Shown: piece after piece, positions 1-64,000 of the stretch | How positions within the stretch are numbered: position 1 is the first letter of the stretch | How the letters are laid out: each line of letters begins with the position of its first letter | Program-made: the position numbers and the translations under genes | Assembly (NCBI RefSeq): GCF_011043545.1 | Contig: NZ_JAAKGP010000004.1 | Span: 62,001 to 126,000 of the forward strand | Origin: Rhodobacter sp. SGA-6-6 | GTDB lineage: Bacteria; Pseudomonadota; Alphaproteobacteria; Rhodobacterales; Rhodobacteraceae | Reading direction: 5' to 3' | Length of the DNA: 64,000 bases | Notes under the pieces: model-generated | Told to the model about the DNA's origin: nothing | The model's database searches: none | Seen by the model: only the letters and a program-made list of their open reading frames with translations

Positions 1-1572
1 CGCCACCATGGCGCTGAAGTCGCCGACCCGGAACAGCATCACCACCGGGATCAGGTAGACGAAGCTCGGCAGCGTCTGCAGCGTGTCCACCACCCCGCCG
101 ATCCCCCGCCCCGCCGAGGGGCTGGAGGCCGCCCAGATCCCCAGCGGCACCCCGATCGCCATCGCGACCAGCACCGAGATGCCGCAGAGGTAAAGCGTCA
201 TCATCGCCTGCTCCCACAGCCCGGTGACGGCGACGAAGAGGCACAGCGCCGCGGCCAGCGCCGAGAGCCGCCAGCCGCCCAACCTCCACCCGGCCAGCGC
301 CAGCACGGCCAGCACGAAGGGCCAGGGCAGGGCGAAGAAGAAGCGCTTCACCGGCAGCATCAGGTGCTCCAGCATCCAGACCCGGAAGGTCTCCAGCTGG
401 TCGAAGTAATTGACGTTGATCCATTCCATCAGGCCCGACCAGAAGCCCTTGGTGGTGACGGTCCAGCCCTTGGGCCAGTCCTGCACCGCCGGAAGGACAA
501 GGCCGAGGAGCCCCGTCGCCAGCGCCACCGCCAGCACCAGCACCAGCCGCGGATGCCGCCTCCACCACGGGCCCTGCAGCGCCTGCCGCCCCCCGGCCCG
601 TTCGGCCAGCGCCTGCCCCAACCGGTCCAGCACCACCGCCAGCGCGGTGATCGCCAGCCCGGCCTCGATCCCGCCGCCGATGTTCAGGCGCCGCAAGGAC
701 TCCAGCACATCGGCGCCGAGGCCGCCGGCACCGATCATCGAGGCGATGATGACCATGTTGAGCGACAGCATGATCACCTGGTTCACCCCCACCATCAGGT
801 CGGGCAGCGCCACCGGCAGCATCACCTTGCGCATCCGCTGCCCGGGGGTGCAGCCGGCCATGGCGGCGAAATCCATGATCTCCGCCGGCACCGCCCGCAG
901 CGCCACCAGCGTCACCCGAACCATCGGCGGCATGGCATAGATCACCGTCGCCAGCAGCGCCGCCACCGGGCCGAAGCCGAACAGCACCAGCACCGGCACC
1001 AGATAGGCGAAGGTCGGAATGGTCTGCATCAGGTCGAGAAGCGGCATCAGCACCCGCTCCACCGGCTTCCAGCGCCAGCCGGCGATGCCGAGCGCCAGCC
1101 CGCCCGCCACCCCCATCGGCACCGCGATGACGATGGAGGCCAGCGTGACCATGGCGCTTTCCCACTGGCCGAACACCGCCAGATAGATCATCAGCGCCCC
1201 GGCCAGCAGGCCCAGCATCAGGTCGCGGGCATAGTGCCCCAAAGCGACGGCCGCCACCGTCACCGCCACCCAGCTGAGCGGCGGCACGATGGTCGCCGCG
1301 CGGCGGCCCTTGCCCTCGGTGATGCCGTCGACCAGCAGCACCCGCGCCGCCTCGTAGGGCGCCTCGACCACGGCGGCGAAGCCGCGGGTCAGGTCCTTGA
1401 AGCTGACCGGGCCGATGGCGGCGCTGTCGGTTAGCCACTTCATCCCGGCGCTGATCCAGCGCGCCATCGGCAGCTGCATCTCCTTCGCCGGCCACATCCA
1501 GCCTTCCGGCAGCAGCACCGCCAACACCAGCGCCGCAACCGCCAGCAGCGCCCATATGCCGCGCCAGAGCAT
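1..1572 (-). CDS. proW: ProW-type ABC importer permease, two fused permease domains (partial, C-terminus outside window)
   Basis: Inner-membrane permease of a glycine betaine/proline (ProW/OpuAB) class importer. Only 524 codons are present; the gene runs off base 1. A hydrophobic helix starts near residue 6. A first permease domain lies at about residues 140-290, with the segment LMQTIPTFAYLVP near 180 and the ATPase-coupling loop MDFAAMAGCTPGQRM near 230. After a ~130-residue linker a second copy starts; its TLQTLPSFVYLIP near residue 497 mirrors the first. Typical ProW has one such domain, so this is a duplicated, long permease. The start ATG overlaps the proV stop (TGATG), so translation is coupled. 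The family is clear; the ligand (betaine, proline, choline or a relative) is inferred only. Confidence 0.88.
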   Translation of the reverse strand, partial: MLWRGIWALLAVAALVLAVLLPEGWMWPAKEMQLPMARWISAGMKWLTDSAAIGPVSFKDLTRGFAAVVEAPYEAARVLLVDGITEGKGRRAATIVPPLSWVAVTVAAVALGHYARDLMLGLLAGALMIYLAVFGQWESAMVTLASIVIAVPMGVAGGLALGIAGWRWKPVERVLMPLLDLMQTIPTFAYLVPVLVLFGFGPVAALLATVIYAMPPMVRVTLVALRAVPAEIMDFAAMAGCTPGQRMRKVMLPVALPDLMVGVNQVIMLSLNMVIIASMIGAGGLGADVLESLRRLNIGGGIEAGLAITALAVVLDRLGQALAERAGGRQALQGPWWRRHPRLVLVLAVALATGLLGLVLPAVQDWPKGWTVTTKGFWSGLMEWINVNYFDQLETFRVWMLEHLMLPVKRFFFALPWPFVLAVLALAGWRLGGWRLSALAAALCLFVAVTGLWEQAMMTLYLCGISVLVAMAIGVPLGIWAASSPSAGRGIGGVVDTLQTLPSFVYLIPVVMLFRVGDFSAMVA

Positions 1573-2582
1573 CATCCGCCCCGCCCTACCAGCACGGCGA
1601 TCACCGCAGCGGGCGTGACATGGCCTACCGCCTGCCCGTCGCGCTCCACCGCGAAGGGAGCATTCGCGGCCACCACCTGCTCGGCCACGTCCTCCACCCG
1701 TGCGGCGGCGGGCAGGGTTCCGGCGATCCCCTCCGGCACCCCGGCCGCGGCGATCCGGCCCAAGGTCACCACCTTGGCCCGGGCGACATGGGCGGTGAAG
1801 GCGCGGACGTAATCGTCGGCGGGGGCCAGCACCAGATCCTCGGGCGAGGCCACCTGCACCAGCGCGCCGTCCTTCATGATGGCGATGCGGTCGGCCAGCC
1901 TTATCGCCTCGTCGAAGTCATGGGTGATGAAGACGATGGTCTTCTTCAGCTGGCGCTGGATGCGCAGGAACTCGTCCTGCATCTCGCGCCGGATCAGCGG
2001 GTCCAGCGCCGAGAACGGCTCGTCCAGGAACCACAGGTCCGGCTCCACCGCCAGGGATCGCGCGATCCCCACCCGCTGCTGCTGCCCGCCCGACAGCTGG
2101 CGGGGGAAATGCCGCTCGCGCCCCTGCAACCCGACCAGCGCCACCACCTCGCGCGCCCGCGCCTCGCGGGCCTCGCGCGCAAGGCCCTGCACCTCCAGCG
2201 GGAAGGCGACGTTCTCCAGCACGGTCAGGTGCGGCAAGAGGGCGAAGTTCTGGAACACCATCCCCATCCGGTGCCGCCGGATCTCGATCATCCGGGCCGG
2301 GCTGGCCTTCAGCAGGTCCTCGCCGTCATAGAGGATTTCGCCTGATGTCGGCTCCACCAGCCGCGACAGGCAGCGCACCAGCGTGGACTTGCCGGAGCCG
2401 GAGAGGCCCATGATGACGAAGATTTCCCCCTCGCCCACCTCCAGCGACACGTCGCGCACCGCACCGACATGGCCGGAGGCGCGGATGGCGTCGAGGTCGG
2501 CTCCGGCGGCGGCCAGCCGTTCGGGGTGCGGGCCGTAGACCTTCCACACATGGCGGCAGGCCAGCTTGACGGGTGGCGTCAT
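1572..2582 (-). CDS. proV: Glycine betaine/proline-type ABC importer ATPase
   Basis: ATPase subunit energising the permease encoded directly downstream. Counting from MTPPVK, Walker A GLSGSGKST lies near residues 59-67, the signature LSGGQQQR near 163, Walker B FLDEP near 185 and the switch histidine in ITHD near 220. The C-terminal ~90 residues after the ATPase core form a short CBS-like tail, as in ProV/OpuAA proteins that sense ionic strength. Two in-frame ATGs sit six bases apart; I chose the second because GGAAG lies six bases before it, while the first (2588) touches the ribosome site. The stop overlaps the next gene. The QAVGHVTPAAV segment near the end resembles half of a CBS pair. 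Confidence 0.88.
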   Translation of the reverse strand: MTPPVKLACRHVWKVYGPHPERLAAAGADLDAIRASGHVGAVRDVSLEVGEGEIFVIMGLSGSGKSTLVRCLSRLVEPTSGEILYDGEDLLKASPARMIEIRRHRMGMVFQNFALLPHLTVLENVAFPLEVQGLAREAREARAREVVALVGLQGRERHFPRQLSGGQQQRVGIARSLAVEPDLWFLDEPFSALDPLIRREMQDEFLRIQRQLKKTIVFITHDFDEAIRLADRIAIMKDGALVQVASPEDLVLAPADDYVRAFTAHVARAKVVTLGRIAAAGVPEGIAGTLPAAARVEDVAEQVVAANAPFAVERDGQAVGHVTPAAVIAVLVGRGG

Positions 2583-2658
2583 CTGCATCTTCCGTGATCG
2601 GGTCCGGCGGGGCGCAGGAGGACGTGGGGGCTTTCCCGCCCGCGCCCCGCCCCGGGGC

Positions 2659-3597
2659 CTACTGGGCGATCCAGGCGGACCAGGTGGCCTCGTTCGCGTC
2701 CATCCATTCGTCGACCACGTCCTCGATGGACTCGCCGTCCAGGTCGACCTTGGCGATCATCGCACCCATGGTGTCGTTGTCGATGGTGAAGGCCGTCACC
2801 GCCGCCGCCGCGCCCGGCCATTTCTCACCGAAGCCCTTCCAGGCCACCTTCCAGATCGGCCCGGTCGGCTTGCCGCAGTCATGGGTGGCATCGGGGTTCG
2901 AGCCCCAGGCCGGATCGGTGTAGCAGGCGGGCTCGTAGGGCGGGAAGGCGACCCATTCGCCCTGGAACTTCTGCGGCGCCCAGTGCGGGGCGTAGATCCA
3001 CAGCAGGATCGGGTCCTGGCGCTGGTAGGCGGCCTCCAGCTCGGCGAACATGGCGGCGTCGGTGCCGGCATGGATCACCTCGTAGTTGAGGTCAAGGGCG
3101 GCGATCCGCTCCTCGTCGAAGCCGCCCCAGGTGACCGGCCCGCCCAGATAGCGGCCCTTCGGCGCGGTCTCGGCGGTGGCGAACAGCTCGGCGCAATCGT
3201 TCAGCGCGGTCCAGTCCGGCAGGCCGGGGCATTTCTCCTTCATGTAGGAGGGATACCACCATTCCTCGATGGCCTTCATGCCGGTCTCGCCCAGGTTCAC
3301 CACATTGCCGGTGGCGATGGAGGCGTCCATGGCATCTCGGCCGGTGGTCTCCCACATCTCCATCGCGACATGCAGGTCGCCGGTCTCCAGCCCCGCGAAC
3401 TGCGCCAGGTAGTCGGCCTGCACCAGTTCCACGTTGTAGCCGGCTTCCTCCAGCACGGCGGCCATCAGGTTGGTGGTGATCAGCTGGCCGGTCCAGTCGT
3501 GCAGGGTCAGCTTGATCGGATCGTCGCTTTCCACCTGGGCCAGGGCCGGGGCGGCCAGGGCAAGGGCAAGCGCGGTGGTCAGGAACAAATGCTTCAT
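2659..3597 (-). CDS. proX: Glycine betaine/proline-type periplasmic substrate-binding protein
   Basis: Solute receptor of the importer and first gene of its operon, 76 bases before proV. The 312-residue product begins with a Sec signal peptide (MKHLFLTTALALALAAPALA, cleavage after ALA-Q near residue 21). The mature part has the OpuAC fold signature: an N-terminal IKLTLHDWTGQLITT strand-helix and several Trp residues (WEW-, WW-, LWIYAPHW) of the kind that form aromatic cages for quaternary amines in this family. Two Cys pairs (CPG/NDC and CYT/HDC) could form disulfides. The ligand is not provable from sequence; betaine, choline, carnitine or dimethylsulfoniopropionate are all possible. It is transcribed away from the DeoR gene. 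Confidence 0.85.
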   Translation of the reverse strand: MKHLFLTTALALALAAPALAQVESDDPIKLTLHDWTGQLITTNLMAAVLEEAGYNVELVQADYLAQFAGLETGDLHVAMEMWETTGRDAMDASIATGNVVNLGETGMKAIEEWWYPSYMKEKCPGLPDWTALNDCAELFATAETAPKGRYLGGPVTWGGFDEERIAALDLNYEVIHAGTDAAMFAELEAAYQRQDPILLWIYAPHWAPQKFQGEWVAFPPYEPACYTDPAWGSNPDATHDCGKPTGPIWKVAWKGFGEKWPGAAAAVTAFTIDNDTMGAMIAKVDLDGESIEDVVDEWMDANEATWSAWIAQ

Positions 3598-3693
3598 TCC
3601 GCAATCCTCTGCTGTTGGGTGATCGGCCCGCCGTTGCCCGGCAGTGCCCCTTGCCGCGAAGGCTGCGGCCGAATCCCCGGCCCTGTCAAAACA

Positions 3694-3747
3694 TTTGTGG
3701 GATTTTGTGGGTTCCTGTTGGATTTCCGTGGATTGCCACGCTATATG
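3694..3747 (+). promoter_or_regulatory. Candidate operator and promoter between proX and the DeoR gene
   Basis: TTTGTGGG occurs twice exactly 10 bases apart (3694-3701 and 3704-3711), on the same face of the helix. Just downstream a weak sigma-70-like pair TTGGAT (3718-3723) and TATATG (3742-3747), spaced 18 bases, precedes the ribosome site CGGAGG (3761-3766) of the regulator. The tandem repeat could be the regulator's binding site in the 180-base divergent spacer. The assignment is inferred from position and repetition only. Confidence 0.3.
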
Positions 3748-3777
3748 CCTGCGAAATCAACGGAGGCCCTGTCCGCC

Positions 3778-4536
3778 ATGCTGTCCAGCCCGCGCGAAGC
3801 CGCCATCCTCCAGTTGCTGCAGGAAACCGGCTCGGCCCGGATCGACGCGCTGGCCGCCCGGCTGGGGGTGACGGACGAGACCATCCGCAGGAACGTCAAG
3901 CGGTTGCAGGCGCAAGGCATGGTGACCCGGGTGCATGGCGGCGTGCATCTGAAAGACTGGGGGCCGGAGCCCAGCTTCGCGCAGAGGATGGTGCAGAACC
4001 CCGGGCCGAAGCGCCGCATCGCCGAGGCGGTGGCACGGATGCTGCCGGACGGCGCCTCGCTCTTCCTCGACGTGGGCTCGACCACCGCCTATGTGGCGCA
4101 GGCGCTGCGGGTGCGGCGCGAGCTGCTGGTGGTGACCAATTCGCTGGCGGTGGCGCAGGCGCTGACCGGGGTGAACGGCAACCAGGTCTTCATGGCGGGG
4201 GGCGAGCTGCGCAGCCATGACGGCGGCGCCTTCGGGGCCGGGGCGCTGGCCTTCGTGCAGCAGTTCCGCGTCAGCTACGCCGTGCTGTCGGTCGCCGCCA
4301 TCGCCGCGCCCGCCGGCTTCCTGTTGCAGGACCTGCGCGAGGCCGAATTCTCCCGCGCGATCATCGACCGGGCCGAGGAGACCATCGTCGCCGCCGACGC
4401 CTCGAAATTCGGCCGCTCCGCCCCGATCGCCATCGCCCCGCCCGACCGCTTCGCGCAACTGGTCACCGACCAGCCGCCGGAGGGCGACCTGGCCGCCCTG
4501 CTGACCGTCCACGGCACCAGGGTGACGCTGGCCTGA
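3778..4536 (+). CDS. DeoR/GlpR-family transcriptional regulator
   Basis: A 252-residue cytoplasmic regulator. Residues 5-55 form the DeoR winged helix (REAAILQLLQETGSARIDAL, then VTDETIRRNVKRLQAQGMVTR as the recognition helix and wing). Residues 75-230 are the DeoR C-terminal sensor, with DVGSTTAY, VTNSLAVAQAL and the ADASKFGRSA segment that binds sugar or polyol phosphates in relatives. The start was chosen at 3778 because CGGAGG ends 11 bases upstream; an in-frame ATG at 3745 has no such site. It is divergent from the betaine-type importer, which is an unusual partner for a sugar-phosphate regulator. It may control that operon or only itself; no other target is adjacent. Confidence 0.88.
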   Translation: MLSSPREAAILQLLQETGSARIDALAARLGVTDETIRRNVKRLQAQGMVTRVHGGVHLKDWGPEPSFAQRMVQNPGPKRRIAEAVARMLPDGASLFLDVGSTTAYVAQALRVRRELLVVTNSLAVAQALTGVNGNQVFMAGGELRSHDGGAFGAGALAFVQQFRVSYAVLSVAAIAAPAGFLLQDLREAEFSRAIIDRAEETIVAADASKFGRSAPIAIAPPDRFAQLVTDQPPEGDLAALLTVHGTRVTLA

Positions 4537-4574
4537 TCCGGCATCCGATTGCGCGGCTGCCGCCGCATTCCTTT

Positions 4575-4719
4575 CGTTGCGGCTGGCGGAGTTCCTTATG
4601 GCCGCTGTCGACTGATGGGGGCATTCTGCCCCCAAACCCCCTGAGGATATTTGGAGCAGGTGAATTTGAAGAAGACCTCTTCTCCATTTCACCTGCCCCC
4701 AAATATCCCCGCCGGAGGC
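4575..4719 (-). repeat. GGATATTT inverted-repeat element, copy 1
   Basis: Fills most of the spacer between the convergent DeoR and rppH genes. It contains a small hairpin GGGGGCA/TGCCCCC (4617-4633), then outer arms GGATATTTGG (4645-4654) and CCAAATATCC (4699-4708) enclosing an inner stem CAGGTGAA/TTCACCTG. It ends in GCCGGAGGC at 4719, 75 bases past the rppH stop. The same outer sequences recur at 23852 and 26476. It could act as a two-way terminator. Confidence 0.75.
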
Positions 4720-4793
4720 AAAACCCCGAGCCGGTTGCGCGCTTGCGCGCAGAGGCGAGACAAAAGGCTTGCGGCGAAGCCGCACAATTTCCT

Positions 4794-5291
4794 TCAGGCG
4801 AGATAGGCGCGGAAGCTGCGGACGACCTCTTCGTAGACCGCGCGCTTGAAGGGGACGATGGCGGCGATCATCTCGTCCACGTCGATCCAGCGCCAGCTCT
4901 CGAATTCGGGATGATCGGTGTCGATGCGGATCTGATCGTCGGTTCCGGTGAAGCGGAACAGGAACCACTTCTGCCTTTGCCCGCCGTATTTGCCGCCCCA
5001 GACCTTGCCCAGAAGCTCGGGCGGCAGGTCGTAGGTGACCCAGCCGTGGGTCTTGCCGACGAAGTCCACCAGGTCGCGGGTGACGCCGGTCTCCTCCCAC
5101 AGCTCGCGGTAGGCGGCCTCGCGCGGCTTCTCGCCGTCGTCGATGCCGCCCTGGGGCATCTGCCAGGCCGGCACCGGGCTGTCCTTGCGCTGGCCGGCGA
5201 AGACCAGGCCGTCGCGGTTGACCAGCATCACCCCCACGCAGGGGCGGTAAGGCAGGCCGCCGGGGCCCTTCGGATCCCTCCCCTCCGCCAT
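4794..5291 (-). CDS. rppH: RNA pyrophosphohydrolase (Nudix)
   Basis: Removes pyrophosphate from 5'-triphosphorylated RNA, which starts 5'-end-dependent mRNA decay. The 165-residue protein is the normal length for the family. The Nudix box spans residues 48-70: Gly-x5-Glu then [14 protein letters not shown], with REL-EE supplying the metal ligands. The N-terminal YRPCVGVML and the aromatic [16 protein letters not shown] segment are typical of RppH/NudH rather than other Nudix enzymes. It is the last gene of the gpmI-envC-ctpA-rppH operon and starts four bases after ctpA ends, so translation is probably coupled. Family and function assignment are both firm. Confidence 0.95.
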
Positions 5292-5295
5292 CGGC

Positions 5296-6639
5296 TCAGG
5301 GCGTCGCCATGGCGATGGTCGACAGGCCCTTCAGGATGTCGACGGCATAGGCCAGCTGGTAATCCTCGTCGCGCAGCTTGGCGGCGTCCTCGGCCTTGGT
5401 CTGCTCTTCCTGATACAGCTTCTTCTCGTCCTCGGTCATCGAGTCGTTGGTGATCGCGCCGCGCAGGTCGGCCTCGGAGGTGAGCCGGCGCTCCTCCTTC
5501 GCCGCATCGGCCGCCGCCGGATCCACAGGTTTCGACGGCTGCTGCACCACGATGTCGGGCGAGATGCCGAGCGCCTGGATCGACCGGCCCGAGGGGGTGT
5601 AGTAGCGCGCCGTGGTCAGCCGCATCGCCCCGTCGCCCTTCAGCGGGATCAGCTGCTGGACCGAGCCCTTGCCGAAGCTCTTGGTCCCCACCACGATCGC
5701 CCGGCGGTGGTCCTGCAAGGCCCCCGTCACGATCTCGGAGGCGGAGGCCGAGCCGCCGTTGATCAGCACCACCACCGGCTTGCCGCCGATCAGGTCGCCC
5801 GGGGTGGCGTTGTAGCGCTCGTCGTCCTGCGGGTTGCGGCCGCGGGTCGAGACGATCTCGCCGGTCTCCAGGAAGGCGTCGGAGACCGAGATCGCCTCGT
5901 TCAGAAGACCGCCCGGGTTGTTGCGCAGGTCGATGACCACGCCTTCCAGATTCTCGATCCCGCCCAGTTCGTCGATGCCCTTCTGCAGCTCGGCCTTCAG
6001 CCCGGGGGTGGTCTGGTCGTTGAAGGTGGTGACGCGCAGCACCACCGCCTTGCCGACCACCCGGCCCTTGACCGCCGTCAGCTTGATGGTGTCGCGGATG
6101 ATCGACACGTCGAAGGGCTCGGCCGTGCCCTTGCGGACCACGGTAATGATGATCTCGGACCCGACCGGGCCGCGCATCAGGTCCACCGCCTGGTCCAGCA
6201 TCAGGCCCGAGATGGATTCGCCGTTCACATGGGTGATATAGTCTCCGGCCTGAATGCCCGCATCCGCCGCCGGGGTGCCGTCCATCGGCGAGATCACCTT
6301 GACGAAGCCCTCTTCCTGGGTGACCTCGATCCCCAGGCCGCCGAATTCGCCCTTGGTCTGGACCTGCATGTCCTCGAAGTCCTTGGCGGACAGATAGCTG
6401 GAATGCGGGTCGAGCGAGGTGAGCATCCCGTTGATCGCCGCCTCGACCAGCTTGTCGGTCTCGACGGGTTCCACATACTGGGCGCGGATACGCTCGAAGA
6501 TATCGCCGAACAGGTCCAGCTGCTCGTAGACGCTGCTGTCATGGGCGGCGTTCTGCGCGATCAGCGGCCCGGCCACCTGCGTGGTGAACAGCGCCCCGGC
6601 CAGGGTGCCGCCCGCCGCGGCAAGGATCAGCTTCTTCAT
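5296..6639 (-). CDS. ctpA: C-terminal processing peptidase, S41 family
   Basis: Periplasmic or membrane-anchored serine protease that trims C-termini and, in relatives, controls peptidoglycan hydrolases. Residues 1-28 form a signal or anchor segment. A PDZ domain occupies about 98-180 (GGLGIEV...[14 protein letters not shown]). The S41 core follows, with the catalytic Ser299 in GGSASASEI and general-base Lys324 in SFGKGSVQ, 25 residues apart as in Tsp/Prc. The C-terminal 70 residues are charged and partly helical. At 447 residues it is of normal length. It lies six bases after the EnvC-like gene, which suits the known CtpA-hydrolase regulatory link. Confidence 0.95.
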
Positions 6640-6645
6640 CGTCTC

Positions 6646-7782
6646 TCACTCTCCTGTCGCGGCGGTGGCGGCGAACCACGGCATCGGGTTCACCGGCTCT
6701 GCGCCCTGTCTCAGTTCCAAGTAAAGCGTTTCCGTCCCCTGCGCGCCAGAGCCATCCTGGCCGCCCGTGGTGAATTCCGTGCCGTCGCCCGTGTCCTGCA
6801 CGCCGCCGCCCATCAGGCCGAGCGGCGCCCCGGCGGCGACCACTTCTCCGACCTCGCCATATAGGCTGTCGAGCCCGGCGAGAACGAGAAGATAGCCGTC
6901 GCCCGGCTCCAGCACGATCACATTTCCGTAGTCGAGCAGCGGGCCGAGGTAGCGGATCGTCGCCGGCCAGGGCGCGGTGACAAGCGCCCTTGGCCTTGTG
7001 GCCAGCGTCAGGCCGGGGCGGCGGACGCCGGCCGCATCGGCCTCGCCCGGGCGGCGCAGGATGGCGCCGAAGACCGGCAGCGGCAGCGTGGCCTTCGCGG
7101 TGGCGAAGCTGGAACCCGCGTCGGGATCGTCGGTGACGGCAAGGCCGGCAGCAAAGGCCTCCAGCGTGTCGGCGGATTCCAAGAGGCCCTTCAGCACCTC
7201 CGGGTCCTCGGTGAAGCGTTTCGGCAGGTCGGTGCGGTCCGAGATCGCCTGGCTCAGCGCCGCCCGCGCCTCTTGCGCCGCCTTCAGTCCCTCGGCCAGG
7301 GTTTGGCCCGCCGCGGTCTGCAGGGCGCGCAGCTCGGCCAGTTCGGTCAGTTCCGCCTTCAGCTGGTCGGCCTCGGCCTGCAGGGCCGGGGTGACCTCGG
7401 CCAGGATCATCCCCGATCGCGCCGTGCCCAGCGGGCCGTCGGGATGCAGGAGCAGAAGCGGCCCCGGCTCGGCTTCCATCCGCGCCAGCACGCCGAGCAA
7501 CTGGCCGATCTGGTCGCGCTTGGCGTTGAAGCTCAGCTCCAGCGTGGCCTCGCGCAGTTCCGCCTGCCGCAGCGCCTCGCGCAGGGCGGCAAGACCCTCC
7601 TCATAGGCGCGAATGGTCTTGGTCAGCGCGGCCACCCGGTCGCGGGCCTTGGTCGCCGTCTCCAGCGCCTGCACCGCCTCGGCCAGCGAGGCCGAGGCCG
7701 CGGCGGCCTGGTCGGCCACCGTCCCGGCCCGGGCGGCGGGGGCGGTCAGCAGAAGCGCAAGGAGGGCGGCGCGCAGGATCAT
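6646..7782 (-). CDS. EnvC-like murein hydrolase activator
   Basis: Exported coiled-coil protein with a degenerate LytM (M23) domain, predicted to activate amidases during septum splitting. The signal peptide is MILRAALLALLLTAPAARA. Residues 22-200 are a long heptad-rich coiled coil (ALREALRQAELREATLELS and similar). The LytM-like domain covers about 260-370. The motifs that bind zinc in active M23 peptidases are missing: YLLVLAGLDSLYGEVGEVV stands where H-x-H would be, so it is probably non-catalytic like EnvC. Its ATG overlaps the gpmI stop as ATGA. Its neighbour ctpA may process it or its partner. Function is inferred from family and operon. Confidence 0.85.
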   Translation of the reverse strand: MILRAALLALLLTAPAARAGTVADQAAAASASLAEAVQALETATKARDRVAALTKTIRAYEEGLAALREALRQAELREATLELSFNAKRDQIGQLLGVLARMEAEPGPLLLLHPDGPLGTARSGMILAEVTPALQAEADQLKAELTELAELRALQTAAGQTLAEGLKAAQEARAALSQAISDRTDLPKRFTEDPEVLKGLLESADTLEAFAAGLAVTDDPDAGSSFATAKATLPLPVFGAILRRPGEADAAGVRRPGLTLATRPRALVTAPWPATIRYLGPLLDYGNVIVLEPGDGYLLVLAGLDSLYGEVGEVVAAGAPLGLMGGGVQDTGDGTEFTTGGQDGSGAQGTETLYLELRQGAEPVNPMPWFAATAATGE

Positions 7783-9302
7783 GCCAGCAGGCTTTTCCCG
7801 GTCATCTCCGCCGGCTGGGGCAGACCCATCAGCGCCAGCAGCGTCGGCGCCAGGTCGGAAAGCCGCCCGCCGTCACGCAAGCGCGCGCCCCCCGGCCCGC
7901 CGACCAGGATCACCGGCACCGGGCTGAGCGTATGGGCGGTATGCGGGCCGCCCGTCACCGGGTCCACCATCACCTCGCAATTCCCATGGTCGGCGCAGAT
8001 CACCATCGCGCCGCCCGCCTTCTCCAGCGCCGCCACGGCGCGGGCCAGCCCGGCATCCACCGCCTCCACCGCCTTGATGGCGGCGGGCAGGCTGCCGGTG
8101 TGGCCCACCATGTCGGGGTTGGCGTAGTTCACCACGATCAGGTCGTAGCCCGCCTCGATGGCCTGCACGAAACGGTCGCTGACCTCCGGCGCCGACATCT
8201 CCGGTCGCAGGTCGTAGGTCGCCACCTTAGGAGATTGCGGCATGAAGCGGTCCTCGCCCGGAAAGGGCGCCTCGCGGCCGCCGTTCAGGAAGAAGGTGAC
8301 ATGGGGATATTTCTCGGTCTCCGCCAGCCGGAACTGCCGCAGCCCCTGCTTCGCCACCCATTCGCCCAGCGTGTTCACGATGTCCTGCTTGGGGAACATC
8401 GTGGTCATGTAGGCATCGTGCGCCGCGGAGTAGTCCACCATCCCCAGCCGCGCCGCCAGCTGCGGGCGGGGGCTGGTGGCGAAGGCGGCGAAGCCCGGGT
8501 CGCCGATGGCGGCAAGGATCTCGCGCGCGCGGTCGGCGCGGAAGTTCAGGAAGAACAGGCCGTCGCCGTCCTTCATCCCGGCATAATCGCCGATCACCGT
8601 GGCCGGGATGAATTCGTCCGTGATCTCCCTGGCATAGGACTGCGCGACGGCCTGCTGCGCGCTGTCCGCGCGGGCCTGCCCCCGGCCCTGCACCATGGCG
8701 GCATAGGCCAGCGCCACCCGCTCCCAGCGGTTGTCGCGGTCCATGGCGAAGTAGCGGCCGGTGACGGTGACGATCCGGGCGCCGGGGGGGAGCGCGGCCT
8801 CCACCTCGGCCAGCTGGCTGGCGGCGGAGGCGGGGGCGACGTCGCGGCCGTCGGTGATCGCGTGGATCGCCACCGGCACGCCCTCGGCGGCGATGATGCG
8901 GGCGGCTTCCAAGAGATGCGCCTGATGGGCATGGACCCCGCCGGGCGAGGTCAGCCCGGCCAGATGCGCGGTGCCGCGGCTGGCCTGGAGCGACGCGATG
9001 AACTCGCGCAGGGCGGGGACAGTGGCGAAGGAGCCCTCCTCGATGGCGAGGTCGATCTGGCCGAGGTCCATCGCCACCACCCGGCCGGCGCCGATGTTGG
9101 TATGGCCGACCTCGGAATTGCCCATCTGGCCGGTGGGCAGGCCGACATCGGGGCCGAAGGTGGTCAGGGTGGAATGCGGGCAGGTCGCCCAGAGCCGGTT
9201 GAAGGTGGGGACCCGCGCCTGCGCCGGGGCGCTGGCGGCCGGGTCCGGGCCGATGCCCCAGCCGTCGAGGATGCACAGGACGACGGGTCTCGGGGCGGGC
9301 AT
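7779..9302 (-). CDS. gpmI: 2,3-bisphosphoglycerate-independent phosphoglycerate mutase
   Basis: Interconverts 3- and 2-phosphoglycerate in glycolysis and gluconeogenesis, using two Mn ions and a phosphoserine. The 507-residue length fits the family. Asp13 in ILDGWG and Ser63 in GQMGNSEVGH are the metal and phospho-acceptor residues, and ADHGNCEVM near residue 440 supplies C-terminal metal ligands. Of two nearby ATGs, 9302 was chosen because AAGGAG lies six bases before it and abuts the other (9308). It heads the operon with envC, ctpA and rppH, a gene order common in Rhodobacterales, and its stop overlaps envC. Confidence 0.96.
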   Translation of the reverse strand: MPAPRPVVLCILDGWGIGPDPAASAPAQARVPTFNRLWATCPHSTLTTFGPDVGLPTGQMGNSEVGHTNIGAGRVVAMDLGQIDLAIEEGSFATVPALREFIASLQASRGTAHLAGLTSPGGVHAHQAHLLEAARIIAAEGVPVAIHAITDGRDVAPASAASQLAEVEAALPPGARIVTVTGRYFAMDRDNRWERVALAYAAMVQGRGQARADSAQQAVAQSYAREITDEFIPATVIGDYAGMKDGDGLFFLNFRADRAREILAAIGDPGFAAFATSPRPQLAARLGMVDYSAAHDAYMTTMFPKQDIVNTLGEWVAKQGLRQFRLAETEKYPHVTFFLNGGREAPFPGEDRFMPQSPKVATYDLRPEMSAPEVSDRFVQAIEAGYDLIVVNYANPDMVGHTGSLPAAIKAVEAVDAGLARAVAALEKAGGAMVICADHGNCEVMVDPVTGGPHTAHTLSPVPVILVGGPGGARLRDGGRLSDLAPTLLALMGLPQPAEMTGKSLLA

Positions 9303-9403
9303 GGGCATCTCCTTGGCGGCCTCGGCCCGGGTTTTACGCCCCCCGCGCCGCGGCGGCAACCTGCGGCATCCGTCCTCGCGCTCGTCGGCAGGAAAGGACA
9401 TCC

Positions 9404-9616
9404 GGCCGGGCGGGAGAAGGCGAGGCTCTGCCTCGCCCCCGCCCGTGCACAACGCATCAACCGGAGACGGTGGCGGCACGAGACCCCGAGAGGCCAGCGC
9501 CCGACCCGGCGGGCGAGAAGCGCCCGCCGAGGGCGGGGCGGGCGCTGGCCGGGCCATTGAGGCCCGGCCGGTCCCGGTTGAAACGGCGCGCCGTGGCGAA
9601 GGCACGCGCCTTCGCC
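9404..9616 (-). repeat. Four-hairpin 3' repeat element, copy A
   Basis: About 213 bases lying in the 348-base spacer between the gpmI start and the stop of the DMT gene at 9651. Read on the minus strand it begins 35 bases after that stop. In order it has a GGCGAAGGC/GCCTTCGCC stem (9595-9616), a GGCCGGGCC/GGCCCGGCC stem (9547-9569), a large central stem built on GGCCAGCGCCCG with an inner GGCGGGCG/CGCCCGCC hairpin (9492-9550), and a GCGAGGC/GCCTCGC stem (9420-9436). Near-identical copies are at 12215, 20514 and 33253. The remaining ~100 bases up to gpmI show no gene. It is non-coding; its role is unknown. Confidence 0.85.
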
Positions 9617-9632
9617 ATGGAAGCCGCGGAAC

Positions 9633-9653
9633 GGCGGGGTGAACCCCGCCCTA
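9633..9653 (-). repeat. Stop-codon hairpin repeat (TAG plus GGCGGGG/CCCCGCC)
   Basis: On the minus strand the TAG stop of the DMT gene is followed at once by GGCGGGGTTCACCCCGCC, a 7-bp stem with a short loop. The identical arrangement follows mnmD at 28407 and a variant follows the DUF4424 gene at 18616. There is no T-tract, so rho-independent termination is uncertain. Confidence 0.75.
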
Positions 9654-10559
9654 CGGCCGACCGGCAGCCCGCCACTCGGCCTCCTTCTCGCGCACCCGCT
9701 GGCGCCAGAGCGTGAAGACCCCTGCCGCGACCACCACCGCGGCGCCGATCACCACGTTCAGCCGCAGCACCTCGCCGAAGACCAAAAGCCCGATCGCCGC
9801 CACCCCGACCAGCTGGATATAGGCGAAGGGCTGGATCGCCGAGGCCTCGGCCAGCGCATAGGCCCGGATCAGCGTGTAGTGCCCCAGCAGCGCCGTGCAG
9901 CACAGCACCGCCATCAGCATCTGGTCCTGCCCGGTCATCGGCTGCCAGTGCATCAGCCCGAAGGGCGTGATCGCCGCGGCGCAGACCACCCCGGTCCAGA
10001 AGAAGCTTACAAGCGCGCTGTCGCCCCGCGCCACATAGCGGGTCAGCAGGTTGTAGAGCGCATAGAGCAAGGCCCCCGCCAGCGGCACCAGCGCCCAGAC
10101 CGACAGCACCCCCGCCCCCGGCTGCAGGATGATCAGCACACCGACGAAGCCGGCCCCTATGGCCGCCCAGCGCCGCCAGCCCACATTCTCGCCCAGCACC
10201 GGGCCGGACAGCGCCGCGACCAGCAGCGGATAGATGGTGAAGACCGCATGGCTCTCGATCAGGCCCAGCTTCGTGAAAGCGAAGACCATCACGCAGATCT
10301 CGAAGACCAGGATCACCCCGCGCGCCAGTTGCAGCAGCGGGAACTCGGTCCGCACCGAGCCCCTTATGCCGCCCGGCGCCCGCAGCGCCAGCACGAGGAC
10401 GAAGGCGGCGAAGGCCCAGAAGCGGATCGCCACCACCATCCAGACATTGTAGGTCTCGGCCAGGTGGCGCGAGATGCCGTCCTGCGCGGCGAAGATCAGG
10501 CTGGTGAAGATCATCAGCCAGATGCCCGCCCGCATGTTCTGCGGCGTCGCCTGCCTCAT
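9651..10559 (-). CDS. DMT-superfamily (EamA) transporter, second of tandem pair
   Basis: Inner-membrane exporter-type protein of 302 residues with two EamA repeats and about ten hydrophobic helices. Diagnostic stretches are FAAQDGISRHLAETYN and ALSGPVLGENVGWRRWAAI in the first half and QPFAYIQLVGVAAIGLLVFGE in the second. It is clearly paralogous to the upstream gene, with the same AAQDG-SR and LSGPVLGE signatures, so the pair arose by tandem duplication. The start at 10559 overlaps the stop of that gene as ATGA. Paired DMT proteins sometimes work as heteromers, but that is only a possibility here. The substrate is unknown. The C-terminal tail is basic and cytoplasmic. Confidence 0.85.
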   Translation of the reverse strand: MRQATPQNMRAGIWLMIFTSLIFAAQDGISRHLAETYNVWMVVAIRFWAFAAFVLVLALRAPGGIRGSVRTEFPLLQLARGVILVFEICVMVFAFTKLGLIESHAVFTIYPLLVAALSGPVLGENVGWRRWAAIGAGFVGVLIILQPGAGVLSVWALVPLAGALLYALYNLLTRYVARGDSALVSFFWTGVVCAAAITPFGLMHWQPMTGQDQMLMAVLCCTALLGHYTLIRAYALAEASAIQPFAYIQLVGVAAIGLLVFGEVLRLNVVIGAAVVVAAGVFTLWRQRVREKEAEWRAAGRP

Positions 10560-11440
10560 CTGCCCCGCCTTTCCTGCGCCAGCGCGAACAGCCCCGCGGC
10601 GACGATGATGCCGGTGCCCAGCGCCACCGGCAGCGACAGCCTTTCGCCATAGACCGTCAGCCCGATCAGGGTGACGAAGACGATCTGCAGATAGGCATAG
10701 GGCTGGACCCGCGCCGCCTCCACCTGCTCGTAGCATTTCAGCAGAAGCCAGTGGGAGAAGATCGACAGCCCGCTGTAGACCGCCAGCGGCAGGATGTGCT
10801 CCGCCGCCACCGGCTCCAGGTTCGGCAGGCCGAGGGCGGTCATCAGCACGGCGCCCACCACGCCGGGCCAGAACAGCGAGGGGAAGGTCGGCTCCGCCCG
10901 CGTGGTCATCCGGGTCAGCACCGAATAGAGCGCGAAGAGGAAGGCCGAGCCCATCGGCAGCAGCGCCGCCCAGCTGAACACGCCCATCCCCGGCCGCAGG
11001 ATCACCAGCACGCCCAGCATCCCCGCCGCCACCGCCGCCCAGCGCTGCCAGCTGAGCCTTTCGCCCAGCACCGGCCCGGACAGCGCCACCACCACGAGCG
11101 GGCAGATGGCGAAGATCGCATGGCTCTCGATCAGGCCGATCAGGGTATAGCCCCAGACGATCAGACAGATCTCCGCCACCAGCAGCGCGCCGCGCAGCAC
11201 ATGCGCCGGCAGCCGCGAGGACCGGACCGCCGCCCGCGCGCCCTCGGGCCGCCGCAGCGCCAGGAGGACGACGAAGCCGGCGAAGGCCCAGTAGCGGATC
11301 ATCACCACCATCAAGGTGTTGTATTCCCCGGCCAGCCCGCGGCTGAAGCCGTCCTGCGCCGCGAAGGTGGCGACGGCCGCGACCATCAGCAGGATGCCGA
11401 GGCGCGGGTTCTTCGAGGCGGCGGGGGCGACGATCGACAT
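10556..11440 (-). CDS. DMT-superfamily (EamA) transporter, first of tandem pair
   Basis: A 294-residue membrane protein with two EamA domains and about ten hydrophobic segments, including FAAQDGFSRGLAGEYN, GYTLIGLIESHAIFAICPL and QPYAYLQIVFVTLIGLTVYGE. It is paralogous to its downstream neighbour. I placed the start at 11440 (MSIVAP); in-frame ATGs at 11458 and 11503 would add 6 or 21 residues, and no strong ribosome site separates them. It is divergent from a LysE-type exporter across 108 bases, so three exporters share this region. The substrate cannot be read from sequence; amino acids or drug-like metabolites are typical for the family. Confidence 0.82.
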   Translation of the reverse strand: MSIVAPAASKNPRLGILLMVAAVATFAAQDGFSRGLAGEYNTLMVVMIRYWAFAGFVVLLALRRPEGARAAVRSSRLPAHVLRGALLVAEICLIVWGYTLIGLIESHAIFAICPLVVVALSGPVLGERLSWQRWAAVAAGMLGVLVILRPGMGVFSWAALLPMGSAFLFALYSVLTRMTTRAEPTFPSLFWPGVVGAVLMTALGLPNLEPVAAEHILPLAVYSGLSIFSHWLLLKCYEQVEAARVQPYAYLQIVFVTLIGLTVYGERLSLPVALGTGIIVAAGLFALAQERRGR

Positions 11441-11548
11441 GATGCCGCCCGATACCATGCCGCAGGGGCAGGCGGAAGGGCGGCCCGCGGAGGCGGATTG
11501 CACCGCCGCGGCCTTCGGTTATGGTGCGCGCCGAAGGGGGACCCGGAC

Positions 11549-12184
11549 ATGCTGGCATCGCTTCTGGCCTATTCCGCCGCGCTCGGCCTCGCGGCGGCGA
11601 TTCCCGGCCCGGGGGTGGCCGCGCTGGTCGGGCAATCCATGGGCGGCGGGTTGCGGGCGGCGCTGTTCCTGCTGGCCGGGATCGCGCTCGGCGACGTGAT
11701 CTACCTGACCGTCGCCGTGGCGGGACTGTCCGCCATAGCCCAGACCTTCTCCGGCGTGTTCCTGGCGGTGAAGCTGCTCGGCGGGCTTTACCTGATCTAC
11801 CTGGCGGTGAAACTCTGGACCAGCCGCGCCGGGGTGACCGAGGCCGGGAACGGGCAGAGGCGCAGCGGCCTCGGCGCCTTCCTCAGCGGGTTCTCCGTCA
11901 CCATGGGCAATCCCAAGACGATCATCTTCTACCTCGCCCTGCTGCCGACGGTGCTGGACCTGCACAGCGTTGGCCCGGCCGAATGGGCGCTGCTGGCGGC
12001 GGTGACGGTCTGCGTCCTCTTCGCCACGCTGACGCCCTATGCGGTGCTGGCCGCCCGCGCCCGCAGCATGATGAAACGCCCCGCCGCGGTGGCCCGGCTG
12101 AACCGGCTGGCGGCAGGGATCATCGGCGGGACGGGTGCGCTGATCCTGGGGCAGGCGGCCGTGGCGGTGGCGCGGCGGGGGTGA
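11549..12184 (+). CDS. LysE/RhtB-family amino-acid exporter
   Basis: A 211-residue inner-membrane protein with six hydrophobic segments. It shows the family's N-terminal AAIPGPGVAALVGQSMGGGLRA signature in its usual place near residues 17-38 and the mid-protein FSVTMGNPKTIIFYLALLP stretch that is near-universal in LysE/RhtB proteins. It probably exports amino acids or homoserine lactone-like molecules by proton antiport; the substrate is not predictable. GAAGGGGG ends about eight bases before the ATG. It is convergent with the DUF4139 gene, with repeat copy B between them. Confidence 0.9.
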   Translation: MLASLLAYSAALGLAAAIPGPGVAALVGQSMGGGLRAALFLLAGIALGDVIYLTVAVAGLSAIAQTFSGVFLAVKLLGGLYLIYLAVKLWTSRAGVTEAGNGQRRSGLGAFLSGFSVTMGNPKTIIFYLALLPTVLDLHSVGPAEWALLAAVTVCVLFATLTPYAVLAARARSMMKRPAAVARLNRLAAGIIGGTGALILGQAAVAVARRG

Positions 12185-12214
12185 GGATACGGCCTTCGTC
12201 TGTGCCCGAAGCCC

Positions 12215-12428
12215 GGTCCGGGCGGGATCAGGCGAGGCATTGCCTCGCCCCCGCCCGTGCGGGACGGTTGCACCCGGAAACACCGGCAGCCCTGAACCCC
12301 GAGAGGCCAGCGCCCGACCCGGCGGGCGAGAAGCGCCCGCCGAGGGCGGGTCGGGCGCTGGCCGGGCCATTGAGGCCCGGCCGGTCCAGCTGAAACGGTG
12401 CGCTATGGCGAAGGCACGCGCCTTCGCC
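12215..12428 (-). repeat. Four-hairpin 3' repeat element, copy B
   Basis: Same architecture as copy A. It begins 31 bases beyond the stop of the DUF4139 gene (12459, minus strand) and reaches to within 31 bases of the lysE-family stop on the other strand. The terminal stem GGCGAAGGC/GCCTTCGCC is at 12407-12428. In this copy the outer arms of the central stem, GGCCAGCGCCCGACCC and GGGTCGGGCGCTGGCC, pair perfectly over 16 bp, better than in copy A. The spacer between the inner hairpins diverges from the other copies while the stems do not. Confidence 0.85.
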
Positions 12429-12458
12429 AAGGCAGGCGTTACCGGGAAGATGCTGCGC

Positions 12459-14072
12459 TCACCGCAGCACCATCCCCTCCGGCCAGGTCATGGTATAGCC
12501 CAACGTCACCGTCTTCTGCTCGCCCGCCTGCAGGGTGAAGTCCCAGGCCAGGATGCCGCGCTGGCCGTCGACATCGGTCTCCGTGGGCACAGGCTTGGCC
12601 GTGGTCTCGATCTCCAGGTCGTCCTGCTCCGAATAGGGCACCTGGTCCATCAGCCGCACCGGCCAGGCCTCGGCCCCGAGGTTCTCGACCTTGATCACCA
12701 CCTCCTCGCTCTGCCGGTTGGAGGTGGTCAGGATGCCGGTCTCGCCGCCGCTCCGCTGCGGCATCTCGCGGGTGATCCGCAGGGTGTCCAGCGCACCGAA
12801 GGCCAGTTCCGTCTCTGCCCCCGGCGCGATCAGCGGCAGCGAGGCGGCGCCGACCAGCACGCCCTCGCGGAACAGCAGCGCCTCGCCGGGCAGCACCGGC
12901 TCGTCGCCGTTGACGAAGCGCGCCATGACGAAGGCGCTGGCGTCCCAGCGGGCCACGGCGCGGGCCTCGACCACCGGGGCGAAGTCCACCCGGTCCAGCG
13001 GCAGGCGCAGGTCCTCTACCCCCGAGGCGACATCGACCTTGCGCGGGTAGATGTAGACCACCGTGTCGCCCTCCATCGCCGCCTCGGCGGTGACCGGGGC
13101 GGCGGGGACGGCCTCCATCTCCGGCGCCGCACCGGCCGCGCGGGCGCTGTCATAGGCGGCCGGCGGCTCCTCCGGCCCGATGCTGCGCAGCTCGGGCCAG
13201 AGCGTGGAGGGCCAGGCCTGTTCCGAAGGGCGCGAGGACGACAGCACCAGGTCCACCCCGGTCCAGTCCTCGCCGGTGTATTGGGTGACCAGGACCGAAC
13301 GGTCCAGCGCCAGCGCGGCCTCGCCCTTGCGGGTCAGGTCGACCTCGTAGAACGGCCGCCAGCCAGCGGCGTCGATGTAATGGGTCAGGGTCAGCACCGC
13401 CTCGCCCGGGGCCTCGGCCTCCAGCGCCATGACCAGCGCGGTATAGTCGCCGTCGCGCGCGGGCAGCGCCGCCAAGGCGTCCCGCGCCTTGACCAGCGCC
13501 TCCTGCACCTCCGCCAGCGCCTTCTGCGCCGGCCAGAGGTCCTTGCGCGCGGCGGCGGCCTCCGCCTTCGCCGCCAGCGTCTCGGCGCCGATCATCGCCG
13601 CCATCGCCTGCAGGCTTTCCGGCGTGGCATTGTCGGGCAGCCCGCCGGTGAAGGACGACAGGAAGCCCGCCCGCGCATTGGCGGCGTCGATCCGGGCCTG
13701 CACCTGCTCCAGCGCGGCGAAGGCCTCGCGCTCCGCCGCCTCCAGCCGCTCGACCTCGGCCCTGGCCGCCTGCTGCTCCGCGGTCAGCGGCTCCTCCCGC
13801 GGCGGCAGGCGGTCGGCGCGCAGGCTGAAGGCGCCGTGGCTGACCCCCTCGGGCGCGGCGACCTGCATCAGCCCGGCGCGGGTGTCGGCGGGCAGGTCTG
13901 TGACCAGCAGCTCGTGCGACCCGGCCGAGGGCAGGGTGACGGTGACCAGCCGCGTGACCTTGGCGCCCTGCGGATAGACGGTCACCGCGGTGACGGTGCT
14001 TTCGGCGGTCAGGGTATCGGCCAGCGCGGGAAAGGCGGTGGTGGCCAGAAGGGCGGCGAGAAGGCGGCGCAT
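12459..14072 (-). CDS. DUF4139 (MuiA-like) exported protein
   Basis: A 537-residue exported protein. Signal peptide MRRLLAALLATTAFPALA is followed by the DUF4140 N-terminal domain (about 25-120; STVTAVTVYPQGAKVTR is characteristic), a coiled coil (about 100-210) and the DUF4139 beta-rich domain (about 215-537; WRPFYEVDLTRKGEAALALD, IYPRKVDVASG). The family is often called mucoidy inhibitor A, but no biochemical role is established. I set the start at the signal peptide, because longer upstream reading lacks one. Copy B of the four-hairpin repeat follows its stop. It is probably periplasmic. Confidence 0.85.
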   Translation of the reverse strand: MRRLLAALLATTAFPALADTLTAESTVTAVTVYPQGAKVTRLVTVTLPSAGSHELLVTDLPADTRAGLMQVAAPEGVSHGAFSLRADRLPPREEPLTAEQQAARAEVERLEAAEREAFAALEQVQARIDAANARAGFLSSFTGGLPDNATPESLQAMAAMIGAETLAAKAEAAAARKDLWPAQKALAEVQEALVKARDALAALPARDGDYTALVMALEAEAPGEAVLTLTHYIDAAGWRPFYEVDLTRKGEAALALDRSVLVTQYTGEDWTGVDLVLSSSRPSEQAWPSTLWPELRSIGPEEPPAAYDSARAAGAAPEMEAVPAAPVTAEAAMEGDTVVYIYPRKVDVASGVEDLRLPLDRVDFAPVVEARAVARWDASAFVMARFVNGDEPVLPGEALLFREGVLVGAASLPLIAPGAETELAFGALDTLRITREMPQRSGGETGILTTSNRQSEEVVIKVENLGAEAWPVRLMDQVPYSEQDDLEIETTAKPVPTETDVDGQRGILAWDFTLQAGEQKTVTLGYTMTWPEGMVLR

Positions 14073-14180
14073 GGGGAAACCTCGCGAAAGGGACTGGGGC
14101 GAGGCTAGGCCCCTGCGCCCGGGTCGGCAAGGCAGGGATACCCGGCCCAAGGACCGGCGCGCGGGATGCGTTGCAGGGGG

Positions 14181-15092
14181 TTACTGCATCTCGAAGGCCG
14201 CCGGATCGGGGCCGGTTCGGCTGGCTTCGTCCAGCGTGGCGATGGCGGCCATTTCCCCCGGCGTCAGCGTGAAGTCGAAGAGGTTCAAATTCTCGGCCAG
14301 CCCGGCCTCGCGGGTGGACCGGGGGATGACCGAGGCGCCGATCTGGATATGCCAGCGCAGGATGACCTGCGCCGGGCTGCGGCCGGTGCGGGCGGCAGCG
14401 GCGATGACCGGCGGGGCGGCGAAGCTGTGGCCGCCGCCGAGCGGTGTCCAGCTCTGGGTGACGATGCCATGGGCGCGGTGGAAGGCGCGCAGGGCGGGTT
14501 GCTGCAGGCGGGGGTTGATCTCGATCTGGTTGACCGCGGGCACGACCCCGGTCTCGCCGATGATCCGCTGCAGATGCGGCTCGTTGAAGTTCGACACGCC
14601 GATGGAGCGGGCGCGGCCCTCGTCGCGCAGGCGGATCAGCGCGCGCCAGGTGTCTGTGTAGAGGTCGCGGGAGGGGCAGGGCCAGTGGATCAGCAGGAGG
14701 TCGACATGGTCGAGGCCGAGGCGGGCAAGGCTGGCCTCGGCGGCGCGCAGGGCCTTGTCGAAGCCCTGATCGCTGTTCCAGATCTTGGTGGTGACGAAGA
14801 CCTCATCGCGCGGCAGGCCGGAGGCGCGGAGGCCTGCACCCTGACCCTCCTCGTTCCGGTAGGCGGCGGCGCCGTCGACCAGCCGGTAGCCGAGGCGCAG
14901 GGCGGTGGCGGTGGTGGCGGCTGTCGTGGCAGCAGGCACCTGCCAGAGGCCGAAGCCGAGCTGCGGCATCTGGCGGCCGTCGTTGAGGGGGAGGAGGGGG
15001 GAGGTCGCGCCGGGGGTTTCGTCCCGCGCCCGGCACAGGGTGGCGAACCTGTGCCACAGTGCATCGTCGCAATGGAAAAGGGTCTCGGCCAT
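14181..15092 (-). CDS. Aldo/keto reductase (AKR3/5 type)
   Basis: NADPH-dependent carbonyl reductase, 303 residues, with a TIM-barrel core from about residue 35. The catalytic tetrad is complete: Asp73, Tyr78 in VDGAAAYRNEEG, Lys103 in TTKIW and His136 in LLIHWP. GVSNFNEPHLQ, NQIEINPRLQQ and IPRSTREAGLAENL match 2,5-diketo-gluconate reductase-like enzymes. The first ~33 residues (MAETLFHCDDALWHRFATLC...) are an extra N-terminal segment not usual for the family; a shorter start would remove it but has no better ribosome site. It lies 36 bases downstream of asd on the same strand. Substrate unknown. Confidence 0.9.
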   Translation of the reverse strand: MAETLFHCDDALWHRFATLCRARDETPGATSPLLPLNDGRQMPQLGFGLWQVPAATTAATTATALRLGYRLVDGAAAYRNEEGQGAGLRASGLPRDEVFVTTKIWNSDQGFDKALRAAEASLARLGLDHVDLLLIHWPCPSRDLYTDTWRALIRLRDEGRARSIGVSNFNEPHLQRIIGETGVVPAVNQIEINPRLQQPALRAFHRAHGIVTQSWTPLGGGHSFAAPPVIAAAARTGRSPAQVILRWHIQIGASVIPRSTREAGLAENLNLFDFTLTPGEMAAIATLDEASRTGPDPAAFEMQ

Positions 15093-15120
15093 GGCCGAGA
15101 CCCTATCGAAGCCGTGATGA

Positions 15121-15140
15121 AAGAAGGGTTAACCCTTCTT
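15121..15140. terminator. Perfect 20-bp palindrome containing the asd stop codon
   Basis: AAGAAGGGTTAACCCTTCTT is self-complementary over all 20 bases. The asd TAA lies at its centre (15129-15131). With no loop it would form a cruciform or a small-loop hairpin rather than a standard terminator. It may limit read-through from asd or bind a dimeric protein. The role is inferred from symmetry only. Confidence 0.4.
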
Positions 15141-16151
15141 CAGCACCCTTTGCCCCAGCACCTCGGCGATCTGCACCGCGTTCAGCGCCGCGCCCTTGCG
15201 CAGGTTGTCGGAAACGCACCACAGGTTCAGCCCGTTCTCCACCGTGCTGTCCTGCCGCACCCGGCTGATGTAGGTGGCGTATTCGCCGACGCATTCGATG
15301 GGCGTGACGTAGCCCCCGGCCTCGCGCTTGTCGACCAGCATCACCCCCGGCGCCTCGCGCAGGATGTCCTGCGCCTCCTGCCAGTCCAGGTAATCCTCGG
15401 TCTCGATGTTGATCGACTCGCTGTGGCCGACGAAGACCGGCACCCGCACACAGGTGGCCGTCACCTTGATCGAGGGGTCGAGGATCTTCTTGGTCTCGGC
15501 CACCATCTTCCATTCTTCCTTGGTCTCGCCCGAGTCCAGGAACACGTCGATATGCGGGATCACGTTGAAGGCGATCTGCTTGGAGAACTTCGCCGGGGGC
15601 ACCTCCTGCACCGGGTTGTAGACCGCCTTGGTCTGCTCCCACAGCTCGTCCATGCCTTCCTTGCCGGCGCCCGAGACCGACTGGTAGGTCGACACCACCA
15701 CCCGCTTGATCTTCGCCCGGTCGTGCAGCGGCTTCAGCGCCACCACCATCTGCGCGGTCGAGCAGTTGGGGTTGGCGATGATGTTGCGCTTGGCATAGCC
15801 GTGGATCGCCTCGGCGTTCACCTCGGGCACGATCAGCGGAATGTCCGGGTCGTAGCGGTAGAGCGAGGAGTTGTCGATCACGATGCAACCCGCCGCCGCG
15901 GCCTTGGGCGCATATTCCTTGGTCGGGCCGGAGCCCACGGCGAAGAGCGCGATGTCCCAGCCGGTGAAGTCGAAGGTGGCCAGGTCCTTGGTCTTCAGGG
16001 TCTTGTCGCCAAAGCTGACTTCGGTGCCGAGGGACTTGCGCGACGCCAGCACGGCGATCTCGTCCACCGGAAACTCGCGCTCGGCGAGGATGTTCAGCAT
16101 TTCGCGGCCCACGTTGCCCGTGGCACCCGCGACGACGACCTTGTAGCCCAT
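15129..16151 (-). CDS. asd: Aspartate-semialdehyde dehydrogenase
   Basis: Makes aspartate semialdehyde from aspartyl phosphate for lysine/diaminopimelate, threonine and methionine synthesis; cytoplasmic. The 340-residue length is standard. The NADP Rossmann motif GATGNVGREML starts at residue 9. The nucleophile is Cys130 in NPNCSTAQ. STYQSVSGAGKEGMDEL and the VPVFVGHSESINIETE segment are conserved in the family. AGGAG lies upstream of the ATG, and a 9-bp GC hairpin (16168-16190) lies just before it. The next gene on the strand is the aldo/keto reductase. No other lysine pathway gene is in the window. Confidence 0.96.
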   Translation of the reverse strand: MGYKVVVAGATGNVGREMLNILAEREFPVDEIAVLASRKSLGTEVSFGDKTLKTKDLATFDFTGWDIALFAVGSGPTKEYAPKAAAAGCIVIDNSSLYRYDPDIPLIVPEVNAEAIHGYAKRNIIANPNCSTAQMVVALKPLHDRAKIKRVVVSTYQSVSGAGKEGMDELWEQTKAVYNPVQEVPPAKFSKQIAFNVIPHIDVFLDSGETKEEWKMVAETKKILDPSIKVTATCVRVPVFVGHSESINIETEDYLDWQEAQDILREAPGVMLVDKREAGGYVTPIECVGEYATYISRVRQDSTVENGLNLWCVSDNLRKGAALNAVQIAEVLGQRVLKKG

Positions 16152-16167
16152 CGGGGTATCTCCTGAT

Positions 16168-16190
16168 CCGTCCCCGCCCTTCGGGGACGG
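16168..16190 (-). terminator. GC hairpin between MFS gene and asd
   Basis: CCGTCCCCG/CGGGGACGG forms a perfect 9-bp stem with a five-base loop. It sits 56 bases past the MFS stop (16246) and 17 bases before the asd ATG. It has no U-tract, so it is either a weak terminator of the upstream gene or a leader structure close to the asd ribosome site. Confidence 0.45.
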
Positions 16191-16245
16191 GGCCTGTTAG
16201 CCTAAAGCCCAAGGGGGGGAAAGCGGAATTGTCGGCGCGGCCTGG

Positions 16246-17418
16246 TCAGGGCCGGCGCTCGCGCGAGAACAGGTAGACCGCCAGCCCGGCGGCGGTGGTC
16301 AGGGCGAAATAGCCGAAGACGGCAAGGAAGGGCGTGGCGGGATCGGCCGCGCCCTCCAGCCCGGCGTGCAGGCGGCCGGTCACCTGCTGCGCCAGCCCGA
16401 CGGTGATCATGCCGCAGAGGTTGACCATGGTCACCCCGCGCCCCATCACCGCGGCGGGGATGAAGCCGCGGGCATGGGCGGTGACCATCGGGAAGGTCGA
16501 TCCGAACACCCCGATCAGCACGAACAGCACCGCCGGAGCCATCGCCCCGCCGAAGGGCAGCAGCCACAGCGCCGCCACCGCCGCCAGCATGATCAGGTTG
16601 GACCCGAAGACCACCCATTTGATCGTGCCGAGCAACCGGCCCACCGGCCCGATCAGCAGGCTGCCCGTCACCAGCCCCAGCCCCATCGCCATGCCGACCC
16701 AGCCGATCTCGGCCCGGTCGAAGCCCCAGACGTCGTGGAAATAGGGGCCGAGCCACAGCCCCCGCAGCGCCGAGGGCGCGGCATAGCAGACCAGCATCAT
16801 CGCCAGCACCGGCCAGATCTGCGGCGTGGCGAGCACGGTCCAGACCGATCCGGCGCCCTTGGTCTCCAGCCGCTCGGGGTCGCGCACCAGCAGGAAGACC
16901 CCGGCCGCCGCCGCCGCGGTCACCGCCGCCACCGCCCAGATGGCATTGCGCCAGCCGAAGGCCTCGGCCGCCATCGCCAGCGGCAAGGAGCCGAGGATGT
17001 CGCCCAGCGAGCCGATCCCCACCGTCATCCCGGCCAGCGTACCGAACAGCGCCGCCGGGAACTGGCGGGCATAGATGAAATAGCTGGCCATCAGGATCGG
17101 CGCGCAGCCCAGGCCGATCAGCGCCATCGCCAGCTTGATCTGACCCGGCCCGGCGGCAGTGGCGAAGACCGCGGCGCCCAGCGTCGTCGCCGCCAGGCAG
17201 GCCGCGGTGGTCCGCCGCGGGCCGATCCGGTCGAAGGCCGCCCCCACCGGCAGCTGCGTCAGCGCGAAGGCCAGGAACCACCAGCCCGAGGCCGAGGCGA
17301 GATCCTGCTTGCTTGCGCCGAGGTCGGCCTCCAGCCAGGGCGTCAGCACCGCAAGGAAGGCGCGGTAGAACTGGCTGAGGACATAGCTGAGGATCAGCGT
17401 GGCGATGCCGGCGCGCAT
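16246..17418 (-). CDS. Major facilitator superfamily transporter
   Basis: A 390-residue inner-membrane secondary transporter with about twelve hydrophobic helices in two six-helix halves. The MFS loop 2-3 signature is present as GAAFDRIGPRRTTAACL near residue 60, and TVGIGSLGDILGSLPLA lies in the region of helices 4-5. A CGGAGG site lies six bases before the ATG at 17418. Upstream and divergent across ~150 bases is the DUF4424 gene. The gene is followed by asd, with a hairpin between. No substrate can be inferred; the YNaJ/nitrate-type subfamilies are not obviously matched. Confidence 0.85.
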   Translation of the reverse strand: MRAGIATLILSYVLSQFYRAFLAVLTPWLEADLGASKQDLASASGWWFLAFALTQLPVGAAFDRIGPRRTTAACLAATTLGAAVFATAAGPGQIKLAMALIGLGCAPILMASYFIYARQFPAALFGTLAGMTVGIGSLGDILGSLPLAMAAEAFGWRNAIWAVAAVTAAAAAGVFLLVRDPERLETKGAGSVWTVLATPQIWPVLAMMLVCYAAPSALRGLWLGPYFHDVWGFDRAEIGWVGMAMGLGLVTGSLLIGPVGRLLGTIKWVVFGSNLIMLAAVAALWLLPFGGAMAPAVLFVLIGVFGSTFPMVTAHARGFIPAAVMGRGVTMVNLCGMITVGLAQQVTGRLHAGLEGAADPATPFLAVFGYFALTTAAGLAVYLFSRERRP

Positions 17419-17571
17419 GGGAAACCTCCGTTCGGCCGGACCTTGTCGCCCGCCGGGCGGGCAGGTGCAAGGGGCCGGGGCCATCGCGGGCGTCCGGGGC
17501 AGGCTTTGCCGGCCTTGCGCGAATCCGGGCGAGGGCCTCAGATGCGGCGGCATTGCCCCACAGGAGTTTCC

Positions 17572-18618
17572 ATGCGCCCCTTGCCCGCCCTCGCCGCGCT
17601 TTTCGCACTGTCCCTGCCTGCCGCGGCCAACGACGGCTGGGGCGGCCTCTCCGCCACCGGGCTGACCTTCGGCCGGACCGATGCTGTGGCGATGCTGGAG
17701 GAAGACCTGTTCATCAGCCCCGGGAAGGTCTCGGTCGACTACCTCTTCCGCAACACCACCGATGCCGATATCACCGGCGAGGTGATCTTCCCCCTTCCCC
17801 CGGTCCCGGTCTGGTCCGGCTACGAGGGGATGATGAACCTGCCCGAGGACCTGACCCGCGACAACCTGGTGGAATTCACCGCCACGGTGGACGGCCTGCC
17901 GGTGGCGGTGAAGATCGACCGCATCGCCGTGCTGGAGGAGCCCTGGGACGAGAACCGTCCGCCCTCGGCGCAATACGACAACCCGGGCCGCGAGGTGACC
18001 GCCGATCTGGACCGGCTGGGCCTGCCGCTGACGCTGGAGGTGGAGACCCTGCGCGCGGCGCTGATGGCGCTTGGCCCCGAGCAGCAGGCCGAGGTCTCCG
18101 CACTCGGGCTGGCGGAATACATTCCCGCCGATCCGGCCGCGGGCCTCCCCGCGGAGGTCTGGGCCGCCTGGTCCATCGTCACCCGCTACCACTGGACCCA
18201 GACCTTCCCGGCCGGGCAGGAGGTGCGGGTGCACCACGACTACCTGAACCTGCCGCCGGGCGGGCTGTTCTACTGGTCCGAGCCGCCCGAGGACTGGCAG
18301 CACTACCTGCGCGAGATGTATTGCATCGACCAGGGCACCTCGAAGGCCATCCTCAAGGCGCTGGAACAGCCGGACCCGGAGTCCGGCAACTACGGCACCG
18401 CCTTCAACATCTCCTACGTCCTGCGCACCGCGAACAGCTGGGCCGGACCCATCGGCAAGTTCCGCCTGACGCTGGACAAGGGCGCGGCGGAGAACGTGAT
18501 CTCGCTTTGCGCGGAGGGGGTGAGGAAGACCGGGCCGACCACCTTCGTGGTGGAGAAGACCGACTACACCCCGGAGCGTGACCTGCAGGTGCTGGTGGTG
18601 GTGCCGATCAGGGATTAG
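17572..18618 (+). CDS. DUF4424 exported protein
   Basis: A 348-residue exported protein of unknown function. Signal peptide MRPLPALAALFALSLPAAA, cleavage before NDG. The mature part is predicted beta-rich. It has the family's conserved opening (LSATGLTFGRTDAVAMLEED, then ISVDY-like VSVDYLFRNTT) and a YHWTQTFPAGQEVRVHH stretch resembling the start of chaperone-like Ig folds. Four Cys near the C-terminus (MYCIDQGT, ISLCAEG and others) could form disulfides. AGGAG lies five bases before the start. The TAG stop is the first codon of a GC hairpin. It stands alone; no neighbour suggests a role. Confidence 0.8.
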   Translation: MRPLPALAALFALSLPAAANDGWGGLSATGLTFGRTDAVAMLEEDLFISPGKVSVDYLFRNTTDADITGEVIFPLPPVPVWSGYEGMMNLPEDLTRDNLVEFTATVDGLPVAVKIDRIAVLEEPWDENRPPSAQYDNPGREVTADLDRLGLPLTLEVETLRAALMALGPEQQAEVSALGLAEYIPADPAAGLPAEVWAAWSIVTRYHWTQTFPAGQEVRVHHDYLNLPPGGLFYWSEPPEDWQHYLREMYCIDQGTSKAILKALEQPDPESGNYGTAFNISYVLRTANSWAGPIGKFRLTLDKGAAENVISLCAEGVRKTGPTTFVVEKTDYTPERDLQVLVVVPIRD

Positions 18619-18640
18619 GGCGGGGCGGGAAGGCCCGCCC
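18616..18640 (+). repeat. Stop-codon hairpin repeat, variant
   Basis: TAG of the DUF4424 gene leads straight into GGGCGGG/CCCGCCC (18623-18629 and 18634-18640) with loop AAGG. The start TAGGGCGGGG is shared with the elements at 9633 and 28407, but the loop-side half differs. It is probably a member of the same 3'-end hairpin family. Confidence 0.55.
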
Positions 18641-18667
18641 GGAGAATGTGGCCATCCGCGCAACGGA

Positions 18668-18832
18668 GGCCGGCGCCCGACCGCGGGTGGGCGCTGCCAA
18701 CGGTGCGCGGACAGCGCTTTATGGTGCGGCCTCTCCCCGGGTGGAGCGGAGACCAACGGCGCGGAAGCGCCCGCCCGGTGGGCGGTCGGGCGCTGGCCGG
18801 GGCGGCTGGCGCCGCTGTTAACCCGGCCGGGA
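18668..18832 (-). repeat. Four-hairpin 3' repeat element, degenerate copy E
   Basis: In the 317-base spacer between the convergent DUF4424 and MttB-family genes. The arms of the central stem survive: GGCCGGCGCCCGAC (18668-18681) and GTCGGGCGCTGGCC (18785-18798), one mismatch. GAAGCGCCCGCC of the inner hairpin is present, but about 80 bases of other sequence separate the arms. The GCCTCGC stem is missing and the GGCGAAGGC stem is eroded (near 18872-18885). It keeps the orientation of the intact copies, pointing at the stop of the gene at 18936. I see no gene in the rest of the spacer. Confidence 0.55.
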
Positions 18833-18935
18833 CTTCAATCCGGCGTTGCGCGCAGGCACTCCATTCCCAATGGCGGCGAAAGGCTTTTGTGCCGATGTCT
18901 CCATCGCACGAAAGAAGCGGCTCCGGCTCCGCACC

Positions 18936-20432
18936 CTAGTCCAGCGGCGGCGCGCCGCCCTCGGCGGTGCGGCGGGCGATCAGAGGGGCGAGCCGTTCCT
19001 CCGCCTCCGCCGCGCCGGCCGGGGGCTGCGCCTCGGCCAGGATGTGCTGCCAGACCGCGGTGGCGCGCTGGTCGGACCCCTGCGCCCCTGCGGCCTCCCA
19101 GGTGCCGTGGTTGGTCAGGTCGGCCAGCAGCGGCGCGTAGAAGGCGCCCTCGTAGCGTTCCATCGTATGGGCGGCGGCGAAGAAATGCCCGCCGGGGGCC
19201 ACCTCGGCCAGCGCCTCCAGCGCCAGGTCCGGCTCTTCCGCGCCGGTGGGGCGGCACATCTCGGCCAGCACCTGCAGCGTCTCGATGTCGTTGACGAACT
19301 TCTCGTAGCCGAAGGTCAGCCCGCCCTCCAGCCAGCCGGCGGCGTGCAGCACCATGGTCGCCTGCGCCAGCATCGCGCCCCAAAGGGCATGGTCGGTCTC
19401 CTGCGCGCCCTGCATGTCGGCGGTGTTCGAGGCCGAGCCCGAGGCCGAGCGCCAGGGCAGCCCGATGTGCCGGGCCAGCTGGCCGCTGCCCAGCTGCATC
19501 TTCAGATGCTCGGGCGTGCCGAAGGCCGGGGCGCCCGACTTCAGGTCGACGTTGGAGGAGAAGCCGCCATAGCTGACCGGCGCCCCCGGCTTCGCCATCT
19601 GCGACAGCACGATCCCCGCCAGCGCCTCGGCATGTTGCAGCACCAGCGCGCCGGCCACGGTGACCGGGGCCATGGCGCCGGCAAGGCAGAACGGCGTGAT
19701 CACCGCCATCTGCCCGGCGCGGGCGAAGTCGATCACCCCCTGCGCCATCGGCTTGTCGAGCATCCGCGGCGAGTTGGAGTTGATCACCGTGTAACACCAG
19801 CTGCCCGCCCGCCAGTCGTCCTCGGACAGGTCAAGGCCGGTGCGGATCATCTCGAAGCAGTCCTCCACCTGGCCGCGGCCGCGGGAGAAGACGAACATCG
19901 GCTTGTCGGAATGGACCATCTGGCCGCGGGTCATCGCGTAGTGGCGCAGATGCGGCGGGATGTCCTGCGGCTCGGCGGCGGAGCCGAGAAAATGGATCAC
20001 GTCGAAATGCTGCTGGAGGATCAACGTCTCGTGGAACGCCTCCAGGCTTCCGGGGCGGCGGCCGCGCCGCCGGTCGGTCACGTTGGGACAGCCGGAGCCG
20101 GGGCCGAACAGCACCTGCCCGGGGGCATAGTCGCGGGCGCGGGCCGGGTTGGCCGCCATCAGCCGCCAGGAGCGCGGCGCGGTGCGCAGCGCCTCGGCGA
20201 CGATCTCGAGGCCGATGAAGACCATGTCCTCCTGCACCCGCGCCCCGGCGGCGGCAAGGATCTCGCGCGCCTCGGGCAGAAGGATGCGCAGGCCGAGGTC
20301 GCGCAGCACCTCCAGCGCCGCCTCGTGCAGCCGGGCCACCCGTTCCTCGGGCCACAGCGGCTGCGGCGCGAAGGGGTTGGCCAGATGGGTGTAATCGGTT
20401 GCGCGGAGGGTGCGGATTCTCTTGCGTGCCAT
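18936..20432 (-). CDS. Trimethylamine methyltransferase (MttB)-family protein, non-pyrrolysine
   Basis: A 498-residue cytoplasmic TIM-barrel protein of the MttB superfamily, which transfers methyl groups from quaternary or tertiary amines to a corrinoid protein. Recognisable segments are EAALEVLRDLGLRIL near the N-terminus, SDKPMFVFSRG, and KPGAPVSYGGFSSNVDLKSGAPAFGTPE with ASGSASNTADMQGAQE. No in-frame amber codon occurs, so it lacks pyrrolysine, as do the glycine betaine (MtgB) and other non-Pyl members. No corrinoid protein, RamA or methyltetrahydrofolate methyltransferase lies nearby, so its partner is elsewhere or its chemistry differs. Substrate unknown; betaine-like compounds are plausible but unproven. 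Confidence 0.85.
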   Translation of the reverse strand: MARKRIRTLRATDYTHLANPFAPQPLWPEERVARLHEAALEVLRDLGLRILLPEAREILAAAGARVQEDMVFIGLEIVAEALRTAPRSWRLMAANPARARDYAPGQVLFGPGSGCPNVTDRRRGRRPGSLEAFHETLILQQHFDVIHFLGSAAEPQDIPPHLRHYAMTRGQMVHSDKPMFVFSRGRGQVEDCFEMIRTGLDLSEDDWRAGSWCYTVINSNSPRMLDKPMAQGVIDFARAGQMAVITPFCLAGAMAPVTVAGALVLQHAEALAGIVLSQMAKPGAPVSYGGFSSNVDLKSGAPAFGTPEHLKMQLGSGQLARHIGLPWRSASGSASNTADMQGAQETDHALWGAMLAQATMVLHAAGWLEGGLTFGYEKFVNDIETLQVLAEMCRPTGAEEPDLALEALAEVAPGGHFFAAAHTMERYEGAFYAPLLADLTNHGTWEAAGAQGSDQRATAVWQHILAEAQPPAGAAEAEERLAPLIARRTAEGGAPPLD

Positions 20433-20513
20433 GGGGTGAGGCTAGCGGCGCCCGGGCGGGATGCTTGCCGGAAAGCGACACCTCGTTCAGGCGGGATCGG
20501 AACTCGCCACGAC

Positions 20514-20728
20514 CCGGCCGGGCGGGATCAGGCGAGGCACTGCCTCGCCCCCGCCCGTGCGCAGCAGCGGCACCCGGAGACATCGGTCACGCGAAACTAC
20601 GAGAGGCCAGCGCCCGACCCGGCGGGCGAGAAGCGCCCGCCGAGGGCGGGGCGGGCGCTGGCCGGGACTTGTGGTCCCGGCCGGGATGGTTGAACCGTTG
20701 CGCCGTGGCGAAGGCGATGGCCTTCGCC
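20514..20728 (-). repeat. Four-hairpin 3' repeat element, copy C
   Basis: In the 326-base spacer between the MttB-family start (20432) and the MFS stop (20759). On the minus strand it begins 31 bases past that stop. The second stem reads GGCCGGGAC/GTCCCGGCC instead of GGCCGGGCC/GGCCCGGCC: both sides changed and pairing is kept. The first stem keeps GGCGAAGGC/GCCTTCGCC but its loop is GATG instead of ACGC. The rest of the spacer (20433-20513) shows no gene. Confidence 0.85.
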
Positions 20729-20758
20729 AGAGAAGCGCGGGAAAGAACGAGGCGCCCC

Positions 20759-21997
20759 TCAAGCCGCCTGCGCCATCAGCGGCCGCTCCCGCACCGGCAG
20801 ATGCACCAGCGCCGAGAAGGCGCCCACGCCGACGCCGATCCACCAGACCAGCGTGTAATCCCCGTTCAGGTCGTAGAGCTTGCCGCCCAGCCAGACCCCC
20901 AGGAAGCCGCCGATCTGGTGGCTCAGGAAGACGAAGCCGTAAAGCGTGCCCATGTAGCGGATGCCGTAGATATGCGCGACCAAGCCCGAGGTCAGCGGCA
21001 CCGTCGCCAGCCACAAGGCCCCCATCACCGCCGAGAACACCAGCACCGAGGCCGGCGTGATCGGCAACAGGATGAACACCGCCGCCGCCAGCGTCCGCCC
21101 GGTGTAGATCGCCGCCAGCAGGTATTTCTTGGTGTAGCGCTTGCCCAGCCAGCCTGCGAGCACCGTGCCGACAATGTTGAACACCCCGATCACCGCGATG
21201 GAGACCGCGCCCAGCGTCGAGGTCGCGGTGATGCCGATCATGCTCAGCATCCCGCCGGGGTCGATCGGACCGCAAAGCTCGGTCACGAAGGCGGGGAAAT
21301 GGGCGGTGATGAAGGCCAGCTGGTAGCCGCAGGAGAAGAAGCCCAGGAAGATCAGCGTATAGGAAGGGTCGCGGATCGCCTTGACCAGCACCTGCCCCAT
21401 GCTCTCCTCCAGCTCCTGCCGCGAGGCCAGCCTGGGCGAGCGGATGAAGGGCAGCGCGAACAGACTGCACAGGATGATCGCGGCGAAGACCAGGAACACC
21501 GACTGCCATGGCATGTGCTGCAGCAGCAGCTCGGCGAAAGGCGCGCCGATCACCTGCCCGGCCGAGCCGGCGGCGGTGCCGATGCCCAAGGCCATGCTGC
21601 GATGCTCGGGCGCTGCGGCACGGCCGACGATGGCCAGGATCACCCCGAAGCCGGTGCCGGCGATGCCGAAGCCGACCAGGATCTCCAGCAGCTGATGCTG
21701 CCCCGGCGTCACCGCGAAGGACGACAGCACCAGCCCCGCCGCATACATCAGCGCCCCGGCCACGATGGCCTTCCGGTCGCCGAAACGCTCGGCCACCATG
21801 CCGAACAGCGGCTGGCCGATGCCCCAGGCCAGGTTCTGGATGGCGATGGCCAGGCTAAACTCGGCCCGGGCCCAGCCGAAACCCTCGGCGATGGGAATCT
21901 GGAACACGCCGAAGCTGGCGCGGATGGCGAAGCCCAGCATCAGGATCACCGATCCGGCGATCAGCACCGGGGTGAAAAGCGGGGCCTTGCTCTGCAT
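20759..21997 (-). CDS. Major facilitator superfamily transporter, monocarboxylate/oxalate-formate-like
   Basis: A 412-residue inner-membrane transporter with twelve predicted helices. GFAIRASFGVFQIPIAEGFGW near the N-terminus, GMVAERFGDRKAIVAGAL (loop 2-3) and GYQLAFITAHFPAFVTELCG place it with the OFA/MCT-like MFS members that move carboxylates. The start at 21997 follows AGGAG by eight bases. A perfect 10-bp hairpin (22024-22046) lies in the leader. It is divergent from the alpha-glucosidase gene. Copy C of the four-hairpin repeat follows its stop. The substrate is not determinable; a monocarboxylate is likely. Confidence 0.85.
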   Translation of the reverse strand: MQSKAPLFTPVLIAGSVILMLGFAIRASFGVFQIPIAEGFGWARAEFSLAIAIQNLAWGIGQPLFGMVAERFGDRKAIVAGALMYAAGLVLSSFAVTPGQHQLLEILVGFGIAGTGFGVILAIVGRAAAPEHRSMALGIGTAAGSAGQVIGAPFAELLLQHMPWQSVFLVFAAIILCSLFALPFIRSPRLASRQELEESMGQVLVKAIRDPSYTLIFLGFFSCGYQLAFITAHFPAFVTELCGPIDPGGMLSMIGITATSTLGAVSIAVIGVFNIVGTVLAGWLGKRYTKKYLLAAIYTGRTLAAAVFILLPITPASVLVFSAVMGALWLATVPLTSGLVAHIYGIRYMGTLYGFVFLSHQIGGFLGVWLGGKLYDLNGDYTLVWWIGVGVGAFSALVHLPVRERPLMAQAA

Positions 21998-22023
21998 CGG
22001 ACATCTCCTGCCGGGCGCCGGAT

Positions 22024-22046
22024 ACGGATTTTCGGCGAAAATCCGT
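22024..22046 (-). promoter_or_regulatory. Perfect hairpin in the leader of the MFS gene
   Basis: ACGGATTTTC and GAAAATCCGT pair over all 10 bases around a GGC loop, 27 bases upstream of the MFS start. The AAAA/TTTT core is unusual in this GC-rich DNA. Its place between any promoter and the ribosome site suggests an operator or a leader RNA structure. A function cannot be shown. Confidence 0.45.
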
Positions 22047-22197
22047 CGCGCGGGGCGGAAGGTGCAGCCCCCCGCCGGAATGGTCAAATGCAGAATTGTG
22101 ATGCAGACAATCATCGGTTCCGCCCCGCGCGCCCGCTTGCCCCTTGCGGCCCGCAAGGCGGCGGCTAGGAAGGGCGGAGGGCGCGAAGGGGGCAGGC

Positions 22198-23808
22198 ATG
22201 GCGGAGTGGTGGAAGGGGGCGGTGACCTATCAGGTCTATCCGCGGTCGTTCCAGGACAGCGACGGCGACGGGGTGGGCGACCTGAAGGGCATCGCCGCGC
22301 GGCTGCCCTATCTGGCCGGGCTGGGGGTGGACTGCATCTGGCTGTCGCCCTTCTTCCGCAGCCCGATGAAGGACATGGGCTACGACGTCAGCGACTATTG
22401 CGACGTCGACCCGGTCTTCGGCACCCTGGCCGATTTCGACGCGCTGGTGGCGCGGGCCCATGCCCTTGGCCTGAAGGTGATCATCGACCAGGTGCTGAGC
22501 CATTCGTCGGACCGGCACCCCTTCTTCGCCGAAAGCCGCGCCGCGCGGACGGGACCCAGGGCCGACTGGTATGTCTGGGCCGACCCGCGCCACGACGGCA
22601 CCCCGCCCAGCAACTGGCTTTCCGTCTTCGGCGGCCCGGCCTGGACCTGGGACGCCCGCCGCCACCAGTTCTACCTGCACAACTTCCTGAGCAGCCAGCC
22701 CGACTTCAACTACCACAACCCCGAGGTGCAGGACTGGGCGCTGTCCACCCTGCGCTTCTGGCTGGACCGCGGGGTGAACGGCTTCCGGCTGGACACGGTG
22801 AACTACTTCTTCCACGACCCGCTCTTCCGCGACAACCCGGCCGACTACCGGGTGAAGACCAAGCCCGAGGACAATCCCTACGGGATGCAATACCACCTCT
22901 TCGACAAGAACCGGCCCGAGAACCTGGCCTGGCTGGAGCGCATCCGCGGCGTGCTGGACGAATACGGCGCGGCGGCAGTGGGCGAGATGGGCGAATCCCA
23001 CCACGCCATCCGCATGATGGGCGACTACACCGCCCCCGGCCGGCTGCAGCAATGCTACAGCTTCGAGATGCTGGGCAACGACTTCTCCCCCGCCTTCTTC
23101 CGCAGCCGGATCGAGGGCTTCTTCGCCGGCGCGCCGCAGGGCTGGCCGATGTGGGCCTTCTCCAACCACGACGTGCCGCGCCACGCCGGACGCTGGGCGA
23201 AGCACGGCGCCAGCCCGGAGGCGCTGGCGAAGCAGGCGGCGGCGCTGCTCTTGTCCTTCGAGGGCTCGATCTGCCTCTGGCAGGGCGAGGAACTGGGCCA
23301 GACCGACACCGACCTCGCCTTCGGCGAGCTGACCGACCCGCAGGGCATCGCCTTCTGGCCCGCGCCGATGGGCCGGGACGGGACGCGGACGCCGATGGTC
23401 TGGGACGGGTCGGATCAGGGCGGCTTCACCACCGGCAAGCCCTGGCTGCCGGTCAAGCCGCCGCAACGGGCGCGGAACGTGGCGGGACAGGAGGGACGGC
23501 AGGGTTCGGTGCTGGAGCACTATCGGGCGATGCTGGCATACCGCCAAGGCTCCGAGGCGCTGAAATCCGGCCGGACCCGGTTTTTCGACAGCCCCGGCCC
23601 GGTTCTGGCCTTCCAGCGCGGCGAGGGGCCGGGGGCGCTGCTCTGCGTGTTCAACCTCTCCCCGGCGGCAACGGCGGTGACGGTGGAAGGGGCGGCCCCG
23701 CCCGAAGGCCCCTCGCTTTCCGCCCATCTGGACGGCCCCACCCTCCACCTCGGCCCCAATGCCGCGGCCTTCCTGCCGGTGATCGGAACGGTGCGGCTGG
23801 GGGCCTGA
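22198..23808 (+). CDS. Alpha-glucosidase, GH13 family
   Basis: Cytoplasmic hydrolase of alpha-glucosides such as maltose, sucrose, trehalulose or isomaltose, related to rhizobial AglA and oligo-1,6-glucosidases. The 536-residue protein has the (beta/alpha)8 barrel with GH13 regions in order: ISHSS-like VLSHSSDRH near 100, nucleophile Asp199 in GFRLDTVN, acid/base Glu263 in VGEMGE, and Asp325 in FSNHDVPRH. QPDFNYHNPEVQ near 167 marks the alpha-glucosidase/oligo-1,6-glucosidase subgroup. No sugar transporter or LacI regulator adjoins it, unlike typical agl operons, so this is a stand-alone copy. Linkage preference cannot be told. Confidence 0.93.
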   Translation: MAEWWKGAVTYQVYPRSFQDSDGDGVGDLKGIAARLPYLAGLGVDCIWLSPFFRSPMKDMGYDVSDYCDVDPVFGTLADFDALVARAHALGLKVIIDQVLSHSSDRHPFFAESRAARTGPRADWYVWADPRHDGTPPSNWLSVFGGPAWTWDARRHQFYLHNFLSSQPDFNYHNPEVQDWALSTLRFWLDRGVNGFRLDTVNYFFHDPLFRDNPADYRVKTKPEDNPYGMQYHLFDKNRPENLAWLERIRGVLDEYGAAAVGEMGESHHAIRMMGDYTAPGRLQQCYSFEMLGNDFSPAFFRSRIEGFFAGAPQGWPMWAFSNHDVPRHAGRWAKHGASPEALAKQAAALLLSFEGSICLWQGEELGQTDTDLAFGELTDPQGIAFWPAPMGRDGTRTPMVWDGSDQGGFTTGKPWLPVKPPQRARNVAGQEGRQGSVLEHYRAMLAYRQGSEALKSGRTRFFDSPGPVLAFQRGEGPGALLCVFNLSPAATAVTVEGAAPPEGPSLSAHLDGPTLHLGPNAAAFLPVIGTVRLGA

Positions 23809-23851
23809 CCGGCTCCCGCCCCTGCATCGGCAGCGCCCGTCTCCGACCTTC

Positions 23852-23999
23852 GCCTCCGGCGGGGATATTTGGGGCAGGTGAATGGAAAGAGGCTCTCTTC
23901 TTGAAATTCACCTGCCACAAATATCCTCAGGGGGTTTGGGGGCAGAATGCCCCCATCGGCCGACAGCGGCCAAGGGAGACTCCGCCAGCCGCCACGACA
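23852..23999 (+). repeat. GGATATTT inverted-repeat element, copy 2 (reversed)
   Basis: Lies 44 bases past the alpha-glucosidase stop and before the convergent lactonase gene. It starts GCCTCCGGCGGGGATATTTG, carries the inner stem GGCAGGTGAA/TTCACCTGCC, closes with AAATATCC and ends with the GGGGGCA/TGCCCCC hairpin and GACTCCGCCAGCCGC. It is the mirror orientation of copies 1 and 3, but relative to the nearest upstream stop codon the orientation is the same. Confidence 0.75.
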
Positions 24000-24029
24000 A
24001 GGCTTGCGGCGGCAGCCGCTCCATTTGGA

Positions 24030-24884
24030 TCAGACCAGAACCCGCGGCTCCGGCAGCCCGCGAGACACGCCCGGCAGGGCGAAGACCTTGCCGGCATCCG
24101 GGCAGGCCGCCAGCGCCGCCGGCGACATCCCCTCCCGCGCGGTGGTGACGAACATCCGGTCCAGCCCCGGGCCGCCGAAGGCCGGGCAGGAGCTATGCGG
24201 CGCCCCCACCTCCACCGCCCGCAGGAAACGGCCGTCAGGGCCGTAGGCCGCCACCCGGCCCGCGCCCCATTGCGCCTGCCACATCGCCCCCTCGGCGTCG
24301 ATCACCGCGCCGTCGGGGTTGAGATCCTCAACCGAGAGGTCCAGGAACAGCTCCGGCTCCGCCGCCGGCCAGCCCTCGGCATCCAGCGCCACCTGCATCA
24401 CCCGCTGCGCCGCGGTGTCGGAGAAATGCGCGAAGCGGCCGTCCGGGGTGAAGCAGATTGAATTCGGGATGGTCAGCCCGGGAAACAGGCAGCGGACCTC
24501 GCCGCGATACCAGCGCCAGACCGCGCCCTTGCCGGGGTCCTCGCCGCCGCGCTTGCCCATGGTACTCCACCAGAACCCGCCCTGCCGGTCGGCGCGGCCG
24601 TCGTTCGACCGGGTGCCGAACCCGGCCTCCACCGTTGCCAGCCGCTCGCGCCGCCCGGAGGCAAGGTCGAAGCGGAAAAGCCCGCCCTCCCCCGCGATCA
24701 CCAATTCGTCGCGCGAGATCCAGCCGGCGGCCGAGACCATCTCGGGGAAGACCCATTCCTCGCCCCCCGCCGGGCCCTGCGACAGCAGCCGGCAGTGCAG
24801 GATGTCGAACCAGAACAATTGCCCGCGCTCCGGGTGCCAGAACGGCCCTTCTCCCAACTCGCAGGGGCGGGGATCGAAGATCAT
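24030..24884 (-). CDS. SMP-30/gluconolactonase-family sugar lactonase
   Basis: A 284-residue six-bladed beta-propeller, probably hydrolysing galactono-lactone (or a similar aldonolactone) to the acid. The opening [21 protein letters not shown] carries the metal-ligand Glu of the family. [18 protein letters not shown] and [20 protein letters not shown] hold the Asn and Asp ligands, and [10 protein letters not shown] the last conserved Asp. Its ATG overlaps the dgoA stop (ATGA). With dgoK and dgoA it fits galactose oxidation: lactone to galactonate, then KDGal phosphorylation and cleavage. The dehydrogenase and galactonate dehydratase steps are not in the window. Confidence 0.88.
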
Positions 24885-25486
24885 CGGGCGGCCCCCCAGG
24901 CGGAGACGATCTCCTTCGCGCGGACGGCGATCTCCGCGGCCGGCAGGCCCGGGCTGTAAAGCGCCGTGCCGATGCCGAAGCCATCCGCCCCGGCGGCAAT
25001 CCACTGCGCGAAATTCGCCGGCCCCGCGCCGCCGACGGCATAGACCTGTGTCCCCTTCGGCAGCACCGCCCGGATCGCCCTCAGCCCCTCCGGCCCGATC
25101 AGGGAACCGGGGAACAGCTTCAGCCCGGTCGCCCCGGCCCGCAACGCGGCGAAGCATTCGGTCGGGGTCATCACCCCGGGCCAGCTTTCCATCCCCAGCC
25201 GCCGGGTCTCGGCGATCACCTCGGGGTTGGCGTCGGGCGAGACCACCAGCGTCCCGCCGGCCTCGGCCACCGCCCGCACGTCCTGCGGCGTCAGCACCGT
25301 CCCGGCGCCGATCTGCGCCCGGTCGCCGAAGTCCCGCGCCATCGCCCCGATCGAGGCGAAGGGCTGCGGCGAGTTCAGCGGCACCTCGATCCGGGTGATC
25401 CCGGCCTCCACCAGCGCCCCGGCCACCGGCAGGGCCTCGGCCGGGGTCAGGCCGCGCAGGATGGCGATCAGCGGTCGGTGGGTCAT
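24881..25486 (-). CDS. dgoA: 2-dehydro-3-deoxy-6-phosphogalactonate aldolase
   Basis: Class I aldolase splitting KDPGal into pyruvate and glyceraldehyde 3-phosphate. The 201-residue trimer-type barrel matches KDPG/KDPGal aldolases. Glu34 in RIEVPLNSP is the base and Lys123 in GLKLFPG forms the Schiff base. [11 protein letters not shown] and SPDANPEVI are typical of the DgoA rather than the Eda branch. It starts at 25486, overlapping the dgoK stop by four bases, and its own stop overlaps the lactonase start, so the three genes form one translationally coupled operon. The KDPG aldolase alternative is made unlikely by the adjoining kinase. Confidence 0.92.
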
Positions 25487-26394
25487 GGCTCTATCCCGGG
25501 CAGGAGGGTGGCAAGGCCGGCAAGGCTGCACGCGGCGGCGGGCAGGGTTTCGGCCGGGTTGCCCTGCGCCGCCAGCGCGCGGGCATAGGCGGCGCAAAGG
25601 CCGGGGGAGCCGATCAGCATCACCCGCTGCCCCAGCCACCAGGGCCGCGCGCCGGCCAGTTCCATCCCGATCAGCAGACCCGACAGCCTGCCCCGTGCCG
25701 CGGCGGGCGCCAGTCCGGTCAGCAGGCTTTCGGCGCGGATCGAGAACAGCTTCGCCGCCCCCCGTTCGGGCCGCGACAGCGCATCGGACAGCGCCTCGTC
25801 GAAGGCGGCCTCGTCGGTCTCCTCGCCGCCCAGGCTGTGGCGCAGCACCGACTGGCGCGAGAGCAGGGCGAAGAGTTCGCCGGTCATGTAGGTCTGGAAG
25901 CCGACCACCTCGCCCGCGCTGACCCGGGCCCATTTGGAATGGGTGCCTGGCAGGCAGAAAACACCATCGAAATCCGGGTGCAGGGCCAGCGCCCCGGCGA
26001 TCTGGGTTTCTTCGCCGCGCATGACATCGGCGGGTTTCGCCTGGGAAAGCCCCGGGGCGATGAAGACCGCGATCCGCGGGTCGCGCGCGGGCGCCCGGAC
26101 CAGCCCGCCGGCGGCCAGCGGCGCGCAGGGGACGGCGCGGTAGGGCGCCTCGACCCAGCCCTGCCTTGCGCCGACCATCCCCGCCGCCAGCACCGGCGTG
26201 ACGCCGGGGCCGAGCCAGGGGCCGACCAGCCGCAGCAGCGCCGGCTCGAAGGCTTCGGGCGCCAGGCTGCCCATGCCCTCCTCCGACTCCGCCTCGGCCA
26301 GCACCTGCCCTCCGGGGCCGACCGCCCGCACCCGCAGGTTCGAGGTGCCCCAGTCGGCGGCGATCCAGCGGGGAGGGGAAGGGAGAATGCTCAT
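25483..26394 (-). CDS. dgoK: 2-dehydro-3-deoxygalactonokinase
   Basis: Phosphorylates 2-dehydro-3-deoxygalactonate with ATP, the step before the DgoA aldolase. The 303-residue protein has the DgoK fold: N-terminal phosphate loop [13 protein letters not shown] (about 11-23), [41 protein letters not shown] (ATP/substrate loop) and [11 protein letters not shown]. These motifs are specific for this family within the actin-like ATPase fold. It is first in the dgoK-dgoA-lactonase operon. A GGATATTT repeat and 250 bases separate it from the gene upstream. No regulator of the operon lies beside it. Confidence 0.93.
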
Positions 26395-26475
26395 GGGAAA
26401 GGTCTAGCCTTCGCGCCTGCCCGCCCGCAAGCCCGAAGCGGGGACCGAAGGCGCCGCTGCCGCGGCAGGTCTTGT

Positions 26476-26621
26476 CGTTGCGGCTGGCGGAGTCTCTCCA
26501 CAGCTGCTGTCGGACTGATGGGGGCATTCTGCCCCCAAACCCCCTGAGGATATTTAAGTCCAGAAAGAGGAGAGGGTGGTATTTGCCCTCTTTCTGGACA
26601 GCAAATATCCCCGCCGGAGGC
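26476..26621 (-). repeat. GGATATTT inverted-repeat element, copy 3
   Basis: Lies between the dgoK start and the stop of the FAD gene at 26651, 30 bases past that stop on the minus strand. Outer parts match copy 1 (GGGGGCA/TGCCCCC hairpin, CCCTGAGGATATTT, AAATATCCCCGCCGGAGGC), but the inner stem is entirely different: GTCCAGAAAGAG (26558-26569) with CTCTTTCTGGAC (26588-26599), a perfect 12 bp. The inner stem therefore changes while the outer arms stay. Confidence 0.78.
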
Positions 26622-26650
26622 ATCCGCCGCGATCCGCCGGGAGACCGGCG

Positions 26651-27694
26651 TCAGGACCCGAGCAGGGTTTCCGGCCGGAATGCCTCGGGCAGGTCGTCCC
26701 GTCCCTCCAGCAGCAGCCCGGCCATCGCCTCCGCCACCCCGGGGGCCAGGCCGAAGCCGATCTTGAAGCCGCCATTGGCGATGAAATGCCCGGGCCGGCC
26801 GGGCCAGGCGCCCAGCAAAGGCTGGCGGCTGGCGGCGCGGGGGCGGATGCCGGCCCAACGCTCCACCACCTCGGCCGCCGCAAGACAGGGCAGCACCGCG
26901 CGGGCGCGGGCGATCAGCGTCTCCACCTGCCCGTCGGGGGCTTCGGATTGCCAGTCGCTCTCGCTGGTCGAGCCGACCGCCACGGTGCCGTCGGCATGGG
27001 GGACGATGTGCAAGCCGCCGGCGTAGATCTGCGGCAGGTCCTGCGCGGCGAAACGAAGGGAGGCTGCCTGCCCCTTCACCCCGCCGCCCAGTTTTCGCCC
27101 GAACCAGTCGGACAGCGCCAGCAGGCCCTGCCAACCGGTGGCGTGGACAACGAGGCCCTCCTCCGCCCCCTCGCCCTCCACCACCTCGGCGCCACTTGCC
27201 CGCAGCGCTGCCGTCAGCGCCCGGCCCGCACCGCGGGGCGACAGCCGGGCGGTGAGCGTGTCGCGCAACAGCCAGCCGCTCGGCGAGACCGGCTCCCATT
27301 CCCCGCCGGTGGCCGGTTCCACCCGCCACTCCGCCGCCTTGCCCCAATGCGCCGCGGCCCCCGCCGCCCGCGCCCGCGCCAGCTCCACCGCCGCCGCATC
27401 GGCCAAGGGCTGCACCCGGCCCGAGCGCAGGTAGCCCGGGTCCACCCCGCCCGCCTGCCGCACCGCCTGCCACCAGCCCTCCGCCATCAGCAGGCTGTCC
27501 AGCTGGAACTGCTTCAGCGTATTCCAGGCCTCGGGCACATGCGGAGCCAAAGCGCCGACCAGCCCGGCGGAGGCGCCGGTGCCCAGCCCCTCGGCCGCGA
27601 TCACCCGCATCTTCGCCCCGCGCCGGGCGCAGGCCCAGGCGACCGACAGGCCGAACACGCCCGCGCCGCGCACTGTCACGTCCACCCTTGCCAT
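26651..27694 (-). CDS. FAD-dependent oxidoreductase, DAO family (possible MnmC2-like enzyme)
   Basis: A 347-residue flavoprotein of the D-amino-acid-oxidase fold. The FAD motif is near the N-terminus (VRGAGVFGLSVAWACARRG, residues 8-26), then TGASAGLVGALAPHVPEAWN, and the C-terminal HFIANGGFKIGFGLAP closing motif. It is divergent, with 43 bases between starts, from mnmD. In enterobacteria the MnmD activity is fused to an FAD domain (MnmC) that removes the carboxymethyl group from cmnm5(s2)U34 of tRNA; here the two could be separate genes. That role is inferred from pairing only; amino-acid or sarcosine oxidase activity is the alternative. The start MARVDV was chosen since the Rossmann strand begins there. 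Confidence 0.8.
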   Translation of the reverse strand: MARVDVTVRGAGVFGLSVAWACARRGAKMRVIAAEGLGTGASAGLVGALAPHVPEAWNTLKQFQLDSLLMAEGWWQAVRQAGGVDPGYLRSGRVQPLADAAAVELARARAAGAAAHWGKAAEWRVEPATGGEWEPVSPSGWLLRDTLTARLSPRGAGRALTAALRASGAEVVEGEGAEEGLVVHATGWQGLLALSDWFGRKLGGGVKGQAASLRFAAQDLPQIYAGGLHIVPHADGTVAVGSTSESDWQSEAPDGQVETLIARARAVLPCLAAAEVVERWAGIRPRAASRQPLLGAWPGRPGHFIANGGFKIGFGLAPGVAEAMAGLLLEGRDDLPEAFRPETLLGS

Positions 27695-27737
27695 CCGCCG
27701 CCCCCGCGTCCATTCACGGGCGAAAGGACTACGCCCC

Positions 27738-28409
27738 ATGCCGCCTTCCCCGCAAGCACCCGATCTCGACTGGCGCGACGGTATCCCGGTGTCGCGCGCC
27801 TTCGACGACCCCTATTTCTCGTTGGCCGGCGGGCTGGAGGAGACCCGCCATGTCTTCCTGTCCGGCAACCGGCTGGAGCAGCGGCTGCGCGACGGCTTCC
27901 ACATCGCCGAACTCGGCTTCGGCACCGGGCTGAACCTCTTGGCCACCGCGCTGCTGTGGCAGCGGATGGGCGCACCGGGCACCCTGCGCTTCACCAGTTT
28001 CGAGGCTTTTCCGATGACGACGGAGGACATGGCCCGCGCCCATGCCGCCTTCCCGGAGACCGCCGCGATCTCCGACGAACTGCTGCGGCAATGGGACACG
28101 GGGGCCGCGGAGATCGCCCTGCCCGGGCTACGGCTGACCGTGATCCCCGGCGACGCCCGCGACACCCTGCCGCGCTGGCAGGAGCAAGCCGAGGCCTGGT
28201 TCCTCGACGGTTTCTCGCCGGCGAAGAACCCCGAACTCTGGTCGCCCGGGCTGATGGCCGAGGTCGCCCGCCACACCGCGCCGGGCGGCAGCTTCGCCAC
28301 CTACACCGCCGCCGGAGCCGTCCGCCGCGCCCTCACCGAGGCCGGCTTCACCGTCACCCGCCTGCCCGGCTACGCCCGCAAGCGGCACATGACGGCGGGG
28401 TGGATGTAG
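27738..28409 (+). CDS. mnmD: tRNA 5-(aminomethyl)-2-thiouridine methyltransferase, stand-alone MnmD domain
   Basis: SAM-dependent methyltransferase that turns nm5(s2)U34 into mnm5(s2)U34 in tRNA anticodons. It is 223 residues, which is the MnmD domain alone. VSRAFDDPYFSLAGGLEETRHVFL near the start, the SAM loop IAELGFGTGLNLLAT (about 55-69), AWFLDGFSPAKNPELWSP and FATYTAAGAVRRAL are near-diagnostic of the DUF752/MnmD family. In gamma-proteobacteria it is the N-terminal half of MnmC; here the FAD half is absent and a divergent FAD gene lies 43 bases away. The TAG stop leads into a GC hairpin. Confidence 0.92.
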   Translation: MPPSPQAPDLDWRDGIPVSRAFDDPYFSLAGGLEETRHVFLSGNRLEQRLRDGFHIAELGFGTGLNLLATALLWQRMGAPGTLRFTSFEAFPMTTEDMARAHAAFPETAAISDELLRQWDTGAAEIALPGLRLTVIPGDARDTLPRWQEQAEAWFLDGFSPAKNPELWSPGLMAEVARHTAPGGSFATYTAAGAVRRALTEAGFTVTRLPGYARKRHMTAGWM

Positions 28410-28428
28410 GGCGGGGTTCACCCCGCCG
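28407..28428 (+). repeat. Stop-codon hairpin repeat (TAG plus GGCGGGG/CCCCGCC)
   Basis: The TAG of mnmD is followed directly by GGCGGGGTTCACCCCGCC, identical to the element after the DMT gene (9633-9653). As there, the repeat starts with the stop codon itself. The 95 bases after it up to the lipoprotein stop (28524, other strand) hold a second GC-rich stretch and no gene. Confidence 0.75.
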
Positions 28429-28523
28429 CACCTTGTCGGCAAGGTGGGTGGTGTTAGCGGGGGAGGTGGAAGCGCCGTGGAAGTGGCAAGAGACCACTCC
28501 TTGGAGACTTTCCTCCGATGCCC

Positions 28524-29150
28524 TCAACCTTTCACCAATCCCGATATCGTTTCCTGCAGCAGGCTGGGAAGTGACGCCCACACGGGATTCGTCCGATAGG
28601 TCTTGTCCGAAATCCATCCCAGCACCTCCTCCACCCTTCCCTCCGTCACCGCCTCGTCGGTGATCTCCAGCGTCACCGATGTCAGCGCCACCCCCGGCCC
28701 GAAGCTGGCCACAAGGTCCGAGGGCTCCACCCGCCGCACCGTCTTCGGGTCCGCCACATCGTCGAAGGTCACCAGCAGCGGGTAGAGGTCAGGCGGCACC
28801 TCGCGGCTCTCGCGCAGGTCCTCCAGCCGGCCGGCCATCTCGACCGGGGCCTCGCCAGGGAAGAACACCGGGAAGGGCGTCGGCATCCCGTTCAGCAGGG
28901 CGAAGAGGTATCTGCCGGGGGCGACCTCGACCACCACCGCCTCGCCGCGCAGGTAGAAGAAGGCGCCGCGTGCCTCGGGGATGGCGCTGTCGCTATGGCG
29001 CAGGCTGCCCGCCAGCACGCTTTCGCCGACCCGCTCGCCCTCGGGCGTCTCGACGGTGACGGTCACCTTCTGCCGCCAGCCCCACCGCTCGTCGCAGGCG
29101 GAAAGGAACAGGGGCAGCAGGAGCAGCGGAAGAAGGCGGAACAGGGTCAT
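28524..29150 (-). CDS. Putative lipoprotein of unknown function
   Basis: A 208-residue protein with a lipoprotein signal: MTLFRLLPLLLLPLFLSAC, lipobox LSAC with Cys19, then an Asp at +2 (CDE), which in enterobacteria would favour the inner membrane. The mature part opens with a beta-rich segment (KVTVTVETPEGERVGESVLAG) resembling a small carrier domain, and contains GMPTPFPVFFPGEAP and VTFDDVADPKTVRRVEPSDL. I do not recognise a family beyond conserved alphaproteobacterial hypotheticals. It stands alone between mnmD (convergent) and the carbonic anhydrase on the same strand, 85 bases away. Confidence 0.7.
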   Translation of the reverse strand: MTLFRLLPLLLLPLFLSACDERWGWRQKVTVTVETPEGERVGESVLAGSLRHSDSAIPEARGAFFYLRGEAVVVEVAPGRYLFALLNGMPTPFPVFFPGEAPVEMAGRLEDLRESREVPPDLYPLLVTFDDVADPKTVRRVEPSDLVASFGPGVALTSVTLEITDEAVTEGRVEEVLGWISDKTYRTNPVWASLPSLLQETISGLVKG

Positions 29151-29235
29151 GCGACACTCGCAACTTTTGCGCGAGTCCTGCCGCAGGATTGCGGCCGGTC
29201 CGGGGCGCTGGTCGGGCGGCTTCCGGGCCCCGCCC

Positions 29236-29883
29236 CTACACCGGCACGAAACGGCCCTTCGCCGGGTCGTATTGCTCCAGCCCGCCCTCGCCGGTGTCGG
29301 TCCAGAGGCCGTGCAGCGTCAGGCGCTCGCCCTCCACCGCCGCCTTGACGAAGGGGAAGGTCATCAGGTTCTCCAGGCTGGTCAGCACCGCCTGCTTCTC
29401 CAGCGCCTGCAGGATCTGGTCGTCGGGCAGCGAGGACACCTTCTCGAACCCCGGGCGCAGGATGTCCATCCAGCGGCCGACGAAGCTGGTCTTCTGCTCC
29501 AGCTCGGGCGCGAGGCCGCGGCACATGTCGTGGCAGCCCTTGACCCCGCCGCAGTTGGAATGCCCCAGCACCACGATATGCGCCACCCCCAGCGAGGTGA
29601 CGGCGAATTCCACCGTGGCCGAGGTGCCGTGGTTCTGGCCGTCCGGGGTATAGGGCGGCACCAGGCTGGCGATGTTGCGGTGGATGAAGAACTCGCCCTC
29701 GTCGGCCCCGAAGATCGAGGTGACATGCACCCGCGAATCGCAGCAGGAGATCACCATCGCCCGCGGATGCTGGCCGCTTTCGGCCAGCCGGCGGAACCAG
29801 GCGCGGTTGTCCTGATAGGTGGTGGCCTTCCAGCCGTGGAAACGCTGCACCAGATACGTGGGAAGGGGGCGGGCGAACTCCAT
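29236..29883 (-). CDS. Beta-class carbonic anhydrase
   Basis: Cytoplasmic zinc enzyme interconverting CO2 and bicarbonate. The 215-residue protein has all ligands and catalytic residues: Cys47, Asp49, Arg51 in ISCCDSRVH, His108 and Cys111 in LGHSNCGGVKG. HRNIASLVPPY is the family's second motif. The start at 29883 was chosen because GGAGG precedes it by five bases; an upstream ATG at 29910 lacks this. A GHS-C-GG arrangement with Asp49 indicates a type that can switch to an Asp-capped inactive state. No bicarbonate transporter or carboxylase is near. Confidence 0.94.
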   Translation of the reverse strand: MEFARPLPTYLVQRFHGWKATTYQDNRAWFRRLAESGQHPRAMVISCCDSRVHVTSIFGADEGEFFIHRNIASLVPPYTPDGQNHGTSATVEFAVTSLGVAHIVVLGHSNCGGVKGCHDMCRGLAPELEQKTSFVGRWMDILRPGFEKVSSLPDDQILQALEKQAVLTSLENLMTFPFVKAAVEGERLTLHGLWTDTGEGGLEQYDPAKGRFVPV

Positions 29884-30035
29884 GGGACCTCCGTCGCGGT
29901 TGCCCGTCATCTATGCCGCATTCGCAGAAAATTCGAGAGGCAAAATCGCCCGCCGGGCCGCGGCCCGTAAGGAAGCATAAAGCACGGGCGGAGATGATGG
30001 CGGCGGGTGTGAAGACGGCAAGTGTGGGAAAGACC

Positions 30036-30416
30036 ATGGAAAACGTAACGGCCCTGCCCCTGCGCGAGCGGGTGCGTCAGGACGGCGAGGCGATCGCCGC
30101 GATCTACCGCAATCTCGGCACCGCGGCGGCCGAGCAGATGGTGACGCGGGCCTTGGGAGAACTGGCGCTGGCCATGGCCGGACTGGCCGCGCAGGTGAAG
30201 GCGGTGGAACTGGCCGACCTGCCGCGGCAGCTGAAGAAGCTGCAGAGGATGGCCGAGAACCTGGGGATGATCAGCCTGTCGGCGGTGGCGCAGGACGCCC
30301 GCATCTGCCTGGACCGCTGCGACGGCACCGCCTTCACCGCGGTCTGGGCGCGGCTGTTGCGGGTGGCGGAGCGGTCGCTGGCCACCGACAAGGACTTCGC
30401 CGGCCTGTCGGGGTGA
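30036..30416 (+). CDS. Small helical protein, possibly Hpt-like without the phospho-histidine
   Basis: A predicted all-helical protein of 126 residues from MENVTALP; earlier in-frame ATGs at 29994 and 29997 would add 13-14 residues, and no ribosome site decides. The stretch LPRQLKKLQRMAENLGMISLSAVAQDA matches the pattern of the active helix of histidine phosphotransfer (Hpt) domains (x-H-x-L-K-x4-N-L-G-x3-L), but a Leu/Lys stands where the phosphorylated His belongs. If the likeness is real it is a pseudo-Hpt, perhaps an inhibitor or adaptor. No kinase or response regulator adjoins it. Function is otherwise unknown. Confidence 0.6.
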   Translation: MENVTALPLRERVRQDGEAIAAIYRNLGTAAAEQMVTRALGELALAMAGLAAQVKAVELADLPRQLKKLQRMAENLGMISLSAVAQDARICLDRCDGTAFTAVWARLLRVAERSLATDKDFAGLSG

Positions 30417-30474
30417 CGGGGGCATCCGACCCCATGGCGCGGGCGGCGGCGCTGCGCTGTCTTCATGGTGGTCG

Positions 30475-30517
30475 CCTGTCTTTCCGACAAAACCGGATTC
30501 CACTTTTGTCGGACAGG
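30475..30517. promoter_or_regulatory. Long inverted repeat upstream of the aminopeptidase gene
   Basis: CCTGTC (30475-30480) plus CCGACAAAA (30484-30492) pair with TTTTGTCGGACAGG (30504-30517), leaving a TTT bulge and an 11-base loop. It ends 39 bases before the aminopeptidase ATG and 58 bases after the previous stop. It is either an operator or a terminator/leader hairpin; the AAAA/TTTT arms face the loop, so it lacks a U-tract. Confidence 0.45.
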
Positions 30518-30556
30518 CTCTAGGGTCCGGGCGTCCCCAGATCAACGGATGCCTGC

Positions 30557-31936
30557 ATGACCCCCGCTTTCGCCCCGCCCGACGCGCCCTCGCTGCCGCT
30601 GCACATCATCGGTTCCGAGGGGCTGGATGCCTTCCTCGCCGCCAGCCCCCATGCCGGATGGCTGCGCGCCGCCGGGTTCGAGGCGGCTTTGGGCGAGTTG
30701 ATCCTGCTGCCCGGCCCCGATGGCCTCTCTGGCGCCGTCGCCGGCCTCGGCACCGACAAGGCCCGCCGCCGCAGCCGCTTCGGCCTCGCCCGCGCCTTTG
30801 CGGCCCTGCCGCCGGGCGACTGGCATCTGGACGGCCCGCTGACCCCGGAACAGGCCGACGAGGCGGCGCTGGCGGCGCTGCTGTCCTCTTACCGCTTCGA
30901 CCGCTACCGCCCCGGCAAGGCGGCGAAGCCCGGGCCGCGGATCAAGGCCCCGGCCGGGGTGGACGCCGCCCGGATCGAGGCGATGGCGGCGGGCGAGTTC
31001 CTGACCCGCGACCTGATCAACACGCCCGCACAGGACATGGGGCCGGCGGAGCTGGAACAGGCCGCCCGCGACCTTGCTGCCGCCCATGGCGCCACGGTGA
31101 AAGTCACCGCCGGCGACGACCTGCTGGCGAAGAACTTCCCGATGATCCACGCCGTCGGCCGCGCCTCCCCCCGCGCGACGCGGCTGATCGACCTGAGCTG
31201 GGGCGATACCGGCCCCCGGCTGACGCTGGTCGGCAAGGGCGTCTGCTTCGACACCGGCGGGCTGAACATCAAGCCCTCCTCGGGCATGAGCCTGATGAAG
31301 AAGGACATGGGCGGGGCGGCCACCGTGCTGGGTCTGGCGCAGATGATCATGGCGCTGCGCCTGCCGCTGCGGCTGCGGGTGCTGATCCCGGCGGTGGAGA
31401 ACGTGATCGCGGGCAATGCGCAGAAGCCGAAGGACATCCTGACCAGCCGCAAGGGCCTGACCGTCGAGGTCAACGACACCGATGCCGAGGGGCGGCTGGT
31501 GCTGGCCGACGCGCTGGCGCTGGCCGTTGAGGACGGCTGCGACGCGCTGATCTCGATGGCCACCCTGACCGGCGCGGCGCGGGTGGCGGTCGGGCCCGAC
31601 CTCGCCCCCTATTACACCGACGACGAGGGCATGGCGCAGGCGCTGGAGGCGGGCGCAAGGGCGGGCTTCGATCCGGTCTGGCGGCTGCCCTTCCACGATC
31701 CCTACGACGCGGTGATCGAGCCGGGCATCGCCGACCTCGACAACGCCCCGGGCTACGGCTTCGCCGGGTCGATCACCGCCGCGCTGTTCCTGCGCCGCTT
31801 CGCCGACCACCCGCGCTACATGCATTTCGACATCTACGGCCACACCCCGAACGAGGCCCCGGCCCGGCCGAAGGGCGGCGCGGGACAGGGCGCGCGGGCG
31901 ATCCTCGGCGCGCTGCCGGCGATGCTGGAGCTGTGA
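30557..31936 (+). CDS. Leucyl aminopeptidase, M17 family
   Basis: Cytoplasmic two-zinc exopeptidase, 459 residues. The N-terminal alpha/beta domain (1-140) is followed by the catalytic domain. Metal and catalytic residues are complete: Lys227 and Asp232 in VGKGVCFDTGG, Lys239, Asp250 in MKKDMGG, and Asp309, Glu311, Arg313 in NDTDAEGRL. The length is slightly short of PepA (about 500), as usual for the alphaproteobacterial branch. An NlpC/P60 hydrolase starts two bases after its stop. The two may act in peptide or murein-peptide turnover. A long inverted repeat lies upstream. Confidence 0.93.
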   Translation: MTPAFAPPDAPSLPLHIIGSEGLDAFLAASPHAGWLRAAGFEAALGELILLPGPDGLSGAVAGLGTDKARRRSRFGLARAFAALPPGDWHLDGPLTPEQADEAALAALLSSYRFDRYRPGKAAKPGPRIKAPAGVDAARIEAMAAGEFLTRDLINTPAQDMGPAELEQAARDLAAAHGATVKVTAGDDLLAKNFPMIHAVGRASPRATRLIDLSWGDTGPRLTLVGKGVCFDTGGLNIKPSSGMSLMKKDMGGAATVLGLAQMIMALRLPLRLRVLIPAVENVIAGNAQKPKDILTSRKGLTVEVNDTDAEGRLVLADALALAVEDGCDALISMATLTGAARVAVGPDLAPYYTDDEGMAQALEAGARAGFDPVWRLPFHDPYDAVIEPGIADLDNAPGYGFAGSITAALFLRRFADHPRYMHFDIYGHTPNEAPARPKGGAGQGARAILGALPAMLEL

Positions 31937-31938
31937 GG

Positions 31939-32754
31939 ATGGACCGCCGCACCACCCCCTTCTCCGGCCGCGTCGCCCATGTCTCGCTGAAGGGCCGGAT
32001 CGACGCGCCCTTGACCGAGGGCGAACCTGCCTCGGTCGCGCCCGCCTTGGCCGACCTGCTGGCGCGGCCGCACGGACCCCGGGACCGGCAGGTGATCCAT
32101 GGCGAGGCGGTCACGGTAATCGACAGGCAGGACGGCCATGCCCATGTCATGGCGGCGAAGGACGGCTATTGCGGCTGGCTGCCCGAGGCGGCGCTGGCCC
32201 CGGCCTTCGCGCCCACCCACCGTGTCAGGACCCCGGCGACGCATCTCTACGAAGGGCCGAAGGCGCAAAGCCCGGCGCTGATGCCGCTCTACCTCGGCGC
32301 GCGGGTGGTCGTCACCGGGATCGAGGGCAAATGGGCGCAGACCCCGGAGGGATACATCCCGGCGATGCACCTTGCGCCCATCGGCGACCATGCGACGGAC
32401 CCGGTGGCGGTGGCCGAGATGTTCCTGCACACGCCCTATTACTGGGGCGGCAATTCCGCGGCGGGGATCGACTGTTCCGGCCTCGCGCAGGCCGCCCTGC
32501 TGGCCGCCGGCCTGCCCTGCCCCGGCGACAGCGACCTCCAGCAGGCGGTCGGGCAACCGATCCCTGAGGGCGCGCCCCTGCACCGCGGCGACCTGATCTT
32601 CTGGAAGGGCCATGTCGCGCTGATGACCGCGCCGGACCGGATCATCCACGCCAACGGCGGCACGATGTCGGTGGCCTATGAGGGATTGGCCGAGGCCTTG
32701 GCAAGGATCGAGGCGCAGGGCGAAGGCGGCCTCGTTGCCCGCCGCCGCCCCTGA
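31939..32754 (+). CDS. NlpC/P60-family cysteine hydrolase with SH3b domains
   Basis: Predicted gamma-D-glutamyl-L-diamino-acid endopeptidase (or related amidase) acting on murein peptides. Two SH3b-like domains occupy about residues 45-90 and 95-148 (HGEAVTVIDRQDGHAHV; YEGPKAQSPALMPLYLGARV). The C-terminal NlpC/P60 domain has the catalytic Cys179 in AAGIDCSGLAQ, His225 in WKGHVALM and His237 in IIHANG. No signal peptide is visible, so it is cytoplasmic and would act on recycled peptides. I chose ATG 31939, eight bases after GGAG; a GTG at 31933 overlapping the aminopeptidase stop is possible. Confidence 0.9.
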   Translation: MDRRTTPFSGRVAHVSLKGRIDAPLTEGEPASVAPALADLLARPHGPRDRQVIHGEAVTVIDRQDGHAHVMAAKDGYCGWLPEAALAPAFAPTHRVRTPATHLYEGPKAQSPALMPLYLGARVVVTGIEGKWAQTPEGYIPAMHLAPIGDHATDPVAVAEMFLHTPYYWGGNSAAGIDCSGLAQAALLAAGLPCPGDSDLQQAVGQPIPEGAPLHRGDLIFWKGHVALMTAPDRIIHANGGTMSVAYEGLAEALARIEAQGEGGLVARRRP

Positions 32755-32783
32755 TTTCATCTTGCCATAAATATCCCGGGGGT

Positions 32784-32801
32784 GCGGGGGCTGGCCCCCG
32801 C
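32784..32801. terminator. GC hairpin between convergent genes
   Basis: GCGGGGG/CCCCCGC with a four-base CTGG loop, in the 56 bases between the NlpC/P60 and DUF2794 genes, which converge. The preceding CATAAATATCCCGGGGG (32766-32782) matches one half of the GGATATTT repeat family, so this is probably a reduced copy serving as a two-way terminator. Confidence 0.55.
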
Positions 32802-32810
32802 TGCAACGCC

Positions 32811-33158
32811 TCAATCCACCGGACGGATCAGCTTCTTCTCCAGCACCTTCAGCACCGCCTCCAGCTCTTGCCCGCGACGCAGCACCTGGCCCTCGGCGCC
32901 GAGGACGGCATAGATTCCCTGCCTGTCACGCAGCTTCGGCCGCTTCTCGATCCGGTAGAGCGGCACTTCGGCGGTGCGGCGGTAGATGGCGAAGACCGCC
33001 ACCTCGCGGCCGAAGGACATGCCGTAGTCGCGCCATTCGCCGGCGGCGACGAACTGGCCGTAGAGCCGCAGGATCACCGAAAGCTCCCGCCGGTCGAAGA
33101 CCACCTGCTCGGGCTGACGCTCTCCCAGAGGGAAGGGAACGGGCGCTTCCATGTTCAT
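32811..33158 (-). CDS. DUF2794 family protein
   Basis: A 115-residue cytoplasmic protein conserved in Rhizobiales and Rhodobacterales. PEQVVFDRRELSVILRLYGQFVAAGEWRDYGMSF and REVAVFAIYRRTAEVPLYRIEK are the conserved core, followed by a charged C-terminal helix ending in LEKKLIRPVD. No function is known for the family. The start MNMEAP was chosen at 33158, where conservation is expected to begin; an upstream reading to 33194 adds a Cys-rich leader (MICRAKCRK) that looks spurious. There is no strong ribosome site at either. Copy D of the four-hairpin repeat lies upstream. Confidence 0.8.
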   Translation of the reverse strand: MNMEAPVPFPLGERQPEQVVFDRRELSVILRLYGQFVAAGEWRDYGMSFGREVAVFAIYRRTAEVPLYRIEKRPKLRDRQGIYAVLGAEGQVLRRGQELEAVLKVLEKKLIRPVD

Positions 33159-33252
33159 GGGCGGAAGCTTGCGGCACTTGGCCCGGCAAATCAAGCGCGC
33201 CGTGATTCCGGGGCGTTAGGAGGGAGGGGCAGCGTCCGGGGCAGAGGTTTGT

Positions 33253-33461
33253 ACCGGGCGGGAGAAGGCGAGGCACTGCCTCGCCCCCGCCCGTGCGCAA
33301 CATGTCAACCGGAGACCTGTCGGCACGAGACCCCGAGAGGCCAGCGCCCGACCCGGCGGGCGAGAAGCGCCCGCCGAGGGCGGGGCGGGCGCAGGCCGGG
33401 CCTTGGAGGCCCGGCCTGTCCGGTGAGATGGTGCGCCGTGGCGAAGGCACGCGCCTTCGCC
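33253..33461 (-). repeat. Four-hairpin 3' repeat element, copy D
   Basis: In the 342-base spacer between the DUF2794 start and the asparaginase stop (33501); on the minus strand it begins 40 bases past that stop. Stems: GGCGAAGGC/GCCTTCGCC (33440-33461), GGCCGGGCC/GGCCCGGCC with loop TTGGA instead of ATTGA, the central GGCCAGCGCCCG stem with one A-A mismatch (GCGCAGGCC), and GCGAGGC/GCCTCGC (33269-33285). The ~95 bases between it and DUF2794 show no gene. Confidence 0.85.
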
Positions 33462-33500
33462 AGATGAACCGTGGACACCGGAATGAAAAGCCGGTCCGCC

Positions 33501-34505
33501 TCAGCCGAACCCCGGCGCGATCCGCAGCACCCCGGTCTCGATCCCGCGCCAGTTCCGCTGCACCGGGTTCAGCCGCTTCACCGTGGCCGGATGGCCGGCC
33601 TCCAGCACACCCGCCCGCACCAAGAGATGGGCGATGGCCGCCTCCGAGGCGCGGGTGGCGCCGTCCACCACCTTCAGCGCGATGCCGAGGCCCTTTTCCG
33701 GCAGGATCGCCACGAACACCGCCTCGGCCCCGGTCTTGATCGCCACGCGGCCGCCCATGGCCCGCATCAGCTCGGTGCAGGCCCGGCCCTCGCCCGCCAC
33801 CAGCTCGGGGTAGGCCCCCATCGCGCGGGCCAGCCGGTGCATCGCATCCTCGCGCGCGCCGTGGCCTTCCCGCGCCACGGCGAATTTCGCCATGCCGCGG
33901 GCCAGCCCTTCCAGCGTCAGCGCGAAATTCGGCGCCGAGCAGCCGTCGACGCCCCAGCCGGCGATGCTCTCGCCGCACACCTCCTCGGTGGCGGCGCGGA
34001 TCGCCTTCTGCAGCGGGTGGTCGATCTCCACATATTCCGGCCCCGCCCGAAGGTGCTGCGTCACCGTCAGGAAACCGGAATGCTTGCCCGAGCAGTTGTT
34101 GTGCAGCTGGCAGGGCTTCTCGTGCGAGCAGATCAGCCGGTCGCGTTCCTCGCGGTCCATCGGCTCATGCGCGCCGCAGCGCAAGTCGGCCTCGGTCAGC
34201 CCGAGGTCGGCGATCCAGCGGCCGGCCATGTCCACATGCAGCGCGGCTCCCTGGTGGCTGGCGCAGGCCAGCGCCAGATGGGCGTCCGTCAGCCCCCGCG
34301 CCGCCGCCGCGCCGGTCTCCAGCAGCGGCAGGGCCTGGATCATCTTGCAGGACGACCGCGGGAAGATCACCGCCCCGGGGTTGCCCCAGGCCTCCACCAC
34401 GCCCTGCGCATCGCAGATCACCGCGTGGCCCAGATGCACCCCTTCCAGCACGCCGCCGCGCCAAAGCTCGGCCACCGGAACCGCCCCCCGATTCACCTCT
34501 GCCAT
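33501..34505 (-). CDS. L-asparaginase, Rhizobium etli AnsA/ReAV type
   Basis: Hydrolyses asparagine to aspartate and ammonia; this PF06089 family is unrelated to the E. coli enzymes. The 334-residue protein has the whole ReAV active site: the Ser51-x-x-Lys54 pair in FPRSSCKMIQ, the metal-site Cys138-S-G-Lys141 in NNCSGKHSGFL and Cys189 in VDGCSAPNF. VEAWGNPGAVIFPRSS and LKVVDGATRASEAAI also fit. The start at 34505 follows GGAGG by five bases. In R. etli the enzyme belongs to an inducible asparagine catabolic operon; here it stands alone, followed by repeat copy D. Probably cytoplasmic. Confidence 0.92.
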   Translation of the reverse strand: MAEVNRGAVPVAELWRGGVLEGVHLGHAVICDAQGVVEAWGNPGAVIFPRSSCKMIQALPLLETGAAAARGLTDAHLALACASHQGAALHVDMAGRWIADLGLTEADLRCGAHEPMDREERDRLICSHEKPCQLHNNCSGKHSGFLTVTQHLRAGPEYVEIDHPLQKAIRAATEEVCGESIAGWGVDGCSAPNFALTLEGLARGMAKFAVAREGHGAREDAMHRLARAMGAYPELVAGEGRACTELMRAMGGRVAIKTGAEAVFVAILPEKGLGIALKVVDGATRASEAAIAHLLVRAGVLEAGHPATVKRLNPVQRNWRGIETGVLRIAPGFG

Positions 34506-34687
34506 GCCGTCCTCCCTCACAGATCCGCGATTTTATGCCCGGCCCCTCCCCCGGGGGCTTTCGCACAAGGGCTTTTTTGCGTAAAGCTGGCGTATCGGGT
34601 TCAGAGCGCCCCCGCCAGACGAAAAAGGCCAAAGGCCGGGGCGGCGGGCTGACAGAGGCAAAAGACAGCTTGGAGGCTGCGTCAGAG

Positions 34688-35206
34688 ATGATGTCCCACC
34701 TTTCCCGCGCCCTTGGCGCCGCCGCCATCGCCTTGGTCGCCGTGCCGGCGCTGGCGCAGGAATCGACCAACCGCGTCGCCACCATGACGGACTGGAACGT
34801 CTTCACCGAGGAAAGCCCCAAGGAATGCTGGGGTGTGTCGAAGCCGAAGGAAACCGTGAACACCCGCGACGGCCAGCCCGTCTCGGTCCGCCGCGGCGAT
34901 ATCCTGATGTTCGTCACCTTCCGCCCCGGCAAGCCGGGCGAGATCAGCTTCACCGGCGGCTATCCCTTCGCCCAGGGCTCGACCGTCGACGTGACGGTGG
35001 ACGGCAACACCTTCAAGCTGTTCACCGATGGCGAATGGGCCTGGCCGGGCAGCGCCGCGGACGATGCCGCGCTGTTGAAGGCGATGAAGGCCGGCGCTTC
35101 GGCGGTGGTGCAGGCGCGGTCGGGCAAGGGCACCCAGACCAAGGACACCTTCAGCCTGCGCGGCTTCACCGCCGCGATGACCGACGCCGAGAAGCGCTGC
35201 AAGTAA
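34688..35206 (+). CDS. Invasion-associated locus B (IalB) family protein
   Basis: A 172-residue exported protein. The signal peptide is about residues 1-24 (MMSHLSRALGAAAIALVAVPALA, cleavage before QES). The IalB core follows: WNVFTEESPKECWGVSKPKETVN, RGDILMFVTFRPGKPGEISFTGGYPF and the paired Cys at ECW and RCK, probably a disulfide joining the ends. IalB was named for a Bartonella invasion factor, but relatives are widespread in free-living alphaproteobacteria and their role is unknown. TGGAGG lies 11 bases before the first ATG. A strong terminator follows. Confidence 0.88.
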   Translation: MMSHLSRALGAAAIALVAVPALAQESTNRVATMTDWNVFTEESPKECWGVSKPKETVNTRDGQPVSVRRGDILMFVTFRPGKPGEISFTGGYPFAQGSTVDVTVDGNTFKLFTDGEWAWPGSAADDAALLKAMKAGASAVVQARSGKGTQTKDTFSLRGFTAAMTDAEKRCK

Positions 35207-35227
35207 GCCGCCCGGACCCTGATGCAG

Positions 35228-35256
35228 GCGCCCCCTCGCGGGGCGCTTTCGCTTTT
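35228..35256 (+). terminator. Rho-independent terminator after the IalB gene
   Basis: GCGCCCC/GGGGCGC stem (35228-35246) with a five-base loop, followed by TTTCGCTTTT. It lies 22 bases past the stop and is the clearest canonical terminator in the window. Confidence 0.8.
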
Positions 35257-35326
35257 CCGGGGAATCGCCTATATCCCCGCCATCCCAGATCGCCTGTGAC
35301 AAGGCCCTTATCGAAAGATCTGCCCC

Positions 35327-36514
35327 ATGACCGAAGCCTCTGCGCCCATCACGCAGGATGTCCTCACTCTTCCGCGCAAGCTGCCCGAAGGCGGCAAGGC
35401 CAACCTCGTCGGCCTGACCCGCGACCAGCTGCGCGCCGCGCTGATCGAAGCGGGAACGCCGGAGAAGCAGGCGAAGATGCGGCTCGGGCAGGTCTGGCAA
35501 TGGATCTACGGCTGGGGCGTGCGCGACTTCCACGCGATGACCAACCTCGCCAAGGACTACCGCGCCCTGCTGGCCGAGCGGTTCGAGATCGCGGTGCCCG
35601 AGGTGGTGTCGCGCCAGATCAGCGCCGACGGCACCCGCAAGTATCTGGTCCGCATCGCCGGCGGGCATGAGGTCGAGGTGGTCTACATCCCCGAGGAAGG
35701 CCGCGGCACCCTGTGCGTGTCGTCGCAGGTCGGCTGCACCCTGACCTGCTCCTTCTGCCACACCGGCACCCAGAAGCTGGTGCGCAACCTGACCGCCGGC
35801 GAGATCGTCGGCCAGGTGATGCTGGCCCGCGACGACCTGGGCGAATGGCCGCAGCCCGGGCAGGGGGCGACCGGCGAAAGGCTGGTCTCCAATATCGTGC
35901 TGATGGGCATGGGCGAGCCGCTCTACAACTTCGACGCCGTGCGCGACGCGATGCGGGTGGTGATGGACGGCGAGGGCATCGCGCTCGGCCGCCGCCGGAT
36001 CACCCTGTCCACCTCGGGCGTGGTGCCGGAGATCGCCCGCTGCGCCGAGGAGATCGGCTGCCAGCTGGCCGTCAGCTTCCATGCCACCACCGACGAGGTG
36101 CGCGACCGGCTGGTGCCGATCAACAAGCGCTGGAACATCAAGGCGCTGCTGGACACGCTGCGCGACTATCCGAAACTGTCGAACTCCGAACGGATCACCT
36201 TTGAATACGTCATGCTGGACGGGGTGAACGACAGCGACGCCGACGCCCGCCGGCTGGTGAAGCTGATCGCCGGCATCCCGGCCAAGATCAACCTGATCCC
36301 CTTCAACGAATGGCCCGGGTCGCCCTACCAGCGCTCCAGCTGGGAGCGGATCGAGGCTTTCGCGGACATCATCTACAAGGCCGGCTACGCCAGCCCGATC
36401 CGCACCCCGCGCGGCGAGGACATCATGGCCGCCTGCGGCCAGTTGAAGTCCGCCACCGAACGGGCAAGGAAAAGCCGGGCGGAGATCGCCGCCGAGGCGG
36501 GGCTTCCGGCCTGA
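35327..36514 (+). CDS. rlmN: Dual-specificity 23S rRNA/tRNA adenine-C2 methyltransferase
   Basis: Radical-SAM enzyme methylating C2 of A2503 in 23S rRNA and A37 in some tRNAs. The 395-residue protein is of normal length. The 4Fe-4S motif is Cys137-x3-Cys141-x2-Cys144 in [16 protein letters not shown], and the methyl-carrying Cys near the C-terminus is Cys370 in [57 protein letters not shown] and [13 protein letters not shown] are all present. An N-terminal ~25-residue extension precedes the conserved GLTRDQL. A YcaQ-type gene follows on the same strand after a T-rich hairpin. Confidence 0.97.
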
Positions 36515-36538
36515 CCGCCGCGCCTCTGGCCGGCCTGC

Positions 36539-36594
36539 GCCTCCGGCGGGAGTATTTGGGTCGAAAGGAAGTTCACATTTTGTTTTTCTTCCTT
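36539..36594 (+). terminator. Half-copy of GGATATTT repeat with T-rich hairpin
   Basis: Begins 25 bases past the rlmN stop with GCCTCCGGCGGGAGTATTTG, the stop-facing end of the GGATATTT family. The second outer arm is absent; instead AAGGAAG (36565-36571) pairs with CTTCCTT (36588-36594) around a T-rich loop. It probably terminates rlmN transcription; the next ATG lies 25 bases further. Confidence 0.5.
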
Positions 36595-36618
36595 GCGGCG
36601 CGCTGCTAACACTTTCGC

Positions 36619-37836
36619 ATGACCTTGCCGCTGATCCCCAACGCCACCGCCCGCCGCCTGTTTCTGGACCGCCACGCGCTGGCCGGGCCTCCGGTGGGGC
36701 CGGCGAAGGGCGTAGCGCTGGCGGAGTTGATCGACCGCATCGGCTTCGTCCAGCTGGACAGCATCTCCACCGTCGAACGCGCGCACAACATGATCCTGTG
36801 GTCGCGCCGCGGAAGTTTCCGCCCCGAGGCGCTGGCCCGGCTGCACGACCGCGACCGCGCGCTGTGGGAGCATGTGACGCATGACGCCAGCGTGTTGCCG
36901 ATGGCGACCTTCGGCCACTGGAAGCACCGTTTCGCCCGCGACCGGGACCGGCTGGTCGAACGCTGGACCGGCTGGCAGAAACCCGGCTTCCACGAGAAAT
37001 TCGACGAGGTGCTGAAGCGGGTCGCCGACGGCGGCCCGGTCAGCAGCGCCGATGTCGGCGAGGACGAGGCGCGGTCGAAGGGCGGCTGGTGGGAATGGCA
37101 TCCGTCGAAGGCGGCGCTGGAATACCTGTGGCGGGTCGGCGAGCTGTCGGTCAGCCGCCGCGACAACTTCCGCAAGGTCTATGACCTGACCGAACGGGTG
37201 ATCCCGGCGGCGGCGCGGGCGTTCTCGCCCACGGTCGAGGAGACGGTGGACTGGGCCTGCCGCTCGGCGCTGGACCGGCTGGGCTTCGCCACCGGCGGAG
37301 AGCTGGCGGCCTATTGGGCGGCGATCTCTCCCATCGAGGCGAAGGTCTGGACGCAACAGGCGCTGGCCCGGGGCGACGTGGTGGAGGTGGGCGTGGAAGG
37401 CGCCGACGGCAGCCTCCGCAAGGCGCTGGCCTGGCCGGACACGCTGGCCGAAGTGCCGCCCGAGCCGCCGTCGCGGCTGCGCATCCTGTCGCCCTTCGAC
37501 CCGGCGCTGCGCGACCGCAAGCGCGCCGAGCATCTGTTCGGCTTCCGCTACCGGATCGAGATCTTCGTGCCCGAGCCGAAGCGGGTCTTCGGCTATTACG
37601 TCTTCCCGGTGCTGGAAGGCGCAAGGATCGTCGGCCGGATCGACGCCAAGGCCTTCCGCGATGCGGGGGTGCTGCGGGTGGCGGCCTACTGGCCGGAGCC
37701 GGGGCAGAAGTTGGGCAAGCAGCGCAAGGCCCGGCTGGAGGCCGAGCTGGAGCGGCTGGCCCGCTTCGCCGGCTGCGAGAGGGTGGAATTCGCGGAGGGC
37801 TGGGAACGGGCGTCGGTGCCGGACCCGCATCGGTGA
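36619..37836 (+). CDS. YcaQ/AlkX-type winged-helix DNA glycosylase
   Basis: Predicted DNA glycosylase that unhooks interstrand crosslinks or excises bulky N7-alkyl purines (HTH_42 family). The 405-residue protein has three winged-helix repeats. The catalytic loop is near residue 45: Gln45-Leu46-Asp47 in GFVQLDSISTVERAHNMIL. The Q-phi-D form is that of YcaQ/AlkX, whereas the antibiotic self-resistance glycosylases (AlkZ) have Q-phi-Q. LSPFDPALRDRKRAEHLFGF and the YYVFPVLEGARIVGRIDAK segment complete the family signature. No biosynthetic cluster adjoins it, so a general repair role is likely. Confidence 0.88.
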   Translation: MTLPLIPNATARRLFLDRHALAGPPVGPAKGVALAELIDRIGFVQLDSISTVERAHNMILWSRRGSFRPEALARLHDRDRALWEHVTHDASVLPMATFGHWKHRFARDRDRLVERWTGWQKPGFHEKFDEVLKRVADGGPVSSADVGEDEARSKGGWWEWHPSKAALEYLWRVGELSVSRRDNFRKVYDLTERVIPAAARAFSPTVEETVDWACRSALDRLGFATGGELAAYWAAISPIEAKVWTQQALARGDVVEVGVEGADGSLRKALAWPDTLAEVPPEPPSRLRILSPFDPALRDRKRAEHLFGFRYRIEIFVPEPKRVFGYYVFPVLEGARIVGRIDAKAFRDAGVLRVAAYWPEPGQKLGKQRKARLEAELERLARFAGCERVEFAEGWERASVPDPHR

Positions 37837-37840
37837 CGGG

Positions 37841-38641
37841 TCAGGTCCAGACCTGATCGGGATCGGGCAGCGGGATCGCGTCCAGCAACTCCCGTGTATA
37901 GGCGGCCTGTGGATCGGCGAAGAGCCGGTCAGTCGCCGCCTCTTCCACCACCAGCCCGTGATGCAGCACCAGCACCCGGCTGCACAGCCTTCGGATCACC
38001 GAAAGGTCGTGGCTGATGAAGGCCAGCGTCAGGCCGAGGTCGGCCACCAGCCGTTCCAGCAGGTTCAGCACCTGCGCCTGGCTCGACACGTCGAGGCCCG
38101 AGACGATCTCGTCGGCCAGGATGAAATCCGGCCGCAGCGCGATGGCGCGGGCTATGCCGACCCGCTGGCGCTGGCCGCCCGACAGCTCGTGCGGGTAGCG
38201 GGCAGCGAAATGCTGCGGCAGGCCGACATGCTCCAGCGCCTCGGCCACCTTTGCCGGCACGTCGCCCACCCCATGCAGCCGCAAGGGCGCGGCGACGATC
38301 TGGCCGACGCGGTGGCGCGGGTTCAGGCTGCTCATCGGGTCCTGGAAGATCATCTGGAACCGCCGGCGCAACGGCCGCAGCCCGGCCTCGCCCAGATGGG
38401 TGATGTCGGCGCCGTCGAAGACCACCCTGCCCCCGGTCGGCTCCAGGAGCCGCACCATCGCCCGGCCGAGCGTGGACTTGCCCGAGCCGGAGCCGCCGAC
38501 GATCCCCAGCACCTCGCCCCGGCGAAGGGTGAAAGAGATGCCCTTCAATATCTCGATCCGCGGCGCCGGGCCGAGGATCGGCTTGCGGTTCAGGTCGGGC
38601 AGCGACAGGTGCAGGTCCTCGATCCGGTAAAGCTCATCCAT
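37841..38641 (-). CDS. Oligopeptide/dipeptide-type ABC importer ATPase (DppF/OppF-like)
   Basis: Second ATPase of a five-gene importer, 266 residues. Walker A GGSGSGKST near residues 49-57, Q-loop MIFQDPMSSLNPRH near 95, signature LSGGQRQR near 157, Walker B ILADEIVSGLD near 173 and switch His in ISHD. MSSLNPRHRVGQIVAAPL is the OppF/DppF hallmark. Its start overlaps the end of the DppD-like gene by eight bases. It is the last gene of the minus-strand unit that begins with an FAD oxidoreductase. The substrate is set by the binding protein, not by this subunit. Confidence 0.92.
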   Translation of the reverse strand: MDELYRIEDLHLSLPDLNRKPILGPAPRIEILKGISFTLRRGEVLGIVGGSGSGKSTLGRAMVRLLEPTGGRVVFDGADITHLGEAGLRPLRRRFQMIFQDPMSSLNPRHRVGQIVAAPLRLHGVGDVPAKVAEALEHVGLPQHFAARYPHELSGGQRQRVGIARAIALRPDFILADEIVSGLDVSSQAQVLNLLERLVADLGLTLAFISHDLSVIRRLCSRVLVLHHGLVVEEAATDRLFADPQAAYTRELLDAIPLPDPDQVWT

Positions 38642-39506
38642 GGCGGGCCCTCCGGTCGGCGGCGGCGACCTCGGCCTGCACGTCGCGGATCACCGCATCG
38701 GGCACCGGGGTCAGGCTGGCCTGCGGGTCGGTGTATTTCGGCGTGGCCGCCAGCAGCGCGCGGGAATAGGCATGGGCCGGGCCGGCGAAGAAGCTGCGCA
38801 CATCGGTGTCCTCGACCACCAGCCCGCCGTAAAGCACGGTCAGGCTGTCGCAGACCTTGCTGACCACGCCAAGGTCATGGGTCACGAACAGAAGCGCGGT
38901 GCCATGGCGGGCCTGCATCTCGGCGATCAGCTTCAAGACCTGCTTCTGCACCGTCACGTCCAGCGCCGTGGTCGGCTCGTCCGCGACGATCAGTTTCGGC
39001 TCCGCCGCGAAGGCGCTGGCGATCAGGATGCGCTGGCGCATCCCGCCCGACAGCTCATGCGGATAGGCCCGCAGCACCCGGGCCGGGTCGGGGATATGCA
39101 CCTCGGCCAGCAGTTCTTCGGCGCGAGCCAAGGCACGGCCGCGGTCCCAGCCGAGGATGTCCACCAGCCGGTCGGTGATCTGCGGCGCGATCCGGCGGGA
39201 AGGGTTCAGCGCGGTCAGCGGGTCCTGCGGGATCAGCGCGCAAGTCGCCCCGATCCGGGCACGCCGCTCCTTCGGCGGCAGGCGCAGCAGGTCCACCCCG
39301 CCCAGCAGGATTTCCCCGCCCGAGACCTCGACCGCCTTCGGCAGGATGCCCAGCACCGCCTTGCCGATCATCGACTTGCCGGCGCCGCTTTCGCCGACCA
39401 GCCCGCGCACCTCTCCGGCCGCGACCGACAGCGACACCCCGCGCAGGATCGGATGCCCCGCCCCCTTCAACCGCGCCGAAAGGCCGTTGACCCGAAGGAA
39501 GCTCAT
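38634..39506 (-). CDS. Oligopeptide/dipeptide-type ABC importer ATPase (DppD/OppD-like)
   Basis: First ATPase of the importer, 290 residues. Walker A VGESGAGKSM near 38-47, Q-loop ALIPQDPLTALNPSRRI near 90, signature LSGGMRQR near 150, Walker B LIVADEPTTALDVT near 170 and VTHDLGVV. The C-terminal oligopeptide-ABC tail (AHAYSRALLAATPKY) is present. The Cys ligands of the Fe-S cluster found in some OppD tails are not seen. The ATG overlaps the permease stop (ATGA), and the end overlaps the next ATPase gene by eight bases, so translation is coupled. Confidence 0.92.
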   Translation of the reverse strand: MSFLRVNGLSARLKGAGHPILRGVSLSVAAGEVRGLVGESGAGKSMIGKAVLGILPKAVEVSGGEILLGGVDLLRLPPKERRARIGATCALIPQDPLTALNPSRRIAPQITDRLVDILGWDRGRALARAEELLAEVHIPDPARVLRAYPHELSGGMRQRILIASAFAAEPKLIVADEPTTALDVTVQKQVLKLIAEMQARHGTALLFVTHDLGVVSKVCDSLTVLYGGLVVEDTDVRSFFAGPAHAYSRALLAATPKYTDPQASLTPVPDAVIRDVQAEVAAADRRARHG

Positions 39507-40354
39507 CTCAGCACCGGGTCGAAGCGGTCCTTCAACCCCTCGCCGAGTTGCGAGAAGGCAAGGACGGTCAGGAACAGGGTGACCAGCGGGAAGACCAGCA
39601 CCCACCAGGCCTGATGGACCGAGGTCCGCCCTTCGGCGATCATGCCGCCCCATGTGGGATCGTCGGTGGAGATCGACAGGTTCACGAAGGAAAGGATCGC
39701 CTCGACGATCACTGCGATGCCCATCTCCAGCGTCAGCAGCACCACGATGGTGGGCAGCACGTTGGGCAGAATCTCGGTGACCATGGTCGAGAGCCGTCCC
39801 CGCCCCGCCACCTGCGCCGAGGCGACGTAATCCATCGCCCCCTGCGCCATCGCCTCGGCGCGGACCACGCGGGCAAAGCGGGTCCAGTCGATGACGACGA
39901 TGGCGATGACGATGGAACTCAACCCGGGGCCGAGGACGGCGATCAGCAGGATCGAGAACAGAACCGGCGGGAAGGCCATCCAGATGTCGATCAGGCGGCT
40001 GATCGCCAGGTCGACCCAGCCGCGCAGGAACCCGGCCAGCAGGCCGAGCGCCGCGCCGATCAGGCAGGTGATGCCACCCGCCACCAGCGCCACGGTCAGG
40101 GCGATCCGCGCGCCATGCAGGATGCGGCTGAGGACATCGCGGCCTAGGGAATCGGTGCCCAGCCAGTAGCCCGGCTCCGCCCCCGAGACCCAGGCCGGCG
40201 GCATCCGGCCCAGGAACAGGTCCTGTGCCAGCGGGTCCTGTGGCGCGATCCAGGGGGCCAGCAGCGCCGCCAGCACCACCAGCGCCAGCCAGCCGCCGGA
40301 GAGCCAGAGCTTCAGCCCGGCCTTGCGTTTTACCATTCCCCGCGCGTCAGCCAT
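39503..40354 (-). CDS. Oligopeptide/dipeptide-type ABC importer permease (DppC-like)
   Basis: Inner-membrane permease, 283 residues, about six helices. It shows the DppC signature HWLGTDSLGRD-like GYWLGTDSLGRDVLSRILHGAR near residue 62, and the coupling loop RVVRAEAMAQGAMDYVASAQVAG near 165. Its first residues overlap the end of the DppB-like gene by eight bases. SFVNLSISTDDPTWGGMIAEG is the conserved C-terminal periplasmic segment. It pairs with the DppB-like permease to form the channel. Confidence 0.92.
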   Translation of the reverse strand: MADARGMVKRKAGLKLWLSGGWLALVVLAALLAPWIAPQDPLAQDLFLGRMPPAWVSGAEPGYWLGTDSLGRDVLSRILHGARIALTVALVAGGITCLIGAALGLLAGFLRGWVDLAISRLIDIWMAFPPVLFSILLIAVLGPGLSSIVIAIVVIDWTRFARVVRAEAMAQGAMDYVASAQVAGRGRLSTMVTEILPNVLPTIVVLLTLEMGIAVIVEAILSFVNLSISTDDPTWGGMIAEGRTSVHQAWWVLVFPLVTLFLTVLAFSQLGEGLKDRFDPVLR

Positions 40355-41357
40355 GGCGCAGCCTCGGGTTCAGCACGGCGTAGAGCAGGTCGACGCAGAG
40401 GTTCACCGCGGTGAAGATCACCGCGAACAGGATCACGATGCCCTGGATCAGCGGCAGGTCGCGGTTGATCACCGCGTCGATGGCAAGGTTGCCCAGCCCC
40501 TCGTAGCTGAACAGCCGCTCGATGATCACCGTGCCGCCGATCAGAAAGGTGAACTGCACCCCCACCAGCGTCAGCGTCGGCAGGATGGCGTTGCGCAAGG
40601 CCTCGCGCAGGATGACATGGTTCTCGCCATAGCCCTTGGTGCGGGCCAGCGTGACGTAATCGAGGTGCATGGTTTCCTTCAGGCTCTGCTTCAACAGCTG
40701 GCCGATGATCGCCGCCAGAGGAATCGCCAGCGCCAGCGCGGGCAGGAACATGTGGGACACGATGTTGGCCCAAAGGTCGAAGCGCAGCCGCAACACGCTT
40801 TCGAACAGGTAGAAATCGGTGGTGAAGGGCAGCTCCAGGCTGGGCGTCACCCGGCCGGAGATGTGGAACAGCGGCCACAGCACCCCGAACAGCAGCACCA
40901 GGATCAGGCCCCACAGGAAATCCGGGATCGACAGCGCCATGCCGTTGGCCACGTCGATGGCGGCCTCGCCCCCGGTGCCGCGCGCCCGCGTGCCGGTCAG
41001 CGCCGCGAAACCGCCCAGCAGGCAGGCGATCACCAAGGCCATCACCGACAGCTCCAGCGTGGCGGGCAGCCGCCCCAGCACCAGGTCCAGCACCGGCTGG
41101 CGCGCGGTGATCGACAGGCCGAAATCGCCGCGCAAGACGCCGCCGGCCCAGATCAGGAACTGCTCCGGCAGCGACTTGTCCAACCCGTATTGCGCCGTCA
41201 GCCGCGCCACATCGGCCTCGGTCGCGCCGGGGGGCAGCATCATCGCGATCGGGTTGCCGGGCACCACCCGGATCACCACGAAGACGATGACCGCCACCCC
41301 CAGCAGCGTCACCGCCGTGGTCGCCAGCCGCAGAAGAACCGCCCGCAAAAGCTGCAT
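40347..41357 (-). CDS. Oligopeptide/dipeptide-type ABC importer permease (DppB-like)
   Basis: Inner-membrane permease, 336 residues from the ATG at 41357 (a GTG three bases upstream is also possible). The N-terminal helix and VVPGNPIAMMLPPGATEADVARL are the DppB/OppB hallmark; the coupling loop LKQSLKETMHLDYVTLARTKGYG lies near residue 220. About six helices. It lies 105 bases beyond the binding-protein gene, with a perfect 10-bp GC hairpin in the gap that probably lowers expression of the membrane genes relative to the binding protein. Confidence 0.92.
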   Translation of the reverse strand: MQLLRAVLLRLATTAVTLLGVAVIVFVVIRVVPGNPIAMMLPPGATEADVARLTAQYGLDKSLPEQFLIWAGGVLRGDFGLSITARQPVLDLVLGRLPATLELSVMALVIACLLGGFAALTGTRARGTGGEAAIDVANGMALSIPDFLWGLILVLLFGVLWPLFHISGRVTPSLELPFTTDFYLFESVLRLRFDLWANIVSHMFLPALALAIPLAAIIGQLLKQSLKETMHLDYVTLARTKGYGENHVILREALRNAILPTLTLVGVQFTFLIGGTVIIERLFSYEGLGNLAIDAVINRDLPLIQGIVILFAVIFTAVNLCVDLLYAVLNPRLRHG

Positions 41358-41398
41358 CACGCCCCATCAGGACAGGGCAAGGGCCCCGCCTTTCATCT

Positions 41399-41449
41399 GT
41401 CCACAAGTATCCCGCAGGGGGGGTCCGGGGGGACGCGAAGTCCCCCCGG
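41399..41449 (-). terminator. Intra-operon hairpin between binding protein and permease genes
   Basis: CCGGGGGGAC (41425-41434) and GTCCCCCCGG (41440-41449) form a perfect 10-bp stem with a GCGAA loop, 13 bases past the binding-protein stop. The flanking CCACAAGTATCCCGCAGGGGG resembles one half of the GGATATTT family. It is likely an attenuator or mRNA-stabilising hairpin that lets the binding protein be made in excess. Confidence 0.5.
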
Positions 41450-41461
41450 CGCTTTCCACCC

Positions 41462-42982
41462 TTACGCCCGCTTCATCAGATGCGGCAACAGCGCACCCGA
41501 GGCATGGGGCGTCACCACCACGCCCTTCGCCGACAGGATCGGCTGCACGTATTGCAAGAGCGGGATCACCAGCGCCTCATCGGCGATATACTTGCTGACC
41601 GCCTTCCAGCCCTCGATCCGCTTGGCCTCGTCCTTCTCGCCCCAGAGCGGGTTGATCATGTCGATCAGCTCCTGCCCGTCCCAGACCGAGTGCGGCGACG
41701 GCCCATACATCGCAAACCCGGTCGAGGTGGTCGGATCGGCGACCGAGTTGCCCCAGTTGTAGAAGGCCGCCGGGGCCAGCTGGTCGGCCGCGCGCAACTC
41801 GTAGTGCTTGGCGATCTCGTAGACCTCGATTTCGGCCTCGATCCCGACCTTGCGCCACAGGCCGACGATGGCCTGCACCATCTCGTAATCCTTGGGCTTG
41901 AAGCCCTTGGTGGTCTGGATCTTGAACTTCACCGGATTGTCGACCGAGTAGCCCGAGGCCGCCAGCAGCTCCACCGCCTTCTCGGGGTTGTAGTCCACCG
42001 TGATCGACGGGTCGTAGGCGTCGTATTCCGGCGTCTCCAGCGTGTCGATCTTCACCCCGTAGCCCGACAGCAGCCGGTCGATGATGGTCTGCTTGTCGAT
42101 GGCATGGGCCGCAGCCTTGCGCACGTTCGGATCGGTCATCACTTCGATGTCGTTCAGGAAGATCATGCCGATGTCCGAGACCGGCGCCGCCACCCCGGTC
42201 AGCGTGGCCTTCAGCCGGTCGTATTCCTCATACGGCACCTCCAGCGTGACGTGGGAGTTGCCCGATTCCACCTCGGCCACCCGGGCCGCGGCGTCGGTGA
42301 CGAACTTGATCGTCACCGTCTTGAACTCGGGCGCGCCGCCCCAGTAATTCTCGTTCGCCTTCAGCCGGACGAAGGCGTTGCGCTCGAACTTCTCCACCAT
42401 ATAGGGGCCGGTGCCGATGGGAGCGGCCTCGAAGCCCTCGGCGCCGACCTTCTCGTAATAGGCCTTCGGCAGGACGTAGCCGGTCAGGAAATACATCCAT
42501 TTGAAGATGGTCGGGTCGAACTGCACCACATCGGCGATGACCTTGTTGCCCTCGACCCGGTGGTTGGCCAGCGTGCCCCAGACGAACTGGATCGGGCTGC
42601 CGGTTTCCGGGTTGGCCACCCGGGCCAGGTTCCAGGCCACGTCCTCAGCGGTGAAGTCCGATCCGTCATGCCATTTCACGCCCTCGCGGACGGTCATCCA
42701 GACCTGGGTGTAATCCTCGTTCCAGCCCCATTCGGTCAGCAGGCCGGGGGCGGGCTTCAGGTCGGGCTGCTGCAGGATGAACTGGTCGAAGACCGACTGG
42801 TAGATGCCCTGGATCGTCGGGTTCACCGCGCTCGGCCCGACGGTCGGGTCCCAGCTGGGCAGGGTGACGTTGTAGGCGATCACCAGCTCGTCGATCTGTT
42901 GCGCCAGCGCCGGCAGGCCGAAGGCGCCAAGCGCGGTGCCGGCCACTGACAGTTTCAGCATCGTTCTGCGGTTGAGGTTCAT
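41462..42982 (-). CDS. Extracellular solute-binding protein, family 5 (DppA/OppA-like)
   Basis: Periplasmic receptor of the importer, 506 residues. The leader MNLNRRTMLKLSVAGTALGA has a twin-arginine-like RRTMLKL and cleavage after ALA near residue 27, so Tat export is possible. The SBP_bac_5 fold follows: GLLTEWGWNEDYTQVWMTVREGVKWHDGSDFTAEDV, APIGTGPYMVEKFE and NENYWGGAPEFKTVTIKFV are typical. Family 5 proteins bind peptides, opines, nickel chelates or aromatic conjugates, so the ligand is open. It lies 35 bases after the FAD oxidoreductase gene, in the same direction. Confidence 0.92.
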   Translation of the reverse strand: MNLNRRTMLKLSVAGTALGAFGLPALAQQIDELVIAYNVTLPSWDPTVGPSAVNPTIQGIYQSVFDQFILQQPDLKPAPGLLTEWGWNEDYTQVWMTVREGVKWHDGSDFTAEDVAWNLARVANPETGSPIQFVWGTLANHRVEGNKVIADVVQFDPTIFKWMYFLTGYVLPKAYYEKVGAEGFEAAPIGTGPYMVEKFERNAFVRLKANENYWGGAPEFKTVTIKFVTDAAARVAEVESGNSHVTLEVPYEEYDRLKATLTGVAAPVSDIGMIFLNDIEVMTDPNVRKAAAHAIDKQTIIDRLLSGYGVKIDTLETPEYDAYDPSITVDYNPEKAVELLAASGYSVDNPVKFKIQTTKGFKPKDYEMVQAIVGLWRKVGIEAEIEVYEIAKHYELRAADQLAPAAFYNWGNSVADPTTSTGFAMYGPSPHSVWDGQELIDMINPLWGEKDEAKRIEGWKAVSKYIADEALVIPLLQYVQPILSAKGVVVTPHASGALLPHLMKRA

Positions 42983-43017
42983 GGTCGTTTCCCTGTTGGT
43001 GGTTCTTTTGTCTTTGT

Positions 43018-44586
43018 TCACTTGCCGGCGAGCCTTTGCGCCAGCATCCATCCCGGCCCGGCCCCGGTGCCTGCCCCGGGCCAGACGGCCGCCCCGGTCA
43101 GGTGCAGGTTCTGCAGCGCGGTGGAGCCGTCGGCATGGCCCCGCGCCGGGCGGAAGAGGAAGTTCTGGCTCAGGTGATGGCTGCCGCAGACCTGGTCGCC
43201 GCCGACGAGGTTGGGGTTGTCGGCCTCCAGCTCCGCCGGCGAGACGATCCGCTTGCCGAGAATCTTCGCCCGCGTGCCGGGCGCATAGCGCTCCAGGATG
43301 TCCAGCGCGCGTTCCGCGAAGGGCTCCGCCGCTTCGGCCCAGTCGGTCGCGGCGATCTGCCCGGCGGCATCGCCCCTGATCGCGCCGGGCGCCATCCGCA
43401 CCTGCACCCACAGCACGTGCTTGCCCTCCGGCGCGCGGGAAGGGTCCTGCCCGGTCGGCTGGCCGACGACCAGAACCGGCTCGTCCGGCAACAGCCCCGC
43501 CACCGCCTGCTGGTAGGTCTTCGCCATCTGGTCCAGGCTCGGGGCCAGATGGACATAGGCATAGCGCTGCAACTGCGCTCCGGCGGTCCAGTCCGGCAGG
43601 CCCTCCATCGCCAGATGGATCATCATCGTCCCCGGCGCATGGACGTAGCCGCGCATCGCCTGATCGAAGGCAGGCTTGGTCTCCCCGGTCAACCGCAACA
43701 GGCCCGAGGGCGCGACGCCGGCGATCACCGCCCTCGCGGCCGTCACCTGCCGGCCGTCCGCCAGCTCGATCCCGGTGGCACGGGTGCCGTCATGCAGGAT
43801 GCGGGTGACGGCCACCCCGATCTCCACCACGGCACCGCGCGCCTCGATGGCCGCCACCAGCGCCTTGACGATGGTATCCGCCCCGCCCTTGCCGAGCGCC
43901 ATGCCGAAGGCTTGGCCCGCCATGCCCTCCAGATAGGGAAACAGCCCGCCGCCGGCGATGTCGGGCGCGAAGTCCAGATGCAGCCCCCAGGCACCCAGCA
44001 TCGCCTGCACCTTCGGCGACTCGAAGGTCCCGGTCAGGAAACGGCGCGGCGACTGCAGCAGGAACTGCGCCAGATCGAGGCTGCCCGAAATGCCGCGGCT
44101 GCGAAGTGTTTTGAACATGAAAGATGCAACTGCACGAAACCGCATCGGGCTGCCCAGAAGCCCGAACAGCGATTCGGCCCGCGCCGGGAAGCCGGCCAGC
44201 AGCGACACCCATGTCGCGGCATCCTGCGCCGAATGCGCGGCGATGGCGGCCCTGGTCTCGGCCAGGTCGGTCGATACCCCGACCCAGGAGCCATCGGGAA
44301 AGGCCGAGGCGAAGGGGCGCGACACCGGCACGAAATCGCAGCCCTTCGCCGCCAGTTCCGCGCCATAAGCCTTGAAAAACGCCGATCCGGCGAAAAGCGA
44401 CAGGTTCATCGCCGCCCAGTCGTGGCGGTATCCGGGCAAGGTGTATTCGCCAGTCTTCACCGCCCCGCCGGCCACAGCGGCCTGCTCGAAGACCCCGACC
44501 TTCCAGCCCCTGGCGGCAAGATACAGCGCGGCGGCAAGCGCGTTGTGGCCTGCCCCGATCAGCACCGCATCGAAGGTCTCGGCCAT
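43018..44586 (-). CDS. Phytoene-desaturase-like FAD oxidoreductase (first of two)
   Basis: A 522-residue flavoprotein of the carotenoid-desaturase/amine-oxidase fold. The FAD loop FDAVLIGAGHNALAAALYLAARGWKVGVFE starts at residue 5; the third Gly of GxGxxG is Ala. GGAVKTGEYTLPGYRHD follows, and HLTGAAVWPGAGTGAGPGWMLA is the C-terminal FAD motif. Carotenoid genes are absent, so this is a desaturase-like enzyme of another pathway; such proteins dehydrogenate small acids or amines. It leads the operon with the ABC importer and is divergent from the cyclase gene. A paralogue lies at 45575, which suggests that both act on the imported compound. Confidence 0.85.
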   Translation of the reverse strand: MAETFDAVLIGAGHNALAAALYLAARGWKVGVFEQAAVAGGAVKTGEYTLPGYRHDWAAMNLSLFAGSAFFKAYGAELAAKGCDFVPVSRPFASAFPDGSWVGVSTDLAETRAAIAAHSAQDAATWVSLLAGFPARAESLFGLLGSPMRFRAVASFMFKTLRSRGISGSLDLAQFLLQSPRRFLTGTFESPKVQAMLGAWGLHLDFAPDIAGGGLFPYLEGMAGQAFGMALGKGGADTIVKALVAAIEARGAVVEIGVAVTRILHDGTRATGIELADGRQVTAARAVIAGVAPSGLLRLTGETKPAFDQAMRGYVHAPGTMMIHLAMEGLPDWTAGAQLQRYAYVHLAPSLDQMAKTYQQAVAGLLPDEPVLVVGQPTGQDPSRAPEGKHVLWVQVRMAPGAIRGDAAGQIAATDWAEAAEPFAERALDILERYAPGTRAKILGKRIVSPAELEADNPNLVGGDQVCGSHHLSQNFLFRPARGHADGSTALQNLHLTGAAVWPGAGTGAGPGWMLAQRLAGK

Positions 44587-44611
44587 CCCCACCCCTGCCT
44601 GGCTTGCCCGC

Positions 44612-44645
44612 TTGACGTTATGATAATTGCAAATGCATCTAAATC
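44612..44645. promoter_or_regulatory. AT-rich island in the divergent promoter region
   Basis: The 192-base spacer between the FAD gene (minus) and the cyclase gene (plus) has one AT-rich patch with TTGACG (44612-44617) and TGCAAATGCA (44628-44637), an imperfect inverted repeat. It is the likely place for the two promoters and for the MarR protein encoded at 47128. No convincing -10 could be assigned. Confidence 0.3.
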
Positions 44646-44778
44646 TGTCTAGCATGATTCTGGCAGACGACAGCCGGATCGCCGCAGGGGCCAGCCATCT
44701 TCCTTCCGTCTCCCCGCGCCTTCCTTCCGTCGTCACGCTGCATCGCAGAAAGGCCGAAGGCCGCAGAGGGAGAGAGAG

Positions 44779-45570
44779 ATGACTTCAGCGAATGTGCTGA
44801 CTGAGCTTGCCGGGATGATCGCCTCGGGCGGGATCGAGGTGGTGGATTGCACGGGCATCCTCGGCCCGGAGACGCCGCTCCTGAAGCTGCCGCCGGAGCT
44901 GGCGAAGGACACCCCGCCGATCAAGATTCACCGCATCAGCGAATACGATCAGGACGGGCCGTTCTGGGCCTGGAACTGGCTGGAACTGGGCGAGCATTCG
45001 GGCACCCATTTCGACGCGCCGCACCACTGGATCACCGGCAAGGACTATGCCGACGGCTATACCGACACCCTGCCGGTGCAGCGGCTGATCGCGCCGGTCA
45101 ACGTGCTGGATTTCTCGAAGGAATGTTCGGAAAACCCCGACTTCCTGCTGACCATCGACCATGTGAAGGCCTGGGAGGCCAGGCACGGCGAGATCAAGGC
45201 CGGCGAGTGGGTCGTCCTGCGCTCCGACTGGGACAGCCGCGCCCATGACGAGAACCTGTTCCTGAACGCCGACGCCACCGGCCCGCATACCCCGGGGCCG
45301 ACCGCCGAGGTGATCGAATACCTGATCGGAAAAGGCATCGTCGGTTGGGGCAGCCAGTGCATCGGCACCGACGCGGGGCAGGCCGGCGGCATGACCCCGC
45401 CCTTCCCGGCGCACAACCTCTTGCACAAGAACAACCGCTACGGTCTGGCCTCGCTGGCCAACCTCGGCAAGCTGCCGGCCAAGGGCGCGATCCTGATCGC
45501 GGCGCCCTTGAAGATCAAGAACGGCACCGGCTCGCCCATCCGGGCGCTGGCGCTGGTTCCGCGGGGGTAA
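44779..45570 (+). CDS. Metal-dependent cyclase/hydrolase (kynurenine formamidase/isatin hydrolase family)
   Basis: A 263-residue cytoplasmic hydrolase of PF04199. The metal motif is LGEHSGTHFDAPHHW (about 71-85), the H-x-G-T-H-x-D-x-P-x-H signature with its His and Asp ligands. GEWVVLRSDWDSR and IGTDAGQAGG are conserved behind it. Characterised members open N-formylkynurenine, isatin or lactone/amide rings. It is first in the operon with the second FAD enzyme, MarR and the ferredoxin oxidoreductase subunits. Opening of an oxidised ring before 2-oxo-acid decarboxylation would fit, but the substrate is inferred. Confidence 0.88.
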   Translation: MTSANVLTELAGMIASGGIEVVDCTGILGPETPLLKLPPELAKDTPPIKIHRISEYDQDGPFWAWNWLELGEHSGTHFDAPHHWITGKDYADGYTDTLPVQRLIAPVNVLDFSKECSENPDFLLTIDHVKAWEARHGEIKAGEWVVLRSDWDSRAHDENLFLNADATGPHTPGPTAEVIEYLIGKGIVGWGSQCIGTDAGQAGGMTPPFPAHNLLHKNNRYGLASLANLGKLPAKGAILIAAPLKIKNGTGSPIRALALVPRG

Positions 45571-45574
45571 GGCC

Positions 45575-47131
45575 GTGGCCGTCGATCACGTCGTCATCGG
45601 GTCGGGCATCAACGGGCTGGTCGCGGCCAGCCTGCTGGCGCTGAAGGGCGACCGGGTGCTGGTGCTGGAACGCGAAAGCGTCCCCGGCGGCTGCATGAGG
45701 ACCGAGGAACTGGCCCCCGGCTACCTGCATGACGTGATGGCGGCCACCTTCGTGCTGTTCATGACCTCTCCGGCGGGGGCCACGCTCGGCCCCCACCTGG
45801 CCCGTCACGGCTTCGACTACTGCCATACGCCGCACCCGACCGCCGTGCTGCGGCCGGGCGGCGAGGCCGCGGTGCTGGCGATGGACCGGGCGGCCAATCT
45901 GGCGGCGCTGAACGCGCTGGCCCCGGGCGACGGCGATGCCTTCGCCGCGGATGCCGACAGGGTGGCGGCGGATGCGCCGTTCCTGTTCGCGCTGCTGGGG
46001 CAAAGGCTGTGGTCCTGGCCGATGGCGAAACTGCTGTTCGGGCAGGTCCGCAAGCGGGGCCTGCGGGGCCTTGCCGGCTGGTTCGGCCAGCAGCTGGACC
46101 CGATGCGCGGCTGGCTGGACAGCCGCTTCGACAGCGACACCACCAAGGCCCTGTTCGCCCCCTGGGCGCTGCATTGCGGGCTGACGGTCAGCGACGCCTA
46201 TTCCGGCGCCATGGGCCGCGTCGTCGCCTTCGCGCTGGAAGCCGCCGGCGCGCCCATCGTCAAGGGCGGCTCGGGCCATGCCGCCCGCGCCTTCGCGGCG
46301 CTGATCGCCGAAAAGGGCGGCGAGGTCCGCTGCGGTGCGGATGTGGACCGGATAACCGTTCACAATGGCCGGGTGACCGGCGTCCGGCTGGCGAATGGCG
46401 AGGAGATCGCCACGAAATCCGTCCTCGCCTCGGTCGCGCCGGGGCAGCTTTACGACCGGCTTCTCGACGGGGTGAACCTGCCCGAGGACCGCGCCGCCGC
46501 AAGGCGTTTCCGCCATGGCCGCGGCAACTTCCAGCTTCATTTCGCGCTGGATACGGTGCCGGAATGGCTGACGCCGGGCCTTGACCAGGTGGCGCTGATC
46601 CACCTGACCGACGGGCTGGACGCGGTGTCCAAATCCTCGAACGAGGCCGAGCGCGGGCTGTTGCCGGTGACCCCGACGATCTGCGTCGGCCAGCCCTCCC
46701 GCCTCGACCCCAGCCGCTGCCCCGAGGGCAAGGCGGTGCTGTGGCTGCAGATCCCCGATGCGCCGCGCGTGATCAAGGGCGATGCCGCCGGAGAGATCGC
46801 AGGCACCGACTGGGACGAGGTGCGCGAAACCTTCGCCGACCGGCTGCAAGCCATCCTCTCCCGCCATATCAAGGGTTTCGACAGGCTGGTCCTCGCCCGC
46901 AAGGCCTATAGCCCCAGGGACCTGGAGCGGATGAACGTCAACCTCGTCGGCGGCGATCCCTATGGCGGGCATTGCGGCGTCGACCAGTTCTTCCTCTGGC
47001 GCCCCTTCGCCCATTCCACCAATGGCGAAGGCCCGGTCCGCGGGTTGATCCACATCGGCGCCTCCACCCATCCCGGCCCGGGCCTCGGCGGCGGCTCGGG
47101 CTTCAACGCGGCGAAAAGGCTGGGCGCATGA
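45575..47131 (+). CDS. Phytoene-desaturase-like FAD oxidoreductase (second of two)
   Basis: A 518-residue flavoprotein, paralogous to the gene at 43018. FAD loop DHVVIGSGINGLVAASLLALKG at residue 4, GGCMRTEELAPGYLHDV, and the C-terminal GLIHIGASTHPGPGLGGGSG motif. Shared stretches such as VGQPSRLDPSRCPEGKAVLWLQ (VGQPTGQDPSRAPEGKHVLWVQ in the first) show common descent. It starts with GTG four bases after the cyclase stop, and its stop overlaps the MarR ATG. It lies in the operon divergent from the importer. Probably a desaturase or oxidase of the imported acid; details unknown. Confidence 0.85.
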   Translation: MAVDHVVIGSGINGLVAASLLALKGDRVLVLERESVPGGCMRTEELAPGYLHDVMAATFVLFMTSPAGATLGPHLARHGFDYCHTPHPTAVLRPGGEAAVLAMDRAANLAALNALAPGDGDAFAADADRVAADAPFLFALLGQRLWSWPMAKLLFGQVRKRGLRGLAGWFGQQLDPMRGWLDSRFDSDTTKALFAPWALHCGLTVSDAYSGAMGRVVAFALEAAGAPIVKGGSGHAARAFAALIAEKGGEVRCGADVDRITVHNGRVTGVRLANGEEIATKSVLASVAPGQLYDRLLDGVNLPEDRAAARRFRHGRGNFQLHFALDTVPEWLTPGLDQVALIHLTDGLDAVSKSSNEAERGLLPVTPTICVGQPSRLDPSRCPEGKAVLWLQIPDAPRVIKGDAAGEIAGTDWDEVRETFADRLQAILSRHIKGFDRLVLARKAYSPRDLERMNVNLVGGDPYGGHCGVDQFFLWRPFAHSTNGEGPVRGLIHIGASTHPGPGLGGGSGFNAAKRLGA

Positions 47132-47601
47132 ACGACGAGACCCCTACCCCGACGCAACGGCTGGGCGAGATCGGGCTGACCAATTTCGCCCCCTATCTGA
47201 TGAACCGCATCATGGGCCGCTACAACGCCTCGCTGCGCGAGGAGGTGGCGGGCCTCGGCCTGACCACGCCGAAGATGCGGGCGCTGGCGGTGCTGTCGGT
47301 GGTGGAGGCGCCGCTGATCCGCGAACTGGCGGTCTATACCGTCACCGACCCCAGCACGCTGAGCCGGGCGCTGGACCAGCTGCAGGCCGACGGGATGATC
47401 CGGCGCGAAGCCGACAGCGCCGACAGCCGCGCCGTCCGGGTCTACATCACCGAAACCGGCCGCGCGGCCTTCGAGCAGCTCTGGCCGCATATGGCGGTGG
47501 CGCAGGCCCGGATGTTCCGCGGCATCCCCGAGGAAGAACGCCGGGCCTTCGTCGGCACCTTGCAGAAGATGCTGGCCAATATCCGCAAGCACGAGATCTG
47601 A
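47128..47601 (+). CDS. MarR-family transcriptional regulator
   Basis: A 157-residue dimeric winged-helix regulator. LTTPKMRALAVLSVVEAPLIRELAVYTVTDPSTLSRALDQL covers helices 2-4 with the recognition helix, and ADSRAVRVYITETGRAAF is the wing; the DSR motif is typical. It is embedded in the operon, overlapping the FAD gene by four bases and followed four bases later by iorA, so it is made with the enzymes. That suggests local, substrate-sensitive control of the divergent promoters at 44.6 kb. The effector is unknown. Confidence 0.9.
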   Translation: MNDETPTPTQRLGEIGLTNFAPYLMNRIMGRYNASLREEVAGLGLTTPKMRALAVLSVVEAPLIRELAVYTVTDPSTLSRALDQLQADGMIRREADSADSRAVRVYITETGRAAFEQLWPHMAVAQARMFRGIPEEERRAFVGTLQKMLANIRKHEI

Positions 47602-47605
47602 GACA

Positions 47606-49744
47606 ATGGCAGAACGCAGCTTCAAGGCAGAGGTCGAGCATCTTCGCAAGGGCGAGGGCGAGGTCTTCACCGGCGAGGGCATCCTGGCGCTGACCAAGGC
47701 GCTTCTGGAAAACGGCGTGGGATACGTCGGCGGCTACCAGGGCGCGCCGATTTCCCACCTGATGGACGTTCTGGCCGATGCCGAGGACCTGATGGCCGAG
47801 CTTGGCATCCGCTTCGAGGCCAATGCCAACGAGGCGGCGGCGGCGGCGATGCTGGCGGCCTCGGTCCACTACCCGATCCGCGGCGCGGTGACGTTCAAGG
47901 GGCCGGTCGGGGTGAACGTGGCCTCGGATGCCTTGGCGAACCTTGCCTCCTCCGGGGTGACCGGCGGCGCACTGGTGATCGTGGGCGAGGATTACGGCGA
48001 AGGCTCCTCGATTATGCAGGAACGCAGCCACGCCTTCGCGATGAAATCGCAGTTCTGGCTCCTGGACCCGCGGCCCAACCTGCCCTCCATCGTCAAGGCG
48101 GTCGGCGACGGGTTCGAGCTGTCGGAAGTCTCGAACACGCCGGTGATGCTGATGGTCCGCATCCGCTCCTGCCATGTCACCGGCCAGTTCACCTGCCGCG
48201 ACAACCGCCCGCCCGCGCTGTCCCCGCGCGAAGCCTTGTCGAACCCGCGTTCGGATTTCGCCCGCGTGGTGCTGCCACCGATGTCCTACCGGCACGAGTT
48301 GGACAAGGTGGAGAACCGCTGGCCGAATGCCGAGAGGTTCATCCTCGACCGGCAGCTGAACGAATTCTTCGGGCAGGAAGGCCGCACCGGCATCATCTGT
48401 CAGGGCGGCATGTATAACGGCGTGATCCGGGCGCTGCAAAGGCTGGGCCTCGCCGACCTGCATGGCGAGACCGAGATTCCGATCTATTGCCTGAACGTCT
48501 GCTATCCCCTTGTCCAGTCCGAGTTCCTCAGCTTCTGCGAGGGCAAGGATCATGTGCTGGTGGTCGAGGAAGGCCAGCCCGCCTTCATCGAGGACCAGCT
48601 GGCCGCCTTCCTCTATCGCGCCGGGTCCCGGGTGAAGCTGCACGGCAAGGGCGTCTTCCCCATCGCCGGGGAATACACCGGGCAGGTGATGCTGGATGCG
48701 CTTTCCGCCTTCCTGCGCGAGGCCGCACCGGAGATGCTGCCCGCCACCGTCCGCGCGCCCAACGACGACAAGCCGAATCTGCCGGACCTGACCAAGGTGG
48801 TGCCGATCCGCCCGCCGGGCTTCTGCACCGGCTGCCCGGAGCGGCCGATCTTCGCCTCGTTGAAGCTGGTGGAGCAGGAACTGGGCAAGCACCAGATCAG
48901 CGCCGACATCGGCTGCCACCTGTTCGGCTCTCTCCCGCCGTTCGAGATCGGCGGGGCGACCATGGGTTACGGCCTCGGCCCGGCAGCGAACGGCGCCTTC
49001 GACGGCGGCGGCAAGACCCGCCCGATTTCCATCATCGGCGACGGGGGGTTCTGGCACAACGGACTATCGTCCTCGATCGGCAACATGGTCTACAACAAGT
49101 CGGACGGGCTGGTGGTGGTGGTGGACAACTACTACTCCGCCGCGACGGGTGGGCAGGACGTGATGTCCAGCCGGGCCGACAATGCAACCAAGGCCACCCA
49201 GCACCCGATTGCCGATGCGGTGAAGGGCGTGGGCGTCAAATGGGTGCGCCAGATCGACCGCACCTATGACGTGCCGAAACTGCGCGCCACCCTCCGCGAG
49301 GCGCTGACCACCACCGAGCCGGGACCGAAGGTCATCGTCGCCTCATCGGAGTGCATGTTGAACAAGCAGCGCCGGGAAAAACCCTTGCGCGCCAAGGCGA
49401 TCAAGGAGGGCCGCCGGGTCGAGGCCCCCCGCTTCGGCGTCGACGAGGCCGTCTGCACCGGCGACCACGCCTGCATGAGGCTGTCCGGCTGCCCCTCGCT
49501 GGGCCTGAAGCACACCGGCGATCCTTTGCGCGACGATCCGGTGGCGCATATCGACCAGACCTGCGTCGGCTGCGGCAATTGCGGCGAGGTGGCGGATGCC
49601 GCCGTGCTGTGCCCCAGCTTCTACCGCGCCGATGTGGTGCACAATCCCGGCGGGTTCGAGAAATGGTGGGCCGGGGTCCGCGCCGGCCTGATCGGCTGGC
49701 TGGCCCGTCGGCGCAGCGCCCGAAGGCTGGAGTTTTCCGCATGA
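47606..49744 (+). CDS. iorA: Indolepyruvate ferredoxin oxidoreductase, alpha subunit
   Basis: TPP-dependent 2-oxo-acid:ferredoxin oxidoreductase subunit, 712 residues, decarboxylating arylpyruvates to acyl-CoA. The N-terminal pyrimidine-binding domain (EGILALTKALLENGVGYVGGYQGAP) and C-terminal TPP domain (IIGDGGFWHNGLSSSIGN...VVVVDN) are present. A ferredoxin-like tail holds Cys617, Cys623, Cys629 and Cys653, Cys656, Cys659, Cys669. In the first motif, CTGDHACMRLSGCP, Asp620 stands where the second cysteine belongs, so cluster I may be Asp-ligated or 3Fe-4S. It overlaps iorB by four bases. Indole compounds are the name-giving substrates; other aryl-2-oxo acids are possible. Confidence 0.9.
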   Translation: MAERSFKAEVEHLRKGEGEVFTGEGILALTKALLENGVGYVGGYQGAPISHLMDVLADAEDLMAELGIRFEANANEAAAAAMLAASVHYPIRGAVTFKGPVGVNVASDALANLASSGVTGGALVIVGEDYGEGSSIMQERSHAFAMKSQFWLLDPRPNLPSIVKAVGDGFELSEVSNTPVMLMVRIRSCHVTGQFTCRDNRPPALSPREALSNPRSDFARVVLPPMSYRHELDKVENRWPNAERFILDRQLNEFFGQEGRTGIICQGGMYNGVIRALQRLGLADLHGETEIPIYCLNVCYPLVQSEFLSFCEGKDHVLVVEEGQPAFIEDQLAAFLYRAGSRVKLHGKGVFPIAGEYTGQVMLDALSAFLREAAPEMLPATVRAPNDDKPNLPDLTKVVPIRPPGFCTGCPERPIFASLKLVEQELGKHQISADIGCHLFGSLPPFEIGGATMGYGLGPAANGAFDGGGKTRPISIIGDGGFWHNGLSSSIGNMVYNKSDGLVVVVDNYYSAATGGQDVMSSRADNATKATQHPIADAVKGVGVKWVRQIDRTYDVPKLRATLREALTTTEPGPKVIVASSECMLNKQRREKPLRAKAIKEGRRVEAPRFGVDEAVCTGDHACMRLSGCPSLGLKHTGDPLRDDPVAHIDQTCVGCGNCGEVADAAVLCPSFYRADVVHNPGGFEKWWAGVRAGLIGWLARRRSARRLEFSA

Positions 49745-51276
49745 CCGTTCATGATTCCCTGATGCCCCGCAAGGGCGATGCCAGGCTGCAACAGATCATC
49801 AAGCTGGCGATCTACGCCGTCGGCGGCCAGGGCGGCGGTGTGCTGATCGGCTGGATCGAGGATCTGGCCCGCGCGCAAGGCTATGCCGCGCAGGCAACCA
49901 GCGTCGCCGGCGTCAGCCAGCGCACCGGCGCGACGATCTATTATCTGGAAATGGCCCCCGCCAACGGCGGCGCGCCGGTGTTCAGCCTGATGCCCGCCGC
50001 GGGCGACGTGGACGTGATGATCGCCGCCGAATGGATGGAGGCCGGCCGCGCCATTATCCGCGGCTTCGTCACCCCCGACCGCACCACGCTGATCGCCTCC
50101 ACCCACCGCAACCTTGCGGTGTCGGAGAAGATGGTGCCCGGCGACGGGCTGGCGGATGCCGAGGCGGTGCGCGAGGTCGCCTTGCAGGCGGCAAAGCGGC
50201 TGATCGCGGCGGATTTCGAGGCGGTGGCGGTGCAATCCGGCTCCGTCATCTCCGCCACGCTCTTCGGCGCCTTGGCGGCGTCGAAGGCGCTGCCCTTCCC
50301 GCGCGAGGCGTTCGAGGATGCCATCCGGGCGGGCGGCAAGGGGGTGGAGCCCTCGCTCCGCGCCTTCGCCGCCGGCTACGAGGCGGCGGAAAAAGGCGAT
50401 GCGGCGCAGCCCAAGGCGGCAGAGACGCAGCCCGCCGCTGCCGTCACCGGCCCGGCGAAGCTCATGGCGGAATGGCAGGCGCTGACCGACCGGGCGAGCC
50501 GCCTGCCGGGCGAGGCCCCGGCGATGGCCGTGGCGGGCCTGCGCAAGGTGGTGGAGTTCCAGGACCTTGCCTATGGCGGCGAATATCTCGACCGGCTGGA
50601 GGCGCTGGCCGCCCGCGACCGCGCGCCCTTCGACCTGACCCGCGAGGGCGCCAAGTATATCGCCAATGCCATGGCCTATGACGACCCGATCCGGGTGGCC
50701 GACCTGAAGACCCGTGCCGCCCGCTTCGACCGCATCCGCAAGGAGATGGGCGCGGGCGAAAGGCTGATGCAGCTGACCGAGTTCATGCACCCCGGCGCCG
50801 CCGAAATCGCCGGGATGCTGCCGAGGAAGTGGGGCGAGCGGATCGAGGCCAGCGAGAAGTGGAAGGCGCGGCTGGATGCCCTGGTCAACAAGGGCCGCCG
50901 CATCCGCACCGATTCCCTGCGCGGCTATCTGATGCTCTACATCCTCGGCGGCATGAAGCGCCGCCGCCGTGGATCGTATCGCCACGCGCAGGAGATGGCG
51001 CATCTGGAGCGCTGGCTTTCCGCCGCGCTGTCACATCTGGACCGCGACTACGCGCTGGCGGTGGAGGTGATCCGCTGCCGCCGCCTGATCAAGGGCTATT
51101 CCGACACCCATGCCCGGGGCCTGTCGAAGTTCGACCGGGTGATGGAGGGGATCGCGCTTGTCGCGGGGCGCGAGGACGCCGCCGACTGGGCGCGGCGGCT
51201 GCGCGAGGCGGCGTTGCAGGACGAGAAGGGCAAGGCGCTGGACGGCGCGATGCAGACGATCCGCAGCTTCCTCTAG
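49741..51276 (+). CDS. iorB: Indolepyruvate oxidoreductase beta subunit with long C-terminal extension
   Basis: Beta (gamma-domain) partner of IorA, 511 residues, more than twice the archaeal IorB (about 200). Residues 17-210 are the POR gamma-type domain: IKLAIYAVGGQGGGVLIGWIEDL, then TSVAGVSQRTGATIYYLEM. The rest (about 270-511) is a helical, Arg/Lys-rich domain (DUF6537-like; GRRIRTDSLRGYLMLYILGGMKRRRRGS) whose role is unknown; in other bacteria it occurs fused to the whole enzyme. The ATG overlaps the iorA stop, so the two subunits are made together. A perfect hairpin terminates the operon. Confidence 0.88.
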   Translation: MTVHDSLMPRKGDARLQQIIKLAIYAVGGQGGGVLIGWIEDLARAQGYAAQATSVAGVSQRTGATIYYLEMAPANGGAPVFSLMPAAGDVDVMIAAEWMEAGRAIIRGFVTPDRTTLIASTHRNLAVSEKMVPGDGLADAEAVREVALQAAKRLIAADFEAVAVQSGSVISATLFGALAASKALPFPREAFEDAIRAGGKGVEPSLRAFAAGYEAAEKGDAAQPKAAETQPAAAVTGPAKLMAEWQALTDRASRLPGEAPAMAVAGLRKVVEFQDLAYGGEYLDRLEALAARDRAPFDLTREGAKYIANAMAYDDPIRVADLKTRAARFDRIRKEMGAGERLMQLTEFMHPGAAEIAGMLPRKWGERIEASEKWKARLDALVNKGRRIRTDSLRGYLMLYILGGMKRRRRGSYRHAQEMAHLERWLSAALSHLDRDYALAVEVIRCRRLIKGYSDTHARGLSKFDRVMEGIALVAGREDAADWARRLREAALQDEKGKALDGAMQTIRSFL

Positions 51277-51293
51277 GGCCGATGCTGCGCAGA

Positions 51294-51322
51294 AATTGCT
51301 GCGCTTTCGCTGCGCAGCAATT
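51294..51322. terminator. Hairpin between convergent iorB and flavin reductase genes
   Basis: AATTGCTGCGC (51294-51304) pairs perfectly with GCGCAGCAATT (51312-51322) around TTTCGCT. It lies 18 bases past iorB and 25 bases before the stop of the flavin reductase gene on the other strand, so it can serve both directions. Confidence 0.7.
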
Positions 51323-51346
51323 CCATGTTTCCAATGGGTTGAAAGA

Positions 51347-51853
51347 TCAGGCCGGCAGGCCGCGATAGGCGCCGTTCCAGTAGATCAGCGCGCCCTGCCC
51401 GGGTGTGGTGCGGATCGCCTGCACCCGGCCGATCAGGATGGAATGGGTGGCGCGCTGGATCATCTCTTCCACCGTGCAGTCGAAGGCCGTGGGCGCGCCC
51501 TTCAACAGCCGCGCCCCGGTGACCGCCGTCTCCCACTCCGCCCCCTCGTAGCGCGCCGCCGCCTTCGCCCCGCCGAAGCCGGAGAAGCGCTCCGCCACCG
51601 CCTGATGCCCGGCCCCCAGCGAGGACCAGCCGAAGCGGCCGTATTTCTCCAGCAGCGGATGGCTGGAGGAGTTGCGGTTGACGCAGGCCAGCAGCAGCGG
51701 CGGCTCGGCCGAGAGCGAGATCGCCGAGGTGACGACAAGGCCCGAGGCCTCCTCGCCATCCCCCACCGTGATCACGCTGCAGGTGCCGACGAAGGCGCGC
51801 AGGGCGTCGCGGAATTCCTTGGCGGGAATGTCGGCGGGGGAGGGATCGGTCAT
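51347..51853 (-). CDS. Flavin reductase-domain protein (RutF/HpaC-like)
   Basis: Supplies reduced FMN/FAD to a partner monooxygenase using NAD(P)H. The 168-residue protein is a single split-barrel flavin-reductase domain: EFRDALRAFVGTCSVITVGDGEEASGLVVTSAISLSAEPP holds the flavin-binding T-S-A-x-S-x-S-x-x-P-P pattern, ACVNRNSSSHPLL and HSILIGRVQAIRTT follow. It lies 11 bases after the RutA-like oxygenase gene on the same strand, so the two form a two-component system. A second, distinct reductase of the same family is at 57562. Confidence 0.88.
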   Translation of the reverse strand: MTDPSPADIPAKEFRDALRAFVGTCSVITVGDGEEASGLVVTSAISLSAEPPLLLACVNRNSSSHPLLEKYGRFGWSSLGAGHQAVAERFSGFGGAKAAARYEGAEWETAVTGARLLKGAPTAFDCTVEEMIQRATHSILIGRVQAIRTTPGQGALIYWNGAYRGLPA

Positions 51854-51864
51854 GGCTTGCCCTT

Positions 51865-52956
51865 TCAGCGGATGCCGGCCTTGGCCAGGCGCGGCAGGAC
51901 CTCATCGGCGAAATACGGGAATTCCTTCACGTAATCCACGAAGGAAAGCGTCGTCCCGGCAAATCCCGCCTCGTGCAGCGAGATGATCCCCGCCGCCACC
52001 TGGTCCGGCGTGCCGATCAGCGGGAAGCCGCCATGGCCGAGCGCCATGCCGAAGCGGATCTGCTTCAAGAGGTCGTGCGGGAAGGACAGCGCATGGGCCA
52101 GCTGCAGCCGGATCAGGTTGTCGGTCGCCTCCCAGTCGGCATTCTCGTCGACGATGTAATGCACATAGTCGCGCGCCTCCTGCTCGGTCGGGCGGCAGAC
52201 GACATGGGAGAAGGTCAGCACGCCCACCTGCTTGCCCTTGGCCGAAGCCTGCGCCTTCAGCGCCGCGATCTCCTCCTTCGACCGGCCAAGGTCGATGGCC
52301 GGGGTGAACAGGAAATTGGCGTTGTCGGTGGCGAATTCGCGGCCCTGCGGGGACCCGGCCGCGTTCAGGATCGGGACCGCGCCGCGGACCGGGGCCGGGT
52401 CGCCCTTCAAGCCCTTGATGTTCTTGAAATAGGTCTCGTCCCAGTCGAAATGCTTGTCCGAGGACCAGATCTTGCGGATCAGGTCGATCCATTCCTGCGC
52501 ATAGCCGTAGCGGGTCTCGTGGTCGTCGGGCAGCGAAAGCCCGAGCGCCTCGTATTCCGGCTTGTTCCAGCCGGCGACGATGTTCAGCCCGGCGCGGCCA
52601 TGGCCGATCTGGTCCAGCGTGGCGACCTGCTTGGCCACCACCACCGGATGGTTCGCCGTGGTGTGGATGGTGGCGAAGACCGTCAGCTTCTCGGTCGAGG
52701 CCAGCAGACCCGCCGCCCAGGTCATCGTCTCCAGCACGCCGCCGTGGAAATCGGTCGGCCCGCCGTAACCGATCCAGCGCGCGATCGGCAGCATGAAGTC
52801 GATGCCGGCGGCATCCAGCATCTTCGCCAGCTTCAGGTTGTTGTCCCAGCTGTTCACCCAGCGCTCCGGCGCCTGCGTGGGCGTCATGCCCGAGGAGCAG
52901 TTGGTCGAGAAGGTGCCCAGCTTGAAGCCGCCGGACAGCATCCGGTTCTGTATCAT
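51865..52956 (-). CDS. LLM-class flavin-dependent monooxygenase (RutA-like)
   Basis: A 363-residue bacterial-luciferase-fold monooxygenase using reduced flavin. LGTFSTNCSSGMTPTQAPERW opens the protein; GIDFMLPIARWIGYGGPTDFHGG, ATIHTTANHPVVVAKQVATLDQI and GRAGLNIVAGWNKPEYEALG match the RutA/DszA-type group. RutA cleaves the uracil ring and DszA oxidises a sulfone, so members attack C-N or C-S bonds. No other rut genes are near, so pyrimidine breakdown is unlikely. With its reductase it may open an N- or S-heterocycle. It is divergent from a MarR-like gene across a 29-bp palindrome. Confidence 0.85.
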   Translation of the reverse strand: MIQNRMLSGGFKLGTFSTNCSSGMTPTQAPERWVNSWDNNLKLAKMLDAAGIDFMLPIARWIGYGGPTDFHGGVLETMTWAAGLLASTEKLTVFATIHTTANHPVVVAKQVATLDQIGHGRAGLNIVAGWNKPEYEALGLSLPDDHETRYGYAQEWIDLIRKIWSSDKHFDWDETYFKNIKGLKGDPAPVRGAVPILNAAGSPQGREFATDNANFLFTPAIDLGRSKEEIAALKAQASAKGKQVGVLTFSHVVCRPTEQEARDYVHYIVDENADWEATDNLIRLQLAHALSFPHDLLKQIRFGMALGHGGFPLIGTPDQVAAGIISLHEAGFAGTTLSFVDYVKEFPYFADEVLPRLAKAGIR

Positions 52957-52985
52957 GGTGTCGTCCCTGTTGCAGTTTTGATGGT

Positions 52986-53014
52986 ATTTTATGTTTGAAA
53001 TTCTATCTTAAAAT
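52986..53014. promoter_or_regulatory. 29-bp palindromic operator candidate
   Basis: Centred on base 53000, ATTTTA (52986-52991) mirrors TAAAAT (53009-53014), and GAAATTC lies at the centre. Of 14 symmetric pairs, 11 match. It sits 30 bases before the RutA-like start and 57 bases before the MarR-like start, and is the most AT-rich spot for kilobases. This is the expected place and shape for a dimeric winged-helix repressor. Confidence 0.6.
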
Positions 53015-53070
53015 CCCGTTGCGTCAACGGATTTGCAGCGGCAGTCTGCAAGGCCCGGAAAGGAAACGGC

Positions 53071-53640
53071 ATGGCAGGGAAAGCACCGGAAGATCAAAGG
53101 GATGCGATAGACGCACCTTTGGACTATCGCTGGCATCTGGCGCAAAGCCCCGACGAGGTGGACACCACAGAGCTGGAATTCGCCCTGATGCGGGCCTTCG
53201 AGGGATTCGGCCGCTGGCAGTCGGAATGCCTGGCCTCGGTCTGCGACCTGGCGGCGACGGGGCCGGAAAACGCCATGCTGCACATCATCCGCATGAACGA
53301 CCGGCCGAAGACCATCAAGGACCTGGCCCGGCTGACCAACCGCGACGACGTGCCGAACATCCAGTATTCCCTGCGCAAGCTGATCGGCGCCGGACTGGTG
53401 ATCCGCAAGGGCTCGGGCCGCTCCGGCGTGACCTATGAGGTGACGGAAGAAGGCCGCCGGGTGACCGAGGATTACGGCGCCCTGCGCCGCCGCCTGCTGA
53501 TCGCCGCGGTGGAACAAGTGCCGGGCTTCGCCGGGCGGCTGAAGGAGGCGCGGCAGGTGCTGAACCTGCTGTCCGGCATCTACGAAGAGGTCGCCCGCGT
53601 CGCCGCCACCCACCGCCGGGGGGCGCCGCCATCCCGCTGA
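53071..53640 (+). CDS. MarR-like winged-helix regulator
   Basis: A 189-residue DNA-binding protein. After a hydrophilic 40-residue leader, ELEFALMRAFEGFGRWQSECLASV is the dimerisation helix. KTIKDLARLTNRDDVPNIQYSLRKLIGAGLVIRKGSGRSGVTYEVTEEG is a winged helix with recognition helix and wing. The wing lacks the D-x-R motif of classical MarR and belongs to the predicted MarR-like HTH_27 group. It is divergent from the RutA-like/flavin-reductase pair and most likely represses it through the 29-bp palindrome. Its stop overlaps the LysR gene, so both regulators are co-made. Confidence 0.82.
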   Translation: MAGKAPEDQRDAIDAPLDYRWHLAQSPDEVDTTELEFALMRAFEGFGRWQSECLASVCDLAATGPENAMLHIIRMNDRPKTIKDLARLTNRDDVPNIQYSLRKLIGAGLVIRKGSGRSGVTYEVTEEGRRVTEDYGALRRRLLIAAVEQVPGFAGRLKEARQVLNLLSGIYEEVARVAATHRRGAPPSR

Positions 53641-54530
53641 CCCTGCCCCCGCTGAACGCCCTGCGCGCCTTCGAGGCGGCCGCCCGCGGAGGCGGCTATG
53701 TCGCGGCGGCGGCCGAGCTGGGGATTTCCCCGGCGGCGGTCAGCCAGCAGGTCCGGCGGCTGGAGGACTTCCTCGGCAAGAAGGTCTTCACCCGGCTGAA
53801 CAACCGCGTGGTGCTGACCGATGCCGGGCAGGCGCTGTATGAAGGCGTCGGCGCCGCCCTGCAGATGATCTCGGACACCACCGAGCAGCAGGTGCTGCGG
53901 CGGGCGCGGGCGCGGCTGGTCGTCAGCTGCATCGGCTCGCTGGCCGAGCGCTGGCTGCTGCCCCGGCTGGCGGGCTATGCCCGCGCCCATCCCGGCTTCC
54001 GCTTCGAGCTGCGGGTAGAGGCCGATCCGGTGGATTTCGCCCGCCACGACATCGACCTGCGGCTGGCCTACGACCCCGGGCAATACCCCGACCATGCCCG
54101 GGCGGTGCTGGCGCAGGACCGGGTGCTGCCCTTGTGCAGCCCGGACTGGCTGGCCCGAAATCCCGCCGCGCAGGGCATGGCCCAGGTGGCGGCCGAGGAC
54201 CTGCTGCACACCAGCTGGGGCCCGGATTTCGGCAGCCTGCCCGGCTGGCCCGCCTGGTTCGCCAAGGCCGGCCCGCCCCCGCCGCCGCCGGCGCAGGGCT
54301 TCCAGGGCGGCAGTTCGGCGCTGGTGCTGGACATGGCGCGCGAGGGGCTGGGGGTGGCGCTTGGTCAGGCGCTGCTGGCGCAGGACGATCTGGCGGCCGG
54401 GCGGCTGGTGGCGCTGTCCGATGTCGCCCTGCCGCTCGGCCATGCCTACGGGCTGGTCTGGCCCCAGGCTCGTGCCCGCAAGCGGCATCTGGCCGGGCTG
54501 GTGGAAGCGCTGCAAGCCAGTGCTGGCTAA
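53637..54530 (+). CDS. LysR-family regulator (GcvA-like) without an ATG/GTG/TTG start
   Basis: A LysR protein of about 297 residues. PPLNALRAFEAAARGGGYVAAAAELGISPAAVSQQVRRLEDFLG is the full HTH of the GcvA subgroup, and LVVSCIGSLAERWLLPRLAGYA starts the effector domain. No ATG, GTG or TTG lies in frame before it over at least 120 bases; the first is a GTG at 53808 that would cut the HTH. The likely start is CTG 53637, overlapping the MarR-like stop (CTGA), or ATC 53631. Translation would depend on coupling. A sequencing error is the other explanation. Confidence 0.75.
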   Translation: MTLPPLNALRAFEAAARGGGYVAAAAELGISPAAVSQQVRRLEDFLGKKVFTRLNNRVVLTDAGQALYEGVGAALQMISDTTEQQVLRRARARLVVSCIGSLAERWLLPRLAGYARAHPGFRFELRVEADPVDFARHDIDLRLAYDPGQYPDHARAVLAQDRVLPLCSPDWLARNPAAQGMAQVAAEDLLHTSWGPDFGSLPGWPAWFAKAGPPPPPPAQGFQGGSSALVLDMAREGLGVALGQALLAQDDLAAGRLVALSDVALPLGHAYGLVWPQARARKRHLAGLVEALQASAG

Positions 54531-54618
54531 GCCATACTGAGTCAGGGAAAGATTTGCCCCGCTTGCACCTTTGCCACCGGAGCGCAACCATGGCCGCAAC
54601 CAAACCATGGAGCGCGCC

Positions 54619-55410
54619 ATGAAACAGATCGTCGACCTCGGCCTCTACCCGCTGGACCGCCCGGACAGCCCCGACTACGCCGCCCTCGTCGCCCGCTGCC
54701 GCGAGAGGCTGGCGGCCGAAGGCATGTTCGAGCTGCCCGGCTTCCTGCGCCCCGAGGCCACCCGCAAGGCCGCCGAGATGGCCGCCCCGGCGATGGCGAC
54801 CGCAAGCCACCGCCACGCCCGCAGCCACAACGTCTATTTCCGCGACACGGTGGAGGGGCTGACCGACGACCATCCCGCCATGACCAAGGTGGAGACGGTG
54901 AACCACACCCTCTGCGCCGACCAGCTGGTGGGCAACCCGGTGATCGCGCTGTATGAATGGCAGCCCTTCGCCGATTTCCTCGCCGCCACCATGGGCAAGC
55001 CCGCGCTCTACCGGATGGACGATCCGATGGCCCGGGTGAACATCCAGGCCAGCCGGGCGGGCGAGGCGTTGAACTGGCACTTCGACCGATCGGAATTCAC
55101 CACCACCATCCTGTTGCAGGCGCCCGAGGCCGGGGGAGAGCTGGAATACCGCAAGGACCTGCGCACCGCCGAGGACCCGAACTACGCCGGCGTCGCCGCC
55201 GCGCTGCGCGGCGAGGACCCGCTTCTGCGCAAGGTCAGGCTGAAGGAAGGCGCGCTGAACGTCTTCCGCGGCGTCGATACCCTGCATCGGGTGGTGCAGG
55301 TGCAGGGCAAGGTGGAGCGGCTGGTGACGATCTTCTCCTTCTACGACCGGCCCGGGGTGACGATGACGGCCAAGGAACAGATCGGCTTCTACGGCCGCAG
55401 CGCCGCCTGA
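54619..55410 (+). CDS. 2-oxoglutarate/Fe(II)-dependent oxygenase
   Basis: A 263-residue double-stranded beta-helix hydroxylase. The facial triad is His154, Asp156 in LNWHFDRSEFTTTILLQ and His223 in DTLHRV; Arg234 in KVERL would bind 2-oxoglutarate. GGELEYRKDLR and NVFRGVD support a family related to halogenase/hydroxylase BesD-HalD-like and ArpA-like enzymes; the Asp at the second position indicates hydroxylation, not halogenation (which needs Gly/Ala). The start at 54619 follows GGAG by six bases; an ATG at 54607 is possible. It is downstream of the LysR gene and may be its target. Substrate unknown. Confidence 0.82.
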   Translation: MKQIVDLGLYPLDRPDSPDYAALVARCRERLAAEGMFELPGFLRPEATRKAAEMAAPAMATASHRHARSHNVYFRDTVEGLTDDHPAMTKVETVNHTLCADQLVGNPVIALYEWQPFADFLAATMGKPALYRMDDPMARVNIQASRAGEALNWHFDRSEFTTTILLQAPEAGGELEYRKDLRTAEDPNYAGVAAALRGEDPLLRKVRLKEGALNVFRGVDTLHRVVQVQGKVERLVTIFSFYDRPGVTMTAKEQIGFYGRSAA

Positions 55411-55482
55411 AGGGGCGGCATGGACGGGCGGCGGCGCAGCGGCTAGGGTCCGGGCGAAGACCCCAGCGGAACGCCGCCCCCG

Positions 55483-56514
55483 ATGAAGATCCTCTCCGCC
55501 ACCTGCCAGAAGAACGAGGGCCCGTTCCTGCTGGAATGGATCGCCTATCACCGGCTGATCGGCGTGACCGACTTCGTGGTCTTCTCCAACGATTGCGAGG
55601 ACGGGTCGGACGCGATGCTGGCCCGGTTGCAGGACCATGGCCTGCTGCGCCACATCCCGCATCAGGCCCGGCCCGAAAAAAGCGTGCAATGGCAGGCGTT
55701 GCAGCGGCTGGCTAAGGAGCGGATGACCGAGGCCGCCGACTGGGTGCTGTTCAGCGACATGGACGAATTCCCCATGGTCCATGCCGGCGCGCACCGCCTG
55801 CCCGACGCCATCGCCGCCATGCCGTCCGGCACCGCCGCCATCGCCCTGCCCTGGCGGCTGTTCGGCGCCAATGGCATCGTCGGTTTCGCCGACCAGCCGG
55901 TGACGGCGCAGTTCCTGCGCTCCGCCCCGCCCGCGCTGTATCACCCCATCGCCGGGCGGCATTTCAAGACGCTCTACCGCCCCGAAGCCTTCCAGAAGCC
56001 CGGCGTCCACCGGCCGAAACGCAGGCCCTCGGCCCCGCCGCCGCTCTGGGCCGACGGCGCCGGCCAGCCGCTGCCGGAGAGCTTCGCCGCCAAGGACGAG
56101 ACGATCTCGCTGCCCGGCCTGACTCCGGGGCGGACGGTGGTGGAGCTGAACCATTACTCCCTGCGCTCGGCGGAAAGTTTCCTGGTCAAGACCGCCCGCG
56201 GGCTGGCGAACCGGCAGGGCAAGGCGCTGGACCTGGCCTATTGGGTGGAGCGCAACTTCAACACCCAGGAGAACCGCGCCATCCTGGTCTGGCAGGAGGC
56301 GCTGGCGCGGGAAACCGCCGCCCTGCGCACCCTGCCGGGGATCGAGGCGCTGCATCTTGCCGCCTGCGACTGGCACCGCAGGCGCGCCGCGCAGGCGATG
56401 CGCACGCCCGAGGGCTATCGCCTGCTTTGCCATTGCCTGCACGCCGCCGGCTCCGCAGCGCTTCCCCGCGACCTGGCGCTGCGGCTCTACGGCCTCTTCG
56501 CCGACCTCGGCTGA
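55483..56514 (+). CDS. Glycosyltransferase family 2-like protein (Glyco_tranf_2_4)
   Basis: A 343-residue protein of the PF13704 group, common near exopolysaccharide and single surface-glycan genes in Rhodobacterales. MKILSATCQKNEGPFLLEWIAYHRLIGVTDFVVFSNDCEDGSD is the nucleotide-binding start, and SDMDEFPMV near 95 carries the D-x-D metal motif. No transmembrane segment is seen. The C-terminal third is helical, rich in Arg and Ala. No other glycan genes adjoin it, so acceptor and sugar are unknown. It lies 72 bases after the oxygenase gene and 18 bases before the YghZ-type gene, probably one operon with the latter. Confidence 0.8.
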   Translation: MKILSATCQKNEGPFLLEWIAYHRLIGVTDFVVFSNDCEDGSDAMLARLQDHGLLRHIPHQARPEKSVQWQALQRLAKERMTEAADWVLFSDMDEFPMVHAGAHRLPDAIAAMPSGTAAIALPWRLFGANGIVGFADQPVTAQFLRSAPPALYHPIAGRHFKTLYRPEAFQKPGVHRPKRRPSAPPPLWADGAGQPLPESFAAKDETISLPGLTPGRTVVELNHYSLRSAESFLVKTARGLANRQGKALDLAYWVERNFNTQENRAILVWQEALARETAALRTLPGIEALHLAACDWHRRRAAQAMRTPEGYRLLCHCLHAAGSAALPRDLALRLYGLFADLG

Positions 56515-56532
56515 CCCGGAAGGAGACCCCCA

Positions 56533-57558
56533 ATGTATCTCGCCGCCCCCGACCGCTACGATGGCATCACCTACCGCCCCTGCGGCCGCCACGGGCTGAA
56601 ACTGCCGCCGGTCTCGCTCGGCCTCTGGCAGAACTTCGGCGGCACGGATGTGTTCGAGACCTTCCGCGCCGTCCTCCGCCGCGCCTTCGACCGCGGCGTC
56701 ACCCATTTCGACCTGGCCAACAACTACGGCCCGCCCTACGGCTCGGCCGAAGAGAATTTCGGCATTATCCTTGAAAAGGATTTTCAAAGCCACCGCGACG
56801 AGCTGGTGATCTCCACCAAGGCCGGCTGGGACATGTGGCCCGGCCCCTACGGGCAGGGCGGGTCGCGCAAGCACCTGCTGGCCTCGCTGGACCAGAGCCT
56901 GCGGCGGATGAAGCTGGACTATGTGGACATCTTCTACTCCCACCGCCCCACGCCCGACGTGCCGCTGGAGGAAACCATGTCTGCGCTGGTGCAGATGGTG
57001 CGGCAGGGCAAGGCGCTCTATGTAGGCATCTCCTCCTACGGGCCGGAACGCACGCGCGAGGCGCATCGCCTCCTGGCTGCCGAGGGGGTGCCGCTCCTGA
57101 TCCACCAGCCCTCCTATTCCATGCTGAACCGCTGGGTGGAGGACGGGCTGCTGGACACGCTCGGCGACCTCGGCACCGGCTGCATCGCCTTCTCGCCGCT
57201 GGCGCAGGGGCTGCTGACCGGGAAATACCTGAAAGGCGTGCCCGATGCCGCCCGGGCGGCAAGGGGCGGCTCCTTCGACCCGCGGCTTCTGACCGAAGAG
57301 AACCTCGCCCGCGTCCGCGCCCTGAACGACCTGGCGCAGCAGCGCGGCCAGAGCCTCGCCCAGATGGCCATCGCCTGGGTCCTGCGCGATCCCCGCGTCA
57401 CCTCGGCGCTGATCGGCGCGCGCACGGTGGAGCAGCTGGACGACTCGCTCGACGCGGTGAAGACCCCCGGCTTCACCACCGAGGAACTGGCCGCCATCGA
57501 CCGCCACGCCACCGAGGGCGGGGTGGACCTGTGGCGGGCGATGATCGGCTTTTCCTGA
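56533..57558 (+). CDS. yghZ: L-glyceraldehyde 3-phosphate reductase-type aldo/keto reductase
   Basis: A 341-residue NADPH-dependent reductase of the AKR14 (YghZ) group, which detoxifies L-glyceraldehyde 3-phosphate and methylglyoxal. The opening YDGITYRPCGRHGLKLPPVSLGLWQNFG is near-diagnostic. Catalytic residues are Asp in HFDLANNYGPPYGSAE (Asp60, Tyr65), Lys in STKAGWDMWPGPYG, and His in YSHRP; GGSRKHLLASLDQSLRRM also matches. GAAGGAG precedes the ATG. It is convergent with the flavin reductase gene, only three bases apart. Metabolic link to the neighbouring oxygenases is not evident. Confidence 0.92.
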   Translation: MYLAAPDRYDGITYRPCGRHGLKLPPVSLGLWQNFGGTDVFETFRAVLRRAFDRGVTHFDLANNYGPPYGSAEENFGIILEKDFQSHRDELVISTKAGWDMWPGPYGQGGSRKHLLASLDQSLRRMKLDYVDIFYSHRPTPDVPLEETMSALVQMVRQGKALYVGISSYGPERTREAHRLLAAEGVPLLIHQPSYSMLNRWVEDGLLDTLGDLGTGCIAFSPLAQGLLTGKYLKGVPDAARAARGGSFDPRLLTEENLARVRALNDLAQQRGQSLAQMAIAWVLRDPRVTSALIGARTVEQLDDSLDAVKTPGFTTEELAAIDRHATEGGVDLWRAMIGFS

Positions 57559-57561
57559 CCG

Positions 57562-58056
57562 CTACGCCAGCGGCGCCAGCCGGTGGAACCGTGACTGTTC
57601 GTAGACCAGCGCCGGGCCGGAACCCTGCCGGATCGCCAGGATATGGCCGATGAAGACGCAATGGCTGCCGGCCTCGATCACCTCGGCCACCTCGCAGGAG
57701 AAACCGACCGCCGCATCCGCCAGCAGCGGCAGGCCGAAGGCATCCGCGCCCCAGTCGCCGCTGGCGAACTTGGCCTCGCCGCTGGCGCCGGTCGCCCCGG
57801 CGAAGGCCAGCGCCAGCGCACCGCCATCGCCCGCCAGCAGGTTGACGGCGAAGCGTCCGCCGGTCTGAACCGCCGCGCAGGTGCCGGTGCGGCGGTTCAG
57901 ACAGACCAGCAGGCTGGGCGGCTCGGCGCTGACGGAACAGACGGCGGTGGCGGTGATGCCCCGCCGCTCGGCCCCGTCCCGGGCGGTGACGATGGTCACC
58001 GCGCCGGGAAACCGCGCCATGGCGGCGCGGAAGGCCGCCGCATCGACGCAGGACAT
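57562..58056 (-). CDS. StyB-like flavin reductase component
   Basis: A 164-residue split-barrel flavin reductase supplying FADH2 to the StyA-like oxygenase encoded one base upstream on the strand. AAFRAAMARFPGAVTIVTARDGAERRGITATAVCSVSAEPPSLLVCLNR carries the flavin-binding T-A-x-x-S-x-S-x-x-P-P pattern; GRFAVNLLAGDG and AGSHCVFIGHILAI follow. The near-zero spacing from the StyA-like gene mirrors styAB and related two-component systems. It ends three bases from the convergent yghZ gene without a visible terminator. Confidence 0.87.
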   Translation of the reverse strand: MSCVDAAAFRAAMARFPGAVTIVTARDGAERRGITATAVCSVSAEPPSLLVCLNRRTGTCAAVQTGGRFAVNLLAGDGGALALAFAGATGASGEAKFASGDWGADAFGLPLLADAAVGFSCEVAEVIEAGSHCVFIGHILAIRQGSGPALVYEQSRFHRLAPLA

Positions 58057-58057
58057 C

Positions 58058-59290
58058 TCAGGCCGCCTTCAGGCTGGACAGATAGGCCGAAGCCTCGCCC
58101 GGATCGGCGAACCAGGGGAAGAAGTCGCGCGGATCGTCGAAGCCGTTCGCCATCCGATGCGCCAGCCGCGGCTCGGCGCAGGCGGTGCCCATGATTTCAA
58201 GGATGAAGGGCGGCGGCGGCTGCAGCATCATGTTGGTCCAGCGCACCACCCATTGGGCATAGTCCCAATAGGCGTCGAAGGTGCCCTGCATGAAGTCCCG
58301 GTCGAAGGGCCGGTCGCCGTGGTCCAGGATGCGCTTCAGATAGACCGCCGCCGCCTTCGAGGCATTGTTCGATCCCTGCCCGGTGATCGGATCGTTCAGG
58401 CAGACCGCATCCCCCAGCCCCAGCACCTGCCGCCCCGAGGGCAGCGTGGCCACCGGATGCCGCACCGTCGGCGCGAAACGGCCGGCGAGGATGCCGTTCG
58501 GATCGGTCAGCTGGCAGTCCTTAGAGCGTTCATATTCCCAGGGCAGGAAGGTCTTCAGGATCCACAGCGATTTCTCCAGATGCTCCTCCGGCGACTTCAC
58601 CTCGGCCCAGCAGTCCATCGGCCCGCCGGGAATGCCCTCCAGAACCATGATCTCGCAAGGCCCGGTGGTGGTCAGCGAAGGGAAGACGAAATATTCGCCG
58701 ACGCCCGGGATCAGGTTGAACTCCACCGCCGAATGCGGCTGGCGCGGGGTCATCCCCGTCACATAGGTCAGCGCCAGCGCCCTTTGCGGCTTGTCGTAGG
58801 GCGATTTCTCCGCATCCCGCGCGAACAGCCGCCCGACCTCGCCCTTGCCGGAGGCGACAACGACCAGATCGTCCTCGGCCGCATAGGACTCCAGCTCCTC
58901 CACCCCGGCATCGGCGATCACCAGCTCGCCCCCCAGCTTGACGAATTCGTCCAGCCAGCGCGGCATCTTCACCCGCTGGTCCACCGCATAGGCATGGCGG
59001 TCCAGCTTGCCGGTCCAGTCGATCAGCTTGGTGCCCGACCCATCCGGGTTCGGCACGATGAAATTGATCCCCTGCACCGGCGGGCATTCGTCCGACCAGA
59101 AGTCGATCCCCAGGTCCCGCTCGTGCTGCACGGCGTTCGAGAACATGCACTGGCTGGACAGGACCTTGCCGCTGGCGATCTCCTCGCCGGTGCGGTTCTG
59201 CACCACCCGCACCCTGTGGCCGGCCTTCACCAGCCCGATGGCCACCATCAGCCCCGACTGCCCGCCGCCGATAATCGTGAATTTCCGCAT
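58058..59290 (-). CDS. StyA-like FAD-dependent monooxygenase (styrene/indole type)
   Basis: Oxygenase of a two-component flavin monooxygenase, 410 residues. The single FAD loop KFTIIGGGQSGLMVAIGLVKAG at residue 4, and the group signatures SPYDKPQRALALTYVTG and LGLGDAVCLNDPITGQGSNNASKAA, match StyA/SmoA/indole monooxygenases, which epoxidise vinyl or indole double bonds. I chose the second ATG (59290), six bases from GAGGGG; the first (59296) abuts it. It lies ten bases after the SDR and one base before the reductase. Styrene-specific downstream genes (styC, styD) are absent, so an indole-like substrate is as likely. Confidence 0.88.
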   Translation of the reverse strand: MRKFTIIGGGQSGLMVAIGLVKAGHRVRVVQNRTGEEIASGKVLSSQCMFSNAVQHERDLGIDFWSDECPPVQGINFIVPNPDGSGTKLIDWTGKLDRHAYAVDQRVKMPRWLDEFVKLGGELVIADAGVEELESYAAEDDLVVVASGKGEVGRLFARDAEKSPYDKPQRALALTYVTGMTPRQPHSAVEFNLIPGVGEYFVFPSLTTTGPCEIMVLEGIPGGPMDCWAEVKSPEEHLEKSLWILKTFLPWEYERSKDCQLTDPNGILAGRFAPTVRHPVATLPSGRQVLGLGDAVCLNDPITGQGSNNASKAAAVYLKRILDHGDRPFDRDFMQGTFDAYWDYAQWVVRWTNMMLQPPPPFILEIMGTACAEPRLAHRMANGFDDPRDFFPWFADPGEASAYLSSLKAA

Positions 59291-59300
59291 GTCCATCCCC

Positions 59301-60074
59301 TCATTCCATCAGTTTCGGGATCGCCGGAACCGCCTGTTCCGGTCCCATCGCCGTGTAGCCGCCGTCCACCCGGATATCGGTTCCGGTTATGAAGCTGGCC
59401 TCGTCCGAGCACAGGAACAGCACCGCCGCGGCCACTTCCTCGGGGTTGCCGACCCGGCCCAGCAGGTGGAACGGCGCCGCCACGCCATCGGTCTTGGCGC
59501 GGTTGCCGCCGGTCAGCTGGTCCATGATGTTGCTCCAGGTCCAGCCGGGCGAGACGGCGTTGACCCGGATGCCCTCCGCCGCCAGGTCCATCGCCTGGTT
59601 GCGCGTCAGCTGCAGGATCGCCGCCTTGGAAACCGGATAGACCCACCGCCCGGTCTGCGCCACGCGGGCCGAGATCGAGCCGAAGTTGACGATGGCGCCG
59701 CGGTTCTTCGCCAGCTCCGCCCGCGCCGCCTGCATCAGCATGACCGAGCCGACGATGTTCACATCCAGCGCCCGCAGCCAGTCGGCCCGGGTCGTCTCCG
59801 CGCCGTTGTCCAGATAGGTGCAGGCGACGTTCACCAGGAAGTCGACCCGGCCGAACGCCGCCACCGTATCGGCCACCAAAGCCGCCACCGCCGCATCGTC
59901 GGTGATGTCGCAGCGGCGGAAGGCCACGCCCTCCCCGGCCAGCGCCTCCCCCGATTCGTCGATATCGGCCACCATCACCCGTGTCCCGGCCTCCCGGAAC
60001 GCCTTCACCACCGCCTGGCCGATCTTCGTCGCCCCTCCGGGCATGATCGCCACCTTGCCGGACAATCCCCGCAT
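59301..60074 (-). CDS. Short-chain dehydrogenase/reductase
   Basis: A 257-residue classical SDR. The dinucleotide motif MPGGATKIGQAVVKAF (T-G-x3-G-x-G altered to P-G-G-A-x2-I-G) starts at 11. Asp37 in VMVADID points to NAD. The catalytic set is Ser133, Tyr146 and Lys150 in NFGSISA and YPVSKAA. GAEFRRCDITDD-like RRCDITDDAAV follows the family. The usual NNAG is VNVAC. AGGAGG lies four bases before the ATG. It leads the operon with the StyA-like and StyB-like genes and is divergent from the AraC gene. It may oxidise the alcohol or diol made by the oxygenase, or act before it. Confidence 0.9.
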   Translation of the reverse strand: MRGLSGKVAIMPGGATKIGQAVVKAFREAGTRVMVADIDESGEALAGEGVAFRRCDITDDAAVAALVADTVAAFGRVDFLVNVACTYLDNGAETTRADWLRALDVNIVGSVMLMQAARAELAKNRGAIVNFGSISARVAQTGRWVYPVSKAAILQLTRNQAMDLAAEGIRVNAVSPGWTWSNIMDQLTGGNRAKTDGVAAPFHLLGRVGNPEEVAAAVLFLCSDEASFITGTDIRVDGGYTAMGPEQAVPAIPKLME

Positions 60075-60130
60075 GACCCCTCCTGTCGTTTTGAATTTGA
60101 AGGAAATCCTGCGCCTTTCGGCCGCCGGCG

Positions 60131-60158
60131 CTATCCGCCCGCCGCAGCGACTATCCGC
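60131..60158. promoter_or_regulatory. Tandem half-sites for the AraC-type regulator
   Basis: CTATCCGC occurs at 60131-60138 and again at 60151-60158, exactly 20 bases apart, i.e. two helical turns. They lie in the 169-base spacer between the SDR and AraC genes, 57-84 bases upstream of the SDR start. Direct repeats spaced about 21 bases are the usual AraC/XylS operator layout. An AT-rich patch AAAACGAAAAAATCG follows. Confidence 0.6.
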
Positions 60159-60243
60159 AAAACGAAAAAATCGTGACGCTTCGTCGCATCGAAGCTGCAT
60201 TTGATGTTACGCTTTTGCCAAGCCAGCAAGGGCAAGGGACCCG

Positions 60244-61218
60244 ATGCCGCACGCGATCCACCCCCTCGGGGCGCATGTCCTGTTCCAGACCCGCGCGCTG
60301 GACGAGGCGCGCGACCGCGTGGCCCGCATCTTCTGCCCGCACCGGCTCGACGCGCTGAGCCCCGGTTTCGACGCCCGCCACCACCATCTGGCCGGAGAGC
60401 GGCTGTCGCTGAACTACATCGAATACGGCGCCCGGACGCGGATCGCGCCGGGGGAACTGGGGCATTTCTACCTGGTGCAGATCCCGCTGTCGGGAGGGGC
60501 GGAGATCCGCAACGGCCGCAGCCTCTACCTCTCGGACCCCGGCCGCGCCGCCGTGCTGAACCCGCATCTGCCGACCGACATGGTCTGGGAGCAGGGCACG
60601 CGGCAGGTGCTGATCCAGATTTCCCGCCGCGCCATGCAGGACCATCTGGCCGCGCAGCTCGGCGGCCCCTCCGACCGGCCGCTGACCTTCGCCGGGCCGC
60701 TGGACCTGACCGCCGGACCGGGCGCCGCGCTGCGCCGGCTGGTGCTGTGGATGGTGGGCGAGGCCGATGCCGGCGCCCCGCCCATCGGCGCCGGCCTGAT
60801 GGCGCGGCAGGCCGAAAGCACCATCCTGTCGGGCCTGCTGGAAGCCGCACCGCACGACCACGCCGCGCAACTCGGCCGCCACCGGGACGCCCCCCGCCCG
60901 CGCCACCTGCGGCTGGCCGAGGCTTATGTCGAGGCCCATCTCGACCGGCCCCTGACGCTCGAGGACATGGCCGCCGCCGCCGGCGTCAGCCCGCGCGCGC
61001 TGCAACTGGCGTTCCGCGACCACCGCGGCACCACGCCCTTGGCGTTCTGGCGCGACCGCCGCCTGACCCGCGCCCATGACGACCTGCTCTCCGGCCGCGG
61101 CAGCGTCACCGAAATCGCCCTCCGCTGGGGCTTCAGCCACTTCGGCCGCTTCGCCGAGGCCTACCGCAGCCGCTACGGGCTGTGCCCCCGCGATACATTG
61201 CGGGCGGGGCGGGGGTAG
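60244..61218 (+). CDS. AraC-family regulator with AraC_binding_2 sensor domain
   Basis: A 324-residue activator. Residues 20-200 are the AraC_binding_2 domain (LSLNYIEYGARTRIAPGELGHFYLVQIPLSGGAEI), the sensor of the XylS/FeaR/PobC-like group that answers to aromatic acids. The two-helix DNA-binding domain is C-terminal (RHLRLAEAYVEAHLDRPLTLEDMAAAAGVSPRALQLAFRDHRG and GSVTEIALRWGFSHFGRFAEAYRSRYG). It is divergent from SDR-StyA-StyB, with tandem half-sites between. This supports regulation of that operon by its substrate. The exact effector is unknown. Confidence 0.9.
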   Translation: MPHAIHPLGAHVLFQTRALDEARDRVARIFCPHRLDALSPGFDARHHHLAGERLSLNYIEYGARTRIAPGELGHFYLVQIPLSGGAEIRNGRSLYLSDPGRAAVLNPHLPTDMVWEQGTRQVLIQISRRAMQDHLAAQLGGPSDRPLTFAGPLDLTAGPGAALRRLVLWMVGEADAGAPPIGAGLMARQAESTILSGLLEAAPHDHAAQLGRHRDAPRPRHLRLAEAYVEAHLDRPLTLEDMAAAAGVSPRALQLAFRDHRGTTPLAFWRDRRLTRAHDDLLSGRGSVTEIALRWGFSHFGRFAEAYRSRYGLCPRDTLRAGRG

Positions 61219-61521
61219 CCCCCGATTCCGACCTTCCGACCCGCGTCGGGATAGCGCGGCATCCGGCAGGGCTTCGATCTGCACGCACCCGGCAATGACG
61301 GCAACGGCGGTAGCGGCGGCGGCGAGGGAGGCGAGGATGCCCGTCGATCTGCACACGCCCGGGAAGAAGTGATCCCCGCGATGCGATCGGGAGGAAGGGA
61401 CAGGAAGGTTCGACCCGGGGCCGAGGCGAAGAAAGCGTGAAGCCGGGGCCGACGCACGGAACAGCGCCATGGCTTGCCCCCTCGCCCCGCGGAACAGCAG
61501 AAAGCGCGGCCGGGCCTCTCC
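61219..61521. other. 303-base spacer without a recognisable gene
   Basis: Lies between the AraC and enoyl-CoA hydratase stops, which converge. TCGATCTGCAC occurs twice (61275-61285 and 61342-61352), 67 bases apart. A minus-strand reading shows a short lipoprotein-like hydrophobic run ending in VIAGC near 61270, but it has no ATG or stop of its own. I see no convincing gene, terminator or repeat family member. Confidence 0.5.
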
Positions 61522-62280
61522 TTAGCGCCCACGGTAGACCGGCCGGCGTTTCTCGCGGAAGGCGCGGATGCCTTCCGCCTTGTCCGCGCTGTCCAGCAGC
61601 GCCTCGAAGCCGTCGCGCTCCGTCGCCAGCGCCAGCGCGCCCTCGGCCCCTTCGACCAGCGCGCGCTTGGCCGCGGCCAGCGCCAGCGGCGCCCTTGCGG
61701 CCAGCTTCGCCGCCAGCGCCGCGCCCTCTTCCGCCGCCGGGCCTTCCGCCAGATGGCTCGCCAGCCCCCAGCCGAAGGCGGTGGGCGCGTCGATGATCTC
61801 GCCGGTCAGCACCATCCGCGCCGCCCGGGCCGGGCCGATCCGCGCCATCAGCCGCTGGCCGCCGCCGGCGCCGGGGATCAGGCCCAGGTTGGTTTCCGGC
61901 AAGCCCATCCGCGCCGTCGGCCCGGCCAACAGGAGGTCGGCCATCAGCGCCAGCTCCAGCCCGCCGCCGAGCGCGAAACCGTCCACCGCCGCCACCAGGG
62001 GCTTGGGGAAGGCGCGGATCGCCGCCCAATGCGCCTTGCGCGGGTCGGCGGCGCCCTCGGCGGCGGTCTTGTGCTCGATCTCGTCGATATCGGCGCCGGC
62101 GGCGAAATTGCCCTCGGCCCCGCAGAGCAGCACCGCCCGGCAGCCCGCGTCCGCGGCCAGCCGGTCCAGCACCGCCGCCAGCCCGCCCAGAAGCGCGGTG
62201 TTCAGCGCATTCTTCGCCTCGGGCCGGTTCAGCACCAGCCGCACCCAGCCGTCCTGCGCTTCGACAAGAAGATGATCCAT
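61522..62280 (-). CDS. Enoyl-CoA hydratase/isomerase family protein
   Basis: A 252-residue crotonase-fold enzyme, probably hydrating 2-enoyl-CoA in fatty or aryl-acid breakdown. Oxyanion-hole loops are AAGADIDEI (about 61-69) and VAAVDGFALGGGLELALMAD. Both catalytic glutamates are present, Glu109 and Glu129 (MGLPETNLGLIPGAGG), which marks a hydratase rather than an isomerase. The C-terminal FREKRRPVYRGR is typical (F-x-E-K-R-x-P-x-F). The start MDHLLV was set at 62280 by alignment; the ribosome site is weak. It lies 112 bases after the chemoreceptor gene on the strand and is not in a beta-oxidation operon. Confidence 0.9.
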   Translation of the reverse strand: MDHLLVEAQDGWVRLVLNRPEAKNALNTALLGGLAAVLDRLAADAGCRAVLLCGAEGNFAAGADIDEIEHKTAAEGAADPRKAHWAAIRAFPKPLVAAVDGFALGGGLELALMADLLLAGPTARMGLPETNLGLIPGAGGGQRLMARIGPARAARMVLTGEIIDAPTAFGWGLASHLAEGPAAEEGAALAAKLAARAPLALAAAKRALVEGAEGALALATERDGFEALLDSADKAEGIRAFREKRRPVYRGR

Positions 62281-62392
62281 GCCGCCATCTTGCCGCCGCC
62301 GCCGCGCTTTGCAAGCGAGAAGTTTCAAGCTTGAAGGATTTCGCTTCGCGGGAGAAGGATGAACCTGTCCCCCCCTCCCGCACGGCGGAGAA

Positions 62393-64000
62393 TCAGAAAT
62401 CCTCCCATTGCGCCAGCGCGCCGCCGTCGGTGCCGGTCCGCCGCATTGCCACCGGCTCGGCCGTCACCGGCGCCGCTGCCCGCACCGCCATCGGCACCAC
62501 CTGCCCCGCCGCCAGCCGGAACTGCGACAGGCCCTCGGCCAGCCGTTGCGCGTCGTCGTGCAGCGCCTCGGCCGAGGTGGTGGACTGCACCACCACCGCC
62601 GCATTGCGCTGCGTCACCTCGTCCAGCTGCTTCACCCCGCTGTTGATCTCGCTCAGCCCCAGCGACTGTTCGCGCGCCGAATTGGCGATGTCGGCGATCA
62701 GCGTGGTCACATTGCCGATCCGCGCGATCATCTCGTCCAGCGCCTGCCCGGTGGCATGGACCAGCGCCGAGCCGGTCTCGACCTGATCGGTCGACTGGCT
62801 GATCAGCCGCTTGATCTCCTTGGCCGATTCCGAGGCCCGCTGCGCCAGCGACCGCACCTCCGAGGCGACCACGGCGAAGCCCTTGCCGGCATCGCCGGCC
62901 CGCGCGGCCTCCACCCCCGCGTTCAGCGCCAGCAGATTGGTCTGGAAGGCGATGTCGTCGATCACGTCGGTGATCCGGGTGATCTGGCGCGAGGATTGCT
63001 CGATCGCCTCCATCGCCGAGATCGCCCGGCGCACCACCTGCCCGCCCTCCTGCGCCTGGCGGCCGCTTTCGCCCATCGCCTTGTCGGCATCGGCGGCATT
63101 GGCGGCGGTGGACTGGACCGAGGCCGTCATCTCGTCCAGCGCCGCCGCGGTCTGTTCCAGCGTCGCCGCCTGGGTCTCGGTCCGGTTCGACATGTCCTGG
63201 GCGATGGTGTTGAACTCGGTCGCGCCGCTGTCGATGGATTGCGCGGTGCGGCGGATCATCTCGATGGTGTCGGCCAGCGTCTTCACCACCCCGTTGAAGT
63301 TCTGCCGCAGCTCCTGGTAGCGCTCGGGGAAGGGGTTGCCGGGCGGGCTGTCGATGGCAACCGTCAGGTCCAGCGCCGCCAGACGGGCCAGCGCGCGGGT
63401 CAGCTCAGCCACCACGCGATCCTGTTCCTCCTCGCGCAGGCGGTCCTGTTCGGCCAGCGCCTGCGTCTCCAGCACCGAATCGCGCCAGGCCGCGATGCCG
63501 CGGGCAAAGCCGCCGAGTTCGTCCTGGCGGCCGGTGGCGGGAATTTCGCCCTCCAGCCGGCCGTCGCGCACCCGGTCCATCGCCTGCTGCAACCCGCCCA
63601 GCGGCTTCAGCAGCATCCGGTTGCCGAGGCCGAGCAGCACCATCCCGGCCAGCGACACCATCGCCAGTGCCACGCCGATCATGGTCCGCCCCGTGACCAG
63701 CTGCTGCCGCTGCACCTCCTCGGGGACGAAGGTGCCCAGGATGCCCGCCACCTGCCCGGCGCGGGTCTTGACCGGCCGCATGTCCATCGAGAACGGGGTG
63801 CCGAACATCTCGGCCCGGCCGACGAAGGGCCGGCCGGCCAGGATCGACTCGCGCGCGGGGTGGTCCAGGCCCAAGGGCAGGCCGACCTGCCGCCTGCCGT
63901 TTTCGTCCTGCAGGCTGGTGGTCACCCGGACGAAATCGTTCCGCGCCGCATCCCAGCGCAGGATCGAGACATAGGCCCCGGTCTGGAGCGTGGCGCGGTC
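62393..64000 (-). CDS. Methyl-accepting chemotaxis protein with Cache-type sensor (partial, N-terminus outside window)
   Basis: Transmembrane chemoreceptor; the gene continues past base 64000, and the coding frame is open from the edge. The visible order is the end of a periplasmic Cache_3-Cache_2-like sensor (TGAYVSILRWDAARNDFVR, PFSMDMRPVKTRAGQVAGIL), one membrane helix (TMIGVALAMVSLAGMVLLGLG), a HAMP domain and the MCP signalling domain with the hairpin tip VASEVRSLAQRASESAKEI. The last five residues are QWEDF, resembling the CheR/CheB-tethering pentapeptide NWETF. The internal ATG-like codon at 63925 is not the true start. No che genes are in view; the ligand is unknown. Confidence 0.9.
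   Translation of the reverse strand, partial: DRATLQTGAYVSILRWDAARNDFVRVTTSLQDENGRRQVGLPLGLDHPARESILAGRPFVGRAEMFGTPFSMDMRPVKTRAGQVAGILGTFVPEEVQRQQLVTGRTMIGVALAMVSLAGMVLLGLGNRMLLKPLGGLQQAMDRVRDGRLEGEIPATGRQDELGGFARGIAAWRDSVLETQALAEQDRLREEEQDRVVAELTRALARLAALDLTVAIDSPPGNPFPERYQELRQNFNGVVKTLADTIEMIRRTAQSIDSGATEFNTIAQDMSNRTETQAATLEQTAAALDEMTASVQSTAANAADADKAMGESGRQAQEGGQVVRRAISAMEAIEQSSRQITRITDVIDDIAFQTNLLALNAGVEAARAGDAGKGFAVVASEVRSLAQRASESAKEIKRLISQSTDQVETGSALVHATGQALDEMIARIGNVTTLIADIANSAREQSLGLSEINSGVKQLDEVTQRNAAVVVQSTTSAEALHDDAQRLAEGLSQFRLAAGQVVPMAVRAAAPVTAEPVAMRRTGTDGGALAQWEDF

What the first reader, a model, noticed from the sequence alone, without database searches (positions are those of the whole stretch)
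9404..33461. A ~210-nt four-hairpin element sits 31-40 nt past the stop codons of four unrelated genes, always in the same orientation
Copies A (9404-9616), B (12215-12428), C (20514-20728) and D (33253-33461) follow a DMT exporter, a DUF4139 protein, an MFS transporter and an asparaginase. Gaps from stop codon to element are 35, 31, 31 and 40 nt. All read in the sense of the gene they follow. Mobile elements with no function would not be expected to keep spacing and orientation. Possible roles: a processed 3'-UTR RNA, a stability or termination module, or a protein-bound 3' element. I cannot name a known family.
Basis: seen in the sequence. Interest (0 to 1): 0.8.

Follow-up and report, generated by a model that had tools for sequence, protein, structure and literature searches.

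The report
Four-hairpin repeat oriented by replication
A 210-base DNA repeat made of four hairpins is scattered about two hundred times through this bacterium, mostly just past the ends of genes, and it tends to point with the direction of DNA replication rather than with the genes, which suggests a mobile palindromic repeat related to REP elements rather than a piece of each gene's messenger RNA.

Summary
The four ~210-nt copies are real. The genome has about 200 (201 hits to a 24-mer); I studied 150 in 39% of it. Spacing is real: median 28-34 nt to a facing stop, on either side. Gene-sense orientation is not: tandem pairs hold 45 antisense and 29 sense copies, 62 copies lie between convergent genes. 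Orientation follows the replication strand: 125 of 150 have the top strand on the C-rich strand, in every gene context; KOPS-like GGGCAGGG gives the same count. Facing stops within 60 nt are TAG in 75 of 154 against 52 of 301 controls, and GTAG-tagged hairpins sit beside part of the copies, so element ends often supply the stop. Stems covary between genera. No Y1 transposase here, no target duplication, no Rfam match in the window. In G241, a second rich genome, the KOPS marker shows no polarity (16 of 36) and there is no clear TAG excess. Best reading: a new, large composite REP/BIME-type repeat, spread as non-autonomous DNA, perhaps through single-stranded lagging-strand DNA.

The parts
9407..9616 (+). 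copy A of the 210-nt core, between the EamA gene (- strand, stop at 9651) and the iPGM gene start
9407..9445 (+). hairpin 1 of copy A (outer CGGGCGGG stem, inner GGCGAGGC stem)
   Evidence: the inner helix has 4 of 8 pairs with double changes
9492..9550 (+). hairpin 2 of copy A, the long core hairpin; the part covered by most of the matches listed for other genomes of the family
9549..9567 (+). hairpin 3 of copy A
9595..9616 (+). hairpin 4 of copy A
9633..9654 (-). REP-like module beside copy A: GTAG foot (9651-9654) plus GGCGGGGTTCACCCCGCC palindrome (9633-9650); its TAG is the stop codon of the EamA gene
12219..12428 (+). copy B, between convergent LysE (+, ends 12184) and DUF4139 (-, ends 12459) genes
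20519..20728 (+). copy C, between the MFS gene (-, stop at 20759) and the MTTB gene start (20432)
33255..33461 (+). copy D, between the asparaginase II gene (-, stop at 33501) and the DUF2794 gene start

Best explanation
The element is the core of a large composite palindromic repeat of the REP/BIME kind: a non-autonomous mobile DNA about 210 nt long with four hairpins, in part of the copies still flanked on one or, rarely, both sides by a GTAG-tagged REP-like end. SHOWN: about 200 dispersed copies; placement beside gene 3' ends whatever the gene's sense; orientation that follows the replication strand in this genome; an excess of TAG stop codons at element ends; stems held while spacers drift; compensatory stem changes between genera. 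INFERRED: it spread as folded single-stranded DNA at replication forks, which would give one orientation per replichore, using an enzyme now absent from this genome; copies survive where they harm least, between convergent genes and just past stops; the hairpins, being palindromic, may now serve genes on either side as a two-way 3'-end block that protects or ends transcripts.
For: About 200 copies. 145 full-length copies: median pairwise identity 83%, maximum 94.8%, so no recent burst among those sampled. Paired columns diverge 2.3% from consensus, inter-hairpin linkers 23%. Orientation: 125 of 150 on the C-rich strand; 13 of 13 contigs with a majority agree with GC skew; with gene-corrected skew 120 of 150. 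A second marker, the octamer GGGCAGGG (309 against 61 on the G-rich strand outside elements, contigs C44 and C4 left out), gives 125 of 150 by contig and 95 of 123 by stretch; it is not fully independent of skew, being G-rich and picked out by its bias along skew, but it is a known KOPS form and KOPS are biased to the leading strand (PMC2680272, passages). Stops facing the element within 60 nt: TAG 75 of 154 against 52 of 301 stops with a gap of 100 nt or more and no element, p = 5.5e-12. GTAG-footed hairpins: 40 of 53 lie within 150 nt of a core. REPs lie mostly at 3' ends between convergent and unidirectional genes, and GTAG REPs often provide the TAG stop (PMC3733652 section 15). IS200/IS605 elements insert into the lagging-strand template as single strands (PMC6006769, passages). 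Stem covariation on 20 sequences: 15 pairs and 61 cells changed on both sides against shuffled means 7.4 and 18.7, 0 of 500 shuffles. Stem mismatches here do not clearly favour one strand (G.T 54, A.C 37, p = 0.09), as expected for DNA or for use in both senses.
Against: No Y1/RAYT transposase in this genome; of 20 genomes with a match to the element (many only to hairpin 2), G027 has clear Y1 matches and G283 one marginal. In G241, 36 copies show no polarity by the KOPS-like marker (16 of 36 by contig, 17 of 32 by stretch), lean to the opposite sign by local skew (28 of 36; by contig mean 14 of 36 on the negative-skew strand) and are even by gene-corrected skew (20 of 36); facing stops there are TAG in 4 of 16 against 122 of 653. 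So polarity and GTAG ends are shown in this genome only. Contig C44 has no polarity (7 and 7) although its KOPS-like bias is strong (53 and 6). Copies with a GTAGGG or GGTAGG flank are not significantly more polar (54 of 61 against 70 of 88, p = 0.18), and only 10 of 149 copies have the motif on both sides. rpoB lies on the C-rich strand of C12, contrary to that strand being lagging there. Skew and the sampled copies do not switch near dnaA on C1; oriC and ter were not located. One covariation measure, further pair types, is weak (27 against 24.4, 38 of 500 shuffles reach it). In G283 A.C exceeds G.T (26 against 7), not explored.
Confidence: 0.6

Rival explanations
1. A processed or regulatory 3'-UTR RNA module read in the sense of the upstream gene.
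For: Spacing of about 30 nt from the stop codon; stem conservation and covariation. In 15 small G283 loci, 17 of 18 copies have a gene stop on their 5' side, though 13 of these are convergent (my reading); in G241 tandem copies are 8 sense and 5 antisense (27 full-length copies classed).
Against: Here tandem copies are 45 antisense and 29 sense, and 62 of 148 are between convergent genes; no clear preference for G.T over A.C on the top strand; no Rfam match at gathering thresholds in the window.
Confidence: 0.08
2. A two-way transcript-end block: each copy is kept by selection because its GC-rich hairpins end or protect the 3' ends of transcripts arriving from either side; mobility is only its past.
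For: 62 copies between convergent genes with medians of 33 and 34 nt on the two sides. The stop-to-element gap rarely holds a perfect 8-bp hairpin (7 of 174) or a terminator-like site (6 of 174), against 163 and 54 of 511 stops without an element over up to 100 nt (the gaps are much shorter, so this is only suggestive). By eye, relatives without the element have other hairpins after the MFS gene. The bottom strand of the consensus scores as terminator-like. Stems vary about ten times less than linkers.
Against: No terminator-like site on the top strand in any of 150 copies and on the bottom strand in only 18; it does not explain replication polarity; most genes lack the element.
Confidence: 0.2
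3. A replichore-polar chromosome sequence (like KOPS or other architecture-imparting motifs) whose orientation is selected for segregation or replication.
For: Polarity in every gene context, p = 3.4e-17 overall, opposite to the KOPS-like octamer strand.
Against: No polarity by the KOPS-like marker in G241, nor in contig C44 where that octamer is strongly polar; no GGGCAGGG in the consensus, and its octamers are skewed both ways outside elements.
Confidence: 0.07
4. An ordinary MITE moved by a DDE transposase through terminal inverted repeats.
For: The consensus flanks are weakly inverted (CGG-YTT on the 5' side, AA-CCG on the 3' side).
Against: No adjoining target duplication of 3 nt or more (0 of 137) and no offset that stands out in a scan; flanks of one copy do not pair better than shuffled flanks; DDE insertion is not expected to give polarity of this strength (general knowledge).
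Confidence: 0.05

Closest known systems
GTAG-tagged REP elements, BIMEs and REPINs (PMC3733652: abstract and sections 6, 7, 15, 16 read; PMC3116915: passages)
   Same: High copy, palindromic, intergenic, close to 3' ends, mostly between convergent and unidirectional genes, GTAG end supplying TAG stops; in some copies inverted tagged ends.
   Different: The core is 210 nt with four hairpins, of which hairpin 2 alone is about 59 nt, against REPs of 20-40 bp; no RAYT gene here; only part of the copies still show the tagged end; orientation polar to replication.
IS200/IS605-type single-strand transposition (PMC6006769, passages)
   Same: Would work like it: hairpins, no target duplication, orientation bias expected from the lagging strand.
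   Different: No Y1 transposase in this genome and no fixed target tetranucleotide at the element ends.
BRE of Bordetella and other Betaproteobacteria (PMC3110155, passages)
   Same: GC-rich structured, mostly intergenic repeat of high-GC genomes.
   Different: About 90 bp, at most 29 copies in a genome, and reported as not co-oriented with the replication fork.
KOPS and other strand-biased octamers (PMC2680272, passages)
   Same: Orientation biased by replichore.
   Different: Octamers that guide FtsK; this is a 210-nt structured element and shows no such polarity in G241.

Membership tests
GTAG REP superfamily | palindrome of 20-40 bp with an unpaired GTAG foot | tested here: inconclusive
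   Met by an outer hairpin in part of the copies (40 GTAG-footed hairpins within 150 nt of a core; 61 of 149 copies have GTAGGG or GGTAGG in an inward 80-nt flank); not a feature of the 210-nt core itself.
GTAG REP superfamily | intergenic, at 3' ends, GTAG end supplies TAG stops | tested here: met
   (this genome; no clear TAG excess in G241).
REPIN/BIME | two inverted REPs as one unit | tested here: inconclusive
   Inward GTAGGG/GGTAGG on both sides in 10 of 149 copies, on one side in 51.
RAYT-dependent REP system | Y1 (PF01797) RAYT gene in the genome | tested here: not met
   0 matches in G000; 2 of 20 genomes with a match to the element have any.
IS200/IS605 non-autonomous element | no target duplication and a fixed short target at the cleaved end | tested here: not met
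   No duplication, but no invariant 5' target; only an A at +1 (136 of 137) is fixed.
MITE of a DDE transposon | terminal inverted repeats with target duplication | tested here: not met
   0 of 137 adjoining duplications; scan.
Gene-sense 3'-UTR RNA | same orientation as the upstream gene | tested here: not met
   45 antisense and 29 sense tandem copies.
Any Rfam family | match above the gathering score | tested here: not met
   (whole window, 0 matches); a weak RT-15 hit on copy B (19.4 bits, gathering 82) was not seen in six relative loci.
Replichore-polar functional motif | polarity kept across genomes | tested here: not met
   125 of 150 in G000, 16 of 36 in G241; one other genome only, small sample.

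The most novel reading that the evidence does not exclude
A Rhodobacteraceae element that amplifies as folded single-stranded DNA at replication forks without any Y1/RAYT enzyme, through an unrecognised mobilising activity, leaving hundreds of replication-polar four-hairpin copies whose stems are then held by a shared function at transcript ends.
Probability: 0.25. Interest if true: 0.75.

Novelty: new variant of a known kind. Interest (0 to 1): 0.5.

Why it matters
REPs are described as repeats of 20-40 bp (PMC3733652); a 210-nt structured one whose direction is set by replication rather than by genes points to how such repeats insert. It also shows that constant spacing to stop codons need not mean a 3'-UTR function, because the repeat can bring the stop codon with it. 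If confirmed on closed genomes, it gives a countable record of strand-biased insertion and a lead to an unknown mobilising enzyme in Rhodobacteraceae. None of the papers listed in the ten literature searches made here was seen to describe it.

Tried and rejected
Gene-sense 3'-UTR RNA: rejected here on genome-wide orientation. RAYT mobilisation now: no PF01797 in G000. DDE MITE: no duplication. Terminal stem joining the two flanks: flanks of one copy pair no better than shuffled flanks. RT-15 Rfam lead (E 0.009 on a 251-nt search): not seen in six relative loci. KOPS carrier: no GGGCAGGG in the consensus. Phages: no match; plasmids: only the core hairpin, on two Leisingera records; both tools say records very near this genome may be left out. 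RNAalifold on 145 copies gave a poor consensus structure, so the hairpins were counted from local folds and from a named structure.

Limits of counts: gene calls are by my own codon-usage script, not a standard caller. The 80 stretches were mostly chosen around known copies, so density and spacing between copies are not estimated. The 24-mer count of 201 allows 3 mismatches, only the first 100 places were listed, and one copy was seen listed on both strands. The hairpin counts (88 in all, 64 near cores) double-count overlapping matches; I use instead (61 hairpins; 53 GTAG-footed, counted by strand). In alignment A3 a few rows are shifted in the outer stem of hairpin 1, which lowers that helix's figures; the 20 rows of A3 were chosen by me, 4 from this genome. 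Fragments under 100 bits (45 in G241) were left out of copy counts; 2 of 150 copies at stretch edges were dropped; one search used 145 and one search used 137 full-length copies; one search used 149. The copies per genome are not counts: 2 candidates were scored per genome.
Full report
WHAT IS THERE. The four copies are real, all on the + strand of the window, about 210 nt each (model bounds 9407-9616, 12219-12428, 20519-20728, 33255-33461). The window lies on contig C33 of a 4.29-Mb draft genome, G000, in 67 contigs. By its argC protein the closest named species listed are Xinfangfangia pollutisoli and Tabrizicola soli (both 94%) and Pseudogemmobacter faecipullorum (90%), i.e. Rhodobacteraceae (very near records may be left out there). 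A conserved 24-mer with up to 3 mismatches hits the genome 201 times (112 forward, 89 reverse; 0 for the control pattern). I took 80 stretches of 20 kb, most of them around known copies. With the window this is 1.66 Mb, 39% of the genome, and it holds 150 copies above 100 bits.

ANATOMY. The consensus of 145 full-length copies is 210 nt. It folds locally into hairpin 1 (GGCGAGGC/GCCTCGCC inside CGGGCGGG/CCCGCCCG), a long core hairpin 2, hairpin 3 directly after it and hairpin 4 (GGCGAAGGC/GCCTTCGCC) at the end. Copies are old: median pairwise identity 83%, best 94.8%. Paired columns diverge 2.3% on average from the consensus, loops and bulges 14%, inter-hairpin linkers 23%. Within this genome the stems hardly vary, so they show little covariation (4 double-change cells against 0.2 in shuffles, on a poor RNAalifold structure). 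Between genera they do. On 20 sequences from ten genomes, 95.7% of cells pair, 15 pairs have changes on both sides and 61 cells are double changes (shuffled means 7.4 and 18.7; 0 of 500 shuffles reach either; slid structures give 1-6 such pairs). The number of further pair types is only slightly above the shuffles (27 against 24.4; 38 of 500 reach it), and relatedness of sequences can by itself exceed such shuffles. As an example, hairpin 1 reads GGCGAGGC/GCCTCGCC here and GGAAACGC/GCGTTTCC in G283. Stem mismatches do not consistently favour G.T over A.C on the top strand (54 against 37 here, p = 0.09; 10 against 5 in 16 relatives; 5 against 7 in G241; 7 against 26 in G283), so no single RNA strand is indicated.

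POSITION AND GENE SENSE. Using my own codon-usage gene caller, 148 of 150 copies could be classed: 62 between convergent genes, 45 in tandem pairs with the gene antisense to the element, 29 in tandem pairs with the gene sense to it, 12 between divergent genes. The median gap to a facing stop codon is 28-34 nt; gaps to start codons are larger (medians 96-153). So the spacing claim holds and the gene-sense claim does not. In G241, 27 full-length copies were 9 convergent, 8 sense, 5 antisense, 5 divergent. In 15 G283 loci I read 13 convergent, 4 sense and 1 antisense among 18 copies.

REPLICATION. The majority orientation differs sharply between contigs (29 and 3 on C1, 3 and 22 on C23; heterogeneity beyond all 2000 permutations). 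It follows GC skew: 125 of 150 copies have the top strand on the C-rich strand by contig (p = 3.4e-17), 110 of 150 by the skew of their own stretch, and 13 of 13 contigs with a majority agree. With gene-corrected third-position skew the figure is 120 of 150. It holds in each gene context: convergent 52 of 62, tandem antisense 35 of 45, tandem sense 25 of 29, divergent 11 of 12. In 74 tandem copies, dropping skew from a logistic model costs p = 2e-8, dropping gene strand p = 0.04. When 8-mers outside elements were ranked by bias along skew (contigs C44 and C4 left out), the most biased of 3199 was GGGCAGGG (309 on the G-rich strand, 61 on the other). This is a form of the E. coli KOPS octamer, and KOPS are biased to the leading strand (PMC2680272, passages). 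Used as a second strand marker, not fully independent of skew, it gives the same 125 of 150 by contig and 95 of 123 by stretch. In the sample 56% of coding bases are on the G-rich strand. Against this, rpoB lies on the C-rich strand of C12, C44 shows no polarity (7 and 7), and there is no switch of skew or of sampled copies around dnaA at C1:495 kb. oriC and ter were not located; gidB is on another contig, C67.

STOP CODONS AND REP-LIKE ENDS. GTAGGG is enriched 28-fold in the inward-facing flanks against other intergenic DNA (59 occurrences). Beside copy A the motif is GTAG followed by the palindrome GGCGGGGTTCACCCCGCC (9633-9654, - strand), and its TAG is the stop codon of the EamA gene. In the sample 40 of 53 GTAG-footed hairpins of this kind lie within 150 nt of a core, although the 150-nt flanks of 150 copies make up under 3% of the bases (150 x 300 nt of 1.66 Mb). 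Stops that face a copy within 60 nt are TAG in 75 of 154 cases, against 52 of 301 stops with at least 100 nt of free downstream DNA and no element (p = 5.5e-12). This matches what is described for GTAG REP elements: 3' placement, preference for convergent and unidirectional pairs, and TAG stops supplied by the repeat (PMC3733652 section 15). In the main text of that paper Rhodobacter, Paracoccus, Roseobacter, Ruegeria, Dinoroseobacter, Jannaschia and Rhodobacterales do not occur.

RELATIVES. In 394 genomes of the family, 155 have a match at E <= 0.001; most of the matches listed cover only hairpin 2 (2 candidates scored per genome, so no copy numbers). Full or nearly full copies are numerous in G241 and G283 (50 and 46 matching pieces from 40 scored candidates each). 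G011 gave 11 matching pieces, one of them full length, and G024 gave 13. Single full or diverged four-hairpin copies were seen in a Pseudorhodobacter MAG (L187) and in G024, G214, G310, G339 and G417. G000, G241 and G283 each have their own consensus (15 copies of G241, 17 of G283), as expected of separate amplifications. In G241, 36 copies in 40 stretches show no polarity by the KOPS-like marker (16 of 36); by local skew 28 of 36 have the top strand on the G-rich side, the opposite sign to G000; by gene-corrected skew 20 of 36 are on the negative-skew strand. Facing stops there are TAG in 4 of 16 against 122 of 653. In the few G283 loci, TAG is 7 of 11 facing and 4 of 9 other stops, too few to judge. 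No Y1 transposase is found in G000; of 20 genomes with a match to the element only G027 has clear ones and G283 a marginal one.

INTERPRETATION. The placement, the GTAG-tagged ends in part of the copies and the TAG stops say REP/BIME kind. The size, the four-hairpin core and the replication polarity set it apart. The polarity fits insertion as single-stranded DNA at replication forks, as documented for IS200/IS605 elements (PMC6006769, passages), but the enzyme is missing here and polarity is shown in one genome only. The strong stem conservation, while tagged ends are seen at only part of the copies, suggests the core is now useful or still recognised. A two-way 3'-end block is the simplest use: the stop-to-element gap seldom holds another perfect hairpin (7 of 174, against 163 of 511 stops without an element, with the caveat that the gaps are short), and by eye relatives without the element carry other hairpins after the same MFS gene. 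Terminator-like sites in the element itself are few: 0 of 150 copies on the top strand and 18 on the bottom strand, where the consensus also scores. No RNA data were available.

NOT IN PRINT. Seven searches of the held library on such repeats (0 papers; 39: 14 of 14 listed; 48: 15 of 19; 74: 12 of 50; 86: 10 of 11; 90: 10 of 44; 95: 10 of 843) and three on side questions listed nothing that I could see to describe this element. Beyond listings and abstracts' first lines I saw passages of PMC3110155, PMC6006769, PMC3116915 and PMC2680272, and the abstract, passages and four sections of PMC3733652. Subscription papers are mostly not held.

Noticed in passing
window 4574-4675, 23896-23997, 26450-26555: A second repeat of about 100 nt with a GGGGGCATTCTGCCCCC hairpin and CCTGAGGATATTT; 20 hairpin sites in the 1.66 Mb sample, 16 of them within 300 nt downstream of a same-strand stop, tightly at a median of 79 nt. 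Unlike the main element it appears mostly in gene sense.
   Followed up: partly
window 23830-23873 and 36517-36560: A GGCGGG(A/G)(A/G)TATTTGGG motif a few tens of bases after stop codons; 7 of 7 sites in the sample lie within 300 nt downstream of a same-strand stop.
   Followed up: partly
G000, sampled stretches except C44 and C4: GGGCAGGG is the most strand-biased of 3199 octamers tested (84% on the G-rich strand), a KOPS-like signal in a Rhodobacteraceae genome.
   Followed up: partly
L145:7430-7560 and L146:7410-7540: Relatives without the element carry other long GC-rich hairpins (CTCGTCGAGC... type, by eye) directly after the same MFS gene, perhaps their own lineage-specific 3'-end repeats.
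   Followed up: no
L303-L306, L040, L036, L234, L251, L239 and others: By eye, most of the 20 loci printed have a two-hairpin relative (a GGGCAGCGCCCG-type core plus an adjoining hairpin, about 100 nt) without hairpins 1 and 4; it may be a repeat family of its own.
   Followed up: partly
G310 C108:19226-19640; G283 C20:44504-45314: Tandem or clustered copies of the element within a few hundred bases.
   Followed up: no
G241: Several copies have hairpin 2 interrupted by an insert of about 71-84 nt near consensus position 128.
   Followed up: no
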